64,000 bases of DNA from Streptomyces sp. NBC_01788 (lineage in GTDB: Bacteria; Actinomycetota; Actinomycetes; Streptomycetales; Streptomycetaceae): positions 7,874,001-7,938,000 of the forward strand of contig NZ_CP109090.1 of assembly GCF_035917575.1 (NCBI RefSeq), in the 5' to 3' direction. Positions 1-64,000 of this stretch are shown in pieces. The stretch's first letter is position 1. The number at the start of each line of letters is the position of its first letter. Both the position numbers and the translations under genes were made by a program. The notes beneath the pieces are model-generated. The model saw only the letters and a program-made list of their open reading frames with translations. It searched no databases and was not told the origin of the DNA.

Positions 1-1
1 G

Positions 2-115
2 ATCTACGCGGTCGCCCTGATCGCCGTGGCGGCGGCGGGCGCGGGCACCACCTGGGGCCTGGGCCGGCTGCGGGCGCGGCTGCCGATCGTCCGCGACCAC
101 ACCTGGCTGCGCTGA
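2..115 (+). CDS. C-terminal end of a DoxX-like membrane protein (partial)
   Basis: Only the last 37 residues are inside the window, read in frame 2 up to TGA at 113-115. They form one hydrophobic Ala/Val/Ile-rich helix followed by a basic tail ending RLPIVRDHTWLR. A last membrane helix followed by an Arg-rich tail with a terminal W-L-R is common in DoxX-family proteins of Streptomyces, so that family is my best guess, but the piece is too short to be sure. A perfect hairpin follows at 160-189 and probably ends its transcript. Confidence 0.45.
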   Translation: MYAVALIAVAAAGAGTTWGLGRLRARLPIVRDHTWLR

Positions 116-159
116 AGCACGCCCGGCGCGAGGGCGGCACAGCGCGACGGCACCACACT

Positions 160-189
160 GCGACGGGCCCGCACCACGAGGCCCGTCGC
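160..189 (+). terminator. Hairpin terminator after the DoxX-like gene
   Basis: GCGACGGGCC (160-169) pairs perfectly with GGCCCGTCGC (180-189) across a 10-nt loop. There is no T-run, as is usual for Streptomyces terminators. It lies 45 nt after the partial gene and could also serve the converging ABC permease at 293. Confidence 0.6.
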
Positions 190-292
190 GCCGACCCGCC
201 GCACGGCCCCACGGTTCCGCTGAAGGGTCCCGTCATCCACGCGGTCCCGCACCACGCCGCCGTCCCCGTCGCCCATGGCTGAGGCTGGGGCG

Positions 293-1054
293 CTAGAGAG
301 CCACCAGGCGTCCGCCGCGGCCCCGCAGACGGACGGAGGCCAGGATGCCGCAGAGCACCGCCACGGCGGCGAGCGTGACGCAGGCCGTCAGAACGGTGTG
401 CGCGTCGCCGTGGAGGGCGGCGCGCAGGCCCCGGGCGGCCCAGTGGCCGGGGGAGGCCGGGGCCACGCGTGCGACCCAGGCCGGGAGGACGGCGAGCGGG
501 ACGAGCGCGCCGCCGACGCTGCTGAGGAGCATGCCGCCGATGTCGTAGGCGGCCGAGAGTTCGCCCATGCTGCGGACCAGCACACCGACCAGTGCGCCGA
601 GGCCGAGCAGGGTGCAGCTCCAGCTCAGCAGGACGCCCAGCAGCAGGACCGGATGCGGCACTCGCAGCCCGAAGACGCACGCGGCGAAGCCGATGATCAG
701 GAGTTGCTGCGCGAGCAGGGCGGCGAGGACGGGGATCGCCTTGCCGATGAGCATCTCCGCGGGATGCAGGGGCGTACCGCGGAGCCGGTCCCAGGTGCGG
801 CCGATCCGTTCGGCGAGGATCGCGCTGCCGGAGATGCTGAGCGCGAGCAGCGAGAAGGTGACCAGTGTGCCGACGACCGCCTGCTCGGTGCCGGCCGTCG
901 GGCCTTGCGCGGCCACGTAGAGCGGGCGCAGCAGGGTGATGAAGGCGAGCGGCAGGATCATCCGGCTCAGCAGCGGGCCGGGTTCGCGCAGCATGAGCAG
1001 CGCGTTGTGACGTATCAGGACGCTCAGGCGGGTGGCGGACTCACGCGGCGACAT
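293..1054 (-). CDS. ABC-2 type transporter permease
   Basis: This 253-residue protein is the membrane half of an ABC exporter. It has a short cytoplasmic N-terminus (MSPRESATRL), about six hydrophobic segments and the ABC-2 pattern of a long central hydrophobic block (around LLQQLLIIGF-like helices) with a Gly-rich loop near GGMLLSSVGG. I chose ATG at 1052-1054 because the frame before it is Pro/Arg-rich antisense to the ATPase gene. The start overlaps the end of the ATPase gene (stop at 1041) by 14 nt, so the two are translationally coupled. The pair probably exports a drug or lipid-like compound and is likely controlled by the divergent TetR regulator at 1969. The substrate is unknown. Confidence 0.88.
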   Translation of the reverse strand: MSPRESATRLSVLIRHNALLMLREPGPLLSRMILPLAFITLLRPLYVAAQGPTAGTEQAVVGTLVTFSLLALSISGSAILAERIGRTWDRLRGTPLHPAEMLIGKAIPVLAALLAQQLLIIGFAACVFGLRVPHPVLLLGVLLSWSCTLLGLGALVGVLVRSMGELSAAYDIGGMLLSSVGGALVPLAVLPAWVARVAPASPGHWAARGLRAALHGDAHTVLTACVTLAAVAVLCGILASVRLRGRGGRLVAL

Positions 1055-1922
1055 CACGGGGCTCCGTCCTCTCGTCGGTCGCCGCTGCTTCCAGCGAGTG
1101 GTAGAGGTCGTCCAGGCCGGGGCGCCGTATGTCGACGGAGGCGGGGGTGCGGCCGGAGGCGAGCAGGGCCGCCAGGTCGGCACCGGGGTCCGTGGTCGGC
1201 AGACGCAGTTCGGGTTCGGCCGGATCGGAGAAGGTGAGCCGGAGTTCGCCCGGCAGATGGCGGGTCAGTTCGTCCTGGGTGCCCCGCGCGATGACACGCC
1301 CCGCCCGGGCGAGCGCCAACGTGGCGTCGAGGTCGACGAGTTCCGGCAGGTAGTGAGTGGTGTAGACGACGGCGGCACCGGCTTCGGCGCGCCCCTTGAC
1401 GGCGGCCAGCAGGGCCGAGCGGGTCTCCGGGTCGGCCCCGGCGGTCGGCTCGTCCAGCAGCAGCAACGGGGGAGAGCCGACCATGGCGGTGGCCGCCTGG
1501 ACGCGGCGGCGCTGACCGCCGGACAGGAGGCCCACGGGCCGGTCCGCGACGGCGGCCAGCCGCAGCTCGTCGAGGGCCCGGGCGATCTCGGCGTCCCGTC
1601 CGCGTCCGCGCAGGCCCGCGAGTCCGGCGAGCAGCCGCAGGTTCTCCCGCACGGTCATGCCGCCGTACAGGGCCGGCTCCTGCGGAGCCACGCCGAGAAG
1701 CCGCCGCGCGGCCCGGCCGGCCCGCAGCGCGTCGTACGAGCCGATGCGGACCCGGCCCGCGTCGGGACGCACAAGACCGGTGACGATCTCGACGAACGTG
1801 GTCTTGCCGGCACCGTTGTGCCCGATCAGGCCGACGATCTCGCCGGGCGCGACCGTCAAGTCGAAGCCGTCGAGCGCGCGGCGCGGGCCGTAACGCTTCA
1901 CCAATTCCTCTGCGCTGAGCAT
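1041..1922 (-). CDS. ABC transporter ATP-binding protein
   Basis: This 293-residue nucleotide-binding subunit is of the DrrA/CcmA kind. Walker A is GHNGAGKTT at about residues 34-42, the signature is LSGGQRRRVQAA and Walker B is LLLLDEPTAGAD. A C-terminal extension of about 80 residues follows the ATPase core, as in drug and antibiotic exporters of this subfamily. ATG at 1920-1922 starts right at the conserved MLSAEELVKRYG N-terminus. It is coupled to the permease at 293-1054 by a 14-nt overlap. The promoter must lie in the 46-nt gap to the TetR gene, which holds two operator-like palindromes, so repression of both genes by that TetR protein is likely. Confidence 0.92.
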   Translation of the reverse strand: MLSAEELVKRYGPRRALDGFDLTVAPGEIVGLIGHNGAGKTTFVEIVTGLVRPDAGRVRIGSYDALRAGRAARRLLGVAPQEPALYGGMTVRENLRLLAGLAGLRGRGRDAEIARALDELRLAAVADRPVGLLSGGQRRRVQAATAMVGSPPLLLLDEPTAGADPETRSALLAAVKGRAEAGAAVVYTTHYLPELVDLDATLALARAGRVIARGTQDELTRHLPGELRLTFSDPAEPELRLPTTDPGADLAALLASGRTPASVDIRRPGLDDLYHSLEAAATDERTEPRDVAA

Positions 1923-1936
1923 CCCGTCTCCGTGAG

Positions 1937-1966
1937 GTCTACGCCGTATACGTCTACACTGTAGAC
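1937..1966. promoter_or_regulatory. Two adjoining TetR operator-like palindromes
   Basis: A perfect palindrome GTCTAC-ACT-GTAGAC lies at 1952-1966. Directly beside it, with no gap, is a near copy GTCTAC-GCC-GTATAC at 1937-1951. They fill most of the 46-nt space between the divergent ABC ATPase (start 1922) and TetR (start 1969) genes, and the perfect copy ends 2 nt before the TetR start codon. Two 15-bp half-turn-spaced sites are the usual layout for two TetR dimers. The regulator identity is inferred from position only. Confidence 0.72.
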
Positions 1967-1968
1967 CC

Positions 1969-2607
1969 ATGAGCGGCAGGCGGGAAGAGATACTGGACGC
2001 GGCCCTGGCCATCGCCGACGAGCGCGGCCTCGAAGCCGTCTCGATGCGCGCGCTGGCCGACCGTGTCGGCGTGACACCGATGGCCCTGTACCGGCATGTC
2101 AAGGACAAGGCCGCGCTCCTGGACGCGATGGTCGGGCGCCTGCTCGCCGCGCTCCTGCCGTCGGGCACCGCCGAGGATCAGGCCTGGGACGAGCGGCTCA
2201 ACGCCCTCGCGCACGCCTGCCGAGCGGTGACCCAACGTCACCCCTGGGCCGCCCACCTGCTCTTCTCCCGGCCCGCTGTCACACCGGACGCCGTGCGCGC
2301 GGTGGACATCATCTACACCGCGCTCATCGAAGCGGGGGTTCCCGAGCCGGAAGTTCCCCGGCTGGAACGCCTGGTCAGCACCTTCGTGATCGGGTTCGCC
2401 GCCTCCGAGGCCTCGGGCCGCTTCGCTCCCGGCGCTCTCGACCCGCGCAGCCGTCGCGGCCGGCTTCCGGAGGGTGAACTGCCCGGCCACAACAGACTCG
2501 GGCAGTGGCTGGACCTTCCCGTCGACCTCACCGCCGAGTTCGAGGCCGACCTGAACGACATCAGGCGACTGATCGAGGCGGCGGCGCGGCGTCCGAGTGC
2601 CCCGTAG
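1969..2607 (+). CDS. TetR-family transcriptional regulator
   Basis: This 212-residue repressor has the N-terminal TetR helix-turn-helix at about residues 5-50 (EILDAALAIADERG, then SMRALADRVGVTPMALYRHV, the typical recognition helix with Y-R-H). A larger ligand-binding domain follows, rich in Trp and His (HPWAAHLLFSRP). It is divergent from the ABC exporter with only 46 nt between them. ATG at 1969 lies 2 nt after a perfect palindrome and has no clear Shine-Dalgarno, so a leaderless or very short leader transcript is likely. It probably senses a compound exported by the neighbouring ABC pair and represses itself as well. The ligand is unknown. Confidence 0.9.
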   Translation: MSGRREEILDAALAIADERGLEAVSMRALADRVGVTPMALYRHVKDKAALLDAMVGRLLAALLPSGTAEDQAWDERLNALAHACRAVTQRHPWAAHLLFSRPAVTPDAVRAVDIIYTALIEAGVPEPEVPRLERLVSTFVIGFAASEASGRFAPGALDPRSRRGRLPEGELPGHNRLGQWLDLPVDLTAEFEADLNDIRRLIEAAARRPSAP

Positions 2608-2647
2608 CCGAGCGGCGGGCGAACGCGTATCGGTAGCCTGAGTCATC

Positions 2648-3091
2648 ATGTTCATGAAACGCGCGTGGTTTCTGCCGGTCCTGTTCGTGCTCTGCGGCTC
2701 GGTCCTCGCGGCCAGGCTGATCTCCCAGGGGAGCCCCGGCGGAGCCGTGGCATATCTGTTGCTGTTCCTGCTGCTCGCAGGTGCGTGCTCGCCTCTGCTC
2801 TTCCCGCGGTCGATCGGTGCTCTGGAGGCACAGGACCGCAGCGCGGCCGACGGCCGGCCGATCATCTTCTGGCGGCCGGGCTGCACGTACTGTCTGCGGC
2901 TGCGTATCCGGTTGGGCCATCGCGCCCGCCAGGCGTACTGGGTCAACATCTGGCGTGACCCGGCCGGCGCGGCGGCGGTGCGGGCGGCCAACGGTGGCAA
3001 CGAGACCGTGCCGACCGTCGTCGTTGCGGGCCGGCCGCACACCAATCCCGATCCCGCCTGGGTGCGCGAACAGCTCTCCGCTTCCGCCTGA
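2648..3091 (+). CDS. Membrane-anchored glutaredoxin-like thioredoxin-fold protein
   Basis: The 147-residue protein begins with two hydrophobic segments (about residues 5-20 and 33-52) that should place it in the membrane. The C-terminal 80 residues look like a glutaredoxin. WRPGCTYCLRLR carries the CxxC redox pair at about residues 78-81, and ETVPTVVVAG gives the cis-Pro (V-P-T) that closes the active site in thioredoxin folds. The C-terminal helix is DPAWVREQL. It probably reduces thiols or mixed disulfides at the inner membrane face, perhaps with mycothiol (mycoredoxin-like); that substrate is inferred. A second ATG at 2654 is equally possible as start. A terminator-like hairpin follows at 3122-3156. 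Confidence 0.8.
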   Translation: MFMKRAWFLPVLFVLCGSVLAARLISQGSPGGAVAYLLLFLLLAGACSPLLFPRSIGALEAQDRSAADGRPIIFWRPGCTYCLRLRIRLGHRARQAYWVNIWRDPAGAAAVRAANGGNETVPTVVVAGRPHTNPDPAWVREQLSASA

Positions 3092-3121
3092 TCAGGGGGG
3101 CGATCCCGCACGCGCAGGTGC

Positions 3122-3156
3122 GGGCCCCCAGGGGCCGAATGGGCCTGGGGGAGCCC
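3122..3156 (+). terminator. Hairpin terminator after the glutaredoxin-like gene
   Basis: GGGCCCCCAGG (3122-3132) pairs with CCTGGGGGAGCCC (3144-3156) with one bulge and an 11-nt loop. It lies 31 nt after the stop codon at 3091 and well before the stress-protein start at 3234. Confidence 0.55.
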
Positions 3157-3233
3157 TTGCGGCCCATATCCACCGAGTGATCGCGGTAAGACACTGACAG
3201 TAAGGAGCAGACCGAGCGCAGGAGGTGCGCGCC

Positions 3234-4136
3234 ATGCTGTCGCCTGTCGTCGTCGGAGTGGACGGATCCGCCGAGAGCCTCGCCGCCGTCGAGTGGGCCG
3301 CCCGTGAGGCGGTGCGCCGCGACCGGCCGCTGCGCCTGGTGCATGCCCGGAACTGGACCCGTGGCCAGGCGGAGAGCGAAACCGCGCACGCCGCTCAGCG
3401 GCACCGGGCACGCCGCACCCTGCGGCAGGCCGAGGAGTACCTCCGCGGCTCCGTACCCGATGTGGAACTCACCGACGAGCAGGTCGACGGCCCGGCGACC
3501 GCGGCCCTGCTGAAGGCGACCGAGCGGGCCGAACTGCTGGTGGTGGGCTCACGAGGCCTCAGCGGCTTCACCGGAGTCCTGGTCGGCTCCGTCGCGCAGG
3601 GGGTGGTCGCGACGGCCCCGCGCCCCGTGGTCCTCGTACGGGCGGGGGAGGAGGCCGAGGACGAGCACTACCCGGCCGGCGACGGCCGCCCGTCCACCAG
3701 CACCGGCTTCCGTGACGTGGTGCTCGGCATCGACCTCGCCGACGCCTGCGACGAGGTGATCGAGTTCGCGTTCGAGGCGGCCCGGCTGCGGCACGCCCGG
3801 CTGCGTGTCGTGTATGCCTGGCAGCCGCCCTCCGCGATCAGCCTCGGCCCCGGGGACATCGGGCTGATCAACGATCCCGAGCAGGCCGAGGAGTGGCGGG
3901 GCTTCCTGTCCGCCGTGCTGAAGGCGTGGCGCGAGAAGTACCCGAACACCGAAGTCCTGGAGACCGTCGTGGAGGGCGGGGCCTCCACCGTGCTGGTCCG
4001 GGCCGCCTCCGCGGCGAGCCTCCTCGTCGTCGGCCGTCGCCTGTCCGGCCGGCCGGCGGTTCCGCGCATCGGCCCCGTCACCCACGCCGCCGTCCACCAC
4101 GTCCGCTGCCCGCTGGCCGTCGTGCCCCACGAGTGA
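3234..4136 (+). CDS. Universal stress protein with two Usp domains
   Basis: This 300-residue tandem Usp protein starts at ATG 3234, 8 nt after a strong AGGAGG (3220-3225); a GTG at 3225 is rejected because it sits inside that site. Domain 1 (about 5-142) begins VVVGVDGSAES and carries an intact nucleotide-binding loop VVGSRGLSGFTGVLVGSV (G-x2-G-x9-G-S type). Domain 2 (about 160-298) begins VVLGIDLADA, but its loop (VVGRRLSGRPAVPRIGPV) has lost the regular G-x2-G-x9-G-S pattern, so probably only the first half binds ATP well. Actinobacterial tandem Usps respond to hypoxia, stationary phase or energy stress. It stands alone between a terminator and gene debris. Confidence 0.9.
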   Translation: MLSPVVVGVDGSAESLAAVEWAAREAVRRDRPLRLVHARNWTRGQAESETAHAAQRHRARRTLRQAEEYLRGSVPDVELTDEQVDGPATAALLKATERAELLVVGSRGLSGFTGVLVGSVAQGVVATAPRPVVLVRAGEEAEDEHYPAGDGRPSTSTGFRDVVLGIDLADACDEVIEFAFEAARLRHARLRVVYAWQPPSAISLGPGDIGLINDPEQAEEWRGFLSAVLKAWREKYPNTEVLETVVEGGASTVLVRAASAASLLVVGRRLSGRPAVPRIGPVTHAAVHHVRCPLAVVPHE

Positions 4137-4166
4137 GGCGGAGCCCCCCCGCCGGGTCCACCTGCC

Positions 4167-4607
4167 GTGATCCGTGGCGGGAGGCATCCCGAGTCCATCC
4201 CGGCGCTGCTGGTGGGCCGCGGCGCCGCGGTCGTCAACTTCAGTTCGACCTCCGCGATGTTCGCGCACCCCTACATGGCCGCGTACGCCGCGAGCAAGGG
4301 CGGCATCCAGTCCATGACGCACGCGCTCGCCGGCGAGTACGCCAGGCAGGGCATCCGCTTCACCGCCGTGCAGCCCGGCTCCATCTCCTCCGGCATGACC
4401 GACGGCAGTGGTGCCAGTAGGCAGAGCGCGGGTCCGGGTCTGCCCGAGGACGCCGACATGAGCCTGCTCACGAAGCTCTCCCCGGCGCTCGGCCAGGGCT
4501 TCGCCGGCCCCGAGACGGTGGCGTCCGTGGTCGCGATGCTCGGCTCCGACGACGGCAGCTTCACCACCGGCACCGAGGTCCGCATCGACGGCGGCACCCA
4601 CTTCTGA
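4167..4607 (+). pseudogene. Short-chain dehydrogenase remnant lacking its N-terminal half
   Basis: From about 4200 the frame reads as the C-terminal part of an SDR: GAAVVNFSSTSAMF (catalytic Ser strand), then YMAAYAASKGG (catalytic YxxxK, Y-A-A-S-K), VQPGSISSGM and the terminal TTGTEVRIDGGTHF. The Rossmann fold with TGxxxGIG and the NNAG motif, about 120 residues, is absent, and the first dozen codons (MIRGGRHPE...) do not resemble any SDR. It cannot bind NAD(P) and is best seen as the 3' end of a deleted gene. It begins 30 nt after the stress-protein stop, so the deletion joint is probably close to 4140-4200. Confidence 0.75.
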
Positions 4608-4765
4608 GAACGAAGCGGGCGGAAGCGCTCCGGCCCGCGCCCGACCGCTGCGATCCCATCGGGCCTGGCACCCGGCCCGGATGTCACACATTCGGCCCCG
4701 AGGGCGTCACATGGGCGGGCTCCGGCCCGTCGGACCCGAGGCACCCGTGGGGAGAGTGTGACCCG

Positions 4766-5200
4766 ATGACCGAACACGATTGGCTGGCCGCTCGGTTCGA
4801 GACCGACCGCCCTCGCCTGCGGGCGGTGGCGTACCGGATGCTCGGCTCGCCGGCCGAAGCGGACGACGCCGTCCAGGAGGCCTGGCTCCGCCTCAGCCGC
4901 TCGGACACCGCCGCGGTCGAGAACATGAGCGGCTGGCTCACCACCGTCGTGGCCCGGGTGTCGTTGAACATGCTCCAGTCGCGCAGGTCGCGCCGCGAGG
5001 ACCTGGTCGACGTCCCCGAGACCGGCGGCTCGCCCCGCCCGGACACACCGGTCGACCCGGAACGGGAGGCGCTGCTAGCCGAGTCGGTCGGCACCGCCAT
5101 GCTCCTCATCCTCGACACGCTCACGCCCGCCGAGCGGCTGGCGTTCGTGCTGCACGACATGTTCGCCGTGCCCTTCGAGGAGATCGCGCCGATCGTGTAA
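4766..5200 (+). pseudogene. ECF sigma factor (SigJ/ECF41-like), truncated in region 4
   Basis: The 144 codons cover sigma region 2 (LRAVAYRMLGSPAEADDAVQ, then EAWLRLSR) and the first half of region 4 (TLTPAERLAFVLHDMFAVPF, then EEIAPIV), ending at TAA 5198-5200 where the recognition helix should begin. Members of this group normally continue with the rest of the HTH and a SnoaL-like C-terminal domain of over 100 residues, which is needed for activity. The sequence after the stop bears no relation to that domain, so the gene was cut by a deletion or rearrangement. It could be translated, but should not recognise a -35 element. GTG-rich debris of an MFS gene follows. Confidence 0.75.
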
Positions 5201-5560
5201 GCGGTGAGGAAGGCGCGGATGAGATCGGCCTTGCCGGCCTGGTCGGTGTCGGCGCCCCCGTCCGGTGCCGGCGCGCCCGTCGGGCCCGCGCCCGGTGCGG
5301 CCGCGGCGACGCCCTGCCGCTGGATGCGGCGGCGGGCGCGCGCCCTCGCGGGACACCGTGGCGTCGAGGGTCAGCATGAGGTATGCGGTGCAGATGGCTG
5401 GCCAGTTGGCGGGCCGCGGCCGGAGTGCGGTCTGTGGTGCGCCGGCATCTTCGCGCTCGGCGCCGTCGTCAGCGGCGCGCTGCTGCGCGGCGGCCCGCTG
5501 CCGACACCCGGCCCGCCCACCGCAGAACCGGCCACCGAACCGGAGAAGGTGCCCACCTGA
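5201..5560. pseudogene. Scrambled debris including two opposite-strand pieces of a DHA2-type MFS transporter
   Basis: The minus strand around 5340-5415 reads ICTAYLMLTLDATV, matching the first helix of DHA2 drug:proton antiporters (normally followed by VNVALPSI, which is missing here). The plus strand at about 5435-5560 reads AGIFALGAVVSGALLRG and then a Pro/Thr/Glu tail ending EPEKVPT before TGA. That resembles the last helix and tail of the same family. The two pieces lie head to head within 100 nt, so they are remnants of a gene that was inverted and deleted. No intact gene fits this stretch. The assignment of both pieces is by eye and only moderately sure. Confidence 0.5.
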
Positions 5561-5565
5561 CAGCC

Positions 5566-5600
5566 GATGAGGAGGGCCGGGCAGCCCGGCCCTCCTCATC
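5566..5600. terminator. Perfect 16-bp hairpin, bidirectional terminator
   Basis: GATGAGGAGGGCCGGG (5566-5581) and CCCGGCCCTCCTCATC (5585-5600) are exact complements around a 3-nt loop. It lies 40 nt beyond the stop of the minus-strand DUF523 gene (5640) and just after the MFS remnant, so it would end transcription from either side. Confidence 0.75.
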
Positions 5601-5639
5601 AGATCGGCAAGGAGACCGAAGATCGGTAAGGAGACCGAC

Positions 5640-6089
5640 TCACACCCCGGGCGCGGGTCGCACGGCGATGCCGTTCCGCTCCAGCAACGCCGTCGTGACT
5701 CCGTCTCCCGGCACCAGCTCCCCGGCGAACGAACCGTCGTAGACCGCACCGCGTCCGCACGAGGGGCTGCGCGGCATCAGCAGTGCCTCGGCGCAACCCG
5801 CGTTCCGCGCCGCCGCGAGCGCACGTCGTGCTCCGTTCACGAATTGCGCCGTCACGTCACGCCCGGTGTCGTCGACGACTCGTGCCGTCCCGTCGAGCAC
5901 GTCATGCCCGTCGCCGCCCACCAGCTCCGCCGGCCGCCGCGGGGTCACGAGCCCGCCCGCGACCTCCGGGCAGAAGGAGACGACTTCGCGGCCGGCCACC
6001 GCCTCCTCGATCGCCGAGGACACCTTGTGCCGCCCGTCGAACCGGCACGGAATGCCGAGCAGACACGCGCTGACCAGGACCGCTTCCAT
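5640..6089 (-). CDS. DUF523 family protein
   Basis: This 149-residue protein has the full DUF523 pattern: an N-terminal SACLLGIPCRFDG with two conserved Cys (about residues 9 and 15), then VSFCPEVAGGLVTPRRPAE and PRSPSCGRGAVYDG with further conserved Cys. The Cys-rich motifs suggest metal or Fe-S binding, but the biochemical role of the family is not established in actinobacteria. It starts 9 nt after the stop of the minus-strand MFS gene (6099), so the two are probably co-transcribed. Its 3' end is marked by the strong hairpin at 5566-5600. Length is normal for the stand-alone form. Confidence 0.85.
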   Translation of the reverse strand: MEAVLVSACLLGIPCRFDGRHKVSSAIEEAVAGREVVSFCPEVAGGLVTPRRPAELVGGDGHDVLDGTARVVDDTGRDVTAQFVNGARRALAAARNAGCAEALLMPRSPSCGRGAVYDGSFAGELVPGDGVTTALLERNGIAVRPAPGV

Positions 6090-6098
6090 GCCGCCAGG

Positions 6099-7283
6099 CT
6101 AACCGCGGCGTTCGGCGAGGAGGAGGGCGAGGGCCGCGGCGCTGAGGAGGGCGCCGGCCAGGGGGAGGTTGTGGTGGCCGGGGGACTCCAGGAGGTGTCC
6201 TCCGAGGAGGGCGCCGCCGGCTATGCCGGCGTTGATGGCTGCGGAGCCCGTCGCGGACGCGACCTCGACACTGCGGGGAGCGATGCGCAGGATGCGGCTC
6301 TGGAGCGCGGTGATCAGGGCGGCCAGGGCCAGGCCGAGCAGGGCGACCGCAGTGACCGCGGCCCACGGGTGGACGCCCGCCGCCGCGAGTAACGCCAGGG
6401 CGGCCGTCAGGAGCCCCACCGTGCCGGTCATCGTGGCCCGGGCGTCGCGGTCGGACAGAGCACCGGACAGCCAGGTACCGGCCAGCCCCGCCAGGCCGTT
6501 CAGCAGGAGCACCGCGCTGACGGTGTCCGAGGGCAGGCCGGCTGCCTGGGTGAGGAAGACGGCGACGTACGTGTAGAAGGTGAAGACGCCGGCGACGACC
6601 AGCCCGGTCGCCGCCATCAGCAGGGCGAAGCGCGAGCTGCTGGGCCGTTGGGTGATGGACGCGGGGGTCGGTGCGGTCTGTGCCGAGGGCAGCAGGAGCG
6701 CGACAGCGACTCCGGCCATCAGGCCCAGGGCGCTCATGACCAGGAACGGCACCCGCCATTCGGTCCGCTGTCCGAGCCAGGTCCCTGCCGGGACGCCGAC
6801 CGCGCTCGCCAGCGGGATGCCGCTGAACAGTGCCCCGACCACCTTGGCCCGCACTGCTTCGCGGAACATGCTCGTGGCGGTCGCCGCGACCATCGAGAGG
6901 AGCACCGCATGGGTCAGCGCGATCAGGATCTGCGCCGACAGCAGGACGGCGTAGCCGGGTGCCAGGGCGGCCAGCGAGGCGGCGGCGGAGAAGGCGCACA
7001 GCAGGGCGGTGAGCAGGCGGCGACGCGGGAGCCGCCGGGTCGCCTTGGTCAGTGGTACCGCGGTGACGGTGACCACCAGCCCGTAGCCGGTCACCAGCAG
7101 CCCGACCGACGATTCCGACACGTCCAGTCCGTGCGCGATCTGCGGCAGCAGTCCGATCGGCAGGCTCTGCACGGTGCCGTATACGAACAGCGCCAGCGCG
7201 AGTGCGGTAACCGCGACCACCGCACGGGCCCGGCCGACCTGCTCGGCGGGGCCGGAAGCAACCACCTGGGGGAGGCCTTGCAT
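6099..7283 (-). CDS. MFS transporter, DHA1 (drug/arabinose efflux) type
   Basis: This 394-residue protein has twelve predicted membrane helices with the DHA1 layout. Motif A-like LTKATRRLPRRRLL lies between helices 2 and 3, and helix 4-5 has the Gly-rich SGIPLASAVGVPAGTWLG (antiporter motif C region). It probably exports a small toxic compound with protons. I prefer the ATG at 7281-7283 (MQGLPQVVAS) because GAAAGG precedes it by about 9 nt; GTG 7310 and ATG 7304 upstream are alternatives that add 9 or 7 residues. A fair -35/-10 pair lies at 7371-7399. It forms an operon with DUF523 downstream. The substrate cannot be told from sequence. Confidence 0.88.
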   Translation of the reverse strand: MQGLPQVVASGPAEQVGRARAVVAVTALALALFVYGTVQSLPIGLLPQIAHGLDVSESSVGLLVTGYGLVVTVTAVPLTKATRRLPRRRLLTALLCAFSAAASLAALAPGYAVLLSAQILIALTHAVLLSMVAATATSMFREAVRAKVVGALFSGIPLASAVGVPAGTWLGQRTEWRVPFLVMSALGLMAGVAVALLLPSAQTAPTPASITQRPSSSRFALLMAATGLVVAGVFTFYTYVAVFLTQAAGLPSDTVSAVLLLNGLAGLAGTWLSGALSDRDARATMTGTVGLLTAALALLAAAGVHPWAAVTAVALLGLALAALITALQSRILRIAPRSVEVASATGSAAINAGIAGGALLGGHLLESPGHHNLPLAGALLSAAALALLLAERRG

Positions 7284-7370
7284 GGGGACACGCCTTTCGA
7301 ACATGCCCACCCACCCGGGAGCCGAACTCCCAACGTTCCACCGTCACTTGGAAGGCGGCTGACGGGCCAC

Positions 7371-7399
7371 ACTCTATGACCTCGGCCTGGGCAACTCAA
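7371..7399 (-). promoter_or_regulatory. Candidate promoter of the MFS-DUF523 operon
   Basis: On the minus strand TTGAGT (7394-7399) and TAGAGT (7371-7376) are separated by 17 nt. This is a reasonable housekeeping sigma pattern about 90 nt before the chosen start at 7283. The rest of 7311-7514 shows no gene. Confidence 0.45.
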
Positions 7400-7514
7400 C
7401 GGACTCGCGGCTTGGGGAAGGGAACCAGCCGATCCCGGCAGTCGCGGAACTCCGGCGACTGATTGAGTACGTTCACTGTCTGAGAGGTGAAGCGGGCGCG
7501 GGCCGGGGGAGTGG

Positions 7515-8366
7515 TCAGTGTTCCTGGGCCGTCGGGCGCATCATGATCTCGTTGATCGCGGCGTGCGGGGGCTGAGTGATCATGAAGGTGATGGCCCGGG
7601 CGATGTCCTCGGCACGCAACCAGGCATCCTCCGGCATGGCACGAGCGGCGAGGCGCCCGCCGCCGGTCGCCATCTCCGTCATGGTCAAGCCCGGTTCGAT
7701 CAGACCTACCCGTACGCCCCGCCCGGTCACCTCCTGGCGCATGCCCTCGCTGAACGCGCCCACCGCGTGCTTCGTCGCCGAGTACACGACGTTGTTCCTG
7801 CGCACCACCCTGCCCGCGACCGAGCTGACGTTCACCAGATCGGCGACCCCGCGAGTCCCCTCCTCCGCCGCCCGCAGCAGGTGCGGCAACGCCGATCGAG
7901 ACATCTGCAGGACCGCGTTGAGGTTGAGGCCGACCATCCGCTCCCAGTCCGCCGGGTCACTCTCCTCGACGGGACCCATGGCCACGTAACCGGCGTTGTT
8001 CACCAGCACGTCCAGCCGTGCGAGGCGGCCGACGGCTTCTTCGACGGCCCGACGCGCCTGCGCCGCGTCCCGCAGGTCGGCGGTGAGGACGGCGCACGAG
8101 CCGCCCTGGTCGCGGATGCCCGTGGCCAGTTCCTCCAGCCGCTCGGTACGCCGGGCGACGACGGCCACGGCCGCGCCGAGTCGGGCCAGTTCCCGGGCCG
8201 TCGCCGCGCCGATGCCGCTGGACGCGCCGGTCACCAGCGCCGCGCACCCCGACAAGGGCGCGTCCGGCGGTGCTTCGGCGTCGGCGCCCGGCGACACGCC
8301 GTCCTGTTCCGCGCTCTGTTCCGCAGTCCCCACGCGTCCGGTATTCGGGTCCCTCACGCTCAGCAC
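7515..8366 (-). CDS. Short-chain dehydrogenase/reductase
   Basis: This 283-residue classical SDR has a poorly conserved N-terminal extension of about 38 residues (acidic, Ala-rich). The Rossmann motif TGASSGIG begins near residue 46, with VVARRTERLE giving Arg residues after strand 2 (NADP preference). NNAGYVAMG and VNVSSVAG follow, and the catalytic pair is YSATK. The C-terminus resembles NADP-dependent SDRs of the 'SDR family oxidoreductase' kind that act on small carbonyl compounds; no substrate can be named. GTG at 8364-8366 is the likely start, after GAAGGAC. A later start near residue 37 would still give a full SDR. It lies 107 nt downstream of, and in line with, a LysR regulator. Confidence 0.87.
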   Translation of the reverse strand: MLSVRDPNTGRVGTAEQSAEQDGVSPGADAEAPPDAPLSGCAALVTGASSGIGAATARELARLGAAVAVVARRTERLEELATGIRDQGGSCAVLTADLRDAAQARRAVEEAVGRLARLDVLVNNAGYVAMGPVEESDPADWERMVGLNLNAVLQMSRSALPHLLRAAEEGTRGVADLVNVSSVAGRVVRRNNVVYSATKHAVGAFSEGMRQEVTGRGVRVGLIEPGLTMTEMATGGGRLAARAMPEDAWLRAEDIARAITFMITQPPHAAINEIMMRPTAQEH

Positions 8367-8473
8367 CGTCCTTCACAGATCGCATCCACCGAGGCCGGCG
8401 TGGTGCTTCCTCCTCTCGCAGCTTGCCCCAGGTGGCCCGAGACCGCCTCTCGCCTGTCGCTCGCCGCCGCGCA

Positions 8474-9388
8474 CTAGCCGCGACCGTCGGCGCGCCCCTC
8501 GGACAGTGCCGCCTCGCGCAAATGCTCGGCGAGCGCCGCGGTGGCCGTCGGCGTGGCGCCGTCCTTGACGCCCCAGGCCAGCAGAAGGTGGCGGCGCGCC
8601 CAGGGATCCTGCAGTTCGCAGACGGCGAGCGGCTGTTCGGGGTCGACGGCGCGACGCGGTACGACCGCGAGCCCGACGCCCGCGGCGGCGAGGGCGACGA
8701 GGACGCCGAGGTCGGCCACGGTGGTGCGGTAGCGCGCCACCGGAGCGTGCGGCCCGAGGTGCTCCTCGATCCAGCGGCGCAGCGAGGAGCCGGCGTCGAG
8801 CCCGACGAGCGGATGCTCGGCGACCTCGCTGAAGGTCAGTGACGTCCGGCCGGCGATGATTCCTCCGGCCTGGCCGATCACCACGAGGGAGTCGTCGCCG
8901 AGAGCCTCCATCCGCAGGCCGCAGTCGCGGGCCTCGTCGTCGACGACGACCCCGAGATCCGCCTCGCCGTCGGCGAGCATTCGCACCGTCTGCGGCGTGC
9001 GGTTCTCGCGCACTGTGACGTCGACGTCCGGGTGCGCGCGCAGGAACGACACCAGGCCCTGGGGCACCAGCCGGTGCATCGCGGATCCGCCCGCCAGCAG
9101 GGTGAGCGGGGCGGTCGGGGACCGGGTGTAGCCGGCGACGGCGCTTTCGAGGCGCGCGGTCCGGTCCAGGACGTCGCGTGCGTGGCGTGCCAGCGTCGTG
9201 CCCGCCGGCGTGGGCCGCACGCCTCGTCGTCCGCGGATGAGCAGTGCCACGCCGGCGTGGTGTTCCAGCGAACGCACCCTGGCGCTGGCGGAAGGCAGGC
9301 TCAGGTGCATCCGTTCGGCGCCCGCCGTGATCGACCCCTCCGTCACGATGTGGAGAAAGAGCCGCAGGTCGTCCAGGTCGTAGCGCAT
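8474..9388 (-). CDS. LysR-family transcriptional regulator
   Basis: This 304-residue protein carries the N-terminal winged HTH (DLDDLRLFLHIVTEGSITAG, then LSLPSASARVRSLEHHAGVALL, about residues 4-60). A periplasmic-binding-like effector domain (about 90-295) follows, with typical strands such as LTLLAGGSAMH and DLGVVVDDEAR. It reads toward the SDR at 7515-8366, which it may control, and is divergent from the small protein at 9612. An interrupted palindrome (9398-9414) 10 nt upstream and another at 9445-9459 are candidate binding sites. The effector is unknown. Confidence 0.9.
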   Translation of the reverse strand: MRYDLDDLRLFLHIVTEGSITAGAERMHLSLPSASARVRSLEHHAGVALLIRGRRGVRPTPAGTTLARHARDVLDRTARLESAVAGYTRSPTAPLTLLAGGSAMHRLVPQGLVSFLRAHPDVDVTVRENRTPQTVRMLADGEADLGVVVDDEARDCGLRMEALGDDSLVVIGQAGGIIAGRTSLTFSEVAEHPLVGLDAGSSLRRWIEEHLGPHAPVARYRTTVADLGVLVALAAAGVGLAVVPRRAVDPEQPLAVCELQDPWARRHLLLAWGVKDGATPTATAALAEHLREAALSEGRADGRG

Positions 9389-9397
9389 CGCCCCAGC

Positions 9398-9459
9398 CTA
9401 AAGCTCAACCTTAGCGGCAGCCTATGGCCCAGCCTTGGGCAGACTGCGTCGATTACGCA
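9398..9459. promoter_or_regulatory. Two candidate LysR-type sites in a divergent promoter region
   Basis: CTAAAG-CTCAA-CCTTAG (9398-9414) is an interrupted palindrome (5 of 6 arm positions match) just before the LysR start. TGCGT-CGATT-ACGCA (9445-9459) is a perfect 5-5-5 palindrome of the T-N11-A kind often bound by LysR proteins. The regulator link is inferred from position between 9388 and 9612. Confidence 0.45.
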
Positions 9460-9611
9460 TTGTGGACCCGCTGGTCGTGCGGCGATGCTCGTCATTGGTG
9501 GCGGCGAACGCGCCGGACACTTCGGCGGTGCCGTAGGCACCATTCTGCCGACCCCACGCAGGGCACTGAGTGGCGACCACCCCCGATCGATGGGAGTTGA
9601 GGCTGACCGGC

Positions 9612-10193
9612 ATGAGCGATGGCGACAAGGAAGCGGGCGCGCCGTACACGGACACGGCGCGAGCGAGGCTGCTGATGGCCTACGACGCCTGCGTACTGGC
9701 GGACCTCGCGCGGGCCTCGGTGCCCGTCGGCGCGCACGAGCTGAACGCTGACGGAAGCACGCGCGCGCCGGGTGCCGTAATGGCCGACGCCGCCCACGTG
9801 CTCGCGGCCGCGCGGCGGCTCCTCGAAAGCGCCGCCGTGTACGAGCGCACGGGCGGCGCCGACTGGCAGCTCGTCGGTGACGTCCTGGGTGTGTCCCCGC
9901 AGGCCGCCCGGGCGCGCTTCGCCGTGGCCGAGAGCGGCTTCCGGGAGGAACTGCTCCTGCCCGGGCGGACCGGGACCGGCGCGGCGAGCTGCCTGCGCGC
10001 CCACATGGCCAGGGAGCCGCTGGAAACGGCCCTCGACCTCGACGACTGGGTCCTCCGCCACCAGGACGGCGACGGCGATCTCGGCCCCGCGCCGGTCTCC
10101 GGGGGCCTGGCCCGGACCGATCCTCGGCGCCGCCCCGAGAACCACCGGGCACCACACCTGACCAGCGGCTCCGGACGCCCCGGGGCTCGTTGA
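9612..10193 (+). CDS. Hypothetical protein with a short HTH-like segment
   Basis: I do not recognise this 193-residue protein as a named family. It starts at ATG 9612 (MSDGDKEAG); GAGG lies about 9 nt upstream. The N-terminal two thirds is Ala-rich and helical (TARARLLMAYDACVLADLAR). ADWQLVGDVLGVSPQAARAR looks like a sigma-70 region-4 or XRE-type helix-turn-helix, a pattern found in many small Streptomyces proteins of unknown role. The C-terminal 50 residues are acidic, then Pro/Arg-rich and probably disordered. It is divergent from the LysR gene and convergent with the SGNH hydrolase. A GTG at 9570 would add 14 residues but lacks a good ribosome site. Confidence 0.65.
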   Translation: MSDGDKEAGAPYTDTARARLLMAYDACVLADLARASVPVGAHELNADGSTRAPGAVMADAAHVLAAARRLLESAAVYERTGGADWQLVGDVLGVSPQAARARFAVAESGFREELLLPGRTGTGAASCLRAHMAREPLETALDLDDWVLRHQDGDGDLGPAPVSGGLARTDPRRRPENHRAPHLTSGSGRPGAR

Positions 10194-10329
10194 CGGAAAC
10201 GGCCACCGGTCGACGTCGGTCTCGGACACTGAGTCGCGGCCGTCGGCCCACCGCATCGGGACCACGGCGGGGCGCGGGATGCGGGACCGCTGTCGCGCCC
10301 TGGCCGACCGCGACGTGATCAGCCGCCGG

Positions 10330-11496
10330 TCACGGGGCGAAGGGGCCACCGGTGCCGAACGCGAGCCCCGCGAAGTTGTCGGCGATGCGGCGGTGCGCCG
10401 CGGGGTCGGGGTGGACCTCGTCGGGCAGTGGGAGTTCGGCGTAGTCCGCCTCGCCGTACAGTTCACGGCCGTCGAGATGGTGCAGGTTCGGGTCGTCGGC
10501 CGCCCGCTGCTCGACGATCCGGGCGAGTTCGTGGCGGATGACGTTGAGCGTCAGGCGCCCGGCGGCGCGCTCGGCCGGATCGCCCGTGGCCTTGAACCGC
10601 AGGGTCCCGTCGGCGAAGTCGGGTGCGAGGGGTCCGGGGGTGTCCTCCTGGACCGGGCAGAGGATGGAGGACACGACCAGCAACGGTGTCGTCGGATGCC
10701 CCTCGCGGATGGTGTCGAGGAAGCCGTGGACGGCGGGTGTGAAGGCCCGCAGGCGCATCGCGTCCGTGTTGACGACATTGATGCCGATCTTGAGGCTGAT
10801 CAGGTCCGCGGGGGTGTCCCGTATCGCGCGGGCGGTGAACGGGTCGAGCAGCGCGCTGCCGCCGAACCCCAGGTTGACCAGCTCCACTCCGCCGCGGGCC
10901 GCGGCCAGGGCCGGCCAGATGGCGGTCGGATGGGCGGCGTTCGAGCCGTGGCTGATGGAGCTGCCGTGGTGCAGCCACACCCTGCGTCCACTGTCCGGCG
11001 CCGGTGCGACCGGGGCGTCGGTGCGCAGGGCGATCAGCTCGGTGATCTCCGTATGGGGAAGCCAGATCTCGACGTCCTTGTCCCGCGCGGGCAGATCGGT
11101 GAACCGGGCGGTGCCGGGAGGCCCTTCGAGCAGTTCGGCGGACTGGGTGGCCATGTCGACGGTGCGGACGTTGCCGCCGGTCACCGTGGTCTGGGCCGCG
11201 AGGCGGCCGTCGACCAGCAGGTCGTAGACGCCGTCCGCCGGGGCCGGGAAGCCGCGGTAGGCCCTCTTGGTGGGCAGGGTCTCCAGTTCGACGGTGGTCG
11301 CCCGGGTGCGGAAGACCAGCCGTACGCCGGACGGCTGGGCCTCGGCCATGGCCAGCTGGTCGTCGGGGATCTGCCGGCGCGCGCCGGCGGGCAGCCGGTG
11401 CGGCAGCAGGCCGTGCGCGGTGCGCTCCACGTCCAGGTGCCCGCGCAGGAGGTCCGCGGTGACGGGTGTGGTGATCCAGTCGTGCTCGGTGTTCAT
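10330..11496 (-). CDS. SGNH/GDSL-type hydrolase (esterase-like)
   Basis: This 388-residue protein has an N-terminal beta-rich domain (about 1-165) and a C-terminal SGNH hydrolase domain. The nucleophile block is WLHHGSSISHGSNA (G-S-S-I-S in place of GDS), then LVNLGFGGSALLDP (block II Gly), SLKIGINVV (block III, N present) and DEVHPDPAAHRRIAD with the D-x-x-H pair. All four catalytic blocks are therefore present, with the first one variant. There is no signal peptide, so it is likely cytoplasmic. It probably hydrolyses an ester or acetyl group. ATG 11494-11496 (MNTEHDW) is the start; codons before it are not protein-like. A promoter with good -10 lies at 11554-11583. Confidence 0.85.
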   Translation of the reverse strand: MNTEHDWITTPVTADLLRGHLDVERTAHGLLPHRLPAGARRQIPDDQLAMAEAQPSGVRLVFRTRATTVELETLPTKRAYRGFPAPADGVYDLLVDGRLAAQTTVTGGNVRTVDMATQSAELLEGPPGTARFTDLPARDKDVEIWLPHTEITELIALRTDAPVAPAPDSGRRVWLHHGSSISHGSNAAHPTAIWPALAAARGGVELVNLGFGGSALLDPFTARAIRDTPADLISLKIGINVVNTDAMRLRAFTPAVHGFLDTIREGHPTTPLLVVSSILCPVQEDTPGPLAPDFADGTLRFKATGDPAERAAGRLTLNVIRHELARIVEQRAADDPNLHHLDGRELYGEADYAELPLPDEVHPDPAAHRRIADNFAGLAFGTGGPFAP

Positions 11497-11553
11497 CGCC
11501 TCAGCCTGTCGATCAGGAGTCGGAGCGTCGAGGGAAGCCTCGACCCGAACCCC

Positions 11554-11583
11554 ATTATGCATTTACCTACGACCTATAGGCAA
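11554..11583 (-). promoter_or_regulatory. Candidate promoter of the SGNH hydrolase gene
   Basis: On the minus strand TTGCCT (11578-11583) and CATAAT (11554-11559) are 18 nt apart inside an unusually AT-rich stretch for this genome, 58 nt before the hydrolase start. CCTA...TAGG symmetry around 11566-11580 may be an operator. Confidence 0.5.
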
Positions 11584-11589
11584 AAGTCG

Positions 11590-12432
11590 TCAGCGTTCGA
11601 CGAGATCCTGTGTGCCGAGGACGGTGAGAAGGGCGAGGCGTTCGGCGTCCCCGGAACCGGGTTCGGCCGTGTAGACCATGATCCGCAGGCCGCTGCCCGC
11701 CACGGTGAGGACGTCGCAGTCCAGCGTGACGGGTCCGACCCGCGGATGGTCGATCGTCTTGCGCGACGCCTCGTGGCGGCCGGCGGCGCCCGCGTCCCAC
11801 AGCTCGGAGAACCTCTCGCTGCCCCCGCGCAGTTCGGCGATCAGCCGGTGCAGCCGCCGGTCGGCCGGGTAGCGTTCGGCGGCCGTGCGCAGATCGGCGA
11901 CGAGAGCGGCCTCGTGGTCGTCCCGCGCCCGCGGTGCGCGCCGGGCACCGGGCCCCGGGCCGAGGAAGTGGCGCCACACGCCGTTGCGCTCGTTGCCGCG
12001 CCGGCCGGACGGGTCGCCCATCAGGGCCGCGTAGGGCGCGTTGGCCAGCAGCAGGGTCCAGGACGCGTCGAACACCGCCACAGGCGTCCCCGTCAGCCGG
12101 TCCAGCAGCCGCTGGACGCTCGGGGTGATGTGCGCCGGCACCGTCTCGGGGCCCGGCGGCGCGAGTCCGGCCAGCCGGAACAGGTGCGCGCGTTCCTCCT
12201 CCGACAGCCGCAGCGCGCGGGCCATGGCCTCGACGACCTGGGACGAGGGGTTGGTGGCGCGGCCCTGTTCGAGCCGGGTGACGTAGTCGACGGAGATCCC
12301 GGCCAGCAGGGCCAGTTCCTCACGGCGCAGCCCGGCCGCACGCCGCCGCTCCCCGGTCGGCAGCCCCGCCGCCTCGGGTGGGACCCGGTCGCGCCAGCGG
12401 CGCACCGCCTTGCCGAACTCCGCCGTCGCCAT
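11590..12432 (-). CDS. XRE-family regulator with MmyB-like ligand domain
   Basis: This 280-residue protein has an N-terminal XRE helix-turn-helix (about 25-85) with the hallmark RRAAGLRREELALLAGISVD and YVTRLEQGR. The C-terminal 170 residues match the MmyB-like PAS-fold ligand domain, which in other members binds fatty acids or similar (TPVAVFDASWTLLLANAPYA, WRHFLGP, VRVGPVTLDCD-like strands). The start is ATG 12430-12432 (MATAEFGKAVRRWRD). It is divergent from an SDR at 12535, the common arrangement for this family, in which the regulator controls the oxidoreductase next to it. A 9-3-9 palindrome at 12466-12486 lies between the two. Confidence 0.9.
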   Translation of the reverse strand: MATAEFGKAVRRWRDRVPPEAAGLPTGERRRAAGLRREELALLAGISVDYVTRLEQGRATNPSSQVVEAMARALRLSEEERAHLFRLAGLAPPGPETVPAHITPSVQRLLDRLTGTPVAVFDASWTLLLANAPYAALMGDPSGRRGNERNGVWRHFLGPGPGARRAPRARDDHEAALVADLRTAAERYPADRRLHRLIAELRGGSERFSELWDAGAAGRHEASRKTIDHPRVGPVTLDCDVLTVAGSGLRIMVYTAEPGSGDAERLALLTVLGTQDLVER

Positions 12433-12465
12433 GCGGCCAGTGTGCCCCCGCCGGCCAGAGACCTG

Positions 12466-12486
12466 CCTGGTACCACCGGTCCCAGG
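12466..12486. promoter_or_regulatory. Candidate operator between XRE regulator and SDR
   Basis: CCTGGTACC-ACC-GGTCCCAGG is a 9-3-9 inverted repeat with 8 of 9 arm bases matching, in the 102-nt gap between the divergent genes at 12432 and 12535. Binding by the MmyB-like regulator is inferred. Confidence 0.5.
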
Positions 12487-12534
12487 AAGGCGGGACGCCT
12501 GGCTGCGCGGGCGGGCGGGGCGGATCGTGGAGGC

Positions 12535-13248
12535 ATGACCACAACACTGATCACCGGAGCGAACAAGGGTCTCGGGTACGAGACCGCCCGCCGTCTGATC
12601 GCCGCGGGCCACACCGTCTACGTCGGCAGCAGGGACGAGGCCCGGGGCCGCGACGCCGCCGAGCGCCTGGGTGACGGGGCCCGGGCCGTCCAGCTCGATG
12701 TCACCGACGACGCGTCCGTGGCGGCGGCGGCGAGGACGATCGAGTCCGACGGCGGTCTCGACGTGCTGGTCAACAACGCCGGCGTCGAGGCGCGCGGCCC
12801 GGACAACGGGGTGGCGGACGCGGCGGACGTCACCGCCGATCTGATGCGGGAGGTCTTCGAGACCAACGTCTTCGGCACGGTACGCGTCACCCACGCGTTC
12901 CTGCCGCTGCTGCGGCGGTCCGCGTCGCCGGTCGTGGTCAACGTCAGCAGCGGCCTGGCCTCGCTCACGCACGTGGCCGACCCCGCCCACCCCGCCGCCG
13001 CCTACCCGGGGGTCGCGTACCCGGCGTCGAAGACCGCGGTCAACATGATCACCGTGCAGTACGCGAAGGCGTTCCCGGCCATGCGGATCAACGCGGTGGA
13101 GCCCGGCTTCACCAAGACGGACCTGAACGGGAACACCGGGACCCAGACCGTCGAGGAGGGCGCCGAGATCATCGTCCGCATGGCAGGGCTGGGCCCGGAC
13201 GGACCCAGCGGCGGGTACTTCGACGTGACGGGGCCGCTGCCCTGGTAG
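12535..13248 (+). CDS. Short-chain dehydrogenase/reductase (carbonyl reductase-like)
   Basis: This 237-residue SDR starts at ATG 12535 directly after GTGGAGG. The cofactor motif TGANKGLG (about residues 7-14) with K in the loop is typical of carbonyl-reductase-like SDRs. VYVGSRDEARG gives an Arg for NADP, then LVNNAGVEAR and VNVSSGLASL. The catalytic Tyr-Lys is in AYPASKTAVN (Y-P-A-S-K) and VEPGFTKTDL closes the site. It probably reduces a small ketone or aldehyde with NADPH. It is controlled, by inference, by the divergent MmyB-type regulator at 11590-12432 through the palindrome at 12466. Its 3' end converges on the membrane protein at 13301. Confidence 0.9.
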   Translation: MTTTLITGANKGLGYETARRLIAAGHTVYVGSRDEARGRDAAERLGDGARAVQLDVTDDASVAAAARTIESDGGLDVLVNNAGVEARGPDNGVADAADVTADLMREVFETNVFGTVRVTHAFLPLLRRSASPVVVNVSSGLASLTHVADPAHPAAAYPGVAYPASKTAVNMITVQYAKAFPAMRINAVEPGFTKTDLNGNTGTQTVEEGAEIIVRMAGLGPDGPSGGYFDVTGPLPW

Positions 13249-13274
13249 GTGCCCGGCCGGCATGTGCTGAGCCC

Positions 13275-13289
13275 GCCCGGCTCCCGGGC
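13275..13289. terminator. Short GC hairpin between convergent genes
   Basis: GCCCGG-CTC-CCGGGC lies in the 52-nt gap between the stops at 13248 and 13301. It is short, so its role as terminator is only likely. Confidence 0.35.
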
Positions 13290-13300
13290 CCGGCCGTCCG

Positions 13301-15649
13301 TCAGCGCAGCCGGCCCAGCACGTCCCGCATCCGCCGGGCGTCCCGGATCCGCTGCTCGTACGTCGCGCCCAGCACGAGCAGCAGCAGTCCGGCGAACGCG
13401 GGAGGCAGCCAGCGCGGGAGGGCGCCCGCCAACTGCACCAGGTAGGGGGCGAGTTCATGCAGCGCGTCCAGCACGAGCATGCTCCCGCCGAGAACGAGCG
13501 GTGCCTGGAGCCGGTGGCGGGCACCCACGAGGACGACGACGAGGGCGGCCGTGCCGAGCAGCAGGGGGCGCGGCCAGTCGGCGCCGGCCCACGCCGCGAG
13601 CAGGCTCGGCACGAGCGTCGCCGAGAGCCCGGGGCCGTACGCCGTCCACGACGAGGCCCCGGGGTCCCGGCGGCGCCGGAAGAAGCCCACGACCAGCGCC
13701 GGCACGGTCACCGGCAGGGTGTACGCCTCCGGCGCGCCCACGCCCCACGACCCGAGCCGCACCCAGCCGGCCAGCACGAACAACGCGGCGGCCGCGTACC
13801 CCGCCCGACGGCGGTCGGCGCGCACGGCGGTGCCCGCGGCGATCACCCCGCACAGGGCCAGTACCAGGGCCAGCACCGGGGCGTCGGTGACGGCCAGCCC
13901 GATGGCCAGGAGCCCCGCACCGGCGCCGGTGGCCTCGACCGGAACCGCGGAGCGCGGGACACGCGCCGCGAGCAGGGCCGCGGCGGCCGGGACGACCAGG
14001 AGCAACAGTGCCGTGTGCGCGGCGGACCAGCCCGCGGCGGCACCCACCGCACAGGCCAGACCCGCCGCACCGGCCAGGGACGCGCTCGCGCAGACGGCGG
14101 TCAGCCGCGGGTGCGCGGCGGCCACCGTGAAGATCGCCGTCAGCGCGGCGAGCACGGCCAGGGTCGCCTCCTGGGAGGCGACCGAGAGGATCGAGAGGCT
14201 GGCCGCAGTGAGCAGGGAAAGGAGTACGGCGGTGAGGGACGTCGGTGTCCGGCGCGCGTACACCGCCGCCGCCAGCGCCGCCACGACCGTCAGCCCCTGC
14301 GCGAACAGCCCGGCCGTATAAGGGAGTCGCAGGGCGAACGGGAGGACGAGCACGGCCGCCCAGGCCAGGACCACGACACCGGCCGAGGCCTGGTCGCGCC
14401 AGGCGGTGGTGGCGCGGGCCGCCACGGCCAGCACCGTCGCGACGACCGCGAACACCAGCGGCGCGGCCGCCGCGTCCGGGGGCCAGTACACCCAGACCGA
14501 CATCGCGGCACGCAGATCCGACGGCGCCCCGGACCAGACCCGTCCCGTCAGCCCGACCGGACCCAGCAGCGCCACGAAGACCAGGGGAAGCGCCCACACC
14601 ACCGCAAGGGCCTGGACGGCGGCCGACGCCCACGCGGCACCACGCCGCACGGGGCCCGGAAGCCGAAGGCGCACGGCTGCCAGGAGCCCGGCCCCGCAGA
14701 CCAGATAGCCGGGCACCGTCCACACCCCGGGCAGCACCGCACGAGGGATGCCGCCGAGCGCCGCGACCAGGAGCAGTCCGCCGGTCACCGCGGCGCCGAC
14801 GGCAAGGCCCTGCCGCTGGGTGCGACACGCGGCGTACAGCGCGATCGCCGCCGCCAGGGCGAGGAGCGACGCGGCACGGGCGGCGGCGCTAGGACCGGTC
14901 GCCTCCGAGGAGAGCACGCCCGCCGCCGCCACGCCCCAGCCGCCCATCCCGTACGCGCCGACGGCGGCGGCGATGCGCAGCCACCCCACCGACGTCCGCA
15001 GCGCGACGGCCGTGTCGCAGGCGGCCGTGAGCAGCAGCGCGGCCGTGATCGCGTACGGGCCCGCGCCGGCCGCCACCGCCGACAGCAGCAGTGGGAACTG
15101 GCCGGCGGCCAGCGCGGCGGGGAAGGGGAGGCGCAGCGAACCTAGCCCCCTGCCGTACCCCCACCACAGCCCGGCCAGACACACCGCCGCGACGGCCGCG
15201 TACCCCGTGCCGTCGGTGGCCGTCAGCGCCACCTCGTGCAGCGCGTACGCGTCGAGCACCGTCAGCGCCAGACCGAGGCCCGCCAGCGCATCCGCCGTCG
15301 AGCGCAGCCCGCGCCTCAGCAGGAGCACGGGAGCGCCGAGCGCCGCCGCGGTCACCGTGGCGAGCACCAGGGACCGCCCGGCGATGCCCAGGTGCCCCCA
15401 GCTGACCAGGGTGAACGCGATCGCGGCGACGGTCAGCAGGACGCCGCCGAGGACCAGGAGGACGTTCTGCACACGGGACGCGGTGGTCTCGGGCCGCCGC
15501 GCGACAGGCGGAGCGGGCGGGAAGGCCGGCTGGAGGAGACCTATCAGGTGGGCGCGGCGGAACAGCAACTGAGCCCGTCGGGCGTCGAGTTGCCGCAACT
15601 CCGCGTCGAGGATCCGCAACTCCTCGGCCGGTGGCGGTAGGTGGGTCAT
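13301..15649 (-). CDS. Large integral membrane protein, SCO7613 C-terminal domain type
   Basis: This 782-residue protein starts with a short soluble helix pair (about 1-55, rich in Leu, Arg and Glu: ELRILDAELRQLDARRAQLL) that could form a coiled coil. More than twenty hydrophobic Ala/Val/Leu segments with very short loops follow. Proteins of this layout are annotated in Streptomyces as SCO7613 C-terminal domain-containing membrane proteins; their function is unknown. I chose ATG 15647-15649 (MTHLPPPAEELRI) over an upstream in-frame ATG at 15685 because the sequence before it is not conserved-looking. It stands alone, divergent from the Pls-type NRPS with a 304-nt gap. Confidence 0.85.
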   Translation of the reverse strand: MTHLPPPAEELRILDAELRQLDARRAQLLFRRAHLIGLLQPAFPPAPPVARRPETTASRVQNVLLVLGGVLLTVAAIAFTLVSWGHLGIAGRSLVLATVTAAALGAPVLLLRRGLRSTADALAGLGLALTVLDAYALHEVALTATDGTGYAAVAAVCLAGLWWGYGRGLGSLRLPFPAALAAGQFPLLLSAVAAGAGPYAITAALLLTAACDTAVALRTSVGWLRIAAAVGAYGMGGWGVAAAGVLSSEATGPSAAARAASLLALAAAIALYAACRTQRQGLAVGAAVTGGLLLVAALGGIPRAVLPGVWTVPGYLVCGAGLLAAVRLRLPGPVRRGAAWASAAVQALAVVWALPLVFVALLGPVGLTGRVWSGAPSDLRAAMSVWVYWPPDAAAAPLVFAVVATVLAVAARATTAWRDQASAGVVVLAWAAVLVLPFALRLPYTAGLFAQGLTVVAALAAAVYARRTPTSLTAVLLSLLTAASLSILSVASQEATLAVLAALTAIFTVAAAHPRLTAVCASASLAGAAGLACAVGAAAGWSAAHTALLLLVVPAAAALLAARVPRSAVPVEATGAGAGLLAIGLAVTDAPVLALVLALCGVIAAGTAVRADRRRAGYAAAALFVLAGWVRLGSWGVGAPEAYTLPVTVPALVVGFFRRRRDPGASSWTAYGPGLSATLVPSLLAAWAGADWPRPLLLGTAALVVVLVGARHRLQAPLVLGGSMLVLDALHELAPYLVQLAGALPRWLPPAFAGLLLLVLGATYEQRIRDARRMRDVLGRLR

Positions 15650-15953
15650 GCCGAGGAGTCTGATGCGAGCCCCGCCGAGGAGCATGAGCGCGCGTACTCA
15701 GGTGCCGTACTCAGATGATCTGGGAGCAGGGGGTGCTGGGCAGGACGTCGTCCCGCGGGCCGGGGCCGCGGTCCTCGCGATCGCCTTGACGGGCACGGAT
15801 GGCGGCCCGCGGGGCCGGCCCCGGGCGGCTTCTCAGTCTCCTCTCAGCGGGCGTCGCCGAGGCTGGAGGAGTCCTGGGGACGACCGGGTCCTTTGCGCAC
15901 CGAGGAAGCGAGTCCTTCCCGCATCTTCTTCCGCATAGAACGAGGAGGCGACC
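15650..15953. promoter_or_regulatory. Divergent promoter region with an 11-bp-period direct repeat
   Basis: No gene is seen in this 304-nt gap. TCTCAG at 15831-15836 is repeated exactly at 15842-15847, one helical turn apart (11-bp period), a typical tandem site for OmpR/PhoB-class response regulators. It lies 107 nt before the NRPS start, a suitable place for activation by the two-component system at 20782-22845. AGAACGAGGAGG at the 3' edge is a strong ribosome-binding site for the NRPS. Confidence 0.5.
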
Positions 15954-18900
15954 ATGGTTTCCCACACCGCAGCCCCACCCGTCTCTCCTCGCCGGGGCCG
16001 CACGGCCCCGGGAACCGGGGGCACCGGCGACCGGCTGAACCGCTTCTTCGACGACGCCTGCGACCGCACCCCGTCGGCCCCGGCCCTCGTCTGCGGATCG
16101 CGGCGGGTGACCTACGCCGAACTCGACGCGCGGGCCGGCCGAGTGGCCCGGCACCTGCTGCGCGCCGGCATCGGCCCCGGCAGCCGGGCGGCCCTGCTGT
16201 TGCCCCGGACCGTGGACATGTACGCGTGCCTGCTGGGCGTGTGCAAGGCGGGCGCGGCGTTCGTGCCGATCGACCCTGCCGCGCCGCCCGACCGCGTCGC
16301 CTTCATCCTGGGCGACGCGGGCGCGGCCGCGGTGCTGACCACGTCGGCGCTCGCGTCCGGCGCCGCCTGGGCGCGGCGGTGCCGGACGACGTGCCAGGTG
16401 ATCGAGATCGACACGTGTGCCGCGGACCTCGCCGCACAGCCGCCCGGGCGGGCCGCCGTCCCGACCGGGGGAGCGGACGATCCGCTGGCGTACGTGATGT
16501 ACACCTCGGGATCCAGCGGCAGGCCGAAGGGCGTGGAGATCACGCAGTCGAGCATCTGCAACTTCCTGCGCGTCGTGGCACCGATCTACGGCATCCGGCC
16601 GGACGATCGCGTCTACCAGGGCATGACCCTCTCGTTCGACTTCTCCATCGAGGAGATCTGGCCCACCTGGGCGGCCGGCGCCACGCTCGTCGCCGGACCG
16701 GGCGGCCCAGGACAACTGGGCGACGACCTCGCCGACTTCCTCCAGGAGCACCAGGTCACCGCCCTGTACTGCGTCCCGACGCTGCTCGCGACGATCTCCC
16801 GCGACCTCCCGCGGCTCCGTACGGTCGTCGTCGGCGGCGAGGTGTGCCCCGCCCCGCTCGTCGAGCGGTGGTGCAGGCCGGGACGGCGCGTCCTCAACAC
16901 CTACGGGCCGACCGAGGCCACCGTCACCGCCACCTGGCAGGAAGTCCGGCCGGGACGCCCGGTGACCATCGGCCGCCCGCTGCCGACCTGCTCGGCCGTT
17001 CTCCTCGACGAGCGGCTGCGACCCGTGCCGCAGGGCGCCGTCGGCGAGATCTGCCTGGGCGGTCCGGGCCTCGCACGCGGCTACGCGGGACGGCCCGACC
17101 TGACGGCCGAGCGTTTCGTCCCGCACCCCCTGGCCCCCGACTCGGGCCGCCTGTACCGCACCGGAGACCTCGGCAGGATGACCGACGACGGGGAGATCGA
17201 GTACCTGGGCCGGGCCGACGCCGAGGTGAAGATCCGCGGCTACCGGGTGTCCCTGGAGGAGATCGACAACGTACTGCTGGAGGACCCTGGCGTGGCCCAG
17301 GCGGCCACCACTCTTGTGGCGCCGCGCGACGGTCACGACGGCGACCGCGTCCTCGCCGCCTACGTCGTGCCCGCCGGGAACGGCACGGACCCCGACGACG
17401 ATCTCACCGCCCGCCTGAACCGACGCCTGCGCAGGTCGCTGCCCGCCTACATGGTCCCCGCCACACTGGACTTCCTCGACCGGCTGCCCGTCATGCTCAG
17501 CGGCAAGACGGACCGCAGGAGACTGCCCGCACCCACCGGCCGCCGGCTCGCCGGCACCGGCCGTGTCACGCCGGTCCGCGACCGGCTCGAGGCCAGGGTG
17601 CGCGGCGCCTGGGCACGGACGCTCGCCATGGACCCCGGCGAACTCTCCGCGGACGCCGACTTCTTCACCGATCTCGGCGGCCACTCGCTGCTCGCCGCCC
17701 GAGCGGTGTCCCTGCTGCGCGACCCGGGCGGCGGGTCCGGCCCCACCCTGCGCGACCTGTACGAGAACCCGACCGTGAGCGGATTCGCGGCACGGCTGCG
17801 CGCCACGGCCGACGCCTCCCGCACGCCACGGCGGCCCCGCCCCGCCCCCCTGCGGCACGGCCGCGCCCGCATCGCGCGCGCCGGCCTCGTCCAGGCCACG
17901 GCCCTCTACGTACTGCTCCTCCTGCTCACCGGCCCGGTGGCCGGGTCCCTCGTGCTGAGCCACGGACAGGTGACGGGCGGCGAAGCCACGGGGCCCGCCC
18001 TCGCAGTGCTGGCCGGCTGGTTCGCCGTACGCTGGCTCGTCCCCGTCCTGCTCGCACGGCCCCTGGCGGCGGGCGTCCGGCCCGGCCGGTACCCCCTCTG
18101 GGGGGCGACATACCTGCGGCTGTGGCTGCTGGACGTACTGCTGCACGGCATCAGCCCCCTGCGGACGCTCAGCGGATCCCCCCTGATGGGCCCGTACCTG
18201 CGGCTCCTCGGCGCCCGCGTCGGCCCCCGCACCACCATCGCCACCAGCTTCGTCGGCCTGCCCACGCTGCTGCGCGTCGACCAGGACGCCACGATCGGCT
18301 ACGGCGCCACGCTGCGCCCCTGGCAGGTCGCCGACGGCTGGGTCACCGTCGCGCCGATCACCGTCGGCGAGCGGGCGTACGTCGGGGCCAACGCGGTCCT
18401 CGAACCAGGGGCACGCCTCGGCCCCGGGTCCGCGCTCGGCGAGCAGTCCGCGGCAGGCCCGGACGAGGCCGTCCCGGCCGGAGCGCGCCGCGCCGGATCG
18501 CCCGCGCGCCCGGTCGAGGCACTCGCCCCGCACGTCGAGACGATGCTGCGCGAGCGGACCGGGGCGGATCCCTGGCGGCCCCGCCACCTGGCCGCCGTCG
18601 TGCTCGGCCTGGTCCTGCTGGAGTCGGTCGTGGTCGCCGCGGCCCTGCCGAGCGCCGCCCTGCTCTGGTGGGCCTGGTCGCGCGGCGGCACCTCCGCCGC
18701 TCTCGCGGCGACCGCGCTGTCCGGCCCGGTCTTCGTGGCCACGGTGTGCCTGGTCGTCGCCGCCGGGAAGCGGGCCGTGCTGACCAGGACACCACCCGGG
18801 ATCCATCCGGCGCGCTCGGCGCTGGGCGTGCGCAAGTGGATCGCCGACAAGCTGCTGGAGCAGAGCCTCACCCTCACCAACTCCCTCTACGCCACGCTCT

Positions 18901-20012
18901 ACACCGTGCCGTGGCTGCGGCTGCTCGGCGCCCGCGTCGGCCGGCGGGCCGAGATCTCCACCGCGGCGCACCTCGATCCCGACCTGCTCACCCTCGGCGA
19001 CGGCAGCTTCGTCGCCGACATGGCCGGCGTCGGCGCCGCGGCCTTCGCGGCCGGGCGCATGGCCTGCCGGCCCACCGACATCGGCGAACGCGCCTTCGTG
19101 GGCAACGCGGCGCTCGTTCCCGCCGGGACGCGGCTCGGCCCGGGCTCGCTCGTCGGCGTGGGCACCGTGCCGCCCGCGCAGCGCGTGCCCGCCGGCAGTA
19201 CCTGGCTGGGCTCACCGGCCCTGCGGCTGCCCGTGCGCCAGGACAGCGGCTCCTACCCGGAGGAGAAGACGTTCCGGCCCACCCGCGGAGCCGTGCTCGG
19301 CCGACTGGCCATCGAGTTCTTCCGCGTCACCGTGCCCATGTCGCTGCTCGCGACCGCGGCCTGCCTGTACCTGCTCGCGCTGTCGGAGACCGCCCGCCGC
19401 ACCGGGCCGTGGGTGGCGCCGGTCGTGTCGCCGCTCTTCACGGCGGGCACGGTGCTGATCGTCATCGGGTGCTGCGTGGCGGCCAAGTGGGTCGTCGCGG
19501 GACGGTACCGGCCGCGCGTGGAGCCCCTGTGGAGCCTGTTCGTGCGCCGCACGGAGTTCGTCACCGGCCTCTTCGAGGCGGCGGCGGTGCCCGCGGGCGT
19601 GGGCGCCCTGGTGGGGACGCCGTTCCTGCCGCCGGTACTGCGCCTGCTCGGTGCCCGCATCGGACGGCGCACCTGGATCGGCACCACCTACCTCACCGAG
19701 TTCGACCTCGTCGAAGTGGGCGACGACGCCTCGATCGGCATGCACGTCTCCCTGCAGACCCACCTGTTCGAGGACCGGGTGATGAAGATGTCCACGGTGA
19801 CCGTCGGCCCCGCCGCGAGCGTCGGTGCGCGGACCGTCGTGCTCTACGACACGCAGGTGGGCGCCGGTGTCCGGCTCGGGGCGCTGTCCCTGGTGATGAA
19901 GGGCGAGCGCCTGACACCGGGAACGAGCTGGCGCGGGCTCCCCGCCGAAGGAGACGGCACGGTACCGATGGCCCGCCAGACCGACGACGTACCCGCGGTG
20001 GGGCGGCCATGA
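15954..20012 (+). CDS. Pls-type nonribosomal peptide synthetase (A-T-three membrane-flanked C-terminal domains)
   Basis: This 1352-residue protein has the architecture of epsilon-poly-L-lysine synthetase. The adenylation domain (about 30-525) has VMYTSGSSGRPKG, NTYGPTEATV, YRTGDLGRM and LSGKTDRRRLP. A carrier domain (about 540-615) has the phosphopantetheine Ser in DLGGHSLL (Ser578). Then come paired membrane helices near 645-700, 875-935 and 1118-1180, each followed by a left-handed beta-helix domain that starts with LRLLGAR(V/I)G (about 748, 988 and 1228). In Pls, three such soluble domains among six helices make the isopeptide bonds between monomers. By the GrsA anchor motif, D229 sits at position 235 and E233 at position 239 of the specificity code; an acidic residue at 239 is found in Lys/Orn-activating domains. 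It overlaps the next gene by 4 nt. The product is inferred to be a cationic amino-acid oligomer or conjugate. Confidence 0.9.
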   Translation: MVSHTAAPPVSPRRGRTAPGTGGTGDRLNRFFDDACDRTPSAPALVCGSRRVTYAELDARAGRVARHLLRAGIGPGSRAALLLPRTVDMYACLLGVCKAGAAFVPIDPAAPPDRVAFILGDAGAAAVLTTSALASGAAWARRCRTTCQVIEIDTCAADLAAQPPGRAAVPTGGADDPLAYVMYTSGSSGRPKGVEITQSSICNFLRVVAPIYGIRPDDRVYQGMTLSFDFSIEEIWPTWAAGATLVAGPGGPGQLGDDLADFLQEHQVTALYCVPTLLATISRDLPRLRTVVVGGEVCPAPLVERWCRPGRRVLNTYGPTEATVTATWQEVRPGRPVTIGRPLPTCSAVLLDERLRPVPQGAVGEICLGGPGLARGYAGRPDLTAERFVPHPLAPDSGRLYRTGDLGRMTDDGEIEYLGRADAEVKIRGYRVSLEEIDNVLLEDPGVAQAATTLVAPRDGHDGDRVLAAYVVPAGNGTDPDDDLTARLNRRLRRSLPAYMVPATLDFLDRLPVMLSGKTDRRRLPAPTGRRLAGTGRVTPVRDRLEARVRGAWARTLAMDPGELSADADFFTDLGGHSLLAARAVSLLRDPGGGSGPTLRDLYENPTVSGFAARLRATADASRTPRRPRPAPLRHGRARIARAGLVQATALYVLLLLLTGPVAGSLVLSHGQVTGGEATGPALAVLAGWFAVRWLVPVLLARPLAAGVRPGRYPLWGATYLRLWLLDVLLHGISPLRTLSGSPLMGPYLRLLGARVGPRTTIATSFVGLPTLLRVDQDATIGYGATLRPWQVADGWVTVAPITVGERAYVGANAVLEPGARLGPGSALGEQSAAGPDEAVPAGARRAGSPARPVEALAPHVETMLRERTGADPWRPRHLAAVVLGLVLLESVVVAAALPSAALLWWAWSRGGTSAALAATALSGPVFVATVCLVVAAGKRAVLTRTPPGIHPARSALGVRKWIADKLLEQSLTLTNSLYATLYTVPWLRLLGARVGRRAEISTAAHLDPDLLTLGDGSFVADMAGVGAAAFAAGRMACRPTDIGERAFVGNAALVPAGTRLGPGSLVGVGTVPPAQRVPAGSTWLGSPALRLPVRQDSGSYPEEKTFRPTRGAVLGRLAIEFFRVTVPMSLLATAACLYLLALSETARRTGPWVAPVVSPLFTAGTVLIVIGCCVAAKWVVAGRYRPRVEPLWSLFVRRTEFVTGLFEAAAVPAGVGALVGTPFLPPVLRLLGARIGRRTWIGTTYLTEFDLVEVGDDASIGMHVSLQTHLFEDRVMKMSTVTVGPAASVGARTVVLYDTQVGAGVRLGALSLVMKGERLTPGTSWRGLPAEGDGTVPMARQTDDVPAVGRP

Positions 20013-20701
20013 CACACCCGGGGCACCCAGGGGCCGCCGCCGGGCGCCGCCCCCTCGCCCTCGTCTACCGCGGCCCGGCCTCGCTGCCCGGCTGCCCCGA
20101 GGCGGTCGCCGCACTGCTCTCCTCCGGGCCGTGGAACCTGGACGTCCGCTACACCGGCCCGAACGAGGCGCTCCCGCTGTCGGCCGAGATCCTCACCGAG
20201 GCCGCGCTGTACGCCCAGCCCGGAGGGGGCACGCTCGCCTCCGCCTACCGGAGACTGCGGCGGCGGCGCCGGGAGATCCGCGACTTCGTCCGCGACGGCG
20301 GGCGCTACCTCGGGTTCTGCCTCGGCGGCTACCTCGCCGGGGCCACCCCGGGCTTCGGCCTGCTCCCCGGCGACACCGACCAGTACATCTCCTCCCCGGG
20401 AGCCACCGTCCACGACGAGAGCGACACCCTCGTCACGGTGAACTGGGGAGGCAGGCCCCGCACCGTCTTCTTCCAGGACGGCCCCTTCTTCGTCCTCGAC
20501 GAGCACGCCGACGCCACCGTCCTCGCCACCTACGACAACGGCACCCCCGCCGCCCTCGTGACCCCCTTCGGCCGCGGGCGGGTGGCGGTCACCGGTCCCC
20601 ACCCGGAGGCCACGACCGACTGGTACACCGACCACGGCCTGCCGGTGCACGACACCCTGGACCTGGCCATGGACCTGGTGGAATCCGTGATGGAGGAATG
20701 A
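20009..20701 (+). CDS. BPL-N / class I glutamine amidotransferase-like protein
   Basis: This 230-residue protein starts at ATG 20009, sharing ATGA with the NRPS stop, so it is translationally coupled to it. It matches the biotin-protein-ligase N-terminal (BPL-N) family, an amidotransferase-fold group. A nucleophile elbow GRYLGFCLGGYLAGAT carries the Cys (about residue 112). ALVYRGPASLPG starts the fold, and VAVTGPHPEATTDWY gives the His/Glu-like end of a triad. The role of these proteins is not known. The tight coupling says it works with the Pls-type synthetase, perhaps as a hydrolase or transferase acting on its peptide or starter unit (inference). A hairpin follows at 20707-20745. Confidence 0.82.
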   Translation: MTHPGHPGAAAGRRPLALVYRGPASLPGCPEAVAALLSSGPWNLDVRYTGPNEALPLSAEILTEAALYAQPGGGTLASAYRRLRRRRREIRDFVRDGGRYLGFCLGGYLAGATPGFGLLPGDTDQYISSPGATVHDESDTLVTVNWGGRPRTVFFQDGPFFVLDEHADATVLATYDNGTPAALVTPFGRGRVAVTGPHPEATTDWYTDHGLPVHDTLDLAMDLVESVMEE

Positions 20702-20706
20702 CCCCA

Positions 20707-20745
20707 CCGCCGTACCGCACACGTCCCCCTCACGGGGAACGGCGG
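20707..20745 (+). terminator. Hairpin between the NRPS operon and the two-component system
   Basis: Outer arms CCGCCGT (20707-20713) and ACGGCGG (20739-20745) enclose an inner stem TCCCC/GGGGA. It lies 5 nt after the stop at 20701 and 36 nt before the response regulator, so the regulator may have its own promoter or be expressed by read-through. Confidence 0.5.
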
Positions 20746-20781
20746 CTCCCGTCCGGAGCTATCGTTGTTCCTGAGGCTGCC

Positions 20782-21459
20782 ATGCGGACGCTGATCATCG
20801 AGGACGAGCAGGCACTCGCCGAGGCCATCGCCGACGGACTTGCCACGGAGGGCTTCGTCTCGGACCTGGCACATGACGGCCCGGACGGACTCTGGCGGGC
20901 GCTCCACGAACCGTACGACGTCATCGTGCTCGACATCATGCTGCCCGGCCTGTCCGGCTACGAGGTCCTCAAACGCCTGCGGGCGGCCCGGACCTGGACC
21001 CCGGTGCTGGTCCTCACCGCCAAGGACGGGGAGTACGACGAGGCCGACGCCCTCGACCTCGGCGCCGACGACTACCTGAGCAAGCCCTTCTCCTACGTCG
21101 TGCTCGTCGCCCGCCTCAGGGCCCTGCTGCGGCGAGGCGCACCCGCCCGCCCCGCCGTCCTCACCGTCGGCGACCTGGCGCTCGACCCGGCACGCCGCCG
21201 CTGCCGCCGTGGCCACCGCGACATCGCCCTGACCGCACGCGAGTTCACTCTCCTGGAATACCTGCTCAGGCACCCCGACGAGGTGATCAGCAAGGCGGAC
21301 ATCCTCACCCACGTGTGGGACGAGCACTTCGACGGCGACACCAACATCGTCGAGGTCTACGTCGGCTACCTCCGCCGCAAGATCGACGCCCCCTTCGGAC
21401 GCCGGACCATCGAGACCGTCCGCGGTGCCGGCTACCGGCTGCGCGGCGGTACGGGGTGA
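20782..21459 (+). CDS. OmpR/PhoB-family response regulator
   Basis: This 225-residue protein has a receiver domain (1-115) with acidic pocket E8-D9, phospho-acceptor Asp51 in VIVLDIMLPG, Thr in VLVLTAKDG and Lys in DDYLSKPF. A winged-helix DNA-binding domain (about 128-222) has LTAREFTLLEYLLRHP, VWDEHFDGDTNIVEVYVGYL and RGAGYRL. ATG 20782 is the only start that keeps the MRTLIIEDE N-terminus. It is 3 nt from the histidine kinase and probably forms an operon with it. The nearby NRPS promoter carries a tandem TCTCAG repeat at 15831-15847 that this protein could bind. Confidence 0.94.
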   Translation: MRTLIIEDEQALAEAIADGLATEGFVSDLAHDGPDGLWRALHEPYDVIVLDIMLPGLSGYEVLKRLRAARTWTPVLVLTAKDGEYDEADALDLGADDYLSKPFSYVVLVARLRALLRRGAPARPAVLTVGDLALDPARRRCRRGHRDIALTAREFTLLEYLLRHPDEVISKADILTHVWDEHFDGDTNIVEVYVGYLRRKIDAPFGRRTIETVRGAGYRLRGGTG

Positions 21460-21462
21460 CCG

Positions 21463-22845
21463 ATGGCCGCGGGGATCCGGTCGTGGTGGGCCCGACGGTC
21501 ACTGCGCCTGCGGCTGACCGCCGCCGCGGCCGCCGTCATCGCCGCCGGACTGGCCGGAGCCGCCGTGCTGCTCGTCGTCTGGCTGCACGCCAGCCTGATC
21601 AGCGGACTCGACCAGACCGCCTTCCAAGGAGCCCAGGTCGTGGCGGCGGACCAGGACGGCGACCAGACCACGGCGGACGTGCCCACCACCGACCACGGGG
21701 GAGTCGCCGTCCAGGTGATCGCGGGGAACGGGAAGGTCAGGGCCAGCTCGGCCAACCTGCACGGCCGGCCGCGCGCCTTCACCTTCCCGGCGAGCCGGGC
21801 CGCCACCCCGCGCGCCCACACCGTCGACGACATACCCGTGGGCACGGGCGGGACATGGCGCGCCGTCGGCATCCCCGCGGGCACCGCCCACGACCCGGTG
21901 ACCGTCTACGTCGCCGTGCCCACCGAGAGCGTCGACCACGGTCTGGCCCAGCTCACCGTCGGCCTGGCCACCGGAGTACCGGCGGTCGTCGCCGCCCTCA
22001 CCGGAGTGGCGTGGCTGCTCACCGGGCGTGCGCTGCGCCCCGTCGACGGCATGCGCGCCCAGACCGCCGAGATCACCGCGTCCGACCTGAGCCGCCGCCT
22101 CGACGTACCGCCCGCCGAGGACGCGCTCGGCCGGCTGGCCACGACCCTCAACGACCTGCTGGCCCGCCTGGACACCTCGACCCGGCGGCAGCGGCGGTTC
22201 GTCGCGGACGCGGCCCACGAACTGCGCAACCCCCTGAGCACCCTGCACACGCGCCTGTCCGTAGCGGCCCAGCACCCCGGCCTGGCGGACGGGCAGTCCC
22301 TCGCCGCCGGGCTCCTGCCGCAGACCGAACGCCTCACCCGGCTCGTCGACGACCTGCTCCGGCTCGCGCGGCTCGACGCCCGGCCGCGGCTGCGGGCCCG
22401 CCCCGTCGACCTGGACGAGATCGTCTTCACCGAGGTGCGCGAAGCCCGTCGGCGCACGCGCCTCGTCATCGACCAGCACGCCGTGGGTGCCGCGCGGGTG
22501 GCGGGCGACGGGGACGCCCTCGCCAGTGTCGTGCGCAACCTGCTGGACAACGCGCTGCGCCATGCCCGCACCCGGATCGACGTCAGCCTTCACACGCTCG
22601 GCGACACCGCACAACTGACCGTCGCCGACGACGGACCCGGCATCCCGGAGGCCGACCGCGAGCGCGTCTTCGGGCGCTTCACCCGACTCGACGGCGCCCG
22701 CGCCCGGGACACCGGCGGCAGCGGCCTCGGCCTCGCCATCGTCCGTGACACCGTCACGGCCCACCACGGCAGCACCCGGATCGAGGACAACCGCCCCGGC
22801 GCCCGGCTGGTCGTCCTGCTCCCGGCGACGGGCCAGGGCCCGTGA
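21463..22845 (+). CDS. HAMP-containing sensor histidine kinase
   Basis: This 460-residue kinase is the partner of the response regulator. It has a membrane helix at about 15-45, an extracytoplasmic loop of about 110 residues, a second helix at about 163-188, and a HAMP segment ending with LATTLNDLLARLD. The HisKA dimer helix has the phospho-His in VADAAHELRNPLST (His252), the N box is RNLLDNALRHA, and the G boxes are ADDGPGIPEADRERVFGRF and GGSGLGLAIV. All catalytic boxes are intact. The loop has no recognisable ligand domain, so the signal is unknown. The gene converges on the PfaC-like gene with a hairpin between. Confidence 0.94.
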   Translation: MAAGIRSWWARRSLRLRLTAAAAAVIAAGLAGAAVLLVVWLHASLISGLDQTAFQGAQVVAADQDGDQTTADVPTTDHGGVAVQVIAGNGKVRASSANLHGRPRAFTFPASRAATPRAHTVDDIPVGTGGTWRAVGIPAGTAHDPVTVYVAVPTESVDHGLAQLTVGLATGVPAVVAALTGVAWLLTGRALRPVDGMRAQTAEITASDLSRRLDVPPAEDALGRLATTLNDLLARLDTSTRRQRRFVADAAHELRNPLSTLHTRLSVAAQHPGLADGQSLAAGLLPQTERLTRLVDDLLRLARLDARPRLRARPVDLDEIVFTEVREARRRTRLVIDQHAVGAARVAGDGDALASVVRNLLDNALRHARTRIDVSLHTLGDTAQLTVADDGPGIPEADRERVFGRFTRLDGARARDTGGSGLGLAIVRDTVTAHHGSTRIEDNRPGARLVVLLPATGQGP

Positions 22846-22847
22846 AA

Positions 22848-22890
22848 CCCGGCCACCCCACCGGCGAGCGGTACGCCCGCCACGGCCGGG
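22848..22890. terminator. Hairpin between histidine kinase and PfaC-like gene
   Basis: CCCGGCC (22848-22854) pairs with GGCCGGG (22884-22890) across a 29-nt loop that has further GC symmetry. It lies between the converging stops at 22845 and 22899. Confidence 0.45.
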
Positions 22891-22898
22891 CACTCACG

Positions 22899-25800
22899 TC
22901 ACGGAGTGGATGAGGGCCCGGGAGCCGCGTCGGACACCACGCGCATGCCCAGCCCGCGCACTCGGTAGATGCAGGTGTCGTCGCCCCACAGCGTCGCGTC
23001 CGCCGCGACGTAGGGCCCCCGCGCGTCCGTGCCGCTCTCCACGATGTCCATGTCCACCCGGATCAGCCGGTTGGCCGGGGTGATCTGGCCGCGGTAGGTC
23101 CAGGTCGTCTCGCGGCCGGGCAGCACCGGTTCGAACCGCGGGTGCGGGATGCCGTCCGCCGCGCCCCGTTCGAGCAGGTGGTACTGGAGAAGCTGACACA
23201 TGGCCTCGACGCCCAACGACCCCGGCTGCACCGGGTCCTGGAAGAAGTGCGCCCGGAAGAACCACTCGCCCGGGACGACGTCCTTCTCCGACCGCAGCCG
23301 CCCGAGCCCCCGGCTGCCCCCGTCCGGCCAGGAGCCGGTGATCCGGTCGAGCATCAGCAGCATCGGGCCCGGCAGCCGCGGTTCCCCGGCGCAGTAACGG
23401 GCGGGCCGGGCGGTCAGATCGACGACGCGGTCGCAGGGCTCGTCGAGCCGCGCCCGGTCCGTGGCCGACACTGTGAGGCCCTGTTGGTCCTCGAAGGCCG
23501 ACGGCGGGAAGTAGCCGAAGGTCGTCGACAGTTCGAACAGCGGCACGCCGTCGGCCGTGCACCTCACCCGGAAAGACTCGATGATCATGTCCCCGCTCTG
23601 CGAGACACGCGTCAGTTCGGCATGGGTGCGGACCGTGCCCGTCGCCGGAGCGACCTCACCGGTGACCGTCCCCGCGCCGTCCAGGTTGCGGAACAGCAGA
23701 TCCGTACCGGTGGTCAGCGCGCTGCCCACGTACGAGGCCAGCCACCCGCAGGGTTGCAGCGCGATCTCCATCAGGACGGCCAGCGGCATCGTACGGCCGC
23801 CGCTCTGCTCGAAGTACCAGGCACGCGCGGGCACGTCGTACTCCGCGACGACACCGCTGCCCTCCCGCATGCCGCCCTGCGGACCCTCCACCGAGACGAT
23901 CCGGCTCATGAAGTGGTACGGCGGACCGGGCAGCCGCGCGACCCTGCGGGTGCCGTCGAACGGCTCGTACGCCGCACCGAACGCCTCGGTCGGCCTGCCC
24001 CAGGCACACGCCAGCAACGAGGCGTAGCCGAAGGGGAGTCCATCGGCCGCCGTCGCCACCGGCTTCTCCTCCCGGTGCCCGGCCAGCCCGCCGAGCACCG
24101 GGAGCGGCACCGGCGCACCGCTGCCCTGCACTACGGGCGGGCCCGAGCGCCGCCAGTGCGACAGCGGCCAGTCGGGCACCAGCCGCAGCGCCACCTCCTG
24201 GCCCAGGAACGCCTTCGTCCCGTCCACCCAGCCCAGCACGTCCGCGTACAGCGTCGGCACCGGACCGGCCGAGACACCGCGCACGAACACCTCGTAGACG
24301 ACGCGCCGCCCGGCCGGAGTGGCCTGGCCGCGGCACATCGCCTTGAAGGGCAGCCCGTCGACGGTCTCGAAACGCCAGCCGTCCCGGTCCACGGTGAAGC
24401 CGAGGGCGGTCAGGTAGAACGCCATCGCCTGGAGGCCGCCCTGCAGCATCAGGGTGCCCGGCATGCAGGGGTCGTTCTTGAAGTGCCCCGCGAAGAACCA
24501 GTCGTCCGGCGACAGCGGGGTCTCGGCCCGCAGATAGCCGCGGCCCCACGGACCTCCGGCCGGGTCGAACTCCGTCACCTCGTGCAGCAGCCGCAGCCTG
24601 CCGTCGTCGAGCCCCGGTGAGCGTACGTGCGCCGCCGTCGTCTCCCAGCCGGGGCCGAAGCAGTCCGCCGGCCGTCCCTGGGCCAGGGCCCGCACCCGGT
24701 CCGCGTCGAAGCGAGCGCGCCCGCAGCGCACGGCGGGCGGGTCGAGCGGCAGGTCGTCGCCGGGCGGCCGCTCGGCGGGATCCCACCGCACACCGCCGCT
24801 GCCCGCGAGCTCCTCGGGGGTGAAGAACCCGGCCTGGCCCTCGCGGACGCTGAGCCGGAGCTCGCCGTCCACGTAGCAGTCGTAGTGGAAGAAGGCGAGC
24901 CGGACACCGTCGTGCTCCGCGTGGCCGTCGACGTGGATCTCGTAGTGCAGGGTGTCGCCCGCTTCCGGCAGGCTGCCGTGGTACGTCACCTCGCAGCCGA
25001 GCAGCCGGTAGGCGCGCTCGCCCCGGTTGAGGAGGTCGATGCCCAGCCAGCTGAGCAGGAGCAGATCCCCCTGGCCGGCCTCGATCATCAGCCCGGCGGG
25101 CATACGTCCGGTGGAGTCCAGGTACCAGCCGCCGGGCAGGACGTCGGTCTCCGTCCAGATCGTCCCGTCGGTGCGCACCGGGCCGGGCGCGACGAGCGCC
25201 GCCGGCACGGCGTCGATGCCTGTGACCCGGTCCGCGAGCAGCATGGGCGGCTGGGGCATCCGGGTCTGCACCGCGTACGCGTCCTGCTCGGCGAACCGGG
25301 GGCCGAACAGCGCGGAGACCTCCCGCGAGGCGAGATGCTCCAGCTGGGCACGGTCGAACTTCGGCCCCGGCCTCAAGGGTGCCGTCTCCAGGGAGAGCGG
25401 GCGGGGAGCGGACGGTACGGGGGCCGGACGCGGGGCCGGGAGGTCCGGTGGCCGTACGGGAACGGACACGCCGCCGCTCCTCAGCGCGGTGACGGCGAGC
25501 GCGGACAGCCGCAGGAACCGCTGATGGGCCTCGGCGTGCCCGGCGAGGATCTCCTGGTGCAGCGCGGCGACCCGACCGGTCTGCCGCACAACCGCGGCAC
25601 GGGCGCCCGTCACCGGCGGCTCCCGTCCGTCAGTCGGCCGGACGGACAGTGCTGCACGCCGCTCGGAGGCGCCGGGGCGGGGCGCGGCAACGGAAGCCGG
25701 TGCCCCCGACCGGCCGGGCTCCAGGTCCGGCACCGGCGCCAGCTCGGGGGCCCGGGGCAGGGTCACCGGGGCCGCCTCCACCGGCGGCAGCACCGGAGAC

Positions 25801-28800
25801 GCGGGTACGGGCACGGTGACCGCGGGCCCGGGACGCGGAACCTCGGTGGCGGCCTCCGCCAGCCGGGCGAACAACTCGTCGGCGCGCACCGGCACCCCGG
25901 CGGCGACGAGTTCGGCTGCCGCGAGGCAGGGCTGCCGCAGCCCGGTGTCGCCCGGGGCGTCCAGCGCGACGGCCACATGATCCCGGTCGCCGAGCACCCG
26001 CTTGATCCAGCCGGTGCACAGCTTGCGCGGCCCGTGCTCCACGAAGACCCGGACACCGTCGGCCCACGCCTGCTCGACCGTGGCCGCGAAGTCGATCGTG
26101 TTCAGTCCCTGCGCGGTGAGGGCCTCGGCGGCCCGCTCGGCCGTCGGCCGGTACGACTGCCCAGTGGCTCCGCTGTAGAACCGCACACCGGGCACGTCGA
26201 CGGTGGGCTGGTGGTGCGCCCGGCGCCACACCTCGCGGATCTCCGACAACTCCGGTGCGTGGGCGGCCAGGTCGTAGTCGAGCTCGATCGCCCGGTCGCC
26301 GCCGATCCTCGCCACGACGGCCGCGCACGCGCGGGACTCGCCGCCGATGACACAGACTCCGGGCGCGTTCACCGCCATCAGATGGACCGCGGCCTCGGCG
26401 GCGAGCTCGGCACGGACCACCTCCAGGGGCGCCGTGACCAGATGGCTGGACCAGCGGGAGCCCTGGACACCCAGACGCTCCCAGTGCCGCCGGACCGCCC
26501 TGAGTTCACCGGTGAGTTCGGTCGTGAACAGACCACTGTCACGGGTGGCGTCGAAGAGCCTCGCCGAGTCCGGCCAGGCACCCAGCGCCACTAGGGCGGC
26601 CGACTCGCCCGAGGAGTACCCGACAGCGGCGTCCGGCCGCAGCCCGAGCACCTCCCGGCTGAACACCGTGTGAACGGCGGCGAGTTCGGCGGCGGCCCAG
26701 ATCTGGTCGAACACCCCGCGCTCCGCACGGGAACGCAGTCGTGCGCCGATCGCCCCGTGCCGGGCCCGGAAGGCCTCGCCGAGCGACGGCAGCGCGAGCA
26801 TCAACTCGCGGCCCATATCGGGGTACGCGGCCGAGCCGTTGGTGTACACGAACGCCGTCTGCCCCGTGACCGGCCTGTCCCGGTACGCCACATCGGTCGG
26901 GCGGGTCCCGTCCCCGGCCAGCCAACGACGGGCCGCCTCCACACGGCCCGGCAACGCGTCGTCATCGGCCACGAGCGCCAGCCGGGCCGGTCCGGCCCCG
27001 GACTCCGCACCGGCCTCCAGCGCGGCCAGCACCTCCCGGCGGCCGGCCCCGGAGAAGACGTGCAGACGCGGAGCCGGGCCCCGCAGCCACGGCCGCGCGT
27101 CCCCCGCGCGCAGCCGGACACTCGCGGCGGGACCTTCCATCGGTGTCACCACGGCCTTCGCGGTGACCGCGACGGCCGCGGTGTCCGCGGGACCGCCCGA
27201 ACGGGGCACCGCGCGGTGGTGCAGCGAGAGCGCCGCGACCGCGACGGAGACCAGCCCGCACGCGGCGTGAGCGCGCCCGAAGGCCGACGCCGGGTCGAAC
27301 ACCGCGTCGGGGCCGTCCCCGATGACCATGCCGGGCGTGCCGGCGGTGTCCTCGTCCAGCAGGGCGACGACGGTGTCGCCGTCCCTGCGCGCGGTGTCCA
27401 GCGACTTGAGGACCAGGACGACGGCGGCGTCCCCGGGTTCGTCCTCGTGCCCCAACTCCCGCTGGGCTGCCCGGTGCACCGCCTCGCAGGACAGGTCGGT
27501 GGCACCGACGAGGGCGGCGTCGACCTCCCCCGACCGTACGGCCCGGGCCGCCAGGTCCAGCGCCACCAGTCCGGACGCCTCCTCCGCCGAGACCGCGAAC
27601 CCCGGTCCCGCCAGGTCGAGTTGGGTGCTGATCCGGTTCGCGACGAGGTTCGGCATGCTGCCCACCACCGCCTCCGCGGTCATGGGCGGCACGAACGCGT
27701 CCCGTGCGAGCCCCGCCGACGTCGCCGTGGCGGGAAGCCCGGCCTGCTCCAGCCAGTGGGGAACCCGCCAGCGGGCGCCCGCCCGGGCCACCTCGGGGTC
27801 CACCCCCATGCCGACGACCACCATGGTCCGCTCCCGAGGCAGGGACACCGACCGTACGGCCTCCCGGGCCGCCTCCAGCACCAGGAGCTGATGGCGCACC
27901 GTCCGCTGAAGGGCCAGGGGCGGGAAGCACAGGTCCCTCAACTCCACGGCGATCTCCGTGGCGGGACCGCGCCGCTCACCGCCCAGCACCGCCCGACGGA
28001 AGTCCTCGGTACAGGTCCCGTCGCCGACGCGGGCGCCCAGGGCGACGATCGCCACCGGCGTACGGCCGCCCGGCGACTCCTGTACCCGGGCCGGGGCGGT
28101 CACGGCGTCGGCCGGCGGGTGGACCGGCCGCGACACGGCGGACACCGGGCGCAGAGGTCCCGGTGCGGCGGGCACCGGGTCGCCGTCCGGAAGGTCCACC
28201 ACCAGATGGGCGTTGGTCCCGCCGAACCCGAACGCGCTCACCGCCGCCCGGCGCGGCCCCGACCACGGTTCCGGCGCCGCCAGCACCCGCAACGGCGTGC
28301 CCGCCAGCGCCTCCAGCGGCCGCTGTGCCCCGAGCGTCGCCGGACGCACCCCGGCGCGCAGCGCGCCGAGCACTTTCAGCAGCCCGGCCGCGCCCGCCGA
28401 GGCCAGCAGGTGCCCGACGTTCGACTTCGCCGAACCGATGGGCACGTCGTCACCGGCCCCGAAGACCCGGGCCATGGCGCGCGCCTCCACCGCGTCCCCG
28501 ACCGGCGTCCCCGTCGCATGGCACTCGACGAGCGACACGGTCCCGGGCGCGACGCCCGCCACCTCGTACGCCAGGCGCATGGCACGGACCTGGCCCTCCT
28601 CCGACGGACTGATCAGCCCGGCCCCCCGCCCGTCGTTGGACAACCCGACACCGCGGATCACCCCGAGCACGGGCAGACGGGCGGCGCGGGCCTCGGACAG
28701 CCGCATCAGCGCGACGAACCCGGCGCCCTCGCCGTGCACCAGGCCGTCCGCGTCCCGGTGGAAGGGGCGGCTGCGCCCCGTACGGCTCGTCGCCGACAGC

Positions 28801-29501
28801 CCGCAGAATCCCACGTGCAGATAGAGGGGGTCCGCCCGGCTGACCGCACCGGCCACCATCAGGTCCGCCGTGCCGTCGTGCAGCTGGTCGCACGCCAGCT
28901 TGACCGCGTACAGCGACGACGCGCAGGCGGCGTCGAGGGACCACGCGCCCGCGCCGAGCCCGAGGGCCCGTGCGGCGAGCAGGGCGGGCAGCCCGGACGA
29001 GAAGCGGTTCCGGGCGTCGGGCCGCTCCCCGCGCTCTCCCGTCAGCAGGGCGTCACGGAGCCGGGGTTGCTGGGCGGACAGCCAGACGTGCTCGGCGAAA
29101 GCCGCCCCCGAGGGCGTGGGGTAGGACAGGTTTCCCAGCACAAGGCCCGCGCGCGGCAGCGGACCCTCGCGGCCCGCCTCCGTGAGCGCCTGCCGGACGC
29201 CGTACAGGACCCAGTGGAAGAGCGGGTCCAGGGACAGGATCCGCTCCGGGGCCATCCGGAAGCCGCTCGGGTCGAAGACGGACTCGAACCCCGTGACGAA
29301 CCCGCCGACATCGGTCCAGGTCCGGTCGAGATGGTCGTCCACCGAGCCCATGGCCCAGCGGCGGGGCAGCCGCCACCGGCGCTCCGGGACGGCCGACAGG
29401 CTCGCGCGGCCCGCGGCGACGTTGTCCCAGAACGTGTCCGGATCGAGCGCGTCGGGCAGCACACAGCCCCGGCCGACGACGGCGATCGGTTCGAATTGCA
29501 T
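22899..29501 (-). CDS. PfaC-like PUFA/heterocyst-glycolipid-type synthase: KS-CLF-AT-DH-DH
   Basis: This 2200-residue subunit has these domains in order. Ketosynthase (about 1-440): Cys193 in DAACASSLYAV, His328 in VECHATGT, His364 in SNVGHLLASAG. Chain-length-factor-like KS (about 480-800): the active Cys is replaced by Glu641. Acyltransferase (about 880-1185): GYSSGES, nucleophile Ser963, His1081. Linker (about 1200-1380) with a helix around 1311-1345. Then four hot-dog folds (about 1415-2190) as two FabA-type dehydratase pairs: 1 and 3 lack the dyad, 2 has His1673/Asp1677 in GHFKNDPCMPG and 4 has His2085/Asp2089 in AHFFQDPVQPG. This matches myxobacterial Pfa3 and zeamine-type subunits but without an acyl-glycerol acyltransferase. 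It should dehydrate and set chain length with the PfaA-like protein, 71 nt upstream in the same operon. Confidence 0.93.
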   Translation of the reverse strand: MQFEPIAVVGRGCVLPDALDPDTFWDNVAAGRASLSAVPERRWRLPRRWAMGSVDDHLDRTWTDVGGFVTGFESVFDPSGFRMAPERILSLDPLFHWVLYGVRQALTEAGREGPLPRAGLVLGNLSYPTPSGAAFAEHVWLSAQQPRLRDALLTGERGERPDARNRFSSGLPALLAARALGLGAGAWSLDAACASSLYAVKLACDQLHDGTADLMVAGAVSRADPLYLHVGFCGLSATSRTGRSRPFHRDADGLVHGEGAGFVALMRLSEARAARLPVLGVIRGVGLSNDGRGAGLISPSEEGQVRAMRLAYEVAGVAPGTVSLVECHATGTPVGDAVEARAMARVFGAGDDVPIGSAKSNVGHLLASAGAAGLLKVLGALRAGVRPATLGAQRPLEALAGTPLRVLAAPEPWSGPRRAAVSAFGFGGTNAHLVVDLPDGDPVPAAPGPLRPVSAVSRPVHPPADAVTAPARVQESPGGRTPVAIVALGARVGDGTCTEDFRRAVLGGERRGPATEIAVELRDLCFPPLALQRTVRHQLLVLEAAREAVRSVSLPRERTMVVVGMGVDPEVARAGARWRVPHWLEQAGLPATATSAGLARDAFVPPMTAEAVVGSMPNLVANRISTQLDLAGPGFAVSAEEASGLVALDLAARAVRSGEVDAALVGATDLSCEAVHRAAQRELGHEDEPGDAAVVLVLKSLDTARRDGDTVVALLDEDTAGTPGMVIGDGPDAVFDPASAFGRAHAACGLVSVAVAALSLHHRAVPRSGGPADTAAVAVTAKAVVTPMEGPAASVRLRAGDARPWLRGPAPRLHVFSGAGRREVLAALEAGAESGAGPARLALVADDDALPGRVEAARRWLAGDGTRPTDVAYRDRPVTGQTAFVYTNGSAAYPDMGRELMLALPSLGEAFRARHGAIGARLRSRAERGVFDQIWAAAELAAVHTVFSREVLGLRPDAAVGYSSGESAALVALGAWPDSARLFDATRDSGLFTTELTGELRAVRRHWERLGVQGSRWSSHLVTAPLEVVRAELAAEAAVHLMAVNAPGVCVIGGESRACAAVVARIGGDRAIELDYDLAAHAPELSEIREVWRRAHHQPTVDVPGVRFYSGATGQSYRPTAERAAEALTAQGLNTIDFAATVEQAWADGVRVFVEHGPRKLCTGWIKRVLGDRDHVAVALDAPGDTGLRQPCLAAAELVAAGVPVRADELFARLAEAATEVPRPGPAVTVPVPASPVLPPVEAAPVTLPRAPELAPVPDLEPGRSGAPASVAAPRPGASERRAALSVRPTDGREPPVTGARAAVVRQTGRVAALHQEILAGHAEAHQRFLRLSALAVTALRSGGVSVPVRPPDLPAPRPAPVPSAPRPLSLETAPLRPGPKFDRAQLEHLASREVSALFGPRFAEQDAYAVQTRMPQPPMLLADRVTGIDAVPAALVAPGPVRTDGTIWTETDVLPGGWYLDSTGRMPAGLMIEAGQGDLLLLSWLGIDLLNRGERAYRLLGCEVTYHGSLPEAGDTLHYEIHVDGHAEHDGVRLAFFHYDCYVDGELRLSVREGQAGFFTPEELAGSGGVRWDPAERPPGDDLPLDPPAVRCGRARFDADRVRALAQGRPADCFGPGWETTAAHVRSPGLDDGRLRLLHEVTEFDPAGGPWGRGYLRAETPLSPDDWFFAGHFKNDPCMPGTLMLQGGLQAMAFYLTALGFTVDRDGWRFETVDGLPFKAMCRGQATPAGRRVVYEVFVRGVSAGPVPTLYADVLGWVDGTKAFLGQEVALRLVPDWPLSHWRRSGPPVVQGSGAPVPLPVLGGLAGHREEKPVATAADGLPFGYASLLACAWGRPTEAFGAAYEPFDGTRRVARLPGPPYHFMSRIVSVEGPQGGMREGSGVVAEYDVPARAWYFEQSGGRTMPLAVLMEIALQPCGWLASYVGSALTTGTDLLFRNLDGAGTVTGEVAPATGTVRTHAELTRVSQSGDMIIESFRVRCTADGVPLFELSTTFGYFPPSAFEDQQGLTVSATDRARLDEPCDRVVDLTARPARYCAGEPRLPGPMLLMLDRITGSWPDGGSRGLGRLRSEKDVVPGEWFFRAHFFQDPVQPGSLGVEAMCQLLQYHLLERGAADGIPHPRFEPVLPGRETTWTYRGQITPANRLIRVDMDIVESGTDARGPYVAADATLWGDDTCIYRVRGLGMRVVSDAAPGPSSTP

Positions 29502-29572
29502 GCGGATCTCACTTCACGGCGGGGCAGGTCGGGACTGGTACGCGGGGAGCCAGGGATCGGAGGGCGCGCGGC

Positions 29573-32500
29573 TCAGGAGGGGCGGCGGACGAGTTCCACG
29601 CCCAGCAGTTCCAGACGGACGGCTCCATCGGCGTCGATGAGCGCCGCGTCGCAGCGCGCCCCCGTGCTGTGGACCTTCCGGCCCCGCAGCACACACCGCA
29701 CGGTGCCCTCAACCGGGCCGCGCCGGTGCACCCTGCACTCCGCGACGGCCATCGGCAGCGTCGCCGCACCGAGTGCCTCCTGCGCCCAGACCAGGGCGAG
29801 TTGGAGTGCGCCGTCCACGGCGGCCGGGTCGAGCGGCCAGTGCTCACCCGGCCACTCCAGCACGGATACGCCCGCGACGACCGCCTCGGCCCCGTGCTCC
29901 GAAACACCGTGCGTCGAGCGGACGGAGCGGAAGCGGGGGCCGTGGAAGAGGATCTCGCCGTCGTACAACTCGGCGCCATCCAGCGGCTTGAGGCCGTCCG
30001 GGCTGCTCCACGCGGCCGGATCCGGCTCCTCGGCTCCGGTGTCCAGTACGGCCCGGAAGTGCGCCACCCCGCTGTCGCCCCGCAGTTCCGCCTCCAGCCC
30101 CGACGGCGAACCGGCCGGGCCCCGGCTGCCGTGCAGGGTGAGCCGGTGGCCCGCTCCGGCCAGTTCGGGCAGGGCGCACTTCTTGTACACCCGCAGATCG
30201 CGCAGGACGAGAGGGCCGGCTGCACCCGGCAGCCATGCGGTGGCCGCCCCGGCGAACCAGTTCAGGACCATCGCCACGGGCAGCACGGGAACCCCGGCGA
30301 TCTCGTGATCGGCCAGCTGCGGCAGGCTGTCCGCCCGGACCAGCAGCTCAGCCGGACGCGGATCGCCGGCCGGCGACAGGGCCTCCGGATCGTCCCCGGC
30401 CACCAGGACGACCCGGGCCCCACCGGCCGCGCCGTCCAGCTCGGCCGTGAAGGCGGCCGCCCCCTGCTCCAGAGGGATCAGTGGAACCCCTGACCGGCCG
30501 AAGAGCCCGGCCAGAGCCGGCGTGACCATACCGCCGCGCCACGGACCCCAGGCGACGCACCGCACCAGGCAGCCGGGGCGGCGGACCTGCTCGGCGGACG
30601 CGACCTGAGCGAGGATCTCGTTGGCCATGGCGTAGTCGCTCTGCCCCGCGTTGCCGAACACGGCCGCCACCGAGGAGAACAGGCAGATCACGTCCAGCGG
30701 ATCGTCCGCCGTCGCGGCCAGCAGCGCGCGCAGACCGTCCACCTTGGTGGACATCACCGACTCGACCTGCTCGTCGGTCTTGTCGGCGATCAGCTTGTCG
30801 GCCAGCACCCCCGCGCCGTGCACGATGCCGGTGACCGGCCCCCACGCGTCACGTACGTCGCGCAGTGCCGCGGCCACGGCGTCCTCGTCGCGGACGTCCA
30901 CCTGCACGTACCGGACGGGGGGCCCCGCCTCCTCCAGCGCCGCCAGCGTCGCCCGCACCTCGCGCGCGGCCAGGATCTCCCGGGCCCGCGCCGCGATCCG
31001 GGCGGGCGAGGAGTCCGCCGCGTCCCCGGTGGAACGCTCGGCGAGCAGCCGGGTGAGCGCCGGTTCGTCGGCGGCCGACGCGAGCCCTTCGGGCTCGGGA
31101 GACGGTGCCGTCCTGCCGAGCAGCACGATTCGCGGACGGTGGGTCCCGGCCAGGTCCAGCAGCGCGGCTGCGGTCACCCCGCGGGCCCCTCCGGTGGCCA
31201 CGATCACCGACTCCGGCGTGATGCGCCGGGTGCCGTCGGGCGTCACCGGTGCGGGCACCGCCAGCAGGGTGGTGCGGGTACCGTCCGCGCGGAGCCCCAC
31301 CTCCAGGTCGGGGCCGCCTTCCAGCAGCTCCCGCACGATCGCCTCGGCGACCTCCTCGTCGCTCCGGCCGCCGCGTTCGCAGTCGACGGCCTTGACCGAG
31401 GCGCCCGGCCACTCCTTCGCTGCGGTCCTGGTCAGACCGGCGACCCCGCCCAGCCAGGCCCGGTCGGGTGCGTGACCGCCGAGCCCGAAGTCGCCTCCGG
31501 TGTCCTGCACGGTCACGAACAGCCCGCCCCGCTCGGCCGCCTGTGCCGCGACCGTGCGCGCGGCGCTGAACACCGACCGGTGGACCTCCCGCGCCTCGTC
31601 CGGTGCGCCGCTCGCGGTCAGCCCGCCGAGGTGGATGACACCGCGCGCGTCCTCGGGCACCTCCGCCGTGGCGGTGGCGTCCACGCCGTGCTCCGCCAGT
31701 TTCCGCGCGACGAGGCCGGTGAGCGCGGCGTCCTGGGGGCCCGCGCCCGTCACCACGAGCGGTCCGTCCAGGAGCCCGGCCGTCGCCAGGCCGGACGCCG
31801 GTGACTCCACGGCGCGCGGTACCAGCCTCGTCAGTGCCGTCTCCTGCCCGAACTCGGTGCGCATGGCCGGGATGGTTGGGACGCCGGCCATCTCCGGGGC
31901 GGCGGGAATCGCGGGTGCGGCGGGAATCCCCGAGACGGCGGGAGTTCCCGCCACTGCGGGGGTTCCTGACGCTGTGGGAACCCCCGACATGGCGGGGGGC
32001 CCGGACGAGGCGGACGCGGCCGGGGTGTCCGGCGCCGGGGTCCCGGGCTGCCGGCCGGCCGCCGTGAGCGCCTCGACGATTTCGCGCAGCGTCCGGAGCT
32101 TGCCGAGCTCTCCGACGTCTCCCGTCGCCATGTCGCCGACGCTGCGGCGCACGGCCGACAGGATCTCGACGCGCTTGATCGAGTCGACTCCCAGATCAGC
32201 CTCCAACTCCATGTCCACGTTGAGCATCTCGGCCGGATAGCCGGTGAGCCGGGCCACCACCGAGAGCAGGAGTTCCTCCAGCGCGGACGCCGACAGGGGC
32301 GCGCCATCGGTGGCCTGAGCCGGGGAATCCACCGGGACGGCGGCAGGCGCCCGGCCCTCGGCGGCGACCGGTGCGGGCGACGGCGCGACGCCGGACCTGG
32401 CGGGTGCGAAGGCGGGTTGGGCCCCGGGAACGCCGACCGCTGCCGGGGCCGGTGTCACGGGTGCAGGGACCTGCCGAGGGGCTGAAGGACGGGGGAGCGG

Positions 32501-35500
32501 CAGCGGTGCCGGGGGAGCCGGGGCGTCGAGCACACCGCCGGTGCTCTGGATCCCGAGCATCGCCGCCAGGGTGGTCTCGGTCATCCGCAGAAAGGCCAAA
32601 TGGCTGTCGGTCAGCATGCGCTGGCAGGCCGCGTGAGCCTCAGCCGTGTGCCGCTGGACGCTCTCCACCGCGGCGTACCACTCGGCTCCGGGGGCGGCTC
32701 CGGGCTCGGCACCGTACACGGCCAGGGCGTCGTCGGCGGGCACGGCGTCGTACGCGGGTACGGGGTCGTGCGACGGCTCGGCTTCGTACGCGTGCATGGG
32801 AACCACCGGGATGTCGGACGCGGGGGAGGGGGAGGGGGAGGGGGCAGGGACAGGTGCGCGATACGGGTGGTGCTCCAGCGCGGGCGCGGGTGCGGGCGCG
32901 GCTGCAGGCGATGGCTCGGCCCCGTCGGCGCGGGGTGGGTACAGCTGACCGTAGTTGGCTCCGCTGATCTTCACGGTCATCCGGGGCGTGCGCTCCTTGA
33001 CTGGGGTTCCGGGCGAGGCGTACGGCGCCCAGAGGGGATCGAAGTCGAGAGGGATGCCGTGCACGGCGAGTTCGCCGAGCGCGGTGTGCAGGCTGGAGAC
33101 CCCGGACCGGTCCGGCCGGTCCAGGGGGACGGCCGCGTGCTCGCGGTCACCGAGGATCTGCCCGACCAGGCCGGTCAGCGCGGTGCCCGCGCCGACCTCG
33201 ACGAAGGTGCGCACCCCCGCCGCGTACATCGCCTCGATCTGGTCGCGGAAGAGCACCGGTGAGGACAAGTGATCGGCGATCCGGCGGCGTACCTCGTCGG
33301 GCGACGACGGGTACGGTGCCGCGTCCGCGTTGCCGTACACCTCGAACCGTGGCTCCGTGAGCGGGACCGTGCGCAGGAACGCGGCGAGCGGTTCACCGGC
33401 CGGGGCGATCAGCGGGCTGTGGAACGCGGTCGACGTGGCCAGCCGGCGCGTGCCGACACCCTCGGCCGAGAACGCCTTCTCGGCGCGCGCGACGGCCTCC
33501 GTCACCCCCGAAAGCACCACCTGGCGCGGGGAGTTGTGGTTGGCCGGCCAGATGTCGCCGAACCCGCCGGCGGCCAGCACCGACACCACGTGCTCGTGAT
33601 CCGCCGCCACGGCCAGCATCGCGCCCGGTACGGCGGCCGCGTCCCGCATCAACTCGCCGCGCCTGCGGGCCAGACCGACCAGCGCGTCGGCGTCGAGGGC
33701 ACCCGCGCAGTGCAGTGCCACCAGCTCACCGAAACTGTGGCCCGCCGCGCAGTCCGGTCGCAGTCCCAGCTCCCGCAGTACGTCCAGCAGTGCGAGTGCG
33801 TGCACCGCGAGCGCGGGCTGCGCCCACTCGGTGGCGGCCAGAAGCGCCGCCTGAGCCGCGCGTTCCTCGTCGGTGAACGCGGGCGGCGGGAACACCACCC
33901 GGTGCAGGGGCCGTCCGTCGAAACCGGTACCGCCCAGCCGGTCCCACACGGCCTGGGCGGTCGGCGAGAGCATCGCGAGGCCAGCGCCCATCCCGACGTA
34001 CTGGGAGCCCTGCCCGGGGAACAGGAAGGCGAGCCGGCCGGGCTCAGGGTCCCCCACGGCGTACCGGATGCCGTTCGGTGTCGAGAGCGCCGTGCCGGGC
34101 TGTTGCCGGATCAGTGTGAGCGCCTGCGCGTACTTCTCCCGCAGGTCCTCGGTGTCCGTGGCGACGACGGCCAGCCGCACCGGGTCGGTGGGCGAGAACG
34201 CGCGATGGCTCTCCCGGGCGAGCGCGGCCAGCGGACGGTCTCCGTCCGTCTCCGGCGGCACCAGGTCGGACGGTGACGCGCCGCTGAACAGGATGAGTTC
34301 GTCCGGCGCTGAGCGATGGCGCGGCGGCACCCGGGCCGCGGCGCCCGAGGGCACGTACTCCTCCAGCGTGACGTGGAAGTTGCTGCCCCCGAAGCCGAAG
34401 CTCGACACCGACGCCCGGCGCGGATGACCGGCTGGCCGCACCCACGGCCGGGTCTCGGTGTTGACGTAGAACGGGCCGTCCGGGTCGGCGGCCGCCGGGA
34501 TCGGCCGGTCGACCTTGATGGTCGGCGGCAGCACCTTGTGGTGCAGGGCCATGACCGCCTTGAGCAGCCCCGCCGCGCCCGCCGCGCACTTGGTGTGCCC
34601 GATCTGCGACTTGACCGAGCCGAGCGCGCACCACTGCCCGTCCGTACGCGGCCCGTCCGTTCGCCCCGGCGCCTCGAACACCGCGCGCAGCGCCGTCAGT
34701 TCGGCGGTGTCCCCGGCTTTCGTGCCGGTCCCGTGCGCCTCGACCAGTTCCACGGTCCGTGGACCGTAGCCCGCCTGCTCGTACGCGCGTCGCAGAGCCC
34801 GTGCCTGGCCGTCGGGGAGCGGCGCGTAGATCGCCGTACTCCGGCCGTCGGACGAGGTGCCGATGCCCCGGATCACCGCGTGGATCAGGTCGCCGTCCCG
34901 CTCCGCGTCTGACAGCCGCTTCAGCGCGTACATCACGACCGCCTCGCCCAGCATGGTGCCGTCCGCCGCGTCCGAGAACGGACGGCAGTCACCGGAGCGG
35001 GAGAGCGCGGGCGTCTTGGAGAAGCACAGGAACATGCCGATGTCGTTGCCGGTGTCCACGCCTCCGCTGATCACCAGGTCGGCCCGTCCGAGCGCCAGTT
35101 CACCGACCGCCGTGGACAGGGCCGCCAGGGAGCTGGCACAGGCGGCGTCGGTGGTGTGGTTGGTGCCGTGCAGGTCGAACCGGTTGGCGATCCGTCCCGC
35201 GACGACATTGCCGAGCAGGCCCGGGAAGGTCGACTCCTGCCACGGAGTGAAGTGTGCCGAGATGCGGTCGCACACGGCCCGCGCCTCGGCCTCGGCGAAG
35301 CCGTACTCCCGCAACGCCTTCAGCCACAGCGGGCGTTGGGCGCGCCCGTACATGTGCGGGAGCAGTTCCAGGGCGGCAGCGCCGAGGACGACGCCGACCC
35401 GGTCCCGGTCCATGTCCGGCAGACCGCCGGCGTCGGTCAGCACCTGGTCCGCGACCATCAGGGCGAGCAGTTGGGAGGTGTCCGTCGCCGGCAGGCCGGC

Positions 35501-35758
35501 GGGCGGCACACCGTACGCCAGCGGATCGAAGTCCACCTCCGGCAGGAAGGCACCCCGGCGGGCGTACGTCTTGTCGGGGGCGGCCGGGTCGGGGTCGTAG
35601 TGGTCCGCCACCAGCCAGCGGGAGGCGGGCACTTCGGTGATCAGGTCCTGGCCGCCGGTCACGATCCGCCAGTAGCCGGCCGCGTCCGTCGCGCCGGGCA
35701 CCAGGGCGCCGACACCGACCACGGCGACGGGCACCTGCCCGGGGGCGGAAGCGGACAC
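29573..35758 (-). CDS. PfaA-like iterative synthase: KS-AT-ACP-KR-DH
   Basis: This 2061-residue protein starts at GTG 35756-35758, 6 nt after GAGGAG; an upstream ATG at 35818 overlaps the pfaD stop but lacks a ribosome site. The ketosynthase (about 8-470) has Cys207 in DAACASS, His342 and His388. The acyltransferase (about 575-870) has GHSFG with Ser675 and STAFHSP, which points to malonyl-CoA. A helical segment near 1026-1070 and Pro/Ala linkers follow. The single carrier domain (about 1155-1235) has LGVDSIKRVEIL (Ser1193), the PUFA-synthase carrier motif. The ketoreductase (about 1510-1760) has GGARG, Ser1696 and Tyr1709. The C-terminal dehydratase (about 1805-2061) has His1818 and Asp1982. 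Having one carrier is unusual, since marine PUFA synthases have four to nine. It works with the PfaC-like and PfaD proteins on one growing chain. Confidence 0.93.
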   Translation of the reverse strand: MSASAPGQVPVAVVGVGALVPGATDAAGYWRIVTGGQDLITEVPASRWLVADHYDPDPAAPDKTYARRGAFLPEVDFDPLAYGVPPAGLPATDTSQLLALMVADQVLTDAGGLPDMDRDRVGVVLGAAALELLPHMYGRAQRPLWLKALREYGFAEAEARAVCDRISAHFTPWQESTFPGLLGNVVAGRIANRFDLHGTNHTTDAACASSLAALSTAVGELALGRADLVISGGVDTGNDIGMFLCFSKTPALSRSGDCRPFSDAADGTMLGEAVVMYALKRLSDAERDGDLIHAVIRGIGTSSDGRSTAIYAPLPDGQARALRRAYEQAGYGPRTVELVEAHGTGTKAGDTAELTALRAVFEAPGRTDGPRTDGQWCALGSVKSQIGHTKCAAGAAGLLKAVMALHHKVLPPTIKVDRPIPAAADPDGPFYVNTETRPWVRPAGHPRRASVSSFGFGGSNFHVTLEEYVPSGAAARVPPRHRSAPDELILFSGASPSDLVPPETDGDRPLAALARESHRAFSPTDPVRLAVVATDTEDLREKYAQALTLIRQQPGTALSTPNGIRYAVGDPEPGRLAFLFPGQGSQYVGMGAGLAMLSPTAQAVWDRLGGTGFDGRPLHRVVFPPPAFTDEERAAQAALLAATEWAQPALAVHALALLDVLRELGLRPDCAAGHSFGELVALHCAGALDADALVGLARRRGELMRDAAAVPGAMLAVAADHEHVVSVLAAGGFGDIWPANHNSPRQVVLSGVTEAVARAEKAFSAEGVGTRRLATSTAFHSPLIAPAGEPLAAFLRTVPLTEPRFEVYGNADAAPYPSSPDEVRRRIADHLSSPVLFRDQIEAMYAAGVRTFVEVGAGTALTGLVGQILGDREHAAVPLDRPDRSGVSSLHTALGELAVHGIPLDFDPLWAPYASPGTPVKERTPRMTVKISGANYGQLYPPRADGAEPSPAAAPAPAPALEHHPYRAPVPAPSPSPSPASDIPVVPMHAYEAEPSHDPVPAYDAVPADDALAVYGAEPGAAPGAEWYAAVESVQRHTAEAHAACQRMLTDSHLAFLRMTETTLAAMLGIQSTGGVLDAPAPPAPLPLPRPSAPRQVPAPVTPAPAAVGVPGAQPAFAPARSGVAPSPAPVAAEGRAPAAVPVDSPAQATDGAPLSASALEELLLSVVARLTGYPAEMLNVDMELEADLGVDSIKRVEILSAVRRSVGDMATGDVGELGKLRTLREIVEALTAAGRQPGTPAPDTPAASASSGPPAMSGVPTASGTPAVAGTPAVSGIPAAPAIPAAPEMAGVPTIPAMRTEFGQETALTRLVPRAVESPASGLATAGLLDGPLVVTGAGPQDAALTGLVARKLAEHGVDATATAEVPEDARGVIHLGGLTASGAPDEAREVHRSVFSAARTVAAQAAERGGLFVTVQDTGGDFGLGGHAPDRAWLGGVAGLTRTAAKEWPGASVKAVDCERGGRSDEEVAEAIVRELLEGGPDLEVGLRADGTRTTLLAVPAPVTPDGTRRITPESVIVATGGARGVTAAALLDLAGTHRPRIVLLGRTAPSPEPEGLASAADEPALTRLLAERSTGDAADSSPARIAARAREILAAREVRATLAALEEAGPPVRYVQVDVRDEDAVAAALRDVRDAWGPVTGIVHGAGVLADKLIADKTDEQVESVMSTKVDGLRALLAATADDPLDVICLFSSVAAVFGNAGQSDYAMANEILAQVASAEQVRRPGCLVRCVAWGPWRGGMVTPALAGLFGRSGVPLIPLEQGAAAFTAELDGAAGGARVVLVAGDDPEALSPAGDPRPAELLVRADSLPQLADHEIAGVPVLPVAMVLNWFAGAATAWLPGAAGPLVLRDLRVYKKCALPELAGAGHRLTLHGSRGPAGSPSGLEAELRGDSGVAHFRAVLDTGAEEPDPAAWSSPDGLKPLDGAELYDGEILFHGPRFRSVRSTHGVSEHGAEAVVAGVSVLEWPGEHWPLDPAAVDGALQLALVWAQEALGAATLPMAVAECRVHRRGPVEGTVRCVLRGRKVHSTGARCDAALIDADGAVRLELLGVELVRRPS

Positions 35759-35814
35759 GGTATCTCCTCGGGGATGGACGGCTGCTGCTGACGCCTTCGG
35801 GACTCGGGGGCCGC

Positions 35815-37398
35815 TCATGCCAGCCCGCACGGGGTGTAGGTGAACGCCTCGGACGGCAACGGGACTCCGTAGGTGCGCAGTTGATGGGCGCGGGTGAGCA
35901 CCGCGGCGCCTTCGAGCAGGTTGAGCGCGATCTGCACCACGGACCGGTTCCCCGGTTCGGCGAGGAACGTGCCCGCGACCCAGCGGTTGAACGCGCCCAT
36001 CGCCGGCCCGCACCAGATCTGGTAGTCGGCACGCCGCGCCGACTCGCCGCTGATCGCCCACCGGCTGGAACTGCCCAGGTACCAACGGAAGACCAGCGCC
36101 ATACGGTGCTTGGGATCGGCCTCCGCACGCGTGATCTCCGAGGGGTCGCGCCGTTCCCAGAAAGCGCGCGTACGCTGCCAGACCTCGTCGAACGAGGCTC
36201 GCAGCACGTCCCGTTCGATCGCGACGCGCACGGCCGGCGGGATCTCCTCCAGCGAGCTGTGCGCCCGGTACGCGGCGTGGAGTCTGGCGGCCCGCTGGGC
36301 GAACATCGTTCCCCGGGACAGCACTTGCAGCGTGACTCCCAGTTCGAACATGTCCGCCGCCGGTGCCATGGCCACGTCGGCGACGTCGGCCTCGCAGAGC
36401 ATCGCCTTGGCCTCGTCGGACAGGCCCGCCTCGACGGCGGTCTGGTTCACCGATCCGACGACGACGTAGGACGCGCCGAGGGCGAAGGCGGCGGCCACCG
36501 CGTCCGGAGTGCCCAGTCCGCCGGCCGCGCCGATCCTGACGGGCCGGGGGTAGCCGTACCGCCGGCAGAGCGCGTCGCGCAGCAGGACGATCCTCGGCAG
36601 CAGGGCCGACAACGGCCGGTTGTCGGTGTGACCTCCGCTGTCGGCCTCCACGGTGACGTCCTCGGCCACGGGGACCAGGGCCGCCAGAGCGGCCTCCTGC
36701 GGGTTCAGCTTGCCCTGGGCGACGAGCAGGTCGAGGAGCGCGGCCGGCGCGGGGGAGAGGAACCGCTCGGCCACCTCGGGCCGGGAGACCTTGGCGAGCA
36801 TCCGCGTATGCCGGACGATCCCGCCGTCGGCGCCCCGGCGCAGACCCCGGGCCGAGCACAGTACGACGGCCGGGGTCAGCTCCATGAACGCCGACGCCGA
36901 GATCCGGGGCACGCCGCAGCGCAGCAGCAGCTCGGCGACGCGGAACTCCAGCGCGGGCTCGGCCGGTGAGTGGATGAGGTTCACGCCCCAGTTCGGACGG
37001 GACCGCAGTTCCTGCGCCAGCGCGTGCACGGCCTGCTCCACCTCGGCGTACGCCAGACCGCCGGCGCCGAAGAAGCCGAGCATCTCCGCCCGGGCCATCG
37101 CGGACACCATCCGCGTGGTCGCGATGCCGTTCGCCATCTCGCCCGCCACATAGGGGAAACGGACGCCGTGCGCCTCGCAGAAGGTGCGCCCGCCGAGCCA
37201 TTCGGGGTACAGCGGCGGCAGCGTGCCGAGCACCTGTCCGTCGGGTCCGGGGCCGGTCGCGAGCCCCAGCTCACGGCCGCTCGGCCCGCTGACGACGTGT
37301 ACGGGTTCCCGGATCCTTCGGGCACGGGCGGCGATCTCCTCCAGGGAGAAGGCCGGAGGGGACGCGACGGGGGCGTCAGGAGGGTAGAGCACGGGCAC
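35815..37398 (-). CDS. pfaD: PfaD-family enoyl reductase (2-nitropropane dioxygenase-like, FMN)
   Basis: This 527-residue protein is the stand-alone trans-acting enoyl reductase of PUFA-type and several trans-AT polyketide systems. It has a short N-terminal domain, then an FMN TIM barrel with PYVAGEMANGIATTRMV, GFFGAGGLAYAEVEQAV, NWGVNLIHSP, VEADSGGHTDNRPL (catalytic His region) and GAAGGLGTPDAVAAAFALGA (phosphate loop). The C-terminal domain, with YLGSSSRWAISGE and YQIWCGPAMGAFNRW, is specific to PfaD proteins. GTG 37396-37398 is preferred, with GGAG 7 nt before it. It lies 56 nt upstream of the PfaA-like gene and 41 nt downstream of the thioester reductase. It should saturate chosen double bonds with NAD(P)H. 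Confidence 0.94.
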   Translation of the reverse strand: MPVLYPPDAPVASPPAFSLEEIAARARRIREPVHVVSGPSGRELGLATGPGPDGQVLGTLPPLYPEWLGGRTFCEAHGVRFPYVAGEMANGIATTRMVSAMARAEMLGFFGAGGLAYAEVEQAVHALAQELRSRPNWGVNLIHSPAEPALEFRVAELLLRCGVPRISASAFMELTPAVVLCSARGLRRGADGGIVRHTRMLAKVSRPEVAERFLSPAPAALLDLLVAQGKLNPQEAALAALVPVAEDVTVEADSGGHTDNRPLSALLPRIVLLRDALCRRYGYPRPVRIGAAGGLGTPDAVAAAFALGASYVVVGSVNQTAVEAGLSDEAKAMLCEADVADVAMAPAADMFELGVTLQVLSRGTMFAQRAARLHAAYRAHSSLEEIPPAVRVAIERDVLRASFDEVWQRTRAFWERRDPSEITRAEADPKHRMALVFRWYLGSSSRWAISGESARRADYQIWCGPAMGAFNRWVAGTFLAEPGNRSVVQIALNLLEGAAVLTRAHQLRTYGVPLPSEAFTYTPCGLA

Positions 37399-37439
37399 GA
37401 AGGGGCTCCAGCGGGGAGAGAGAAGGCGAGGTGCGCGGG

Positions 37440-38630
37440 TCAGGCGTACCGGGCGGACGGGAAGGCGGCCGTGGGCGTGGGCGACGGCCGGGCGGGAACC
37501 GGGTTTCTCGGGACCAGCCCGCACAACAGGTGGTCGAGGTCCACCGGCCGGGAGGCCGCCGACGGACCGAACAGGGCCCGGACCCTGGTGTCGTCGAAGC
37601 GCCGACAGTGGGCCAGATAGGCCGTGAGACCCGGGTAGAAATCCACCAGCGCCTCCAGCGCCGACAGATCGTCCGGCTTGGTGGCGACCAGGTCGATCGA
37701 CAACCCGACCAGCCGCTCCAGCAGGGTCACGATCGTCGGCACCGGCACGTCGCGGTCATGGACGACGTGGTACGTGTCGACTCCGCCCGAGGGTGTCCGG
37801 TCGGCCAGCCGCACCATGACGTCGGCGGCGTGCTCCACCTGCAGCAGGTTCAGCCGGCCGTGCGGATGCCCCACCATGCGGACGCGGGGACGGCCGTCCG
37901 GGAGGCCGGCACTGTGCGGGCCGTCGGACCCGGCACCGCCGTTTCCAGGGCTCCCGGGACCGGCGGCGCGTCGCGCGTCGCGCAGGATCCGCTCGATGAC
38001 CTGCAGCGGATGCGAGGGCAGTTCCGGGTGCGGCGGCAGATCCGTGACCAGGATGCTGGGCCGCAGCACCACGACCGGACGGCGGTGCTGCCGCGACCAC
38101 GCGTGGATCAGCATCTCCGCCTCGTACTTGGAGCGCTCGTAGGTGTTCTCGAAGCCGTTCGCGTCGTCCAGCTCGTCCTCGTACGCCACCCCCTCACGCC
38201 GACTCCCGGCCACGAAGGCCGTACTCACGTGGTGGAGCACGGGTCTGTGGCGTCCGGCAGCGGCCAACTCCAGTACGTGCCGGGTTCCATCGACGTTGGT
38301 CCGGCGCAGCTCGGGAAGATCCCCCTCCAGGTTGATGCTGCCCGCGCTGTGCCAGATCGCGCCGAGCCCGTCGGCCAACTCCTGGAACGCGCGCCTGGAC
38401 AGCCCCAGCCCGGGCTGCTCCAACTTGGTCTCCACCACCCGTAGTCGGCCGGGAAGTTCGGCGACGAACGGCTCGGGAGCGCCGGTCAGTTCGAAGAACC
38501 GGCTGATGCGGTGCACCGCGTCGCCCGACCCCGCGTGGGCCAGGACCGTCACCGACCGGTGTGTGCCGAGCAGACGGCGCAGCAGGCGCAGTCCGAGGAA
38601 TCCGGTGGCGCCGGTGAGGGCGACGTGCAT
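37440..38630 (-). CDS. Thioester reductase / fatty acyl reductase (NAD-binding_4)
   Basis: This 396-residue extended SDR starts with the Rossmann motif TGATGFLG (residues 6-13). The catalytic Tyr164 and Lys168 are in ENTYERSKYEAE. Motifs LHHVSTAFVAG, VLRPSILVTD and GRLNLLQVEHAAD are typical of the reductase domains that release chains from carrier proteins as aldehyde or alcohol (family with HglB C-terminal domain, fatty acyl reductases and zeamine thioester reductase). There is no own carrier domain. It is the first gene of the minus-strand operon with pfaD, the PfaA-like and the PfaC-like genes, so reductive release of the chain is the most natural role (inference). ATG 38628-38630 gives the conserved start MHVALTGATG. 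Confidence 0.9.
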   Translation of the reverse strand: MHVALTGATGFLGLRLLRRLLGTHRSVTVLAHAGSGDAVHRISRFFELTGAPEPFVAELPGRLRVVETKLEQPGLGLSRRAFQELADGLGAIWHSAGSINLEGDLPELRRTNVDGTRHVLELAAAGRHRPVLHHVSTAFVAGSRREGVAYEDELDDANGFENTYERSKYEAEMLIHAWSRQHRRPVVVLRPSILVTDLPPHPELPSHPLQVIERILRDARRAAGPGSPGNGGAGSDGPHSAGLPDGRPRVRMVGHPHGRLNLLQVEHAADVMVRLADRTPSGGVDTYHVVHDRDVPVPTIVTLLERLVGLSIDLVATKPDDLSALEALVDFYPGLTAYLAHCRRFDDTRVRALFGPSAASRPVDLDHLLCGLVPRNPVPARPSPTPTAAFPSARYA

Positions 38631-39248
38631 GACCTTGGCTCCAAGGGTTCCGAGAGGGACAGGACCACGACCGCGCGCGAGGGTGGTGAAGGCCGGGTCG
38701 CTGCGACGGCCTGGAGGCGGGACGCAGTCGACCGCCCCCACGGCGCGCAAGGGCACCGGCGGGCTCGGCCTGATGATCGCGGGGCAAGGCACACAGTGTC
38801 AGACGGCGGACGGCGACGGAGCTTTCGATCCCACCGGCTCACCTGAACGGATGACCTGGGCCATGGTCCGTGCGTATCCAGGACGTTCCTTCGAAGCGCC
38901 CGTCGCGATGGCAGGACGCCCGTCCGCAGCGACGCGACGAAGCGGCCGGGACCGAGCGGGCGACGGGAAGGCCTGTCCTCCTTTCGGATGATCTCGCCGG
39001 AGGCGGCGGAGAGGTGACGATGCGCGGCCCCGGGTGGTTCCGCCTCGCCGCCCGCGGGCGGTGCGGTGCGTCCAGCCCGGCGTGAGACGGAGGAGCCCGC
39101 GGTCCCGAGCGCCTACGGCCGCCCACCACGTGCGGATATAAACCGTGTTGATCCAGGCCGAGGTGACGCGTCCCGCGGTCGGTCGGGATGGCCGACCGCC
39201 CGACCTCGCCCCGCCTGCCCGTCCCTCGGCACGAATGGAAGTTCCCCG
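38631..39248. promoter_or_regulatory. 618-nt divergent intergenic region of the Pfa-type cluster
   Basis: No convincing gene is seen on either strand. The region must hold the promoters of the minus-strand reductase-pfaD-pfaA-pfaC operon and of the plus-strand acyltransferase. A local AT-rich spot GATATAAACC (around 39135) could be a -10 for the plus-strand gene but has no good -35. No clear long palindrome was found by eye. Confidence 0.4.
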
Positions 39249-40559
39249 ATGCCCGCGTCCGTCCCGTCCGATCCGTTGCCCGGTCTCCCCACCCACACGA
39301 TCGACCGCGTCTTCCTCAGCATGGAACGCCGCCACCCCGACACCCGCTGGGACGCGGGCGGCGTCGCCTACCTGAGCGGCCCGCCCCCGAGCCTGGCGGA
39401 CCTCCGCGCGTACGTGGGCTTCCGCCTGGGCCGGCTGCCCCTGCACACGAGCCGGATCCAGGGCGGCGGCTCTCGGCGCCCCCGGTGGCGGCCGGACGCG
39501 GACTTCAGCATCGACCACCACGTCCACGAGGTGGTCGCCGAAGGCCCCGAGGGCTGGGACACGGCCCTGCACACCTCGGTCAACGCGCCGTTCGCGCCCG
39601 GCACCTACTGGGGGCTCTGGCTGGTCCATGGCCATGCGCCCGACGAGTACGCCCTGTGCTACCGCTTCCGCCACGCCTGCCAGGACGGTTCGGCAGCCGC
39701 GATGACGTTCCGGGCCATCCTGGGCGAGGGGGAGGCCTCGGCCCGCCCGGTGCCGGCGAAGGGCCGCCCGGCCGGTCTGCCCCGGCGGGTGGGCACCGCC
39801 GTCGGGCTGGCGACGAAGTTCATTGCCGGCTCGCTCACCCTCCCCGGACGCCGTCCGGCCATCCCCTTCGTCCCCACCGGGGAGCGGCGACTGTGGCGGG
39901 GCCGGGTGTCGGCGGACGCCCTCCGCCGGATCGGTGCGGCACGTGGGGGATCGGCGCACGACGCCCATCTGGCCGCGCTCGGCGGGGCGTTGTCGGCCTG
40001 GTCCGCCAAGTCCGGTGTAGGGCTTCCCCGCGTGACGGTACTGCTGCCCGTCGACGCGCGCCGACCGGAGGAGGAACAGACCTGGGGCAACCGCTGTTTC
40101 GCCCTGCCGTTGGAACTGCCCGTGCGGGCCGCCCCGCAGCGCGGCACCCCGTCCCGGGACGGCGACTCGTCCCTGTGGCGGCTCGAGTACGTCATGGCGA
40201 CGACCCGGAAACTGCGGGGCGACGCATGGCGGCAGGGTATTCAGGACCTCGTCCGCCACATGCCCGACCGCCCGACCGAGTGGTACCTGCGCAGGATGCT
40301 CTCCCCGGGCGTCACCCAGGTCATGGCCACGTCCATGCCGGTCGCCGACAAGGGCAGCCTGGGGACCACCCAGGTGACGGGCGTCGCCCTGCTGCCCCTG
40401 CTGGTGCCCGGACACCTCTTCGGAGTGGGCCTGTCGTTCTTCGGCAGCTCGGCCGAGGTGACCTTCGTGTCCGACCGGGCCCTGCCGTTCGGGGAGTTGC
40501 TCCCGGAACTGTGGGAGCAGGCCGTGGGTGAGCTGGAAGGGGCCTCGGCGCCCGAGTGA
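39249..40559 (+). CDS. WS/DGAT-like acyltransferase (wax ester synthase superfamily)
   Basis: This 436-residue protein resembles the WS/DGAT and condensation-domain superfamily. The N-terminal segment THTIDRVFLSMERRHPDTRW fits the family start. The active-site motif HHxxxDG is present as RHACQDG (residues 141-147), so the second, catalytic His142 and the DG are kept but the first His is Arg. The C-terminal half has TVLLPVDARRP, GNRCFALPLELP and TTQVTGVALLPLL, as in bacterial wax ester synthases. ATG 39249 follows GGAAG. It is divergent from the Pfa-type operon and probably transfers an acyl group to the alcohol made by the thioester reductase, or to another acceptor (inference). A terminator follows at 40567-40609. 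Confidence 0.78.
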   Translation: MPASVPSDPLPGLPTHTIDRVFLSMERRHPDTRWDAGGVAYLSGPPPSLADLRAYVGFRLGRLPLHTSRIQGGGSRRPRWRPDADFSIDHHVHEVVAEGPEGWDTALHTSVNAPFAPGTYWGLWLVHGHAPDEYALCYRFRHACQDGSAAAMTFRAILGEGEASARPVPAKGRPAGLPRRVGTAVGLATKFIAGSLTLPGRRPAIPFVPTGERRLWRGRVSADALRRIGAARGGSAHDAHLAALGGALSAWSAKSGVGLPRVTVLLPVDARRPEEEQTWGNRCFALPLELPVRAAPQRGTPSRDGDSSLWRLEYVMATTRKLRGDAWRQGIQDLVRHMPDRPTEWYLRRMLSPGVTQVMATSMPVADKGSLGTTQVTGVALLPLLVPGHLFGVGLSFFGSSAEVTFVSDRALPFGELLPELWEQAVGELEGASAPE

Positions 40560-40566
40560 ACGAACC

Positions 40567-40609
40567 GGCACCGGGGCCGAACTCAGTGCTCGGGTACGGT
40601 CCCGGTGCC
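40567..40609. terminator. Bidirectional hairpin between acyltransferase and monooxygenase
   Basis: GGCACCGGG (40567-40575) and CCCGGTGCC (40601-40609) are exact complements around a 25-nt loop, between the converging stops at 40559 and 40650. Confidence 0.6.
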
Positions 40610-40649
40610 AACCCTTCCTTCCAGAAGGCCACTTGGCGATCCCCAGGGC

Positions 40650-42026
40650 TCACACGACGTCGGCCGCCCGGGTGGTGCCGCTGACGCCGGGCAGGCTCGG
40701 CATGACGCCACGTGCGCGACGCCTGCCCGCTCGGCGCTCCCGGCGCAGGGTCCTTCGGTAGGAGCGGAAGTCGATCTCGATCCCGTGGCGGTAGGTGGAC
40801 ACGTACGTCGTGCCATGCCGGCGCCGCTCGCGCGCGATCGCCCGTGTCATGTCCGCCGGTGACGGCAGCGAGACCGCGCCCTCGATCAGTTCGGCGATCC
40901 ATTCCGCCTGCGGTTCGAGCAGCGGGAAGGCCGCGCCGGAGGGCTGTGCGAGCCCCATGAAGTAGAGCCCCGGGATGCGGGGCGGGACGGTACGCAGATA
41001 GAGCTCGGTGCGGCCGTCCGGGGCGGCGAACAGGGACGGTTCCAGGAAGGGGAACGAGATGGCGTAGCCCGTCGCGTACACCACCGCGTCCACCTGTTCA
41101 CGGCTGCCGTCCGTGAAGGCCGCCGTGGTCCTGCCGAAGGAGCGGAGACCGGGCTTCGGTGTGACCGCGCCCCGGGCCAGTTGGACGAGGAGTTCGTCGG
41201 AGGTGGAGGGGTGGCGGGCGAGCGGCCCGCGGTCCGGGGTGGGCAGCCCGTAGTGGGCCGGGGCACCGCGGGTGAGCCGCAGGAGGAGCCGCAACCCCGA
41301 GTCCTGCACGAATCGCGGGAGACCGGACAGCGGGCTCCACACCAGATGGTCCGCCGGACGGCCGAGCAGCATCTTGGGGAACACGTGCGCCGCGTCGCGC
41401 GCGGAGAGGAACGTCCGGGCCGCCGTGCGCGAGATCTCCGCCGCGATCTCGCACGCGGAGTTGCCCATGCCGATGACCAGCACCCGCAGACCGGCGTACG
41501 GGTCAGGGGTGCGGTAGTCGTGCGAGTGGATCGCGGTCCCCTCGAACTCCTCGGCACCGGGCACGGCGGGGGACGGGAGACGCGGGTCCCAGTGATGGCC
41601 GTTGGCCACCACCACCTCGCTGTAGCGCCGCGTCTCCTCGCCCGTGTCGCCGCGGCGCCGGCACACCACCTCCCAGCCGCCGTCGTCCAGGGGCCGCACC
41701 GAAGTGACCTTTGTGCCGCACACGATGTGGCGGTGCAGGCCGAACGACGTGGCGTAGTCCTCCAGGTAGGCCAGGACCTTGCTGTGGTGCGGAAAGACCG
41801 GGTAGCTCTCCGGCATGGCCAGGGAGGAGAACGACATGCTCTCCTTCGAGATGTTCGCGTGCAGTGACGCGTACACCCCCGACATGCCGTTGTCGTTGCC
41901 GTACCGCCAGAGTCCGCCGATGCCCGACCCGGCCTCGAAGCAGTCGAACGGAACGTCCCGGGAGGCGAAGACCCTGCTCGCCGCCAGGCCTGACGGGCCG
42001 GCGCCGATCACACATGTCCTCCGCAT
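40650..42026 (-). CDS. Flavin-containing monooxygenase (FMO-like)
   Basis: This 458-residue class B flavin monooxygenase has the FAD-binding GAGPSGLAA (residues 8-16), then FEAGSGIGGLW. The FMO fingerprint is FEGTAIHSHDY (FxGxxxHxxxY), the NADPH-binding motif is VIGMGNSACEIA, and VYATGYAISFPFL carries the ATGY motif. The C-terminal 45 residues are strongly basic (RRERRAGRRRARG). FMOs oxidise soft N or S atoms, and related enzymes do Baeyer-Villiger oxidation of ketones. Here it may modify the product of the Pfa-type synthase; the substrate is not visible in the sequence. It starts at ATG 42024-42026 and is divergent from an ABC exporter, with a 304-nt gap that holds a 14-bp palindrome. Confidence 0.9.
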   Translation of the reverse strand: MRRTCVIGAGPSGLAASRVFASRDVPFDCFEAGSGIGGLWRYGNDNGMSGVYASLHANISKESMSFSSLAMPESYPVFPHHSKVLAYLEDYATSFGLHRHIVCGTKVTSVRPLDDGGWEVVCRRRGDTGEETRRYSEVVVANGHHWDPRLPSPAVPGAEEFEGTAIHSHDYRTPDPYAGLRVLVIGMGNSACEIAAEISRTAARTFLSARDAAHVFPKMLLGRPADHLVWSPLSGLPRFVQDSGLRLLLRLTRGAPAHYGLPTPDRGPLARHPSTSDELLVQLARGAVTPKPGLRSFGRTTAAFTDGSREQVDAVVYATGYAISFPFLEPSLFAAPDGRTELYLRTVPPRIPGLYFMGLAQPSGAAFPLLEPQAEWIAELIEGAVSLPSPADMTRAIARERRRHGTTYVSTYRHGIEIDFRSYRRTLRRERRAGRRRARGVMPSLPGVSGTTRAADVV

Positions 42027-42330
42027 GACTGACCGACCTTTCTGGACCGGGGCGGAAACCCGGGCGGGCGGACCTGCCGGCCCCCCGGTCCGGGCGACGC
42101 TAGCCGCCCCGGTGACCCCGAACCCCCTTTCCGCCGGCGGAACCGCCGCACGCGTGACGCGGCGGGCGCCGGATTGACGCCGTGGGACGGAGCCGGGACC
42201 ACGCCGTTTCCCTTGCTGCGGCTGCTCGTTGGGCACGGGCGGCCCGGTTCCGCCGCCGCTTCGGAAAGAGCCGGAAGACGCGGACCGGTTCCGCGGACAA
42301 CCGGAAGACCTGGCACGACGGAGCAGCGCG
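42027..42330. promoter_or_regulatory. Divergent intergenic region with a perfect 14-bp palindrome
   Basis: TTCCGCCGGCGGAA (42129-42142) is a perfect palindrome about 100 nt before the monooxygenase start. A looser relative, TTCCG-N9-CGGAA, lies at 42248-42266 nearer the ABC gene. Both could be operators coordinating the two divergent units. The rest shows no gene or clear promoter. Confidence 0.4.
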
Positions 42331-42945
42331 ATGGACGTCACAGATGTGCACCACTCCTACCGGCAGCACTCGGTTCTACGGGGCGTCGACCTCCGGCTGC
42401 GGGCCGGGGTGCTCGCCGGGATCGTGGGGGAGAACGGCGCCGGCAAGACGACGCTGCTGAAGATCCTCTCCGGTGAACTCAGGCCGGACCGGGGCTCGGT
42501 GCGCCACAGAGGCAGGTTCGGCTACTGCCCGCAGTCCGTGGTCCTGGACGACTCCTTCACCGTGCGTCAGCACCTCGACTTCTTCCGGCACGCCTTCGGA
42601 CTCGCGGACCTGCGGCGGGCCGAGGAAGTGATGGAGACCCTGGACTTCACCGAGTACCTCGACCAGCGTGCGGGCCTCCTCAGCGGGGGCTCACGGCAGA
42701 AGCTGAACCTGACCCTCGCGCTCATGCACGACCCCGACGTGCTGCTGCTGGACGAGCCCTACCAGGGCTTCGACTGGGAGACGTATCTGCGCTTCTGGGA
42801 GTTGGCGACCGGGCTGCGCGACGCCGGACGCTCGGTGCTGGTCGTCTCGCACCTGGCGTACGACATCGACCGGCTGGACCAGTTGTGGCGCCTGGAGGAC
42901 GGACGCCTGCACCGCCAGGACTACTGCGCGGAGGCGGCGGCATGA
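42331..42945 (+). CDS. ABC transporter ATP-binding protein
   Basis: This compact 204-residue ATPase has Walker A GENGAGKTTLLK (about residues 31-42), the Q-loop region FGYCPQSVVLDDSFT, signature LLSGGSRQKLNLT and Walker B VLLLDEPYQGFDWE (Glu after Asp, catalytic), and the switch His in VVSHLAYD. It lacks the C-terminal extension seen in DrrA-type proteins. ATG 42331 gives MDVTDVHHSY; the frame before it is not protein-like. It overlaps the permease by 4 nt (ATGA), so the two form one exporter. Its place at the edge of the Pfa-type cluster suggests export of that product (inference). Confidence 0.92.
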   Translation: MDVTDVHHSYRQHSVLRGVDLRLRAGVLAGIVGENGAGKTTLLKILSGELRPDRGSVRHRGRFGYCPQSVVLDDSFTVRQHLDFFRHAFGLADLRRAEEVMETLDFTEYLDQRAGLLSGGSRQKLNLTLALMHDPDVLLLDEPYQGFDWETYLRFWELATGLRDAGRSVLVVSHLAYDIDRLDQLWRLEDGRLHRQDYCAEAAA

Positions 42946-43757
42946 AGCGGCACTGGGCCCTGTTCACCACGGCCTCCCGGTACGCGCTGATCGGCCACGC
43001 CCGCAACCGGTTCGCGATGCTGCTGGTGGTGCTCTACATCCCCGTGTGGATCGCCCTGGCCTACGTGACCATTCCCGACCGGCCGGCGCCGTTCCGACTG
43101 CGTGCCACGGGCGAGGTGCTGACCCCGCCCGGCAACCATCTCACCCAGATCACGGGCGCGTTGAACGCGGTCACTCTGATCGCCGGGTTCATGATGTTCG
43201 CCGCCACCTTCACGGGCGGTGCCTTCGACCGGCGCCTGGCCATGGCGGGTTACCCGCGGCACCACCTGGTCCTCGCCAAGCTCTCCGCGCTCACCCTGGT
43301 CTGCGCCGCCGTCGCCGCGTACGCCACGGCCGCCGCCGGCTTCGCCTGGTCGCCCCGGCAGCCCCTCATGCTCACTGCCGCGCTGTTCTGCGCCGCTCTG
43401 ACCTACGGCGCGCTCGGCGTGGTCTTCGGCTCGGTGCTCCGCCGCGAGGTGGAGGGCATGTTCGCCATCCTGATGATCAGCATCATCGACGTCGCCCTGC
43501 AGAACCCCCTCTCAAGCTCCGGTTCGGACAGTGCCGTTGTGTGCTTCCTGCCGTCGTACGGAGCCGTGCAGGCCAGTATGTCCGCGGCCTTCTCCACCGC
43601 GCCGGTGGCCCAGGGCCTCGTGATCCAGCTCCTCTGGCTGACGGGGGCGGCGCTGGCCGGGTTCATGGTCTTCCGCCGCCGTACCCGCGACGCGCTCCCA
43701 CCGGAACGGGCCGCCGTGACCGCGGCGGCCAATGATCGTTCTGTAAGCGGGCGTTGA
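42942..43757 (+). CDS. ABC-2 type permease
   Basis: This 271-residue membrane protein starts inside the ATPase stop (ATGA at 42942-42945). Six hydrophobic helices can be seen, the first at about 24-44 (FAMLLVVLYIPVWIALAYVT). A loop of about 35 residues outside follows (TIPDRPAPFRLRATGEV), then the typical ABC-2 helices around AGFMMFAATFTGG and YGALGVVFGSVLRREVEGMF. The tail is basic. It is the membrane half of the exporter with the ATPase at 42331. A small secreted protein gene follows 44 nt after its stop and may be in the same transcript. Confidence 0.88.
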   Translation: MKRHWALFTTASRYALIGHARNRFAMLLVVLYIPVWIALAYVTIPDRPAPFRLRATGEVLTPPGNHLTQITGALNAVTLIAGFMMFAATFTGGAFDRRLAMAGYPRHHLVLAKLSALTLVCAAVAAYATAAAGFAWSPRQPLMLTAALFCAALTYGALGVVFGSVLRREVEGMFAILMISIIDVALQNPLSSSGSDSAVVCFLPSYGAVQASMSAAFSTAPVAQGLVIQLLWLTGAALAGFMVFRRRTRDALPPERAAVTAAANDRSVSGR

Positions 43758-43801
43758 ATCGTCCCGAACCATCACATTCTTTACGCAAGGAGCACACCCC
43801 C

Positions 43802-44323
43802 ATGAGCCTGTCGCGTACCGTCCAGCGCACGGTCCTCACCACAGCCCTCCTGTCCGTCTCCGCGCTGGCCTTCCCGGCCTCCGCACAGGCGGCCCCGCTG
43901 CCGCCCGCGTGCCAGGAGGCACTGCTCACCACCCTCGACAAGTTCCCCGTCACGGACTTCACGGTCCCCGACAAGGTCCAGAACGCCATGCTGGTCGAGG
44001 TCATGAACCTGAGCGACGCCGACCAGAAGGCCATCACCCAGGAGGCTTGCGCGGCCTGGAACAACTGGGCCACCAAGAACGGCCAGGCGGTGGCCACGGA
44101 CCTGGACACCCGCTACCGGAACGCCGCCGGACCCGTGTGCAACAAGTTCACCACCTCCGCCATCGGGACGATCAAGAAGTTCGCGCCGAACATCCCCGCC
44201 CAGACACGGGACTTGGAGAAGGTGGCCAAGAAGGTCTGGCAGAACAGCATGGAGAAGCTCTCGACGGAAGCCACCAACGCCGACTGCCGCAAGGCCTACA
44301 GCGGGGTCAAGGCCGGCTGGTAG
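43802..44323 (+). CDS. Small secreted protein of unknown function
   Basis: This 173-residue protein starts at ATG 43802 with GGAG 13 nt upstream. It has a Sec signal peptide (basic SLSRTVQRT, hydrophobic VLTTALLSVSALAF, cleavage after PASAQA at about residue 31). The mature part is about 142 residues, mostly helical and Lys-rich (IGTIKKFAPNIPAQTRDLEK), with four Cys (in PPACQEAL, QEACAAWN, GPVCNKF and ADCRKAY) that could form two disulfides. I do not recognise the family. It follows the ABC exporter and may act outside the cell on or with the exported product. Confidence 0.8.
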   Translation: MSLSRTVQRTVLTTALLSVSALAFPASAQAAPLPPACQEALLTTLDKFPVTDFTVPDKVQNAMLVEVMNLSDADQKAITQEACAAWNNWATKNGQAVATDLDTRYRNAAGPVCNKFTTSAIGTIKKFAPNIPAQTRDLEKVAKKVWQNSMEKLSTEATNADCRKAYSGVKAGW

Positions 44324-44541
44324 CCAGCCCCGGCGGATGACACCCCCGCCCGCCGAGTGACGTTTCCGTCCGTCGCCCACTCCCGACGGCCTCAACCACC
44401 CGCACCGCCCCCGAGCCGCAGGCATCGGCACCGAGGCAGTGCTGTGGCCGCGGCGGTGGCCGACGGTACGGAAGCGCCGTTTGCTCGACGCTTGGCATGG
44501 CGAAGAGGTCATCAAGTTTGGGCTGTGAGTAGCCTGCGGGC

Positions 44542-45201
44542 GTGGGAATGGAATCTGATGGCTGGTTGGAAGACACGCGGACGTCCTATGACACCGTCGC
44601 CGGCAGCTATGCGGACCAGGTGCGCAACCTCCTGGACGAAACACCCGAGGAGCGCGCGATCCTAACGCTGTTCGCCGACCTGGTGAGTACCAGCGGCGGA
44701 GGGTCGGTCGCAGACGTGGGATGTGGCCCGGGGCGGATCACGGCTCACCTGCGCCAACTGGGCGTGGACGCGTTCGGGATCGACCTGTCGCCCGGGATGA
44801 TCGAGGTGGCCCGACGTGACCACCCCGGTCTCCGGTTCGAACTCGGCTCCATGACGGACCTCGACCTCGGCGATGGCTCGATGGCCGGCCTGGTCGCCTG
44901 GTACTCGCTGATCCACGTCCCCGACGCGCAGATCGGCTCGGTCTTCAGGCACTTCCATCGAGTGCTGCAACCCGGCGGATCGTTGCTCATCGGCTTCCAT
45001 GTCGGGGATGAGTCGAAGTTGAAGACGCAGGGCTATGGCGGCCACCCAATGAAGGTCCACGTCCATCGCCGCCGGCACGGTCAGATGATCGCCTGGCTCG
45101 ACGATGCCGGCTTCACCATCGGCGAACACAGGACGCTCACCTCGGCCGAGAGCACCCTCGGAGGAATCATCCTCGCGCGCCGTCGGCCTGATACCCAGTA
45201 A
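44542..45201 (+). CDS. Class I SAM-dependent methyltransferase
   Basis: This 219-residue methyltransferase has the Rossmann motifs ADVGCGPGRITAHL (motif I), AFGIDLSPGMIEVAR (motif II, acidic D for the SAM ribose), GSMTDLDLGDGSMAGLVAWY (motif III) and RVLQPGGSLLIGFHVG (post-III). It belongs to the methyltransferase-11/25 type that acts on small molecules; the substrate is unknown. GTG 44542 or ATG 44548 may be the start. GC content and codon use look a little lower than in the neighbouring clusters, and an IS5-type relic follows directly, so it may have come by transfer. A 218-nt gap before it shows no gene. Confidence 0.85.
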   Translation: MGMESDGWLEDTRTSYDTVAGSYADQVRNLLDETPEERAILTLFADLVSTSGGGSVADVGCGPGRITAHLRQLGVDAFGIDLSPGMIEVARRDHPGLRFELGSMTDLDLGDGSMAGLVAWYSLIHVPDAQIGSVFRHFHRVLQPGGSLLIGFHVGDESKLKTQGYGGHPMKVHVHRRRHGQMIAWLDDAGFTIGEHRTLTSAESTLGGIILARRRPDTQ

Positions 45202-45207
45202 GGTCCC

Positions 45208-45445
45208 TCAACCGGCAAGTCGGCGAAAACAGATGGGAGTGCAGGCCATGCCGGCAAACGCCAGGAAGTGGCCGGCCTTGCGTTCGTAGCGGCGGTGCAG
45301 TCGGCGACAGCCTGCCAGCCGCGCCGGCGGTCCGCTCCACGGTCCAACGGTGTCGACCCAGCCGCTGAGAGGACTCAACGCCCTTGCGGGCAATGCGCGG
45401 GGTGAGGTTTCGGGACCGGAGCCATCGGTGCAGGTGCCGGCCGAG
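45208..45445 (-). pseudogene. IS5-family transposase relic, C-terminal end with frameshift
   Basis: On the minus strand one frame reads GRHLHRWLRSRNLTPRIARK, then GVESSQRLGRHRWTVERT, which is the DDE-domain end of IS5-type transposases (with catalytic Glu in VERT). The frame then shifts by one, and the neighbouring frame carries on as RLHRRYERKAGHFLAFAGMA and CFRRLAG to the stop at 45208. The start and the first two Asp regions are missing. The element is therefore dead, with at least one frameshift and a large 5' deletion. No clear terminal inverted repeats were found by eye. Confidence 0.8.
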
Positions 45446-45524
45446 TTCGACGGCTGCGCCGTGTCGGGTTGCCGCACACGACGCAGCGGATCGGGACCGG
45501 CCCAGCAGCCCCTGTGTTTCGAGT

Positions 45525-46367
45525 TCAGCCAGGTCCGCAGCGATCAAGTGCGGCGCGAAGCCGGTTGAGGCCCTCCACTCTCCAGTGGTCCCGGTCGGGC
45601 ATCTGGTCGTCTCGGCGCCAGCGCCAGGCCGAGAACAGCGCCCAGTTCAGGGCGCGGCACCGGTGAAGCAGGGCGTGGTCAGCCCCCGCATAGTGCTGCC
45701 CCACTTCTTCGGGCGCATGGGCGAGGTCGAACTCGACCGGCCCACGGCAGCACGTGGCGAGGTCCACGAACAGCGGCCCTCTCCTCGTGTTGAGGAGGTT
45801 GCCCGGATGCGGCTCGCCATGCAGCAGCTGGTCGCGGGACTTGTCGGTGCTGATCGCAGCGGTCAGACCGCTGAGCGTGCCGCTGAGGAGTTCCCGGTCA
45901 GGCTCGGGCAGCTCGGGGGACCGCTCCCGGGCGTTCACCTCTCTCAGTGCCACGGCGACTCGATCGGTGAAATGCGGTGCGTCCGGATCGAGCTGCCGCA
46001 GGGCGGCATGGTGCCGCATGAGCACGTCCGCGTAGTCGGCCGGCGCGATCTCCGATCCCACAGGTTCGTAGTAGGTCCAGAGCGAGATGGCGAAGGCATC
46101 ACGTACATGGACTCGGGGGACGACCCGAGGATCGAGCTCAGCCACGGGTGCGTCGATGGCGGCGAGACGGTGAGCAACCTCTACTTCGAACTCGGAATCA
46201 GCCAGATGCCCCGAAGGCGCGACCCGAGCCAGAACATCGCAAGGGACCAGGCGCAGCGCGACGCGGTCCGAGTTGTGGATGACGACCACATCGTCGACCT
46301 GAAGGCCCAGCTCCACAGCGGTCGCCCGTCCCGCCTCAACCGCGCGGCGGAGTTCCCATGGCTCCAT
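45525..46367 (-). CDS. Aminoglycoside phosphotransferase (APH)-like kinase
   Basis: This 280-residue protein starts at ATG 46365-46367 with GGAGG 6 nt before it. It shows the APH/choline-kinase C-lobe: LLHGEPHPGNLL (catalytic loop HGxxHxxN, with Glu in place of the usual Asp) and PLFVDLATCCRGPVEFDLAH (metal-binding D of the DFG-like motif). The N-lobe is short. It may phosphorylate an aminoglycoside or another small hydroxyl compound. Because of the Glu for Asp change it could also be inactive or altered in use. It lies next to the IS5 relic, in a patch of lower GC, and is not in an obvious operon. Confidence 0.8.
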   Translation of the reverse strand: MEPWELRRAVEAGRATAVELGLQVDDVVVIHNSDRVALRLVPCDVLARVAPSGHLADSEFEVEVAHRLAAIDAPVAELDPRVVPRVHVRDAFAISLWTYYEPVGSEIAPADYADVLMRHHAALRQLDPDAPHFTDRVAVALREVNARERSPELPEPDRELLSGTLSGLTAAISTDKSRDQLLHGEPHPGNLLNTRRGPLFVDLATCCRGPVEFDLAHAPEEVGQHYAGADHALLHRCRALNWALFSAWRWRRDDQMPDRDHWRVEGLNRLRAALDRCGPG

Positions 46368-46528
46368 GACGTCCTCCCTCGTTGCTGGGTACACATACAC
46401 GTCTGAGGGCAACTGGGGCGAAGGGATTCCCAACCGCCTGCCGGACAGTCCGCTTCATGAAAGCGCGCGGTTGACGCATCAGCTACTGCAGATCACCGAC
46501 TCCGACCGGCAGTCCGTGAGCGGTGACG

Positions 46529-47800
46529 TCACGCGCGGTGCGGTGGCGATGCTTCCGGTGTCGCTTCGCCTGCCGCTTCGCCGAGCTCCTGCGCCAGTGG
46601 CGACTGGACGCCTGCCCCGGTCGGCCGGTGGGTGGGGCGGGTGGCCAGGTAGAGCGCCGCGGCGGCCATCAGGACCGCCATCACGGCGAGTATGGCGCGA
46701 TAGTCCACCAGCGCGATCAACGCGGCTCCCGCGGCGATGGCCCCGGTCTGCGGTACTCCTATCAGCACGCTCAACGCGGCATCGGTCCGCCCCATCAGAG
46801 AGGCGGGCGTGCGCCGTTGGAAGAGGGTCATGACGCCCGCAACGATCAAAGGCAGGCTGGCGCCGATGAGTGCGGTGCCCGGCGCGACCGCGAGCAGAGA
46901 TGGGGCGGCACTCAGGGAAAAGCCCGCGGCGGCGCAGGCCAGGCCGAGCGTCACGGTCCGCGCTTCGCCCGCACGCCGCATGAACACCGCCGCGGCCACC
47001 CCGGCCGCTATGGCACCGACACCTTCCAAGGAGCTGAGGACGCCGAGGAAGGGTGGTGGGCGGTGCAGCCCCAGATCGACAACGGCAAAGAGCACCGACT
47101 CGGAGAAACCGAAGGCGACGACGGCGAGCACCGCGGCGACGGTCGACTGACGCAGGGCGGGGGTCCGCGCGATGTAGCGGAAACCGGCGGCGATCCGGGC
47201 GCCGGTATCCTCTTGCCGCGCCGGCTGCGGGCGTTCCTCCCGCTGCCGGATCAGTGCGATGAGCAGGGCCGCGAGAGCGAAGGTCGCCGCGTCGCCCACC
47301 ACCAGCGGACCCAGGCCGAATGCGGACAGCACGCCTGCCCCCAGGAGAGGCGCAATCAGGCGCAGGCCCTGCAGCAGGGTCTGCAGGAGGCCGTTGGCAT
47401 CGCCCAAGTGCTCCGGTGGGATCAACGTCTGGGTGAGCGCGGTCATGGCCGAGCCGGTGGCGCCGCTGCCCAGCCCGTACAGAGCCATGACGACATAACA
47501 GACCCAGATGCTGTGGCGGTCGTGCACCAGGAGCAGCGGCAGGACCAGCACCGTGGAGGCCAGGTTCAGGACGATCAGCAGCGGCCGACGCCGTGCCCGG
47601 TCGACCAGGGCACCGCCCAGGGGTGCGCCCAGAGTGCCGAGGATGAAGGCGAAGAAGACCAGTCCGGCGGCGGAGTTGCTGCCGGTGAGCTCCTTGACCC
47701 GGATGCCGAGGGCGATCCACAGGGCATTGCTCCCGGCCATGTCGATCAGCCTGGCGGCGACGAGCAGGCGGATGTCCCGGCGAGCGAGGAGGGCACGCAC
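46529..47800 (-). CDS. MFS transporter (EntS-like, MFS_3)
   Basis: This 423-residue protein has twelve predicted helices. It starts MRALLARRDIRLLVAARLID, as in MFS_3 (enterobactin exporter-like) proteins, and has the motif A-like loop GGALVDRARRRPLL between helices 2 and 3. A cytoplasmic loop (REERPQPARQEDTG) separates the two halves. It probably exports a drug or siderophore-like compound. GTG 47798-47800 follows the ArsR-type gene stop at 47803 by 2 nt, so the repressor and exporter are one operon. That operon is controlled, by inference, by the palindrome at 48393-48442. Confidence 0.9.
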   Translation of the reverse strand: MRALLARRDIRLLVAARLIDMAGSNALWIALGIRVKELTGSNSAAGLVFFAFILGTLGAPLGGALVDRARRRPLLIVLNLASTVLVLPLLLVHDRHSIWVCYVVMALYGLGSGATGSAMTALTQTLIPPEHLGDANGLLQTLLQGLRLIAPLLGAGVLSAFGLGPLVVGDAATFALAALLIALIRQREERPQPARQEDTGARIAAGFRYIARTPALRQSTVAAVLAVVAFGFSESVLFAVVDLGLHRPPPFLGVLSSLEGVGAIAAGVAAAVFMRRAGEARTVTLGLACAAAGFSLSAAPSLLAVAPGTALIGASLPLIVAGVMTLFQRRTPASLMGRTDAALSVLIGVPQTGAIAAGAALIALVDYRAILAVMAVLMAAAALYLATRPTHRPTGAGVQSPLAQELGEAAGEATPEASPPHRA

Positions 47801-47802
47801 GG

Positions 47803-48405
47803 TCAGTCCTCCTGGGTGTGCAAGGCGTCGGCGGGGAAAGTGAACTGGATCAGCTCCATGGCAACAGCGCCCTCGGGCCGCAGCGACGGATCCTCAAGGC
47901 GCTCGCGATAGCGGAAGAGCAGGGCGGTCAGCTCCGCCTTGAAGGTCTCGGCTTCCTCGGGGGTCAGATAGAAGACCGACTCGGCAGCACTGGTGATCTT
48001 GTTCCAATGCTCGGGGAACGCGTAGCGCATCGCGCCGATCTTGCGGATTCGTTCCAGCCAGGAGTCCCACAGCACGGCGCTGAGCGCTGCCGCGGCGATC
48101 GCCCCCGCCGGATCGGACTCGTCGATCGTGAAGCCGATGTGAGCACGCCGCCACGGGCGACTGCGACCCGTGCCGCCTCCCGCCTCCTCGACGAAGCCGT
48201 ACTTCGCCAGCGTGCGCAGATGGAAGGCGCAGTTCGTCGGGGACTCTCCCACCACCTCGGCGGCCTCGGTCGCGGTCAGCGGCTCGCGCCGACCCAGAGC
48301 TTCGAGCAGGGCCAGGCGGGTGGGATGCGCGACGGCCCGCATGGCCTTCGGGTCGGTGAGCTTGCGGTGCTCACGCGGAGCAGCGTCCCCGGTTTCGAAA
48401 GACAT
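47803..48405 (-). CDS. ArsR-type winged-helix regulator
   Basis: This 200-residue protein has an N-terminal ArsR-like winged helix (about 18-90: LTDPKAMRAVAHPTRLALLE, LTATEAAEVVGESPTNCAFHL, RTLAKYGFVEEAGG, then WRRAHIGFT). A 100-residue helical C-terminal domain follows, with Glu-rich segments (LTPEEAETFKAELTALLFRY). No metal-binding Cys pair is seen, so it is not an arsenic sensor. ATG 48403-48405 lies inside the left arm of a 21-bp perfect inverted repeat, and a TAGAGT -10 lies 8 nt upstream of it. The transcript is therefore probably leaderless and autorepressed. It is in one operon with the MFS exporter and divergent from a DrrAB exporter. Confidence 0.88.
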   Translation of the reverse strand: MSFETGDAAPREHRKLTDPKAMRAVAHPTRLALLEALGRREPLTATEAAEVVGESPTNCAFHLRTLAKYGFVEEAGGGTGRSRPWRRAHIGFTIDESDPAGAIAAAALSAVLWDSWLERIRKIGAMRYAFPEHWNKITSAAESVFYLTPEEAETFKAELTALLFRYRERLEDPSLRPEGAVAMELIQFTFPADALHTQED

Positions 48406-48442
48406 GTTTCGAGACTCTACGCTCGAAACATGTCTTTCGAAA
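48393..48442. promoter_or_regulatory. Perfect inverted repeat, arms 21 bp, spacer 8 bp, over a divergent promoter
   Basis: The left arm at 48393-48413 contains TTTCGAAAGACATG then TTTCGAG, and the right arm at 48422-48442 is its exact reverse complement; ACTCTACG is the spacer. Each arm holds an ATG followed by the codons for S-F-E, so both strands have a start codon at the same place. On the minus strand TAGAGT, and on the plus strand TACGCT, lie 6-8 nt before these ATGs. It is a likely operator for the ArsR-type repressor, covering two leaderless promoters. Confidence 0.75.
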
Positions 48443-48513
48443 GGGTCGGGCCGTGCCTGTGCACGGTGGAACGCCGTGTCAGTGGTCGTGTCAGGGGCGT
48501 GACAGGCGGGTGA
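48430..48513 (+). CDS. Possible 27-codon leader peptide before the DrrAB-type genes
   Basis: ATG 48430, created by the right arm of the palindrome, opens a 27-codon frame (MSFERVGPCLCTVERRVSG, then RVRGVTGG) ending 25 nt before the ABC ATPase start. Its first four codons equal those of the ArsR-type gene on the other strand. It may be a leader peptide or only a by-product of the inverted duplication. Confidence 0.3.
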   Translation: MSFERVGPCLCTVERRVSGRVRGVTGG

Positions 48514-48538
48514 CTGGGCCGGCGGGGACCGTGAGGGC

Positions 48539-49513
48539 ATGAATAGTGCGGCGATCGCAGTTTCAGGGCTGCGGAAGGCATACGGCGACAAGGTCGTGCT
48601 CGACGGCATCGACTTCGAGGTTGCCGCGGGATCGGTGTTCTCCCTGCTCGGCCCGAACGGAGCCGGCAAGACGACGACGGTGAACGTCCTCACGACGTTG
48701 ATGCGAGCCGACGAGGGGACGGTGCGCGTCGCCGGGCACGACGTGGTGACCGCGACCAAGCAGGTGCGCGCGGCCATCGGTGTGACCGGTCAGTTCGCCG
48801 CGGTGGACGAACTGCTGTCGGGCCGGGAGAACCTTCAGATGATGGCGGACCTGAAGCGCGTGCGCTCGGGTGGCCGTGTGGTCGCGGGACTGCTGGAGCG
48901 GTTCGACCTGGGGGAGTCGGCGGACAAGCCGGCGTCGGCCTACTCCGGCGGTATGCGCCGGAAGCTGGACCTGGCGATGACGCTGGTCGGCAACCCGCGG
49001 ATCATCTTCCTGGACGAGCCGACGACGGGTCTCGACCCGCGCAGCCGGCGCACGATGTGGGGGATCGTCCGCGAGTTGGTGGCCGACGGCACGACCATCT
49101 TCCTCACCACCCAGTACCTCGAGGAAGCCGACCAGCTCGCCGACCGGATCGCGGTGCTCGACCAGGGCCACCTGGTCGCTCAGGGCACCCCCGAGGAACT
49201 CAAGCGCCAGGCCCCCGGCAGCCACGTCCGGCTCCGCTTCACCGGCCTCCACGAACTCGACGCGGCAGCACGGATTTTGGCCGGCTCCACACGGGACGAC
49301 CAGGAACTGACCCTGCGCGTTCCCAGCGACGGCGGTTCGAAGTCGTTGCGGGCCCTGCTGCACACGCTCGACGAACACACGATCAACGCCGCCGAGTTCT
49401 CCGTGCACACCCCGGACCTCGATGACGTCTTCCTCGCCCTGACGGGGCGCACGCGCACGAGCGCCGACACGAGCACCCACACGAGCACGAGCACGGAGGC
49501 GATCGCGAAATGA
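48539..49513 (+). CDS. DrrA-type drug ABC transporter ATP-binding protein
   Basis: This 324-residue ATPase is of the DrrA/daunorubicin-resistance subfamily. Walker A is LGPNGAGKTTTVNVL (about residues 37-51), the signature is YSGGMRRKLDLAM and Walker B is RIIFLDEPTTGLDPRSR. The C-terminal extension ends the last strand with HTPDLDDVFLALTG, as in DrrA. The tail is a low-complexity Thr/Ser run (about 305-320). It overlaps the permease by 4 nt. It lies 134 nt from the divergent ArsR-type gene and may be controlled through the same palindrome, so that one signal switches on both an MFS and an ABC exporter. Confidence 0.94.
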   Translation: MNSAAIAVSGLRKAYGDKVVLDGIDFEVAAGSVFSLLGPNGAGKTTTVNVLTTLMRADEGTVRVAGHDVVTATKQVRAAIGVTGQFAAVDELLSGRENLQMMADLKRVRSGGRVVAGLLERFDLGESADKPASAYSGGMRRKLDLAMTLVGNPRIIFLDEPTTGLDPRSRRTMWGIVRELVADGTTIFLTTQYLEEADQLADRIAVLDQGHLVAQGTPEELKRQAPGSHVRLRFTGLHELDAAARILAGSTRDDQELTLRVPSDGGSKSLRALLHTLDEHTINAAEFSVHTPDLDDVFLALTGRTRTSADTSTHTSTSTEAIAK

Positions 49514-50271
49514 GTACTGTTCCCACGGCGTTCGGCGACGCGGCCATCATGCTGCGCCGCAACTTCAAGCACACCGCCCGCAATCCGGTCACGGTGTTCC
49601 AGGCAGTCCTGTTTCCCATCGTGATGATGCTCATGTTCGTCTACGTCTTCGGCGGCGCCTTCAAAGTCGAGGGGAAATACGTCGACTACGCGGTGCCGGG
49701 CCTGATCGTGATGGCCATCACCTACGGGCTGGGGCCGACCGCGGCGGCCGTGAACGGCGACATGACGAAGGGCATCATCAACCGGTTCAAGGCCATGGAC
49801 GTCTCTCACGGCGCCGTGCTGGCCGGACATGTCGTCTCCACGACGGTGCGCAGCCTGATCGCCGACGCGGCCATCATCGGCGTCGGCTTCGCGATGGGTT
49901 TCCGCCCGCACGCGAGCTTCCTCCAGTGGCTGGCCGCGATCGGCATCATGGTGCTGCTCGCCTTCGCGACCAGCTGGCTCACGGTCGCCATGGGCCTGGG
50001 CGCGAAGACCGCGGAGTCGGCGGGCCTGGCCACCGTACCGCTGATCATGCTGCCGTTCCTGAGCAGCGCGTTCGTGCCCGCCGACACGATGGGGACCGGC
50101 GTGCGGCAGTTCGCGGAGTACCAGCCCTTCACCCCGATCATCGAGACGCTGCGCGGACTGCTGACGGGCAACCCGTCGAGCGGCGACGCGTTCGCGGCCC
50201 TCGCCTGGTGCGTCGGGCTCGGCCTCCTCGGATACGTGTGGGCGGTCTCCGCGTTCAGGAAGCGAGCGTGA
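49510..50271 (+). CDS. DrrB-type ABC transporter permease
   Basis: This 253-residue ABC-2 permease starts at ATG 49510 (ATGA overlap with the ATPase stop). The N-terminal helix region LRRNFKHTARNPVTVFQAVLF and FVYVFGGAFKV, then the central LGPTAAAVNGDMTKGIINRF and the C-terminal YQPFTPIIETLRGLLTG, are the hallmarks of DrrB. Six helices are expected. Together with the ATPase it should export hydrophobic drugs. Its last 17 nt overlap, tail to tail, the end of the large regulator gene on the other strand (stop at 50255), so the two mRNAs are complementary at their ends. Confidence 0.92.
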   Translation: MSTVPTAFGDAAIMLRRNFKHTARNPVTVFQAVLFPIVMMLMFVYVFGGAFKVEGKYVDYAVPGLIVMAITYGLGPTAAAVNGDMTKGIINRFKAMDVSHGAVLAGHVVSTTVRSLIADAAIIGVGFAMGFRPHASFLQWLAAIGIMVLLAFATSWLTVAMGLGAKTAESAGLATVPLIMLPFLSSAFVPADTMGTGVRQFAEYQPFTPIIETLRGLLTGNPSSGDAFAALAWCVGLGLLGYVWAVSAFRKRA

Positions 50272-53200
50272 CCTCGACCAGCTGAGACCAGTCGGCCCGC
50301 GACCCCTCCCTGGCCGCCTCGGCGAACTTCTCGTCGCCGAGGCGGCTCAGCGCGCTCTGCTCGATCCGGGCCACGTCCGGGTGGGAGCGGTCCGGCAGCC
50401 CACGCACGCCCGCGCTCGCCGCGAGCAGCCGCGCCGCCTGCTCGTGCTCGTCACGGCGCAGCGCCAGGTCCGCGACCCCGACGAGCACTCCCGCGACCAA
50501 CGGCGCGTGCCCCGTCTCGGCCGCTGCCTCGCAGGCCGCCGCGCGATGCGCCCGCGCCTCGCGGAGATCGTCGGCGAGGTAGCCGAGCAGGTCGTGCCTC
50601 ACCGCGCGGATGTGCGCCCGCTCCGCCTCGTCGCCCAGTATCGCCGTCGCGGCACCGAGTTGCCTGCGCGCCTCTTCCGCATCGCCGCCCCACCGGGCGA
50701 GTTCCGCCTTGGCGAGGGCCAACTCGGCCAGCGCGTCGGGCCAGGTGACGCGCTCCGCGCACCGCTGCGCCTCGGCGATCGCGGCCGCGCAGGCGTCCTC
50801 GTCGCCCAGCAGCCAGTACAACTGCGCCTGCCGCGACCGCATGCGGATGACGTCCTCCGTGGCACCGACCTCGGTGACGACCGCGGCCGCCCGCTCGTAG
50901 TGCTCGCACGCGGCCGCGAACTCGCCGCGCGCGGCGATCCGGTCCGCCAGCTCCGTCAGCGCGAACGAGATCCCGAACCGCTCACCGAGCACCCGGAACT
51001 CGGCGAGCGCCGTCTCCAGGTACGCGTCCGCGTCCTGGCCGCCCTGTCCGAGCACGATCCGCATCTTGCCCAGATGCAGCCGGGCCAGCGCGCGTACCCA
51101 GGGGTCCTCGTCGTCGAGCAGCGGTTCGAACGCGGACAGGACCGCGTCCGGCGTGCGCACCATCCGTTCCAGCACCGCCACGAACCCAAGGGTCGGATGG
51201 CTGCCCGTACTGCGCCGGCTGAACCGGTACGCCTTGCGGATCCACTCCGCCGTCTGGTGGGCGTCGCCCCGCCCGGAGCTCATGAAGTGCACGACAAGTC
51301 CGTACACCATGGCCCGTACGTCGTCGGTCACCTCGCCGGGCGTCCTGGTGGCCGCGGTGATCAGCTCCAGGCCCTCGGCCTTGTGACCGCTGAGCCACCA
51401 GTACCAGCCGGCGCCCGCCGCCAGCCGCATCGCCGCCTGCGCCTCACCCGCCGCGAGCGCGCCACGCATCGCGGAACCGATGTTGTCGTGCTCGGCCCCG
51501 AGCCTGGCGAGCCACTCCAGTTGCTCGGCGCGGCGCAGGTGCGGCTCCGCGGTCTCGGCGAGTTCGGTGAAGCAGGCGAGATGCGCGTGACGCGCCCGGT
51601 CCGATTCACCCGCGTCCGCGAGCCGCCGGCCGGCGTACTCCTTGATCGTGCCGAGCATGCGGTAGCGCGGCGCGCTGTCGTCCTCGGTGACCAGCAGCGA
51701 CTTCTCGGTCAGTGCGGTGAGCAGATCGAGCACCTGGTCCCGCTCGACCGCGTCGCCCGCGCAGACCTGTTCGGCGGCTTCCAGACTCGCCCCGCCGGAG
51801 AACACCGAGAGCCTGCGCAGGACCGTCCGCTCGGCCTCGGTGAGCAGCTCCCAGCTCCAGTCGACCACCGCGCGCAGCGTCTTGTGCCGCGGCAGCGCGG
51901 TACGGCTGCCACTGGTCAGCAGGCGGAACCGGTCGTCGAGCCGGGTGGCCAGCTGGTCGATGGACATGGTGCGCAGCCGGGCCGCGGCCAGCTCGATCGC
52001 CAGCGGCATCCCGTCCAGGGCCCGGCAGACACGTACCGTCGTCGCCAACGTGGGGGAGTCGGCCGCGAGATCGCGGCGCACCGCCCCGGCCCGGTCCCGA
52101 AGCAGCCGGACGGCGGGTGAGGACTCGATCTCCTCCGGGCCCGCGTCCTCGCGCGGCAGGGCAAGTGGCTCGACCAGCCACAGCGCCTCCCCGGTGATGC
52201 CGAGCGGTTCCCGGCTCGTCGCCAGGATCCGCAGCCGCCGGCACTCTCCGAGCACCCGGTGGGCGAACACCGCCGCCGACTCGATCACGTGCTCGCAGTT
52301 GTCCAGGATCAGCAGCGCCTCGCGCTCGCGGACCGCGGCGATGAGCCGGTCCGTCAGTTCCGTGTTCGGGGCCCCGCCGAGCAGGGCGTCGCGCAGGCTC
52401 AGCCCGGCGAGCGCCGACTGCGCCACGTCGCCGTCCGAGCCGATGGCCGCGAGCTCCACCAGCCAGGCCCCGTCGGGCAGTTCGCCGAGCAGCGTGCGCG
52501 CGGTCTCCGTGGCCAACCGGGTCTTTCCCGAGCCGCCCGGCCCGATCACGGTGGTGAGCCGGTGCCCGGCCATGAGCTCACGGACCGCGGCGACATCGGC
52601 GTCCCTGCCGACGAAAGACGTCAGCTCTGCGCGCAGGTTGGTCCTGCGACTTGTTTCCCGCTGTCCCAATTCGCCCCGCAACAGGGCGAGATGCAGCGCG
52701 GACAGCTCCGCAGAGGGATCGACGCCGAGTGTGTCGGCGAGGGCCTCCCTCGCGCGCTGGTACACCAGCAGCGCCTCGCTGTCGCGACCGGCCGCGACCA
52801 GCGCACGCATCAGCGCGGCTACGAGCCGCTCCCGCTCCGGGTGCGCGGCCACCAGGTCGGTCAGCTCCGTGACCATCTCCGCGCCGCGTCCGACGGCGAC
52901 CTCCGCGTCGACCCGTTCCTCCGTGGCGGTCAGGCGCAACCCCTCGAGCCGGACGACCGCGGCGTCGAACGCGGCGCTGTCCTGCAGACCGACGTCCTGC
53001 ATGGCCGCACCACGCCACAGTTCGAGGGCCTCGCGCAGCAGCGGCACGCGACGGGAGGCGTCCTCGGCGCGGGCCTGGCCTGCCACGACGAGACGTTCGA
53101 ACCGCACTGCGTCGACGGCGTCGGGCTCCACCGGCAACCGGTACCCGTCCGTCTGCCCCTCGACCACCCCGCCCGGCAGCACCTTCCGCAGCCGGGACAC

Positions 53201-53431
53201 CAGGCGCTGCAGGGCGTTCGTCGCGTCGGCGGGCGGGCGCTCACCCCAGATCCAGTCGATGAGCGATGTCTTCGGGACCACGTGACCCGGCCTGAGCGCG
53301 AGGGCGACCAGCAGTCCGCGCAACCGCGCGCCCGGCACGTCGACCAGGAGGCCGTCGTCCGTGCGAACCTCCAGTGGACCCAGCATCCCGATCTGCACCC
53401 GCTGATTTTGCCACGGACGTTCGACGGGCAT
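50255..53431 (-). CDS. AfsR/SARP-like large regulator: BTAD + NB-ARC ATPase + TPR
   Basis: This 1058-residue regulator has a winged-helix OmpR-type DNA-binding domain (about 12-95: IGMLGPLEVRTDDG, then LRGLLVALALRPGHVVP), a bacterial transcriptional activation domain (about 100-250) and a STAND-type NTPase with P-loop GPGGSGKTR (297-305) and Walker B LLILDNCEHV. A long C-terminal helical repeat region (about 600-1050) looks like TPRs. Such proteins sense signals through the TPR part and activate antibiotic or other genes. Possible starts are 53431 (ATG, with GGAG directly before it) or GTG 53398. The stop overlaps the DrrB-type gene by 17 nt. The target genes are unknown; the neighbouring DrrAB pair or the clusters in this window are candidates. 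Confidence 0.9.
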   Translation of the reverse strand: MPVERPWQNQRVQIGMLGPLEVRTDDGLLVDVPGARLRGLLVALALRPGHVVPKTSLIDWIWGERPPADATNALQRLVSRLRKVLPGGVVEGQTDGYRLPVEPDAVDAVRFERLVVAGQARAEDASRRVPLLREALELWRGAAMQDVGLQDSAAFDAAVVRLEGLRLTATEERVDAEVAVGRGAEMVTELTDLVAAHPERERLVAALMRALVAAGRDSEALLVYQRAREALADTLGVDPSAELSALHLALLRGELGQRETSRRTNLRAELTSFVGRDADVAAVRELMAGHRLTTVIGPGGSGKTRLATETARTLLGELPDGAWLVELAAIGSDGDVAQSALAGLSLRDALLGGAPNTELTDRLIAAVREREALLILDNCEHVIESAAVFAHRVLGECRRLRILATSREPLGITGEALWLVEPLALPREDAGPEEIESSPAVRLLRDRAGAVRRDLAADSPTLATTVRVCRALDGMPLAIELAAARLRTMSIDQLATRLDDRFRLLTSGSRTALPRHKTLRAVVDWSWELLTEAERTVLRRLSVFSGGASLEAAEQVCAGDAVERDQVLDLLTALTEKSLLVTEDDSAPRYRMLGTIKEYAGRRLADAGESDRARHAHLACFTELAETAEPHLRRAEQLEWLARLGAEHDNIGSAMRGALAAGEAQAAMRLAAGAGWYWWLSGHKAEGLELITAATRTPGEVTDDVRAMVYGLVVHFMSSGRGDAHQTAEWIRKAYRFSRRSTGSHPTLGFVAVLERMVRTPDAVLSAFEPLLDDEDPWVRALARLHLGKMRIVLGQGGQDADAYLETALAEFRVLGERFGISFALTELADRIAARGEFAAACEHYERAAAVVTEVGATEDVIRMRSRQAQLYWLLGDEDACAAAIAEAQRCAERVTWPDALAELALAKAELARWGGDAEEARRQLGAATAILGDEAERAHIRAVRHDLLGYLADDLREARAHRAAACEAAAETGHAPLVAGVLVGVADLALRRDEHEQAARLLAASAGVRGLPDRSHPDVARIEQSALSRLGDEKFAEAAREGSRADWSQLVEVTLAS

Positions 53432-53479
53432 CTCCGAGGCGACAACGCCCCCCGGACCGAGCCGTACGCGGAAGCGAGG

Positions 53480-54298
53480 CTAGGCCTTGCGGGCCAGCCC
53501 GGCGGCGATGAGACGCTCCCAGACAGTGAGCTCCCGTTCGCCGCTGCCGCTCCACGGGCCCTCCACCGTGCCGGGACGCCACAGGGGAGCGGGAACGATC
53601 CCGGGTTCGAGGATCTCCAGGCCGTCCAGCAGGGTTTCGATCTCCTCGTCGGTGCGCCACCGGCCGCGCCCGAAGGTCTGCTGGAGGACCTTCTCGGCCT
53701 CCGCCGTCTCCGGGTTGTTGCCGGAACGGAAGTGGCTGACGAAGAAGTAGCTCCCCGAGGGCACCTGGTCCCGCCAGTAGCGGACGATTCCAGCCGGGTC
53801 CTCCTCGTCGTTGACGTGGTGGAGGATGGCGCTGAACATGACGGCGACGGGGCGATCGAAGTCGATCAGCTCCAGGGTGTCCGGGTGGGTACGGATGGCC
53901 TCCGGATTCCGTACGTCGACCGGGACGACCCGGGTCCGCTCGTTCTCCTCCAGCAACGCCCGCCCGTGGACCAGCACTTGGGGGTCGGTGTCGACATATA
54001 CGACCCGGGACTCCTGAGCATGGCGCTGCGCGACCTGGTGGACGTTGTCGGCAGTCGGAAGACCACTGCCCAGGTCGATGAACTGCCGTACCGCGGTGGT
54101 CGTGACGATCTCCTCGACCGCCCGGGTCAGCGCCGCACGGTTGGCGAAGGCGATGGCCACCGACCCGGGAAGGTCACGTTTGAACACGTCGCCGATCTTC
54201 CGGTCCACGGCGTAGTTGTCCTTGCCGCCGAGCAGGTAGTCGTAGACGCGGGCGATGCTGGGCTTGCTGGAGTCGATGGAGGAGCCGTCAACCGTCAT
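53480..54298 (-). CDS. SAM-dependent methyltransferase, DUF574 (pfam04672) family
   Basis: This 272-residue protein belongs to the Streptomyces-enriched S-adenosylmethionine methyltransferase family with the fixed N-terminus KPSIARVYDYLLGGKDNYAV. It also has FIDLGSGLPTADNVHQ (SAM motif), RVVYVDTDPQVLVHGRALL and HHVNDEEDPAGIVRYWRDQV. Many copies occur per Streptomyces genome, often near regulators; substrates are mostly unknown. ATG 54296-54298 has AGGA 9 nt upstream; an in-frame ATG at 54307 is less well placed. It ends 48 nt before the large BTAD regulator and lies on the same strand, so it is upstream of that gene. Confidence 0.9.
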   Translation of the reverse strand: MTVDGSSIDSSKPSIARVYDYLLGGKDNYAVDRKIGDVFKRDLPGSVAIAFANRAALTRAVEEIVTTTAVRQFIDLGSGLPTADNVHQVAQRHAQESRVVYVDTDPQVLVHGRALLEENERTRVVPVDVRNPEAIRTHPDTLELIDFDRPVAVMFSAILHHVNDEEDPAGIVRYWRDQVPSGSYFFVSHFRSGNNPETAEAEKVLQQTFGRGRWRTDEEIETLLDGLEILEPGIVPAPLWRPGTVEGPWSGSGERELTVWERLIAAGLARKA

Positions 54299-54499
54299 GA
54301 CGACCATCCTGCCCCCAACGCCACCCGCTCACCACGACTTTCGGTCGGCAGGCGACACAGTGATCAGCGAGGCCCGGTTGCGCCAAGCGGAGTGGGAGGA
54401 CCACCGGGGACCCTCCAGCTCCAGCCGACCGACAGCGGCATGCCGGCGCCCGAGTCGGGAGGCGATGCCCGCCGTCGTCCTCGCGGAGGGGGCCGTGTG

Positions 54500-55258
54500 T
54501 CAGGCGGTCAGTTCCGTCTGTGGCGGCACTGCCGCAACCGGGACATGGCGGATGTACCACTCGGTGGCGAAGAAGCGCTTCCGTTCATCCGGCGAGAGGC
54601 CGGCGATCACGCCCGGGAGGGCTCCCCTCTCCACCTCGGAGCGGTGGGCCAGCACCGCGGCGATCTTCTGCTCCATCCAAGGGCCGACATCGACAGTCGC
54701 GGTGACGTGTTCGTCCGGAACGCTGAACCTCGCCTTGCGCGCGCCGATCACGTCTCTCAGCGCCGGCACGGCCGAGCGCGGGTGCGTGGCCAGGTACAGG
54801 GCGCGCGGCCGCCAGGGGGTACCGGTATCCGGGTAGAGCTGCCCCAGTCCGGCCGCTTGGGCGGCGAGCACGGTCACCCGGTGGGTGTGGACGTGATCCG
54901 GGTGGCCGGGCAGCCCGCCGTACGCGTCATGAGTGACCATGATGTCCGGGCGGAACTCACGGATGTGCGCCACCAGCCCCCGCACCGCCTCGTCCAGCGG
55001 CGCATCACAGAACCGCGGGCAGCCCGGGGCCGACCGCGGTACACGCGCATCGGCGAAGCCGAGCATGCGCGGGCTGCCGGCGCCGAGGATCCGGAGCGCC
55101 TCGGCCAACTCCCCGGCCCGCGGGGTGCCTGCGCCCCAGGTCGCGGTGACGACCGCGGTCCGCGCGCCCGCGGCCGCGTGACGCGCGAGCACCCCGCCTG
55201 CCGACAAGGACTCGTCGTCCGGGTGGGCGAAAACCGCGAGCAGGCTCGGCACGGGCAT
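54500..55258 (-). CDS. PIG-L / LmbE-family deacetylase
   Basis: This 252-residue protein has the zinc-binding and catalytic motif VFAHPDDESLSAGG (AHPDDE, about residues 10-15) and the second metal ligand set LPGHPDHVHTHRVT. The family removes N-acetyl groups from GlcNAc-type sugars: MshB in mycothiol synthesis, mycothiol conjugate amidase Mca, teicoplanin deacetylases. The length and the C-terminal FATEWYIRHVP segment fit the Mca/MshB-like branch, but the sequence alone does not show which substrate is used. GGAAGG lies 8-14 nt before ATG 55256-55258. A minus-strand AT-rich spot (TGACATAAAGTC, around 55290-55303) is a likely promoter. Confidence 0.9.
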   Translation of the reverse strand: MPVPSLLAVFAHPDDESLSAGGVLARHAAAGARTAVVTATWGAGTPRAGELAEALRILGAGSPRMLGFADARVPRSAPGCPRFCDAPLDEAVRGLVAHIREFRPDIMVTHDAYGGLPGHPDHVHTHRVTVLAAQAAGLGQLYPDTGTPWRPRALYLATHPRSAVPALRDVIGARKARFSVPDEHVTATVDVGPWMEQKIAAVLAHRSEVERGALPGVIAGLSPDERKRFFATEWYIRHVPVAAVPPQTELTA

Positions 55259-55511
55259 GGACGGACCACCTTCCGGTGCGAAGAAAGCCTGACTTTATGT
55301 CACATACGGGCCCTGCGGGCGAAGCGTTGTCCCCCCGCAGGAGATACGCGCAAGTGAGCTCCCCGAGGTGACGGTCTCCAGTCGCCGGATCCGTAGCGTT
55401 CCAGGCGGTCGCGGCACTCAAGTGGCGGATTACGCCGAGGAGTTCTCACGAGGAGGGTCTGGTAGCTGTTGGTCGACGGCCACGGTGCGGCCCGTGGGGC
55501 GAGCTTGTAAG
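55259..55511. other. Intergenic region without a recognisable gene
   Basis: This stretch holds the minus-strand promoter of the PIG-L gene (AT-rich patch at 55290-55303) and, further on, plus-strand sequence with no gene I can support. The next element is the hairpin before the ADP-ribosylglycohydrolase. Confidence 0.5.
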
Positions 55512-55564
55512 AAGCCCCTCACCCCGCTTATGGTCTTCTTGACGATAAGCGAGGGAAGGGGCTT
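55512..55564 (+). promoter_or_regulatory. Hairpin sequestering the ribosome-binding site of the ADP-ribosylglycohydrolase
   Basis: AAGCCCCT (55512-55519) pairs with AGGGGCTT (55557-55564), and GCTTAT (55526-55531) with ATAAGC (55545-55550), with CCC/GGG pairs between, closing a 13-nt loop. The Shine-Dalgarno (GAGGGAAGGGG, 55551-55561) lies within the 3' arm, 8 nt before ATG 55570. When folded it should block ribosome entry, so it may be an RNA switch or a target for a protein or sRNA. Confidence 0.55.
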
Positions 55565-55569
55565 CCTGC

Positions 55570-56592
55570 ATGACCGCGAATACGGTGGGCAAGCGCGCCG
55601 CGACCGGAGCACTGATCGGGCTTGCCCTCGGCGACGCTCTCGGTTTTCCGACCGAGTTCAACGACGTGCCCTCGATTCTCGCCAAGTGCGGCCCCTGGCG
55701 GGAAATGGAACTGCCGAAGCGCGCGATCGTCTCCGACGACACGCAGATGACCCTCGCCCTCGGCCGCGGGCTCAGGACCGCCATGGACCGGGGCCTGCTC
55801 ACCCCGAAGCGGCTGGAGCGACCGCTGCGGGAGGAGTTCGTCGACTGGTACCAGTCGCCGGAGAACAACCGGGCCCCGGGCAGAACCTGCCTGACCGCCT
55901 GCAATCTGCTGAAGGCGGAGGGACGGGTCTGGCAGGAGGCCAGCCAGATCGGCTCGAAGGGCTGCGGCGCCAACATGCGAGTGGCCCCCATCGGGCTCGC
56001 CCCCGGACTCAGCGACGAACAGCGCGCCGGTGCCGCCCAGTTGCAGTCCGCGCTCACCCATGGTCACCCGACAGCCCTGGCAGCCTCGGACCTCACCGCG
56101 CATGCGGTACGCCTGCTCGCTCAGGGCACCGACCCCGCGGGACTCGTCGGCCTGCTGCGGTCGTACGCCGAAGACAACCGCACCCGCTACCACCACACCT
56201 GGCTCGGAGACCTGTGGACCCGCTCCCAGGATCCGACCCCCGAGCACTTCATCGCGCGCGGCTGGGACGAGTGCCTGGAGATACTCGGACAGCTCCAGGA
56301 GGCTGTGCGCACCGTCTCCCCGGAAACCGACCCGTGCCTGGCCACGGGCGCGGGCTGGGTCGCCGAGGAGGCCTTCGCCACCGGCCTGCTGTGCTTTCTG
56401 CTCTTCCCCGACGAACCTGTCACCGCCCTGCGCCGTGCCGCCTGTTCCTCCGGCGACTCGGACTCCATCGCCTGCCTCACCGGCGCCTTCGCGGGCGCCT
56501 GGCTGGGCACGGACGCCTGGCCCGCCCCGTGGGCGGACCGGATCGAGTACCGGGCCGACCTGCTCGCCCTGGGAGAACTCTGGGACGCGTAG
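55570..56592 (+). CDS. ADP-ribosylglycohydrolase (DraG-like)
   Basis: This 340-residue protein has the all-helical ADP-ribosylglycohydrolase fold. GALIGLALGDALGFPTEF is the N-terminal signature, IVSDDTQMTLALGRGL supplies the two metal-binding Asp residues, and ACSSGDSDSIACLTGAFAGAWLG provides the second magnesium site. GSKGCGANMRVAPIGLAPGL and SALTHGHPTALAAS are also typical. It should remove ADP-ribose from proteins, nucleic acids or small molecules, using two Mg ions. No ADP-ribosyltransferase gene is visible nearby, so its partner is unknown. Translation is probably regulated by the hairpin at 55512-55564. Confidence 0.92.
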   Translation: MTANTVGKRAATGALIGLALGDALGFPTEFNDVPSILAKCGPWREMELPKRAIVSDDTQMTLALGRGLRTAMDRGLLTPKRLERPLREEFVDWYQSPENNRAPGRTCLTACNLLKAEGRVWQEASQIGSKGCGANMRVAPIGLAPGLSDEQRAGAAQLQSALTHGHPTALAASDLTAHAVRLLAQGTDPAGLVGLLRSYAEDNRTRYHHTWLGDLWTRSQDPTPEHFIARGWDECLEILGQLQEAVRTVSPETDPCLATGAGWVAEEAFATGLLCFLLFPDEPVTALRRAACSSGDSDSIACLTGAFAGAWLGTDAWPAPWADRIEYRADLLALGELWDA

Positions 56593-56663
56593 GTTCTGCT
56601 GGAGCGCACGAGGACACATGACCCTTCGGCGTCCCTCGATGGTCGACGGAACGTTCGCGTGCG

Positions 56664-56810
56664 TCACTGGAGCACCTCGGCGCCACGGCCGCCCGCGATC
56701 ACAGTACGCAGAGGCAGCGCGACGAGCAGCGCGACGGCGACCAGGAGCCCACTGACCCACAGGCGAGGCACCTCGGTTTCACCGGCGTCGGCCTGTGCCA
56801 TCAGCGTCAT
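56664..56810 (-). CDS. Possible 48-residue single-helix membrane protein
   Basis: A minus-strand frame from ATG 56808-56810 to TGA at 56664 encodes MTLMAQADAGETEVPRLW, then a helix WVSGLLVAVALLVALPLRTV and a short tail. Codon use is GC3-rich and the sequence looks like a real one-helix protein, but there is no good ribosome-binding site and I know no family. The rest of 56593-57006 holds nothing else I can support. Confidence 0.35.
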   Translation of the reverse strand: MTLMAQADAGETEVPRLWVSGLLVAVALLVALPLRTVIAGGRGAEVLQ

Positions 56811-57006
56811 GTGCCGTGACACCTGGGCAGCGCGGTGGCCCGATCACCGCGCCCAGGCGGGCGTCGAGGACCACTCCGACATGCCAGTGGTACAACGAAT
56901 GGCTGTGCGTTCCTCGCCCTCGGTTGTTTGATCCGGCCATCCGCCACTCGCTTGGATGCCCATGGTCGGCACGAGGTTGTTCGGATGGGCGAGAGGCGTT
57001 TCGGAG

Positions 57007-58251
57007 ATGACAGGCAGGCGGTCGCTGGGGCGGCGGTTCGGGTGGTTGTGGGCCTCGTACGCGGTCAGCTCGTACGGCACCGGGTTCGGGTTCGGCGCGT
57101 TCCCGCTGATCGCGGTCCTCGTGCTGCACTCCGGTCCGGCCGAGGTGGCGGCGCTGTCCGCCGCGGGGCGGGCCGTGGGGGCGCTGGTGGCGGTGCCGCT
57201 GGGCCCGTGGGTGGAGTTCCGCCGCAAGCGGCCCGTCATGATCGCGACGGACCTGGTCCGGTTCGCGGCTCTGATGAGCGTCCCTGCCGCCTTCGCGTTC
57301 GGCCGGCTCAGCTTCGCCCAGCTGCTCGTCGTGTCCGTCTGCGTCGCCGCGGCCAACATCGCCTTCACCGCGGCCGGCGGCGCCTATCTGAAGGCGCTCC
57401 TGCCGCCGGAGGACCTGCTCGTCGCGAACAGCCGGTTCGAGTCCACGACGTGGTCCGCGACCATGGTGGGACCACCGCTCGGCGGGGCCGCGATCGGGCT
57501 GTTCGGTCCGGTGACGACCATCATGGCCGACGCGGTCAGCTACCTGCTCTCGGCGCTCGGCATCCGCGCCATTGGAGGGACGGAGCCGCGCCCCGCACGG
57601 ACCGGCGCCCCGCGGCTTCGAGCGGGCGATCTGCTCGAAGGATGGCGCCACATCCTCACCCACCCCGTGCTGCGCCCGCTGTTCTTCAACACGCTCGCGG
57701 TCAACGGCCTGATCATGGCCTCCGAACCCCTGCTCGCCGTACTTCTGCTGAACCGTCTCGGTTTCGCACCCTGGCAGTACGGCTTGGTGTTCGCGGCCCC
57801 GTGCATCGGCGGCCTCGTCGGCTCACGCCTGGCCCGCCGGCTCGTGGCGCGGTCCGGGCAGCACAGGGTGATGCGCACCTTCGGGGTACTGCGCGCCTGC
57901 TGGTCTGTCGGATTGGCGTTCGTCCAACCCGGCCTCCCCGGGATCCTCCTCGTCATCGCCGTCCAACTCGGCCTCATCACCTGCTGCGGCGTGTACAACC
58001 CTGTGCTGTCCACCTACCGTCTCGACCACACCGACCCCGACCGCGTCGCCCGCACACTGGCGGCGTGGTCGGTCAGCACCAGCACCGCCATCGCCGCCCT
58101 GACCGCCGCGTGGGGTCTGCTGGCCGCCGTCACCAGCCCCCGCATCGCGCTCGCCGCCGCCGGAGTGCTCCTCCTGGCGACTCCGCTGCTGCTCCCGCGC
58201 CGCGAGCACGCAACCCAGAACACAGCGGAACAGGCCGCGAGCCTCACCTGA
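57007..58251 (+). CDS. MFS transporter (MFS_3 type)
   Basis: This 414-residue protein has twelve predicted helices. The N-terminus GRRFGWLWASYAVSSYGTGF fits MFS_3 exporters, and the motif A-like loop PLGPWVEFRRKRPVMI lies between helices 2 and 3. The long central loop is TEPRPARTGAPRLRAGDLLE. It resembles the exporter at 46529-47800 in type but is not a close copy. ATG 57007 (MTGRRSLGRR) has AGAGG 10 nt upstream; an ATG at 56956 would add 17 residues. The substrate is unknown. No regulator is directly beside it. Confidence 0.86.
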   Translation: MTGRRSLGRRFGWLWASYAVSSYGTGFGFGAFPLIAVLVLHSGPAEVAALSAAGRAVGALVAVPLGPWVEFRRKRPVMIATDLVRFAALMSVPAAFAFGRLSFAQLLVVSVCVAAANIAFTAAGGAYLKALLPPEDLLVANSRFESTTWSATMVGPPLGGAAIGLFGPVTTIMADAVSYLLSALGIRAIGGTEPRPARTGAPRLRAGDLLEGWRHILTHPVLRPLFFNTLAVNGLIMASEPLLAVLLLNRLGFAPWQYGLVFAAPCIGGLVGSRLARRLVARSGQHRVMRTFGVLRACWSVGLAFVQPGLPGILLVIAVQLGLITCCGVYNPVLSTYRLDHTDPDRVARTLAAWSVSTSTAIAALTAAWGLLAAVTSPRIALAAAGVLLLATPLLLPRREHATQNTAEQAASLT

Positions 58252-58397
58252 CGCGCCGCAGCCATACGGTTGGCTCGGCGAGTGGACGAGCAAGGCGGTG
58301 CCCGCTCCCCCATCTTCCGCAGGTAAAGGGCGGGCGATACTTTCGTTATGTACGCGTGAGATGCGAGCCGGCAGGTGGATGGCACACTCCTGCTGCC

Positions 58398-59189
58398 ATG
58401 AAGAGATCACCAATGAAGAAGCGCCTCAGACCCCTGCTGCTGGCCGCCGCGTGCCTGACCTTCGCTGTCGCCGCGAGCGCGTGCGGTCCGGCCGACGAGG
58501 GGGCCACGTCGGTGAAGTCGACCACCGGGGGGTCAACTCCTCAGAAGACAGCGGCGAGTTCACCGGTGAGTCCGTCGGCGACCGCATCGCCGACTCCCAC
58601 CCCGGCCCGCACCACGTCCACGCCCACACAGAAGCCCACACCAAAGCCGACCCCGAAGCCGACACCCGTCAAGAAGACGGTCGCACCGCCCGCTCGCGCC
58701 GCCTGGCCGCGTACCTCCTTCGCCGGGCTGACGTTCGAGATACCCCCGGGCTGGACCCTGACGAAGTACGGCAGCGACGCCTGCGTACAACCCCTCCAGC
58801 GGGCCGGTCTGCCCACGGCGTTCGGCTGCGCCGGAATCGCCATCAAGTCCGGCTCCATCACCGGCAACGAACTGCGCCCTTACGAGGCCCGCCAGTCCGG
58901 CGGCTGGTACGCGGCCACCGACGTCCAGCCCTGCCCGGTCCGCCCGACCCTCGCGGACGGTTCCTTCAACGGCATCACCAGCGGCACGTCGTCGCCGCCG
59001 ATCGAGTCCGGCCTGCGCCCGGTGGGCAGCCGCACGGCGGCCTACGACCGCTGGACGGCCGCCTGCACGAGCGGCTACCGCTTCTCACCCCAGGCGTGGC
59101 ACCTGCCCGTCTCCCGGGTGCTGTTCCTCGACTACACGGGCCACGCGGAGACGGCCCGTGTACTGGAGTCGGTCCGCTTCCCCGGCTGA
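58398..59189 (+). CDS. Secreted lipoprotein with Thr/Pro-rich stalk, unknown function
   Basis: This 263-residue protein has a type II signal peptide (KKRLRPLLLAAACLTFAV) with lipobox A-S-A-C, acylated Cys about residue 29. A Ser/Thr/Pro/Lys stalk follows (about 45-95, with repeats of K-P-T-P), then a C-terminal domain of about 165 residues (LTFEIPPGWTLTKYGSDACV, SGGWYAATDVQPCPVRPTL) that I do not recognise as a named family. The stalk should carry the domain through the thick cell wall. ATG 58413 (MKKRLRP) is an alternative start. A terminator-like hairpin follows at 59237-59266. Confidence 0.82.
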   Translation: MKRSPMKKRLRPLLLAAACLTFAVAASACGPADEGATSVKSTTGGSTPQKTAASSPVSPSATASPTPTPARTTSTPTQKPTPKPTPKPTPVKKTVAPPARAAWPRTSFAGLTFEIPPGWTLTKYGSDACVQPLQRAGLPTAFGCAGIAIKSGSITGNELRPYEARQSGGWYAATDVQPCPVRPTLADGSFNGITSGTSSPPIESGLRPVGSRTAAYDRWTAACTSGYRFSPQAWHLPVSRVLFLDYTGHAETARVLESVRFPG

Positions 59190-59236
59190 TCGTCAACCCG
59201 GTCACCCTGACCCACCGCGGCTTACGGGAAAGCCTC

Positions 59237-59266
59237 GAAGCCCTGGACTCATGCTCCGGGGCTTTC
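59237..59266. terminator. Hairpin between lipoprotein and acetyltransferase genes
   Basis: GAAGCCCTGGA (59237-59247) pairs with TCCGGGGCTTTC (59255-59266) with one G-T pair and a 7-nt loop. It lies between the converging stops at 59189 and 59278. Confidence 0.5.
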
Positions 59267-59277
59267 CGCCCGCCCTC

Positions 59278-59802
59278 CTACAGGACGCACCGGTAACGAA
59301 CCTCCGGCACCGACACTCCGTCGTAGTCATCAGCCTGAACAGCACCGTCGGCGGTGTAGCCGGCCCGCTCGTAGAAGCGACGTGCCCGAGTGTTGTCGGT
59401 GAGGACCCACAACAGCATCAGGCTGAAGCCACGCACACGAGCCTGAGCGTGCACGGCGTCGAGGAGCGTACGCCCGATCCCCGTCCCGACGAGTGAGGGC
59501 TGCACGTACAGGGCGTAGAGCTCACCCACAGCCGCACTGGTCCCGTCGCCGCCGGAACGCCCAAGGCACGCCCAGCCCACCACTCGTCCGTGAGTGTCGA
59601 CCGCCACAAGGTCGGTCGTGCTGGTCGTGCCCTCCTTCGAGCTGTCGAAGTGCCGACGGCGCTGCTGAATATCTTCCTCGACCGTCATGTCGTCGAGGAA
59701 GGACCGCGGCACGATCCCGTCATAGGCGGCCTGCCAGCCGGTCACTCGTATCGCCGATACAGCCGGAACATCGGCTTCCGTCATGGCTCGTACAGTCAAC
59801 AT
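59278..59802 (-). CDS. GNAT-family N-acetyltransferase
   Basis: This 174-residue protein has the GNAT fold: LTVRAMTEADVPAVSAIRVT at the start, ELYALYVQPSLVGTGIGRTL as motif A with the acetyl-CoA loop (Q-P-S-L-V-G-T-G-I-G), and LMLLWVLTDNTRARRFYERAGY as motif B. The family transfers acetyl to an amine; the substrate cannot be told. It is divergent from nothing close, and ends before the lipoprotein terminator. The 75-nt gap to the next minus-strand gene suggests separate transcription. Confidence 0.87.
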   Translation of the reverse strand: MLTVRAMTEADVPAVSAIRVTGWQAAYDGIVPRSFLDDMTVEEDIQQRRRHFDSSKEGTTSTTDLVAVDTHGRVVGWACLGRSGGDGTSAAVGELYALYVQPSLVGTGIGRTLLDAVHAQARVRGFSLMLLWVLTDNTRARRFYERAGYTADGAVQADDYDGVSVPEVRYRCVL

Positions 59803-59876
59803 CCCGGAACCGTACGAGACCCGCCACCACGTCCGCCCGGGAATTACGGCAGCGCCCGCCCGCCGTTACGCCGACC

Positions 59877-60617
59877 TCATGTGCGGGACGTGAGCCAGTC
59901 TCTGTAGTGGGTGGGCGCGATGCGGGCGTCGCCCTTGGCGATGATGGCGTCGCCGCGGACGGCGGCGAACATGCCGGCGGTGTCATCGGTGACGACCGTG
60001 CGGCCGTCGGGGCGGGCGTTCAGAGTGACCTGGCCGAGTTCGTCGAGGGCGAAGACATCGGGGCCGGCGATGTTGAGGGTGCCGTTCAGCGGGGGGCCGA
60101 CGGCGACGTCCGCGACGGTGTCGGAGACCTCCCGGGCGGCGATCGGCTGGACAAGGGTGCTGGGCAGGCGGACGGTGCTGCCCTCGGTGGTCGAGGACAG
60201 GACGGCGTCGATGAACTCCATGAACTGGGTGGCCCGGACGATGGAGTAGGGGATCGACCCGGCCTTGAGGATGTCTTCCTGCAGGGTCTTCGCCTGGTAG
60301 TAGACGAATCCGGGCACCTGGTCGGTACCGACGATCGAGAGGATGACGACGTGCCCGACCCCGCCCTTGTGGCCGGCGGCCAGGACGTTGTCCATGGAGG
60401 TCCGGAAGAACGTCAGGGAAGCCTCGTCGAAGGTCGGGGAGTTCGTCACGTTGACGACGACGTCGGCACCGGCCACCGCCTCCTCCAGACCCTGGCCGGT
60501 GATCACGTCCACGCCTGTGGACAGCGAGAGCGGCGCCGCTTCATGTCCTGCCGCGTTGAGCTTCTTCACGACCTGCGAGCCGATCAGGCCGGTACCGCCG
60601 ATCACCGCGCACTTCAT
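59877..60617 (-). CDS. NmrA-like / atypical SDR NAD(P)-binding protein
   Basis: This 246-residue atypical SDR has the dinucleotide-binding motif VIGGTGLIGSQVV (about residues 5-17, GGTGxIG). FVYYQAKTLQEDILKAGSIP has the YQxK segment typical of NmrA-like proteins, and IVRATQFMEFIDAVL follows. The family includes NAD(P) sensors and reductases such as QorB. It may reduce a quinone or act as a redox sensor. It is divergent from the DUF1348 gene at 60975 across a 357-nt region that has two related operator-like sequences. Confidence 0.87.
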   Translation of the reverse strand: MKCAVIGGTGLIGSQVVKKLNAAGHEAAPLSLSTGVDVITGQGLEEAVAGADVVVNVTNSPTFDEASLTFFRTSMDNVLAAGHKGGVGHVVILSIVGTDQVPGFVYYQAKTLQEDILKAGSIPYSIVRATQFMEFIDAVLSSTTEGSTVRLPSTLVQPIAAREVSDTVADVAVGPPLNGTLNIAGPDVFALDELGQVTLNARPDGRTVVTDDTAGMFAAVRGDAIIAKGDARIAPTHYRDWLTSRT

Positions 60618-60974
60618 GGGTCACCTTTCGTCGCGCACCACGGCGGGTCGTCACCTCGCACAGTGACCGCCCCACGCCGCCAACCACGGGCGCGTGATCG
60701 CGGGTGGATCACGGCCATGCCTCCAGGTTGCTACGGCGCCGTGCGCGGCGCACGCCGCCCGGATCACGTCGTCGGGCTGCTGCGCACCCATGAGAGTGAA
60801 CAAGCACCGTGAGGGGAAACGGTCGGCGCCCTCTGACCTGCGTGTTGCCAGGTGAGCGGGGCGGATGTGCTGTTGCGATCACGCGAATGATCGGTATGGA
60901 ATGAAGGGCCGAACGCGACCGAGTCGGTATGGCGGGCACCAGACCTTGGAAACCGTGATGCTCCGGGAGAGTCC
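60618..60974. promoter_or_regulatory. Divergent region with two inverted copies of CGCGTGATCGC
   Basis: CGCGTGATCGC at 60691-60701 occurs again as its reverse complement at 60875-60885. Each copy lies in its own palindrome: GTGATC-N7-GATCAC (60694-60712) near the NmrA-like gene and CGATCA-CGCGAA-TGATCG (60876-60893) near the DUF1348 gene. This looks like a pair of sites for one regulator acting on both genes. No regulator gene is adjacent. Confidence 0.5.
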
Positions 60975-61442
60975 ATGGCCTCGAAGCCTCCTGTTCCCCC
61001 GTTCACCCGGGAGAGCGCGACCGAGAAGGTCCGCCTCGCCGAGGACGCGTGGAACACCCGGAACCCTGAGCGTGTGGCTCTCGCCTACACGGTCGACAGC
61101 CGCTGGCGCAACCGTGCCGAATTCATCAACGGTCGCGAGCAGATCGTCGCCTTCCTCACCAGGAAGTGGACCAGGGAACTGGACTACCGGCTCATCAAGG
61201 AGCTGTGGGCTTTCGAGGGGAACCGCATCGCCGTACGCTTCGCCTACGAGTGCCACGACGACTCGGGCAACTGGTTCCGTTCCTACGGAAACGAGAACTG
61301 GGAATTCGACGAGCAGGGCCTGATGCGGGTCCGCCTGGCGAGTATCAACGACCTTCCTGTCAAGGAAGAGGAGCGCAAGTACCACTGGCCCCTCGGCCGC
61401 CGTCCCGACGACCACCCAGGTCTGAGCGACCTGGGTCTCTAG
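60975..61442 (+). CDS. DUF1348 (NTF2-like) family protein
   Basis: This 155-residue protein fits the DUF1348 family of SnoaL/NTF2-like folds: [20 protein letters not shown], then [40 protein letters not shown] and [20 protein letters not shown]. These proteins occur widely in bacteria and plants, and their reaction is unknown. Conserved Trp and acidic residues line the NTF2 pocket. ATG 60975 follows GGGAGAG. A decayed second copy of the middle of this gene lies at 63541-63640. It is divergent from the NmrA-like gene and converges on a membrane protein. Confidence 0.9.
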
Positions 61443-61492
61443 CACTCCACCCCCCCCCGTCCGTGGTGGGCCCGAGCACCGGCTGCCAAGGA

Positions 61493-62101
61493 TTATGCGC
61501 GCTGCCGCCGTTGGCCGGTGAGCAGTGCGATACCGATGGCCAGGCCGACGGCGAACTCTGCGCACCATAGAGGTGCGGCGCCGGTGTAGGCACGCTCAAT
61601 GAACGCGCGGAAGAGGGCCTCACCGAGGAACGGGACCGCCAGTGCGGATGCGCGGATCATCACGGACCTGTGTGCTGCCCAGTTGCCAAGGGCACCGAAG
61701 GCTGCACCGGTGATCAGTGCGGCTATGACCCACTGCCGCATGCCGATGGCCCATTCCGAGGCGAGGTGCGCCCGCACTCCGACGGCCCCGTACCCCAGAT
61801 GGCCGTAGTACATGACTATCCGGTCAGGGGGGAAAAGCGCGTTCCAGAGCCCGCGGCCGTAGAACCCGATGACCGCCGAGAGAACACCGGCGAACCCAGC
61901 GAGCATCGAGCGAACCCAGCCCGTCCAGAGCAGGCCTGCCACGACAGCGATCAGCGGGAAGGGCGCTGCAAGGTTCGCGATCCAGAACCGATGCGGATCC
62001 GAGGGCGAGGGGATGAAGGACACGGCTGTGCCGTACGCGGCAGGCAGCGTCACGAGCAGCAATGGGCGGGTTCTGTTAAGTCCCCGCACAACAGAAGACA
62101 C
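61493..62101 (-). CDS. Integral membrane protein of unknown function
   Basis: This protein of about 202 residues has five or six hydrophobic segments (LLLVTLPAAYGTAVSFI, APFPLIAVVAGLLWTGW, SMLAGFAGVLSAVIGFYG and two more). Its layout resembles the small DUF6518-type membrane proteins of actinobacteria, but I am not sure of the family. The start is uncertain: GTG 62101 (VSSVVRGLNR) is used here, and other starts up to 62194 are possible. No partner gene is evident. GC content is slightly lower than the window average. Confidence 0.7.
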   Translation of the reverse strand: MSSVVRGLNRTRPLLLVTLPAAYGTAVSFIPSPSDPHRFWIANLAAPFPLIAVVAGLLWTGWVRSMLAGFAGVLSAVIGFYGRGLWNALFPPDRIVMYYGHLGYGAVGVRAHLASEWAIGMRQWVIAALITGAAFGALGNWAAHRSVMIRASALAVPFLGEALFRAFIERAYTGAAPLWCAEFAVGLAIGIALLTGQRRQRA

Positions 62102-62291
62102 CGAGCCGGTCGCTCCTTCGCACGTCTGGCTGAGGGTGCGGTCGGGGTGGCCCCGGATCAGTGCTCCGCCCCTGTCTGGTCGCCCGCCATCCAAACACCC
62201 ACCCCGAGCAAGATCAACATGGCAGGAACAGTGGCCACACCCGTCTCCGCACCGGCCCGACCAGCCAGATCACGATCTACAGCCGACGTCT

Positions 62292-63209
62292 CTAGACCAC
62301 CCCCAGGCTCTTCCGGCAGACCGTGGAGCTGTGGCGAACCCTCATGCCCACGCGTAGGTACAGGGTGAGCGCGCCGGTTTCGGAATGCGTGCCGAGGGTG
62401 CACGTCCGCCGGCCTTGCCGATGGAAGGCGCGGAAGGCGTGAAGCAGGAGCAGGCGGGCGATGCCCTGGTTGCGGTGGTCACGGTGAACCGCGACCTGCT
62501 CGATGTAGCCCTCGCCGGTCTCCGGTGGGTCCAACGCGATCGCGGCGCCGACCAGTTGGCCGCCGCTGAAGGCCAGCGCCGACAACGTGGGCGCGAATGT
62601 GGGGCGCTCGACGGTGTGCCGGGCCCACTCCTGGTAGGAGTTGCGCCGCTGCTGCCACTCGTCGAAGGCGTCCTCGATGAGCTGGTGTGCGCGGTGCTCG
62701 TCGCCCGGGCGGAATGGCCGGACCGTGACGCCCGCGGGAGGCTCCGGCACCGCGGGCTCGTCGGGCATGGCGAACTCCAGCAGCCATTCGGTCACCATCG
62801 GCTCATACCCGCGGGAGCGCAGCAGCGCGACGGCCTCCGGGTCGTCGTCCGGCACGGTCTGGACGATCTGCACGCACCCTGCCTGGCGGGCACGGATTTC
62901 GGCCCAGTCCAGGAGTGCGGCACCGAGACCGCGACTCCGGTGCCGGGGATGCACGTCGACCTCAGAGCGCCGGTCCACCCATGCGCGAGCGGCCAGATGC
63001 CCCGTCCGGTCGTGGATCAGTAGCGTGTCCAGCTCCGGGACCAGCCCCGGCCGGGCGAGGACGGCGGCGATGCCGCCGGCGTCGGTCCGCACCCGGCCGT
63101 ACAGCTCACGCTCGCAGGCCGAGACGAGGCGACGGACGTCGCTGATGTCATCGCCTGTCATCGGGCGTGCCCGGTAGCCGGCAGGCAGCGGTGGCACGAG
63201 TTCCGGCAT
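62292..63209 (-). CDS. Tandem GNAT acetyltransferase (mycothiol-synthase-like layout)
   Basis: This 305-residue protein carries two GNAT domains. The first (about 13-150) has VDVHPRHRSRGLGAALLDWA as the acetyl-CoA loop (R-S-R-G-L-G). The second (about 160-300) has YIEQVAVHRDHRNQGIARLL as its own loop (R-N-Q-G-I-A) and SETGALTLYLRVGMRV as motif B. Two-domain GNATs of this size include mycothiol synthase MshD and aminoglycoside acetyltransferases, but the sequence does not match MshD closely enough to name it so. ATG 63207-63209 gives MPELVPPLPAG. Upstream lies a repeat-rich stretch without genes. Confidence 0.86.
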   Translation of the reverse strand: MPELVPPLPAGYRARPMTGDDISDVRRLVSACERELYGRVRTDAGGIAAVLARPGLVPELDTLLIHDRTGHLAARAWVDRRSEVDVHPRHRSRGLGAALLDWAEIRARQAGCVQIVQTVPDDDPEAVALLRSRGYEPMVTEWLLEFAMPDEPAVPEPPAGVTVRPFRPGDEHRAHQLIEDAFDEWQQRRNSYQEWARHTVERPTFAPTLSALAFSGGQLVGAAIALDPPETGEGYIEQVAVHRDHRNQGIARLLLLHAFRAFHRQGRRTCTLGTHSETGALTLYLRVGMRVRHSSTVCRKSLGVV

Positions 63210-63268
63210 GGCTAGTGCCGCGGCAGGTGACGTTTGCCCGTGAAGGAGCGGCGTCCGGTGCGTGCTCT

Positions 63269-63391
63269 GGGGGTCCCCCCTGCTCGAAGAGCTTGGGGGA
63301 GTGCCGGCCGGAAGTCCTCGTACTGGACGTACTTGGGCTTTCGGCCGGTGCGGCGAGTGGGGGTCCCCCCTGCTCGAAGAGCTCGGGGGAG
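63269..63391. repeat. Two direct copies of a 33-bp GC palindromic repeat, 90 bp apart
   Basis: GGGGGTCCCCCCTGCTCGAA, then GAGCTTGGGGGAG, at 63269-63301 is repeated at 63359-63391 with one base changed (C for T in the GAGCT(T/C)GG part). The repeat contains GGGGGTCCCCCC. Very similar elements are scattered in intergenic regions of many Streptomyces genomes, so this is a known class of interspersed repeat whose role is unclear. Confidence 0.75.
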
Positions 63392-63540
63392 CGTGCCGGG
63401 CGTCGCGACGGGGCGAACGCTGCCTGTCGGGGCACTAGCTACTCCCAGGACGTCGGATCCGCCACAGCCGGCGGCGGCACGGACGCGGCACCGCGACAGT
63501 CTCGCGGTGGAGCCGGCGCGAAACAAGGGACCAACCCGCG

Positions 63541-63640
63541 CCGGACTTCGGAAGGCCGTCGAAGCGGACCAGGCAACTGGACCACGGCCTCATCGAGAAG
63601 CTGTGGGAGGAGGCGCACCTCAGGAATCCGATTGCTCCTT
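63541..63640 (+). pseudogene. Remnant of a second DUF1348 gene
   Basis: The plus-strand frame starting at 63562 reads KRTRQLDHGLIEKLWEEAHL and RNPIAPS. It aligns with [20 protein letters not shown] and GNRIAVRF of the intact DUF1348 protein at 60975-61442. Only this central part, about 30 codons, can be seen; there is no start, and the frame runs into the flavin-oxidoreductase leader. It is a decayed paralogue. Confidence 0.65.
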
Positions 63641-63665
63641 CGCGGCCGGCTGCGCAGCCTGTTGG

Positions 63666-64000
63666 GATGCGCTTCTCCATCAACGTTCCGAACTTCGGAG
63701 ACTTCGCGGACCCTTGCAACGTGGCCACCGCGGCCGCTGCCGCCGAAGAGGCCGGCTGGGACGGGCTCTTCGTCTGGGACCACGTACTGCATCGGCAACA
63801 CCAGGGCCGCCCCTTCGCAGACCCCTGGATGCTGCTGACCGCGGCCGCGCTCGCGACCTCCCGGATCCGACTGGGCGCCCTGTTGACGCCGGTCCCGCGT
63901 TACCGTCCGCAGCAACTCGCCCGCCAGGTGGCCACCCTGGACCATCTCAGCGGCGGCCGGGTGATCTTCGCCGCCGGGCTGGGCGGCCCGATCGAGGACG
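63666..64000 (+). CDS. LLM-class flavin-dependent oxidoreductase (partial, N-terminal part)
   Basis: The first 111 codons of a bacterial luciferase-like monooxygenase are present; the rest lies beyond the window. The N-terminus MRFSINVPNFGDFADP gives the first barrel strand. AAAAEEAGWDGLFVWDHVL is the conserved helix and strand with the W-D-H motif, and DPWMLLTAAALATSRIRLGA and RPQQLARQVATLDHLSGGRV are the typical LLM signatures. It probably uses F420 or FMN. ATG 63666 is the natural start. The substrate is unknown. Confidence 0.88.

Follow-up and report, generated by a model that had tools for sequence, protein, structure and literature searches.

The window analysed here is a stretch of 64,000 nucleotides from Streptomyces sp. 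NBC_01788. At positions 22899-44323 it holds a unit in which the genes of a PUFA-type iterative synthase lie together with those of a thioester reductase (TR), a WS/DGAT-fold acyltransferase, a flavin-containing monooxygenase (FMO), an ABC pair and a secreted protein (Table 1). The parts were identified through Pfam and NCBIfam matches and codon-position GC, and start codons were picked from orthologue lengths and gene overlaps; all nine frames open and close.

Table 1. Genes and domains of the unit, with positions in the window.
Feature	Position	Strand	Evidence or motif
PfaC-like protein (fused PfaBC), 2200 aa	22899..29501	-	Pfam/NCBIfam, sequence, active-site motifs
PfaC-like, two FabA-type dehydratase/isomerase (DH) regions	about 22932-25004	-	HF..DP..PG
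PfaC-like, PfaB-type AT	about 25962-26924	-	GYSSGE motif
PfaC-like, CLF	about 26952-28187	-	Glu replaces KS Cys
PfaC-like, KS	28188-29492	-	DAACASS motif
PfaA-like protein, 2081 aa, KS-MAT-one ACP-KR-DH	29573..35818	-	TIGR02813, Pfam
PfaA-like, PKS-type DH	29588-30334	-	
PfaA-like, KR	30536-31201	-	
PfaA-like, single ACP	32069-32272	-	
PfaA-like, MAT	33056-34027	-	
PfaA-like, KS	34367-35731	-	
PfaD, trans enoyl reductase, 527 aa, GTG start	35815..37398	-	TIGR02814, orthologue lengths
Stand-alone TR, predicted release enzyme, 396 aa	37440..38630	-	NAD_binding_4 (PF07993), 157 bits
WS/DGAT-fold acyltransferase, 436 aa	39249..40559	+	PF03007, 29.3 bits (cut-off 23.6)
FMO, 458 aa, optional member	40650..42026	-	PF00743, 284 bits
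ABC transporter ATPase, 204 aa	42331..42945	+	PF00005, 100 bits
ABC-2 type membrane protein, 271 aa, presumed exporter	42942..43757	+	weak ABC2_membrane_3, below cut-off
Small secreted protein, 173 aa, apparent signal peptide, 4 Cys, predicted all-alpha	43802..44323	+	sequence

Composition of the gene unit

With a PfaA, a PfaC-type KS-CLF accompanied by FabA dehydratases, and a PfaD, in genes that form a presumptive operon on the basis of strand and overlap, the locus has the make-up of a PUFA-type (Pfa) synthase. The PfaA-like protein scores 1183 bits against the PfaA family TIGR02813 (cut-off 1010), and its gene shares 4 bases with the end of pfaD. An alternative start, giving a reading frame of 2542 aa, was rejected because the codon-position GC pattern switches near residue 490, which puts the first ~490 residues out of frame, and because this upstream stretch overlaps pfaD. 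This protein and 15 of 16 relatives each have one copy of the ACP motif DSIK; the sixteenth (G147) is cut by the end of its contig. PfaD matches TIGR02814 with 677 bits (cut-off 449) over most of its length. In the PfaC-like protein, the best solved match of the KS-CLF is ORF10 (6riw, 337 bits) and that of the AT is PfaB of S. baltica (9ry8, 73 bits), with a Tyr preceding the catalytic Ser; the strict AT and paired FabA motifs are absent from genomes G133 and G219. The protein ends 19 residues past its last FabA domain, has no AGPAT match in Pfam, and therefore lacks an acyl-glycerol acyltransferase (AGPAT) domain.

The Rossmann motif GATGFLG and the catalytic YxxxK of the TR are intact, YExSK being conserved in an alignment of 15 sequences. 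The protein scores 130 bits against TIGR01746, below the cut-off of 213, and its best solved match is the MxaA reductase domain (4u7w, 110 bits, first half only). In the WS/DGAT-fold protein the xHxxxDG motif reads RHACQDG; the second His, the Asp and the Gly are invariant in 15 aligned sequences, while at the first His position of HHxxxDG this protein has Arg, 4 of 12 orthologues keep His and the other 8 have R, L, D or E. Its score against TIGR02946 (88 bits) is below the cut-off of 310. The top PDB folds for its AF2 model (pLDDT 79) are two wax synthases, 6chj (E 4e-20) and 7nxg (E 1e-18), with TM 0.62-0.69 and 16-17% identity over the structural alignment; the fold also takes in the dehydratase AzeD (8s6l, rank 4) and condensation domains, so that it does not force acyltransfer.

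The best solved match of the FMO is 8z12 ('flavin-dependent monooxygenase', 342 bits), followed by reconstructed FMO5-type enzymes; a literature search on the PDB codes of the nearest FMO structures gave no match. The gene for the ABC membrane protein overlaps that of the ATPase by 4 bases, and this protein is the least well supported part of the unit, its sole Pfam match falling below the cut-off. The secreted protein matches no Pfam family above cut-off, and its AF2 model (pLDDT 63) finds no PDB fold at E < 0.5. Rfam and tRNA scans of the DNA were empty, and a promoter and terminator scan yielded nothing useful; the motif GGTTCCGC is present in two intergenic stretches of the window, most relatives being without it.

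Every domain and gene that a preliminary description of this DNA had named, from the PfaC-like and PfaA-like proteins and PfaD through TR, WS/DGAT and FMO to the ABC pair, was thus recovered, and its statement that the PfaC-like protein carries no acyl-glycerol acyltransferase domain holds. The extent given there, 22899..43757, was right in its contents and too short at its right edge, where the co-conserved gene for the secreted protein had been overlooked.

Conservation and boundaries of the unit

We define the core as a close TR adjoining PfaD, an arrangement present in 17 of 295 genomes of the genus, and also in Frankia, Saccharothrix and Actinoalloteichus. TR, PfaD and PfaA occur in the same order in all 16 relatives whose TR is at least 51% identical, followed by PfaC in 15, that is, in all those whose contig extends that far. 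Among 80 named loci, the best 80 of 166 TR loci, TR adjoins PfaD in Streptomyces, Actinacidiphila, Frankia, Parafrankia, Actinoalloteichus, Actinophytocola, Saccharothrix and Embleya. Protein distances of PfaD correlate with those of TR (r 0.96, n 17) and of WS/DGAT (r 0.98, n 13), genome kinship being ignored in both cases. In plasmid records, a PfaD region was seen in 17 (60-80%), WS/DGAT in 4 (25-30%) and TR in 3 (38-43%).

Orthologues of the WS/DGAT protein (at least 54%) are found in 15 of the 17 core genomes versus 0 of the 278 others (genome kinship ignored), and none of 15 PfaD neighbourhoods without a close TR has a WS/DGAT match. Two loci (L176 and L184) have the same partners in a divergent layout, with a WS/DGAT gene bearing both WS_DGAT Pfam domains between TR and PfaD, and three (L123, L124 and L126) have a second WS/DGAT gene. 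The association is not universal: 2 of the 17 core genomes of the genus and 6 of 35 members of the main branch have no WS/DGAT, and in the older branch (TR below 58%) it lies within 6 kb at 1 of 16 PfaD loci, or at 2 of 17 when counting L184, which exceeds 58% TR identity on a short segment only. TR and WS/DGAT are also paired at other synthases, namely a reducing PKS (L065) and a KAS with an aromatic lyase (L067).

The remaining partners are less regular. FMO orthologues (at least 76%) occur in 8 of the 295 genomes, all with the core (8 of 17). An ABC ATPase orthologue (80-94%) is present in 8 of the 14 core neighbourhoods that cover that flank, and the membrane protein (at least 81%, next best 69%) in 10 of 17 core genomes. 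Orthologues of the secreted protein, ten of which were aligned, occur in 16 of the 295 genomes, comprising 13 of the 17 with the core and three without it, where the gene adjoins the same ABC pair; genome kinship is ignored in all these genome counts. At 7 additional loci, a member of the ABC membrane family has a WS/DGAT homologue no more than 5 kb away, against about 0.04 expected on a crude estimate. Since partner orthologues co-occur with the core across the 295 genomes, the cluster is, on its gene content, a conserved unit, made of an old core, a common WS/DGAT and an optional FMO.

Genes from 44542 on (methyltransferase, APH, MFS, HTH, a second ABC pair and a BTAD regulator) were rejected as parts of the unit. 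With two exceptions, none has a match of at least 40% identity over at least 40% of its length in the 16 core neighbourhoods or in the named loci (best 80 of 166), which cover at most 10 kb on that side. The exceptions are G195 (the same locus as L149), where counterparts of the second ABC pair (65% and 45%) and a partially matching BTAD gene lie close to WS/DGAT, and L121, which retains the APH, MFS, HTH and second ATPase.

Proposed pathway and alternative readings

Putting the probability at roughly 0.55, we read the cassette as a conserved biosynthesis-and-export set for a very-long-chain wax-type secondary lipid. From the parts, active-site motifs, one predicted fold and co-inheritance described above, we infer the following reactions. 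PfaA, PfaC and PfaD would extend an acyl chain iteratively with malonyl units on a single ACP, the PfaB-like AT within PfaC handling or passing on the long chain. The stand-alone TR would free this chain from its carrier by NAD(P)H reduction, as an aldehyde or, more likely, a primary alcohol. The WS/DGAT-fold enzyme may then couple the hydroxyl made by TR, or one within the chain, to a second acyl group to give a wax-type ester. The FMO, where encoded, could contribute an extra oxidation, the ABC-2 pair would export the lipid, and the secreted helical protein may assist outside the cell.

The preliminary description had predicted an alcohol or aldehyde, perhaps esterified and oxidised, rather than a membrane fatty acid. 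A reduced, esterified and exported product is still the best reading; in contrast, oxidation does not appear to belong to the core logic and would be a late decoration, since just 8 of 17 core genomes encode the FMO. Nor is it the case that relatives always lack the reductase, acyltransferase and FMO, as the adjacency of TR to PfaD and the distribution of WS/DGAT make clear.

The step for which another function can most readily be imagined is the esterification. TR may deliver an alcohol or aldehyde while the WS/DGAT-fold enzyme works as a dehydratase, forms an amide or acylates some unrelated acceptor, so that the product would be the free alcohol or aldehyde or some other conjugate. This is possible, if rather unlikely: the fold is shared with AzeD and NRPS condensation domains, the first His is frequently replaced, the TIGR02946 score is under its cut-off and the older branch mostly operates without the gene. 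However, the top structural matches are two wax synthases, the catalytic His, Asp and Gly are invariant, and the divergent genes of L176 and L184, which stand in the same setting, have both of the WS/DGAT Pfam domains. That reduction halts at the aldehyde, which the FMO or an unlinked enzyme would turn into an acid, a formate ester or a hydrocarbon, seems to us unlikely. TR domains of this type can halt at two electrons, 8 of 17 genomes have a linked FMO and FMO5-type enzymes are among its best solved relatives. Yet the 9 core genomes without an FMO orthologue make this enzyme unlikely to be the main fate of the chain, a WS/DGAT partner would require an alcohol, and MxaA, the nearest solved TR, makes the alcohol of myxalamid. 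Still less credible is a membrane or free PUFA, in line with the old eicosapentaenoic acid label of Streptomyces loci; the PfaB-like AT would then off-load the acid, while reductase, acyltransferase and transporter would serve another purpose. The PfaA-family score above cut-off and the Tyr-Ser pair of the AT would agree with it, and in the available text of PMC12895367 PfaB is an acyltransferase that acts late and may be what off-loads the chain; against it stand the single ACP of the window and of 15 of 16 relatives, the missing AGPAT domain, the adjacency of TR to PfaD at 16 of 16 relatives and the absence of WS/DGAT orthologues from the 278 genomes without the core.

A last alternative concerns the left flank, where a Pls/PosA-type (NAPAA) NRPS (15954-20012, NRPS_term_dom 523 bits) lies 2.9 kb from pfaC, beyond an intervening two-component system. 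Were both part of the pathway, the product would be a lipidated polycationic amino-acid polymer, and for Ottowia thiooxydans the part of PMC13291983 available to us describes a PUFA-like cluster that has an NRPS of the NAPAA type. The nearest relative found (L121, TR 96%) has a 98% identical NRPS on the contig that carries its TR, at the distance of 17.5 kb seen here; this synteny says little, because L121 is 95-99% identical beyond the unit too. In contrast, NRPS, response regulator and histidine kinase are absent at E 1e-8 from all 16 core neighbourhoods (6-40 kb each). Of six named genomes searched, L122 and L124 (S. kebangsaanensis and S. atratus), L138 and L161 have no NRPS match at E 1e-150, and L125 carries a 72% copy on a different contig from TR. 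We therefore reject the NRPS and the two-component system, kept in place only in near-identical L121, as pathway parts: the NRPS probably lies outside the pathway, and a hybrid product is highly improbable.

To our knowledge, Streptomyces PUFA-like clusters have long been labelled as eicosapentaenoic acid clusters without a shown product. One lineage of them is now given a delimited set of genes and a product class open to testing, an exported long-chain alcohol and its ester, and its likely members (reductase, acyltransferase, exporter and secreted protein) are set apart from neighbouring genes. The export module, recurring near WS/DGAT genes in unrelated lipid clusters, could also be a handle on the secretion of very greasy molecules. 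Beyond the exported wax-type lipid itself, we tentatively suggest, as a possibility we hold with considerable doubt, that a functional counterpart of the cyanobacterial heterocyst lipid exists in Actinobacteria. This would be a family of very-long-chain alcohols or diols, exported and bearing acyl groups where the heterocyst lipid is glycosylated, giving wax esters or, where two WS/DGAT genes are present, diesters. On the same speculative footing, such lipids might coat spores, aerial hyphae or Frankia vesicles as a permeability barrier, and the ABC pair and secreted protein might be a plug-in export module, also recruited by isoprenoid clusters with a WS/DGAT-like enzyme of their own. The portions of the Frankia envelope literature at hand (PMC12501873 and PMC5745019) name no such synthase.

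Comparison with known systems

The unit shares its domain families with the EPA/DHA synthases (pfaABCD), including a PfaB-type AT with a Tyr before the Ser. It differs from them in its fused PfaBC, its linked release and ester genes and its one ACP, compared with four to six in EPA/DHA synthases according to the accessible part of PMC13291983. Judged by its domains, the cluster is not an EPA/DHA synthase, because it has a single ACP and no AGPAT domain. The latter also separates it from the myxobacterial PUFA synthase, where an AGPAT domain is part of the PfaC-like protein.

The preliminary description had likened the locus to SCO0124-0129 of S. coelicolor, a parallel that turns out to be loose. 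In the available text of Shulse and Allen (2011; PMC3098273), that cluster is Type L, with pfaD at the 5' end and a fused pfaBC, as here, and the clusters of Frankia and S. avermitilis are Type M. However, the pfaBC order is KS-CLF-DH2-AT in S. coelicolor, compared by this published description only, and KS-CLF-AT-DH2 here. The same text mentions no thioester reductase or WS/DGAT for either type; three Frankia loci (L161, L163 and L172) have the TR-PfaD-PfaA order found here. With the wax ester synthases of Marinobacter (6chj) and Acinetobacter (AbWSD1, 7nxg), the WS/DGAT protein shares its predicted fold and the catalytic His-Asp-Gly, but here the first His is replaced and the gene is linked to a dedicated synthase.

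By analogy, release is best read as working like that of zeamine and of heterocyst glycolipids. The zeamine/fabclavine synthase (Zmn10-14) likewise combines a single-ACP PfaA homologue and PfaC and PfaD homologues with a stand-alone TR encoded with the pfa genes; in the sections of PMC3547906 available, a KR and the TR are directly downstream of the pfa genes, and zeamine carries a C40 polyamino alcohol chain according to the part of PMC13291983 at hand. Unlike in zeamine, PfaD here has no aminotransferase domain (527 aa versus 1010), no separate KR gene stands between PfaD and TR, the AT is inside PfaC, and a WS/DGAT partner replaces the NRPS-PKS arm. The label 'heterocyst-glycolipid-type' used in the preliminary description is apt as to the linked TR (16 of 16 relatives) and fails as to the glycosyltransferase, for which there is no match among the genes called at 22899-44323; it is best taken as denoting resemblance. 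A WS/DGAT-type acyltransferase takes the place of the glycosyltransferase of the heterocyst glycolipid (hgl) island, and a secreted helical protein is added. As drawn in the available part of PMC11804610, that island has in common with the unit an iterative Pfa-like synthase, a thioester reductase and an ABC transporter, and its product, a long-chain hydroxylated aglycone, resembles the one predicted here.

Layout and enzymes of the unit

The window spans 7874001-7938000 of a genome assembled as one contig of 8.27 Mb, whose nearer end is about 330 kb away. Its lipid unit combines a Pfa-type synthase with a stand-alone thioester reductase (TR), a protein of the wax-synthase-type acyltransferase fold (WS/DGAT), a flavin-containing monooxygenase (FMO), an ABC pair and a small secreted protein. 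The TR and synthase genes run in the order TR, pfaD, pfaA, pfaC, and the start of pfaA shares 4 bases with the end of pfaD. The WS/DGAT gene diverges from the TR gene across 618 bases, and the FMO gene is convergent with it and divergent from the ABC ATPase gene.

Genes of the unit in window coordinates (start codons chosen by us)
Gene	Coordinates	Strand	Basis
pfaC	22899-29501	-	family/domain matches
pfaA	29573-35818	-	family/domain matches
pfaD	35815-37398	-	family profile match
TR	37440-38630	-	NAD_binding_4 match
WS/DGAT-family	39249-40559	+	PF03007 match
FMO	40650-42026	-	family match
ABC ATPase	42331-42945	+	family match
ABC-2 membrane protein	42942-43757	+	weak family match, below cut-off
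small secreted protein	43802-44323	+	sequence

The preliminary description had proposed a single ACP and a PfaC-like protein of the KS-CLF-AT-DH-DH type lacking an AGPAT domain, and domain and motif analysis recovered this set, domain searches of the window proteins finding no AGPAT in the synthase. The PfaA-like protein carries KS (DAACASS), MAT (GHSFGE), one ACP (LGVDSIKRVE), KR (TGGARGV) and a PKS-type DH. The PfaC-like protein carries KS, a CLF where Glu replaces Cys, an AT that shares with PfaB a Tyr preceding the catalytic Ser, and a pair of FabA-type active sites (HFKNDPCMPG and HFFQDPVQPG). Among solved structures, the KS-CLF best matches 6riw (337 bits) and the AT best matches Shewanella baltica PfaB (9ry8, 73 bits); PfaB is described as a late acyltransferase (PMC12895367). 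Motifs were counted in the window and its 16 relatives, where a miss may be a motif variant: one ACP and the KR motif are found in 16/17 PfaA (that of genome G147 is cut) and the strict DH pattern in 10/17, while the PfaC rows show the FabA pair in 13/17 (one site in G133, none in G219 and G116), GYSSGE in 14/17 and the strict CLF pattern in 8/17. The PfaC of G116 is cut, and the G147 row is not a PfaC, its contig ending before pfaC.

The TR matches NAD_binding_4 at 157 bits, and GATGFLG and YExSK are conserved among 15 aligned TRs. By profile, the solved structure closest to it is 4u7w, the reductase domain of MxaA, matched at 110 bits across profile positions 3-194 of 384; the match to NCBIfam TIGR01746 is below the family cut-off. 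The WS/DGAT protein (ACYLTRANSFERASE) passes the PF03007 cut-off by a small margin (29.3 versus 23.6 bits). Its motif reads RHACQDG; 12 orthologues share the second His, the Asp and the Gly, and four of them retain the first His. His, Asp and Gly are invariant among 15 aligned. Searching by sequence alone picked up no solved structure at E 0.01. The top folds for its AlphaFold2 model (pLDDT 79) are the wax synthases 6chj (E 4e-20) and 7nxg (E 1e-18), with TM of 0.62-0.69, and the fourth-ranked match is a condensation-fold dehydratase, 8s6l, so that the fold is by itself no proof of ester synthesis.

Conservation in the genus

The unit at 22899-44323 is real, conserved and coherent. Among 295 genomes of the genus, its own included, TR matches occur in 64 at E 1e-20 and are close (53-86%) in 16 besides its own. 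PfaD, PfaA and TR adjoin in one shared order in all 16 relatives, and PfaC follows this core in all 15 whose contig extends that far. Orthologues of the WS/DGAT (at least 54%; next best 36%) are found in 15 of the 295 genomes, of the FMO (at least 76%; next 52%) in eight and of the ABC membrane protein (at least 81%; next 69%) in 10, all within the 17 with a close TR beside PfaD. The joint conservation of reductase, acyltransferase and FMO envisaged earlier holds for TR with WS/DGAT (15/17), and for the FMO in only 8/17. The secreted protein occurs in 16 genomes, 13 of them among the 17; the copy in G195, one of the 13, lies about 130 kb away, beside a second TR and a PKS, and therefore 12 copies are linked to cassette genes or share short contigs with them. 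Fisher tests and distance correlations for the members are strong, uncorrected for genome relatedness. Genes outside 22899-44323 are not conserved in the 16 relatives, except for the second ABC pair and part of the BTAD gene in G195, and the near-identical locus L121 retains more of them.

TR is present at 17/22 PfaD loci of at least 64% identity, a contig-end fragment (G251) being left out. No TR match was found in the examined stretches of G060, G219:C182, G205 and G228, and G048 has only a distant reductase-like gene (29%) about 8 kb away. Neither was there a TR match at 10 examined of 64 lower-identity PfaD rows (48-55%), nor a WS/DGAT match at E 1e-5 in these 15 neighbourhoods (5 + 10).

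Several further features were also observed. The sister cluster of G060 has a cytochrome P450 gene directly upstream of pfaD (L101, 16148-17527), and a second PfaD-family gene, 48% identical, lies in a different context at 7311432-7312811 of the window's own contig. In G195, the second TR and PKS (L221, 4200-15700) are about 10 kb from the extra copy of the secreted helical protein, at a distance of about 120-130 kb from the main cluster. At the main locus (L052 = L149), 4-8 kb from WS/DGAT, there are a homologue of the second ABC pair of the window (48539-50271) and a partial match to its BTAD regulator, while the first ABC pair is missing, perhaps a swapped exporter. A single-module NRPS of the Pls/PosA (NAPAA) type at 15954-20012 (+; TIGR02353, 523 bits), near a two-component system at about 20782-22845, is a candidate poly-amino-acid synthetase and probably outside the lipid unit. 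The L121 genome has a 98% copy spaced from TR as in the window, and the L125 genome a 72% copy on a contig other than that of TR. Divergent from the NRPS, a 794-aa open frame of coding-like composition (13301-15685, -) has no Pfam match. Past the unit, 44542-63209 encodes methyltransferases, an APH-like kinase, an MFS protein, the second ABC pair, a BTAD-type regulator, a PIG-L deacetylase and an ADP-ribosylglycohydrolase.

Spread of the core and of the putative exporter

Searching genome contigs with a profile from the TR alignment yielded 166 loci. The best 80 were sorted by TR identity (58% threshold) and PfaD adjacency, with WS/DGAT sought within 6 kb; the best 38 of these are all Streptomyces. 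Among these 80, WS/DGAT accompanies PfaD and a TR of at least 58% in 29/35 loci (five on short contigs lacking a WS/DGAT match excluded; 28/34 without L148, a short contig counted because of its WS/DGAT), including a weak 47-bit match (L151). With PfaD and a TR below 58% (Frankia, Actinoalloteichus, Embleya, others) the count is 1/16; with no PfaD in the stretch, it is 2/2 at or above 58%, where contigs end, and 3/20 below (two excluded). Actinophytocola gossypii (L176) and Saccharothrix algeriensis (L184, reaching 58% on a short segment only) have a WS/DGAT with both Pfam domains between TR and PfaD, and L123, L124 and L126 a second WS/DGAT gene between FMO and the first. On this distribution of WS/DGAT and FMO, the core looks old. 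WS/DGAT appears usual in one branch and has two or more layouts, and the FMO seems to be either the component lost most readily or the latest to join.

Frankia loci L161, L163 and L172 have the TR-PfaD-PfaA core, and no WS/DGAT was matched within 6 kb. In this genus, whose vesicle has a lipid wall, they are a candidate source of long-chain lipid. A 40%-class TR with WS/DGAT adjoins a reducing type I PKS with methyltransferase in G213 (L065, 10978-20000), and a lone KAS with an aromatic amino acid lyase in G062 (L067, 6474-11999). Mycobacterium triplex (L188, 9992-12271) has a fusion of a sulfotransferase domain with a TR that shares 43% identity with that of the window; M. ahvazicum (L182) has an open frame of similar length.

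In G146, G160 and G220, which have no close TR, the secreted protein is again next to the ABC pair, whose ATPase is 67-74% and whose membrane protein is 61-67% identical; a polyprenyl synthase adjoins them in G146 (PF00348, 176 bits), and G220 has a similar gene, judged by sequence. With the cassette's own rows excluded, seven further loci (L224-L230) have a member of the ABC membrane family no more than 5 kb from a WS/DGAT homologue, giving eight pairs from 53 WS/DGAT and 77 ABC rows against a crude expectation of about 0.04. Neighbours were scanned at two of the seven: L225 has two polyprenyl synthases, and L224, whose WS/DGAT-like protein is slightly below the Pfam cut-off, has a squalene/phytoene-synthase fused to a cis-prenyltransferase; L231 has the ABC pair and both prenyl genes without WS/DGAT. 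These data suggest that the ABC pair exports very hydrophobic products and accompanies WS/DGAT in more than one lipid class. L224 and L225 are isoprenoid clusters that combine an acyltransferase-like gene with the window's exporter family.

Predicted pathway and known systems

Judged by protein family and gene context, the most likely pathway is synthesis, reductive release, acylation, optional oxidation and export: the acyl chain would be assembled on the single ACP and freed through reduction by TR, WS/DGAT would acylate the released product, the FMO might oxidise it, and it would then be exported. The alcohol or aldehyde, perhaps esterified, of the preliminary description is the best reading of the product class; its strong form with the FMO included is weaker, as is the parallel with S. 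coelicolor, where SCO0123 has been described as a WS/DGAT homologue. The cluster is a new form of Pfa secondary lipid synthase, its product being predicted.

Titles and abstracts gave no match for a PUFA-type synthase with a thioester reductase/wax ester gene set, subscription journals and preprints being mostly outside the coverage. The S. coelicolor cluster was classed as Type L by Shulse and Allen, and those of Frankia and S. avermitilis as Type M (PMC3098273); SCO0124-0129 or SCO0126-0127 is labelled an eicosapentaenoic acid cluster (PMC5932044; PMC7324645; PMC6414726; PMC2374992), and its transcription accompanies sporulation (PMC2374992). By its published domain order, SCO0124-0129 is of a type other than the window cluster, and the Streptomyces PUFA-PKS-NRPS hybrids reported in JACS Au 2026 (PMC13291983) are likewise a distinct set. 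The zeamine system, with a single ACP and with KR and TR encoded directly downstream of the pfa genes (PMC3547906; PMC13291983), is a precedent for both the single ACP and the nearby TR. The heterocyst glycolipid island, whose gene-map legend names TER and ABC (PMC11804610), offers a second, matching the TR and ABC genes of the unit.
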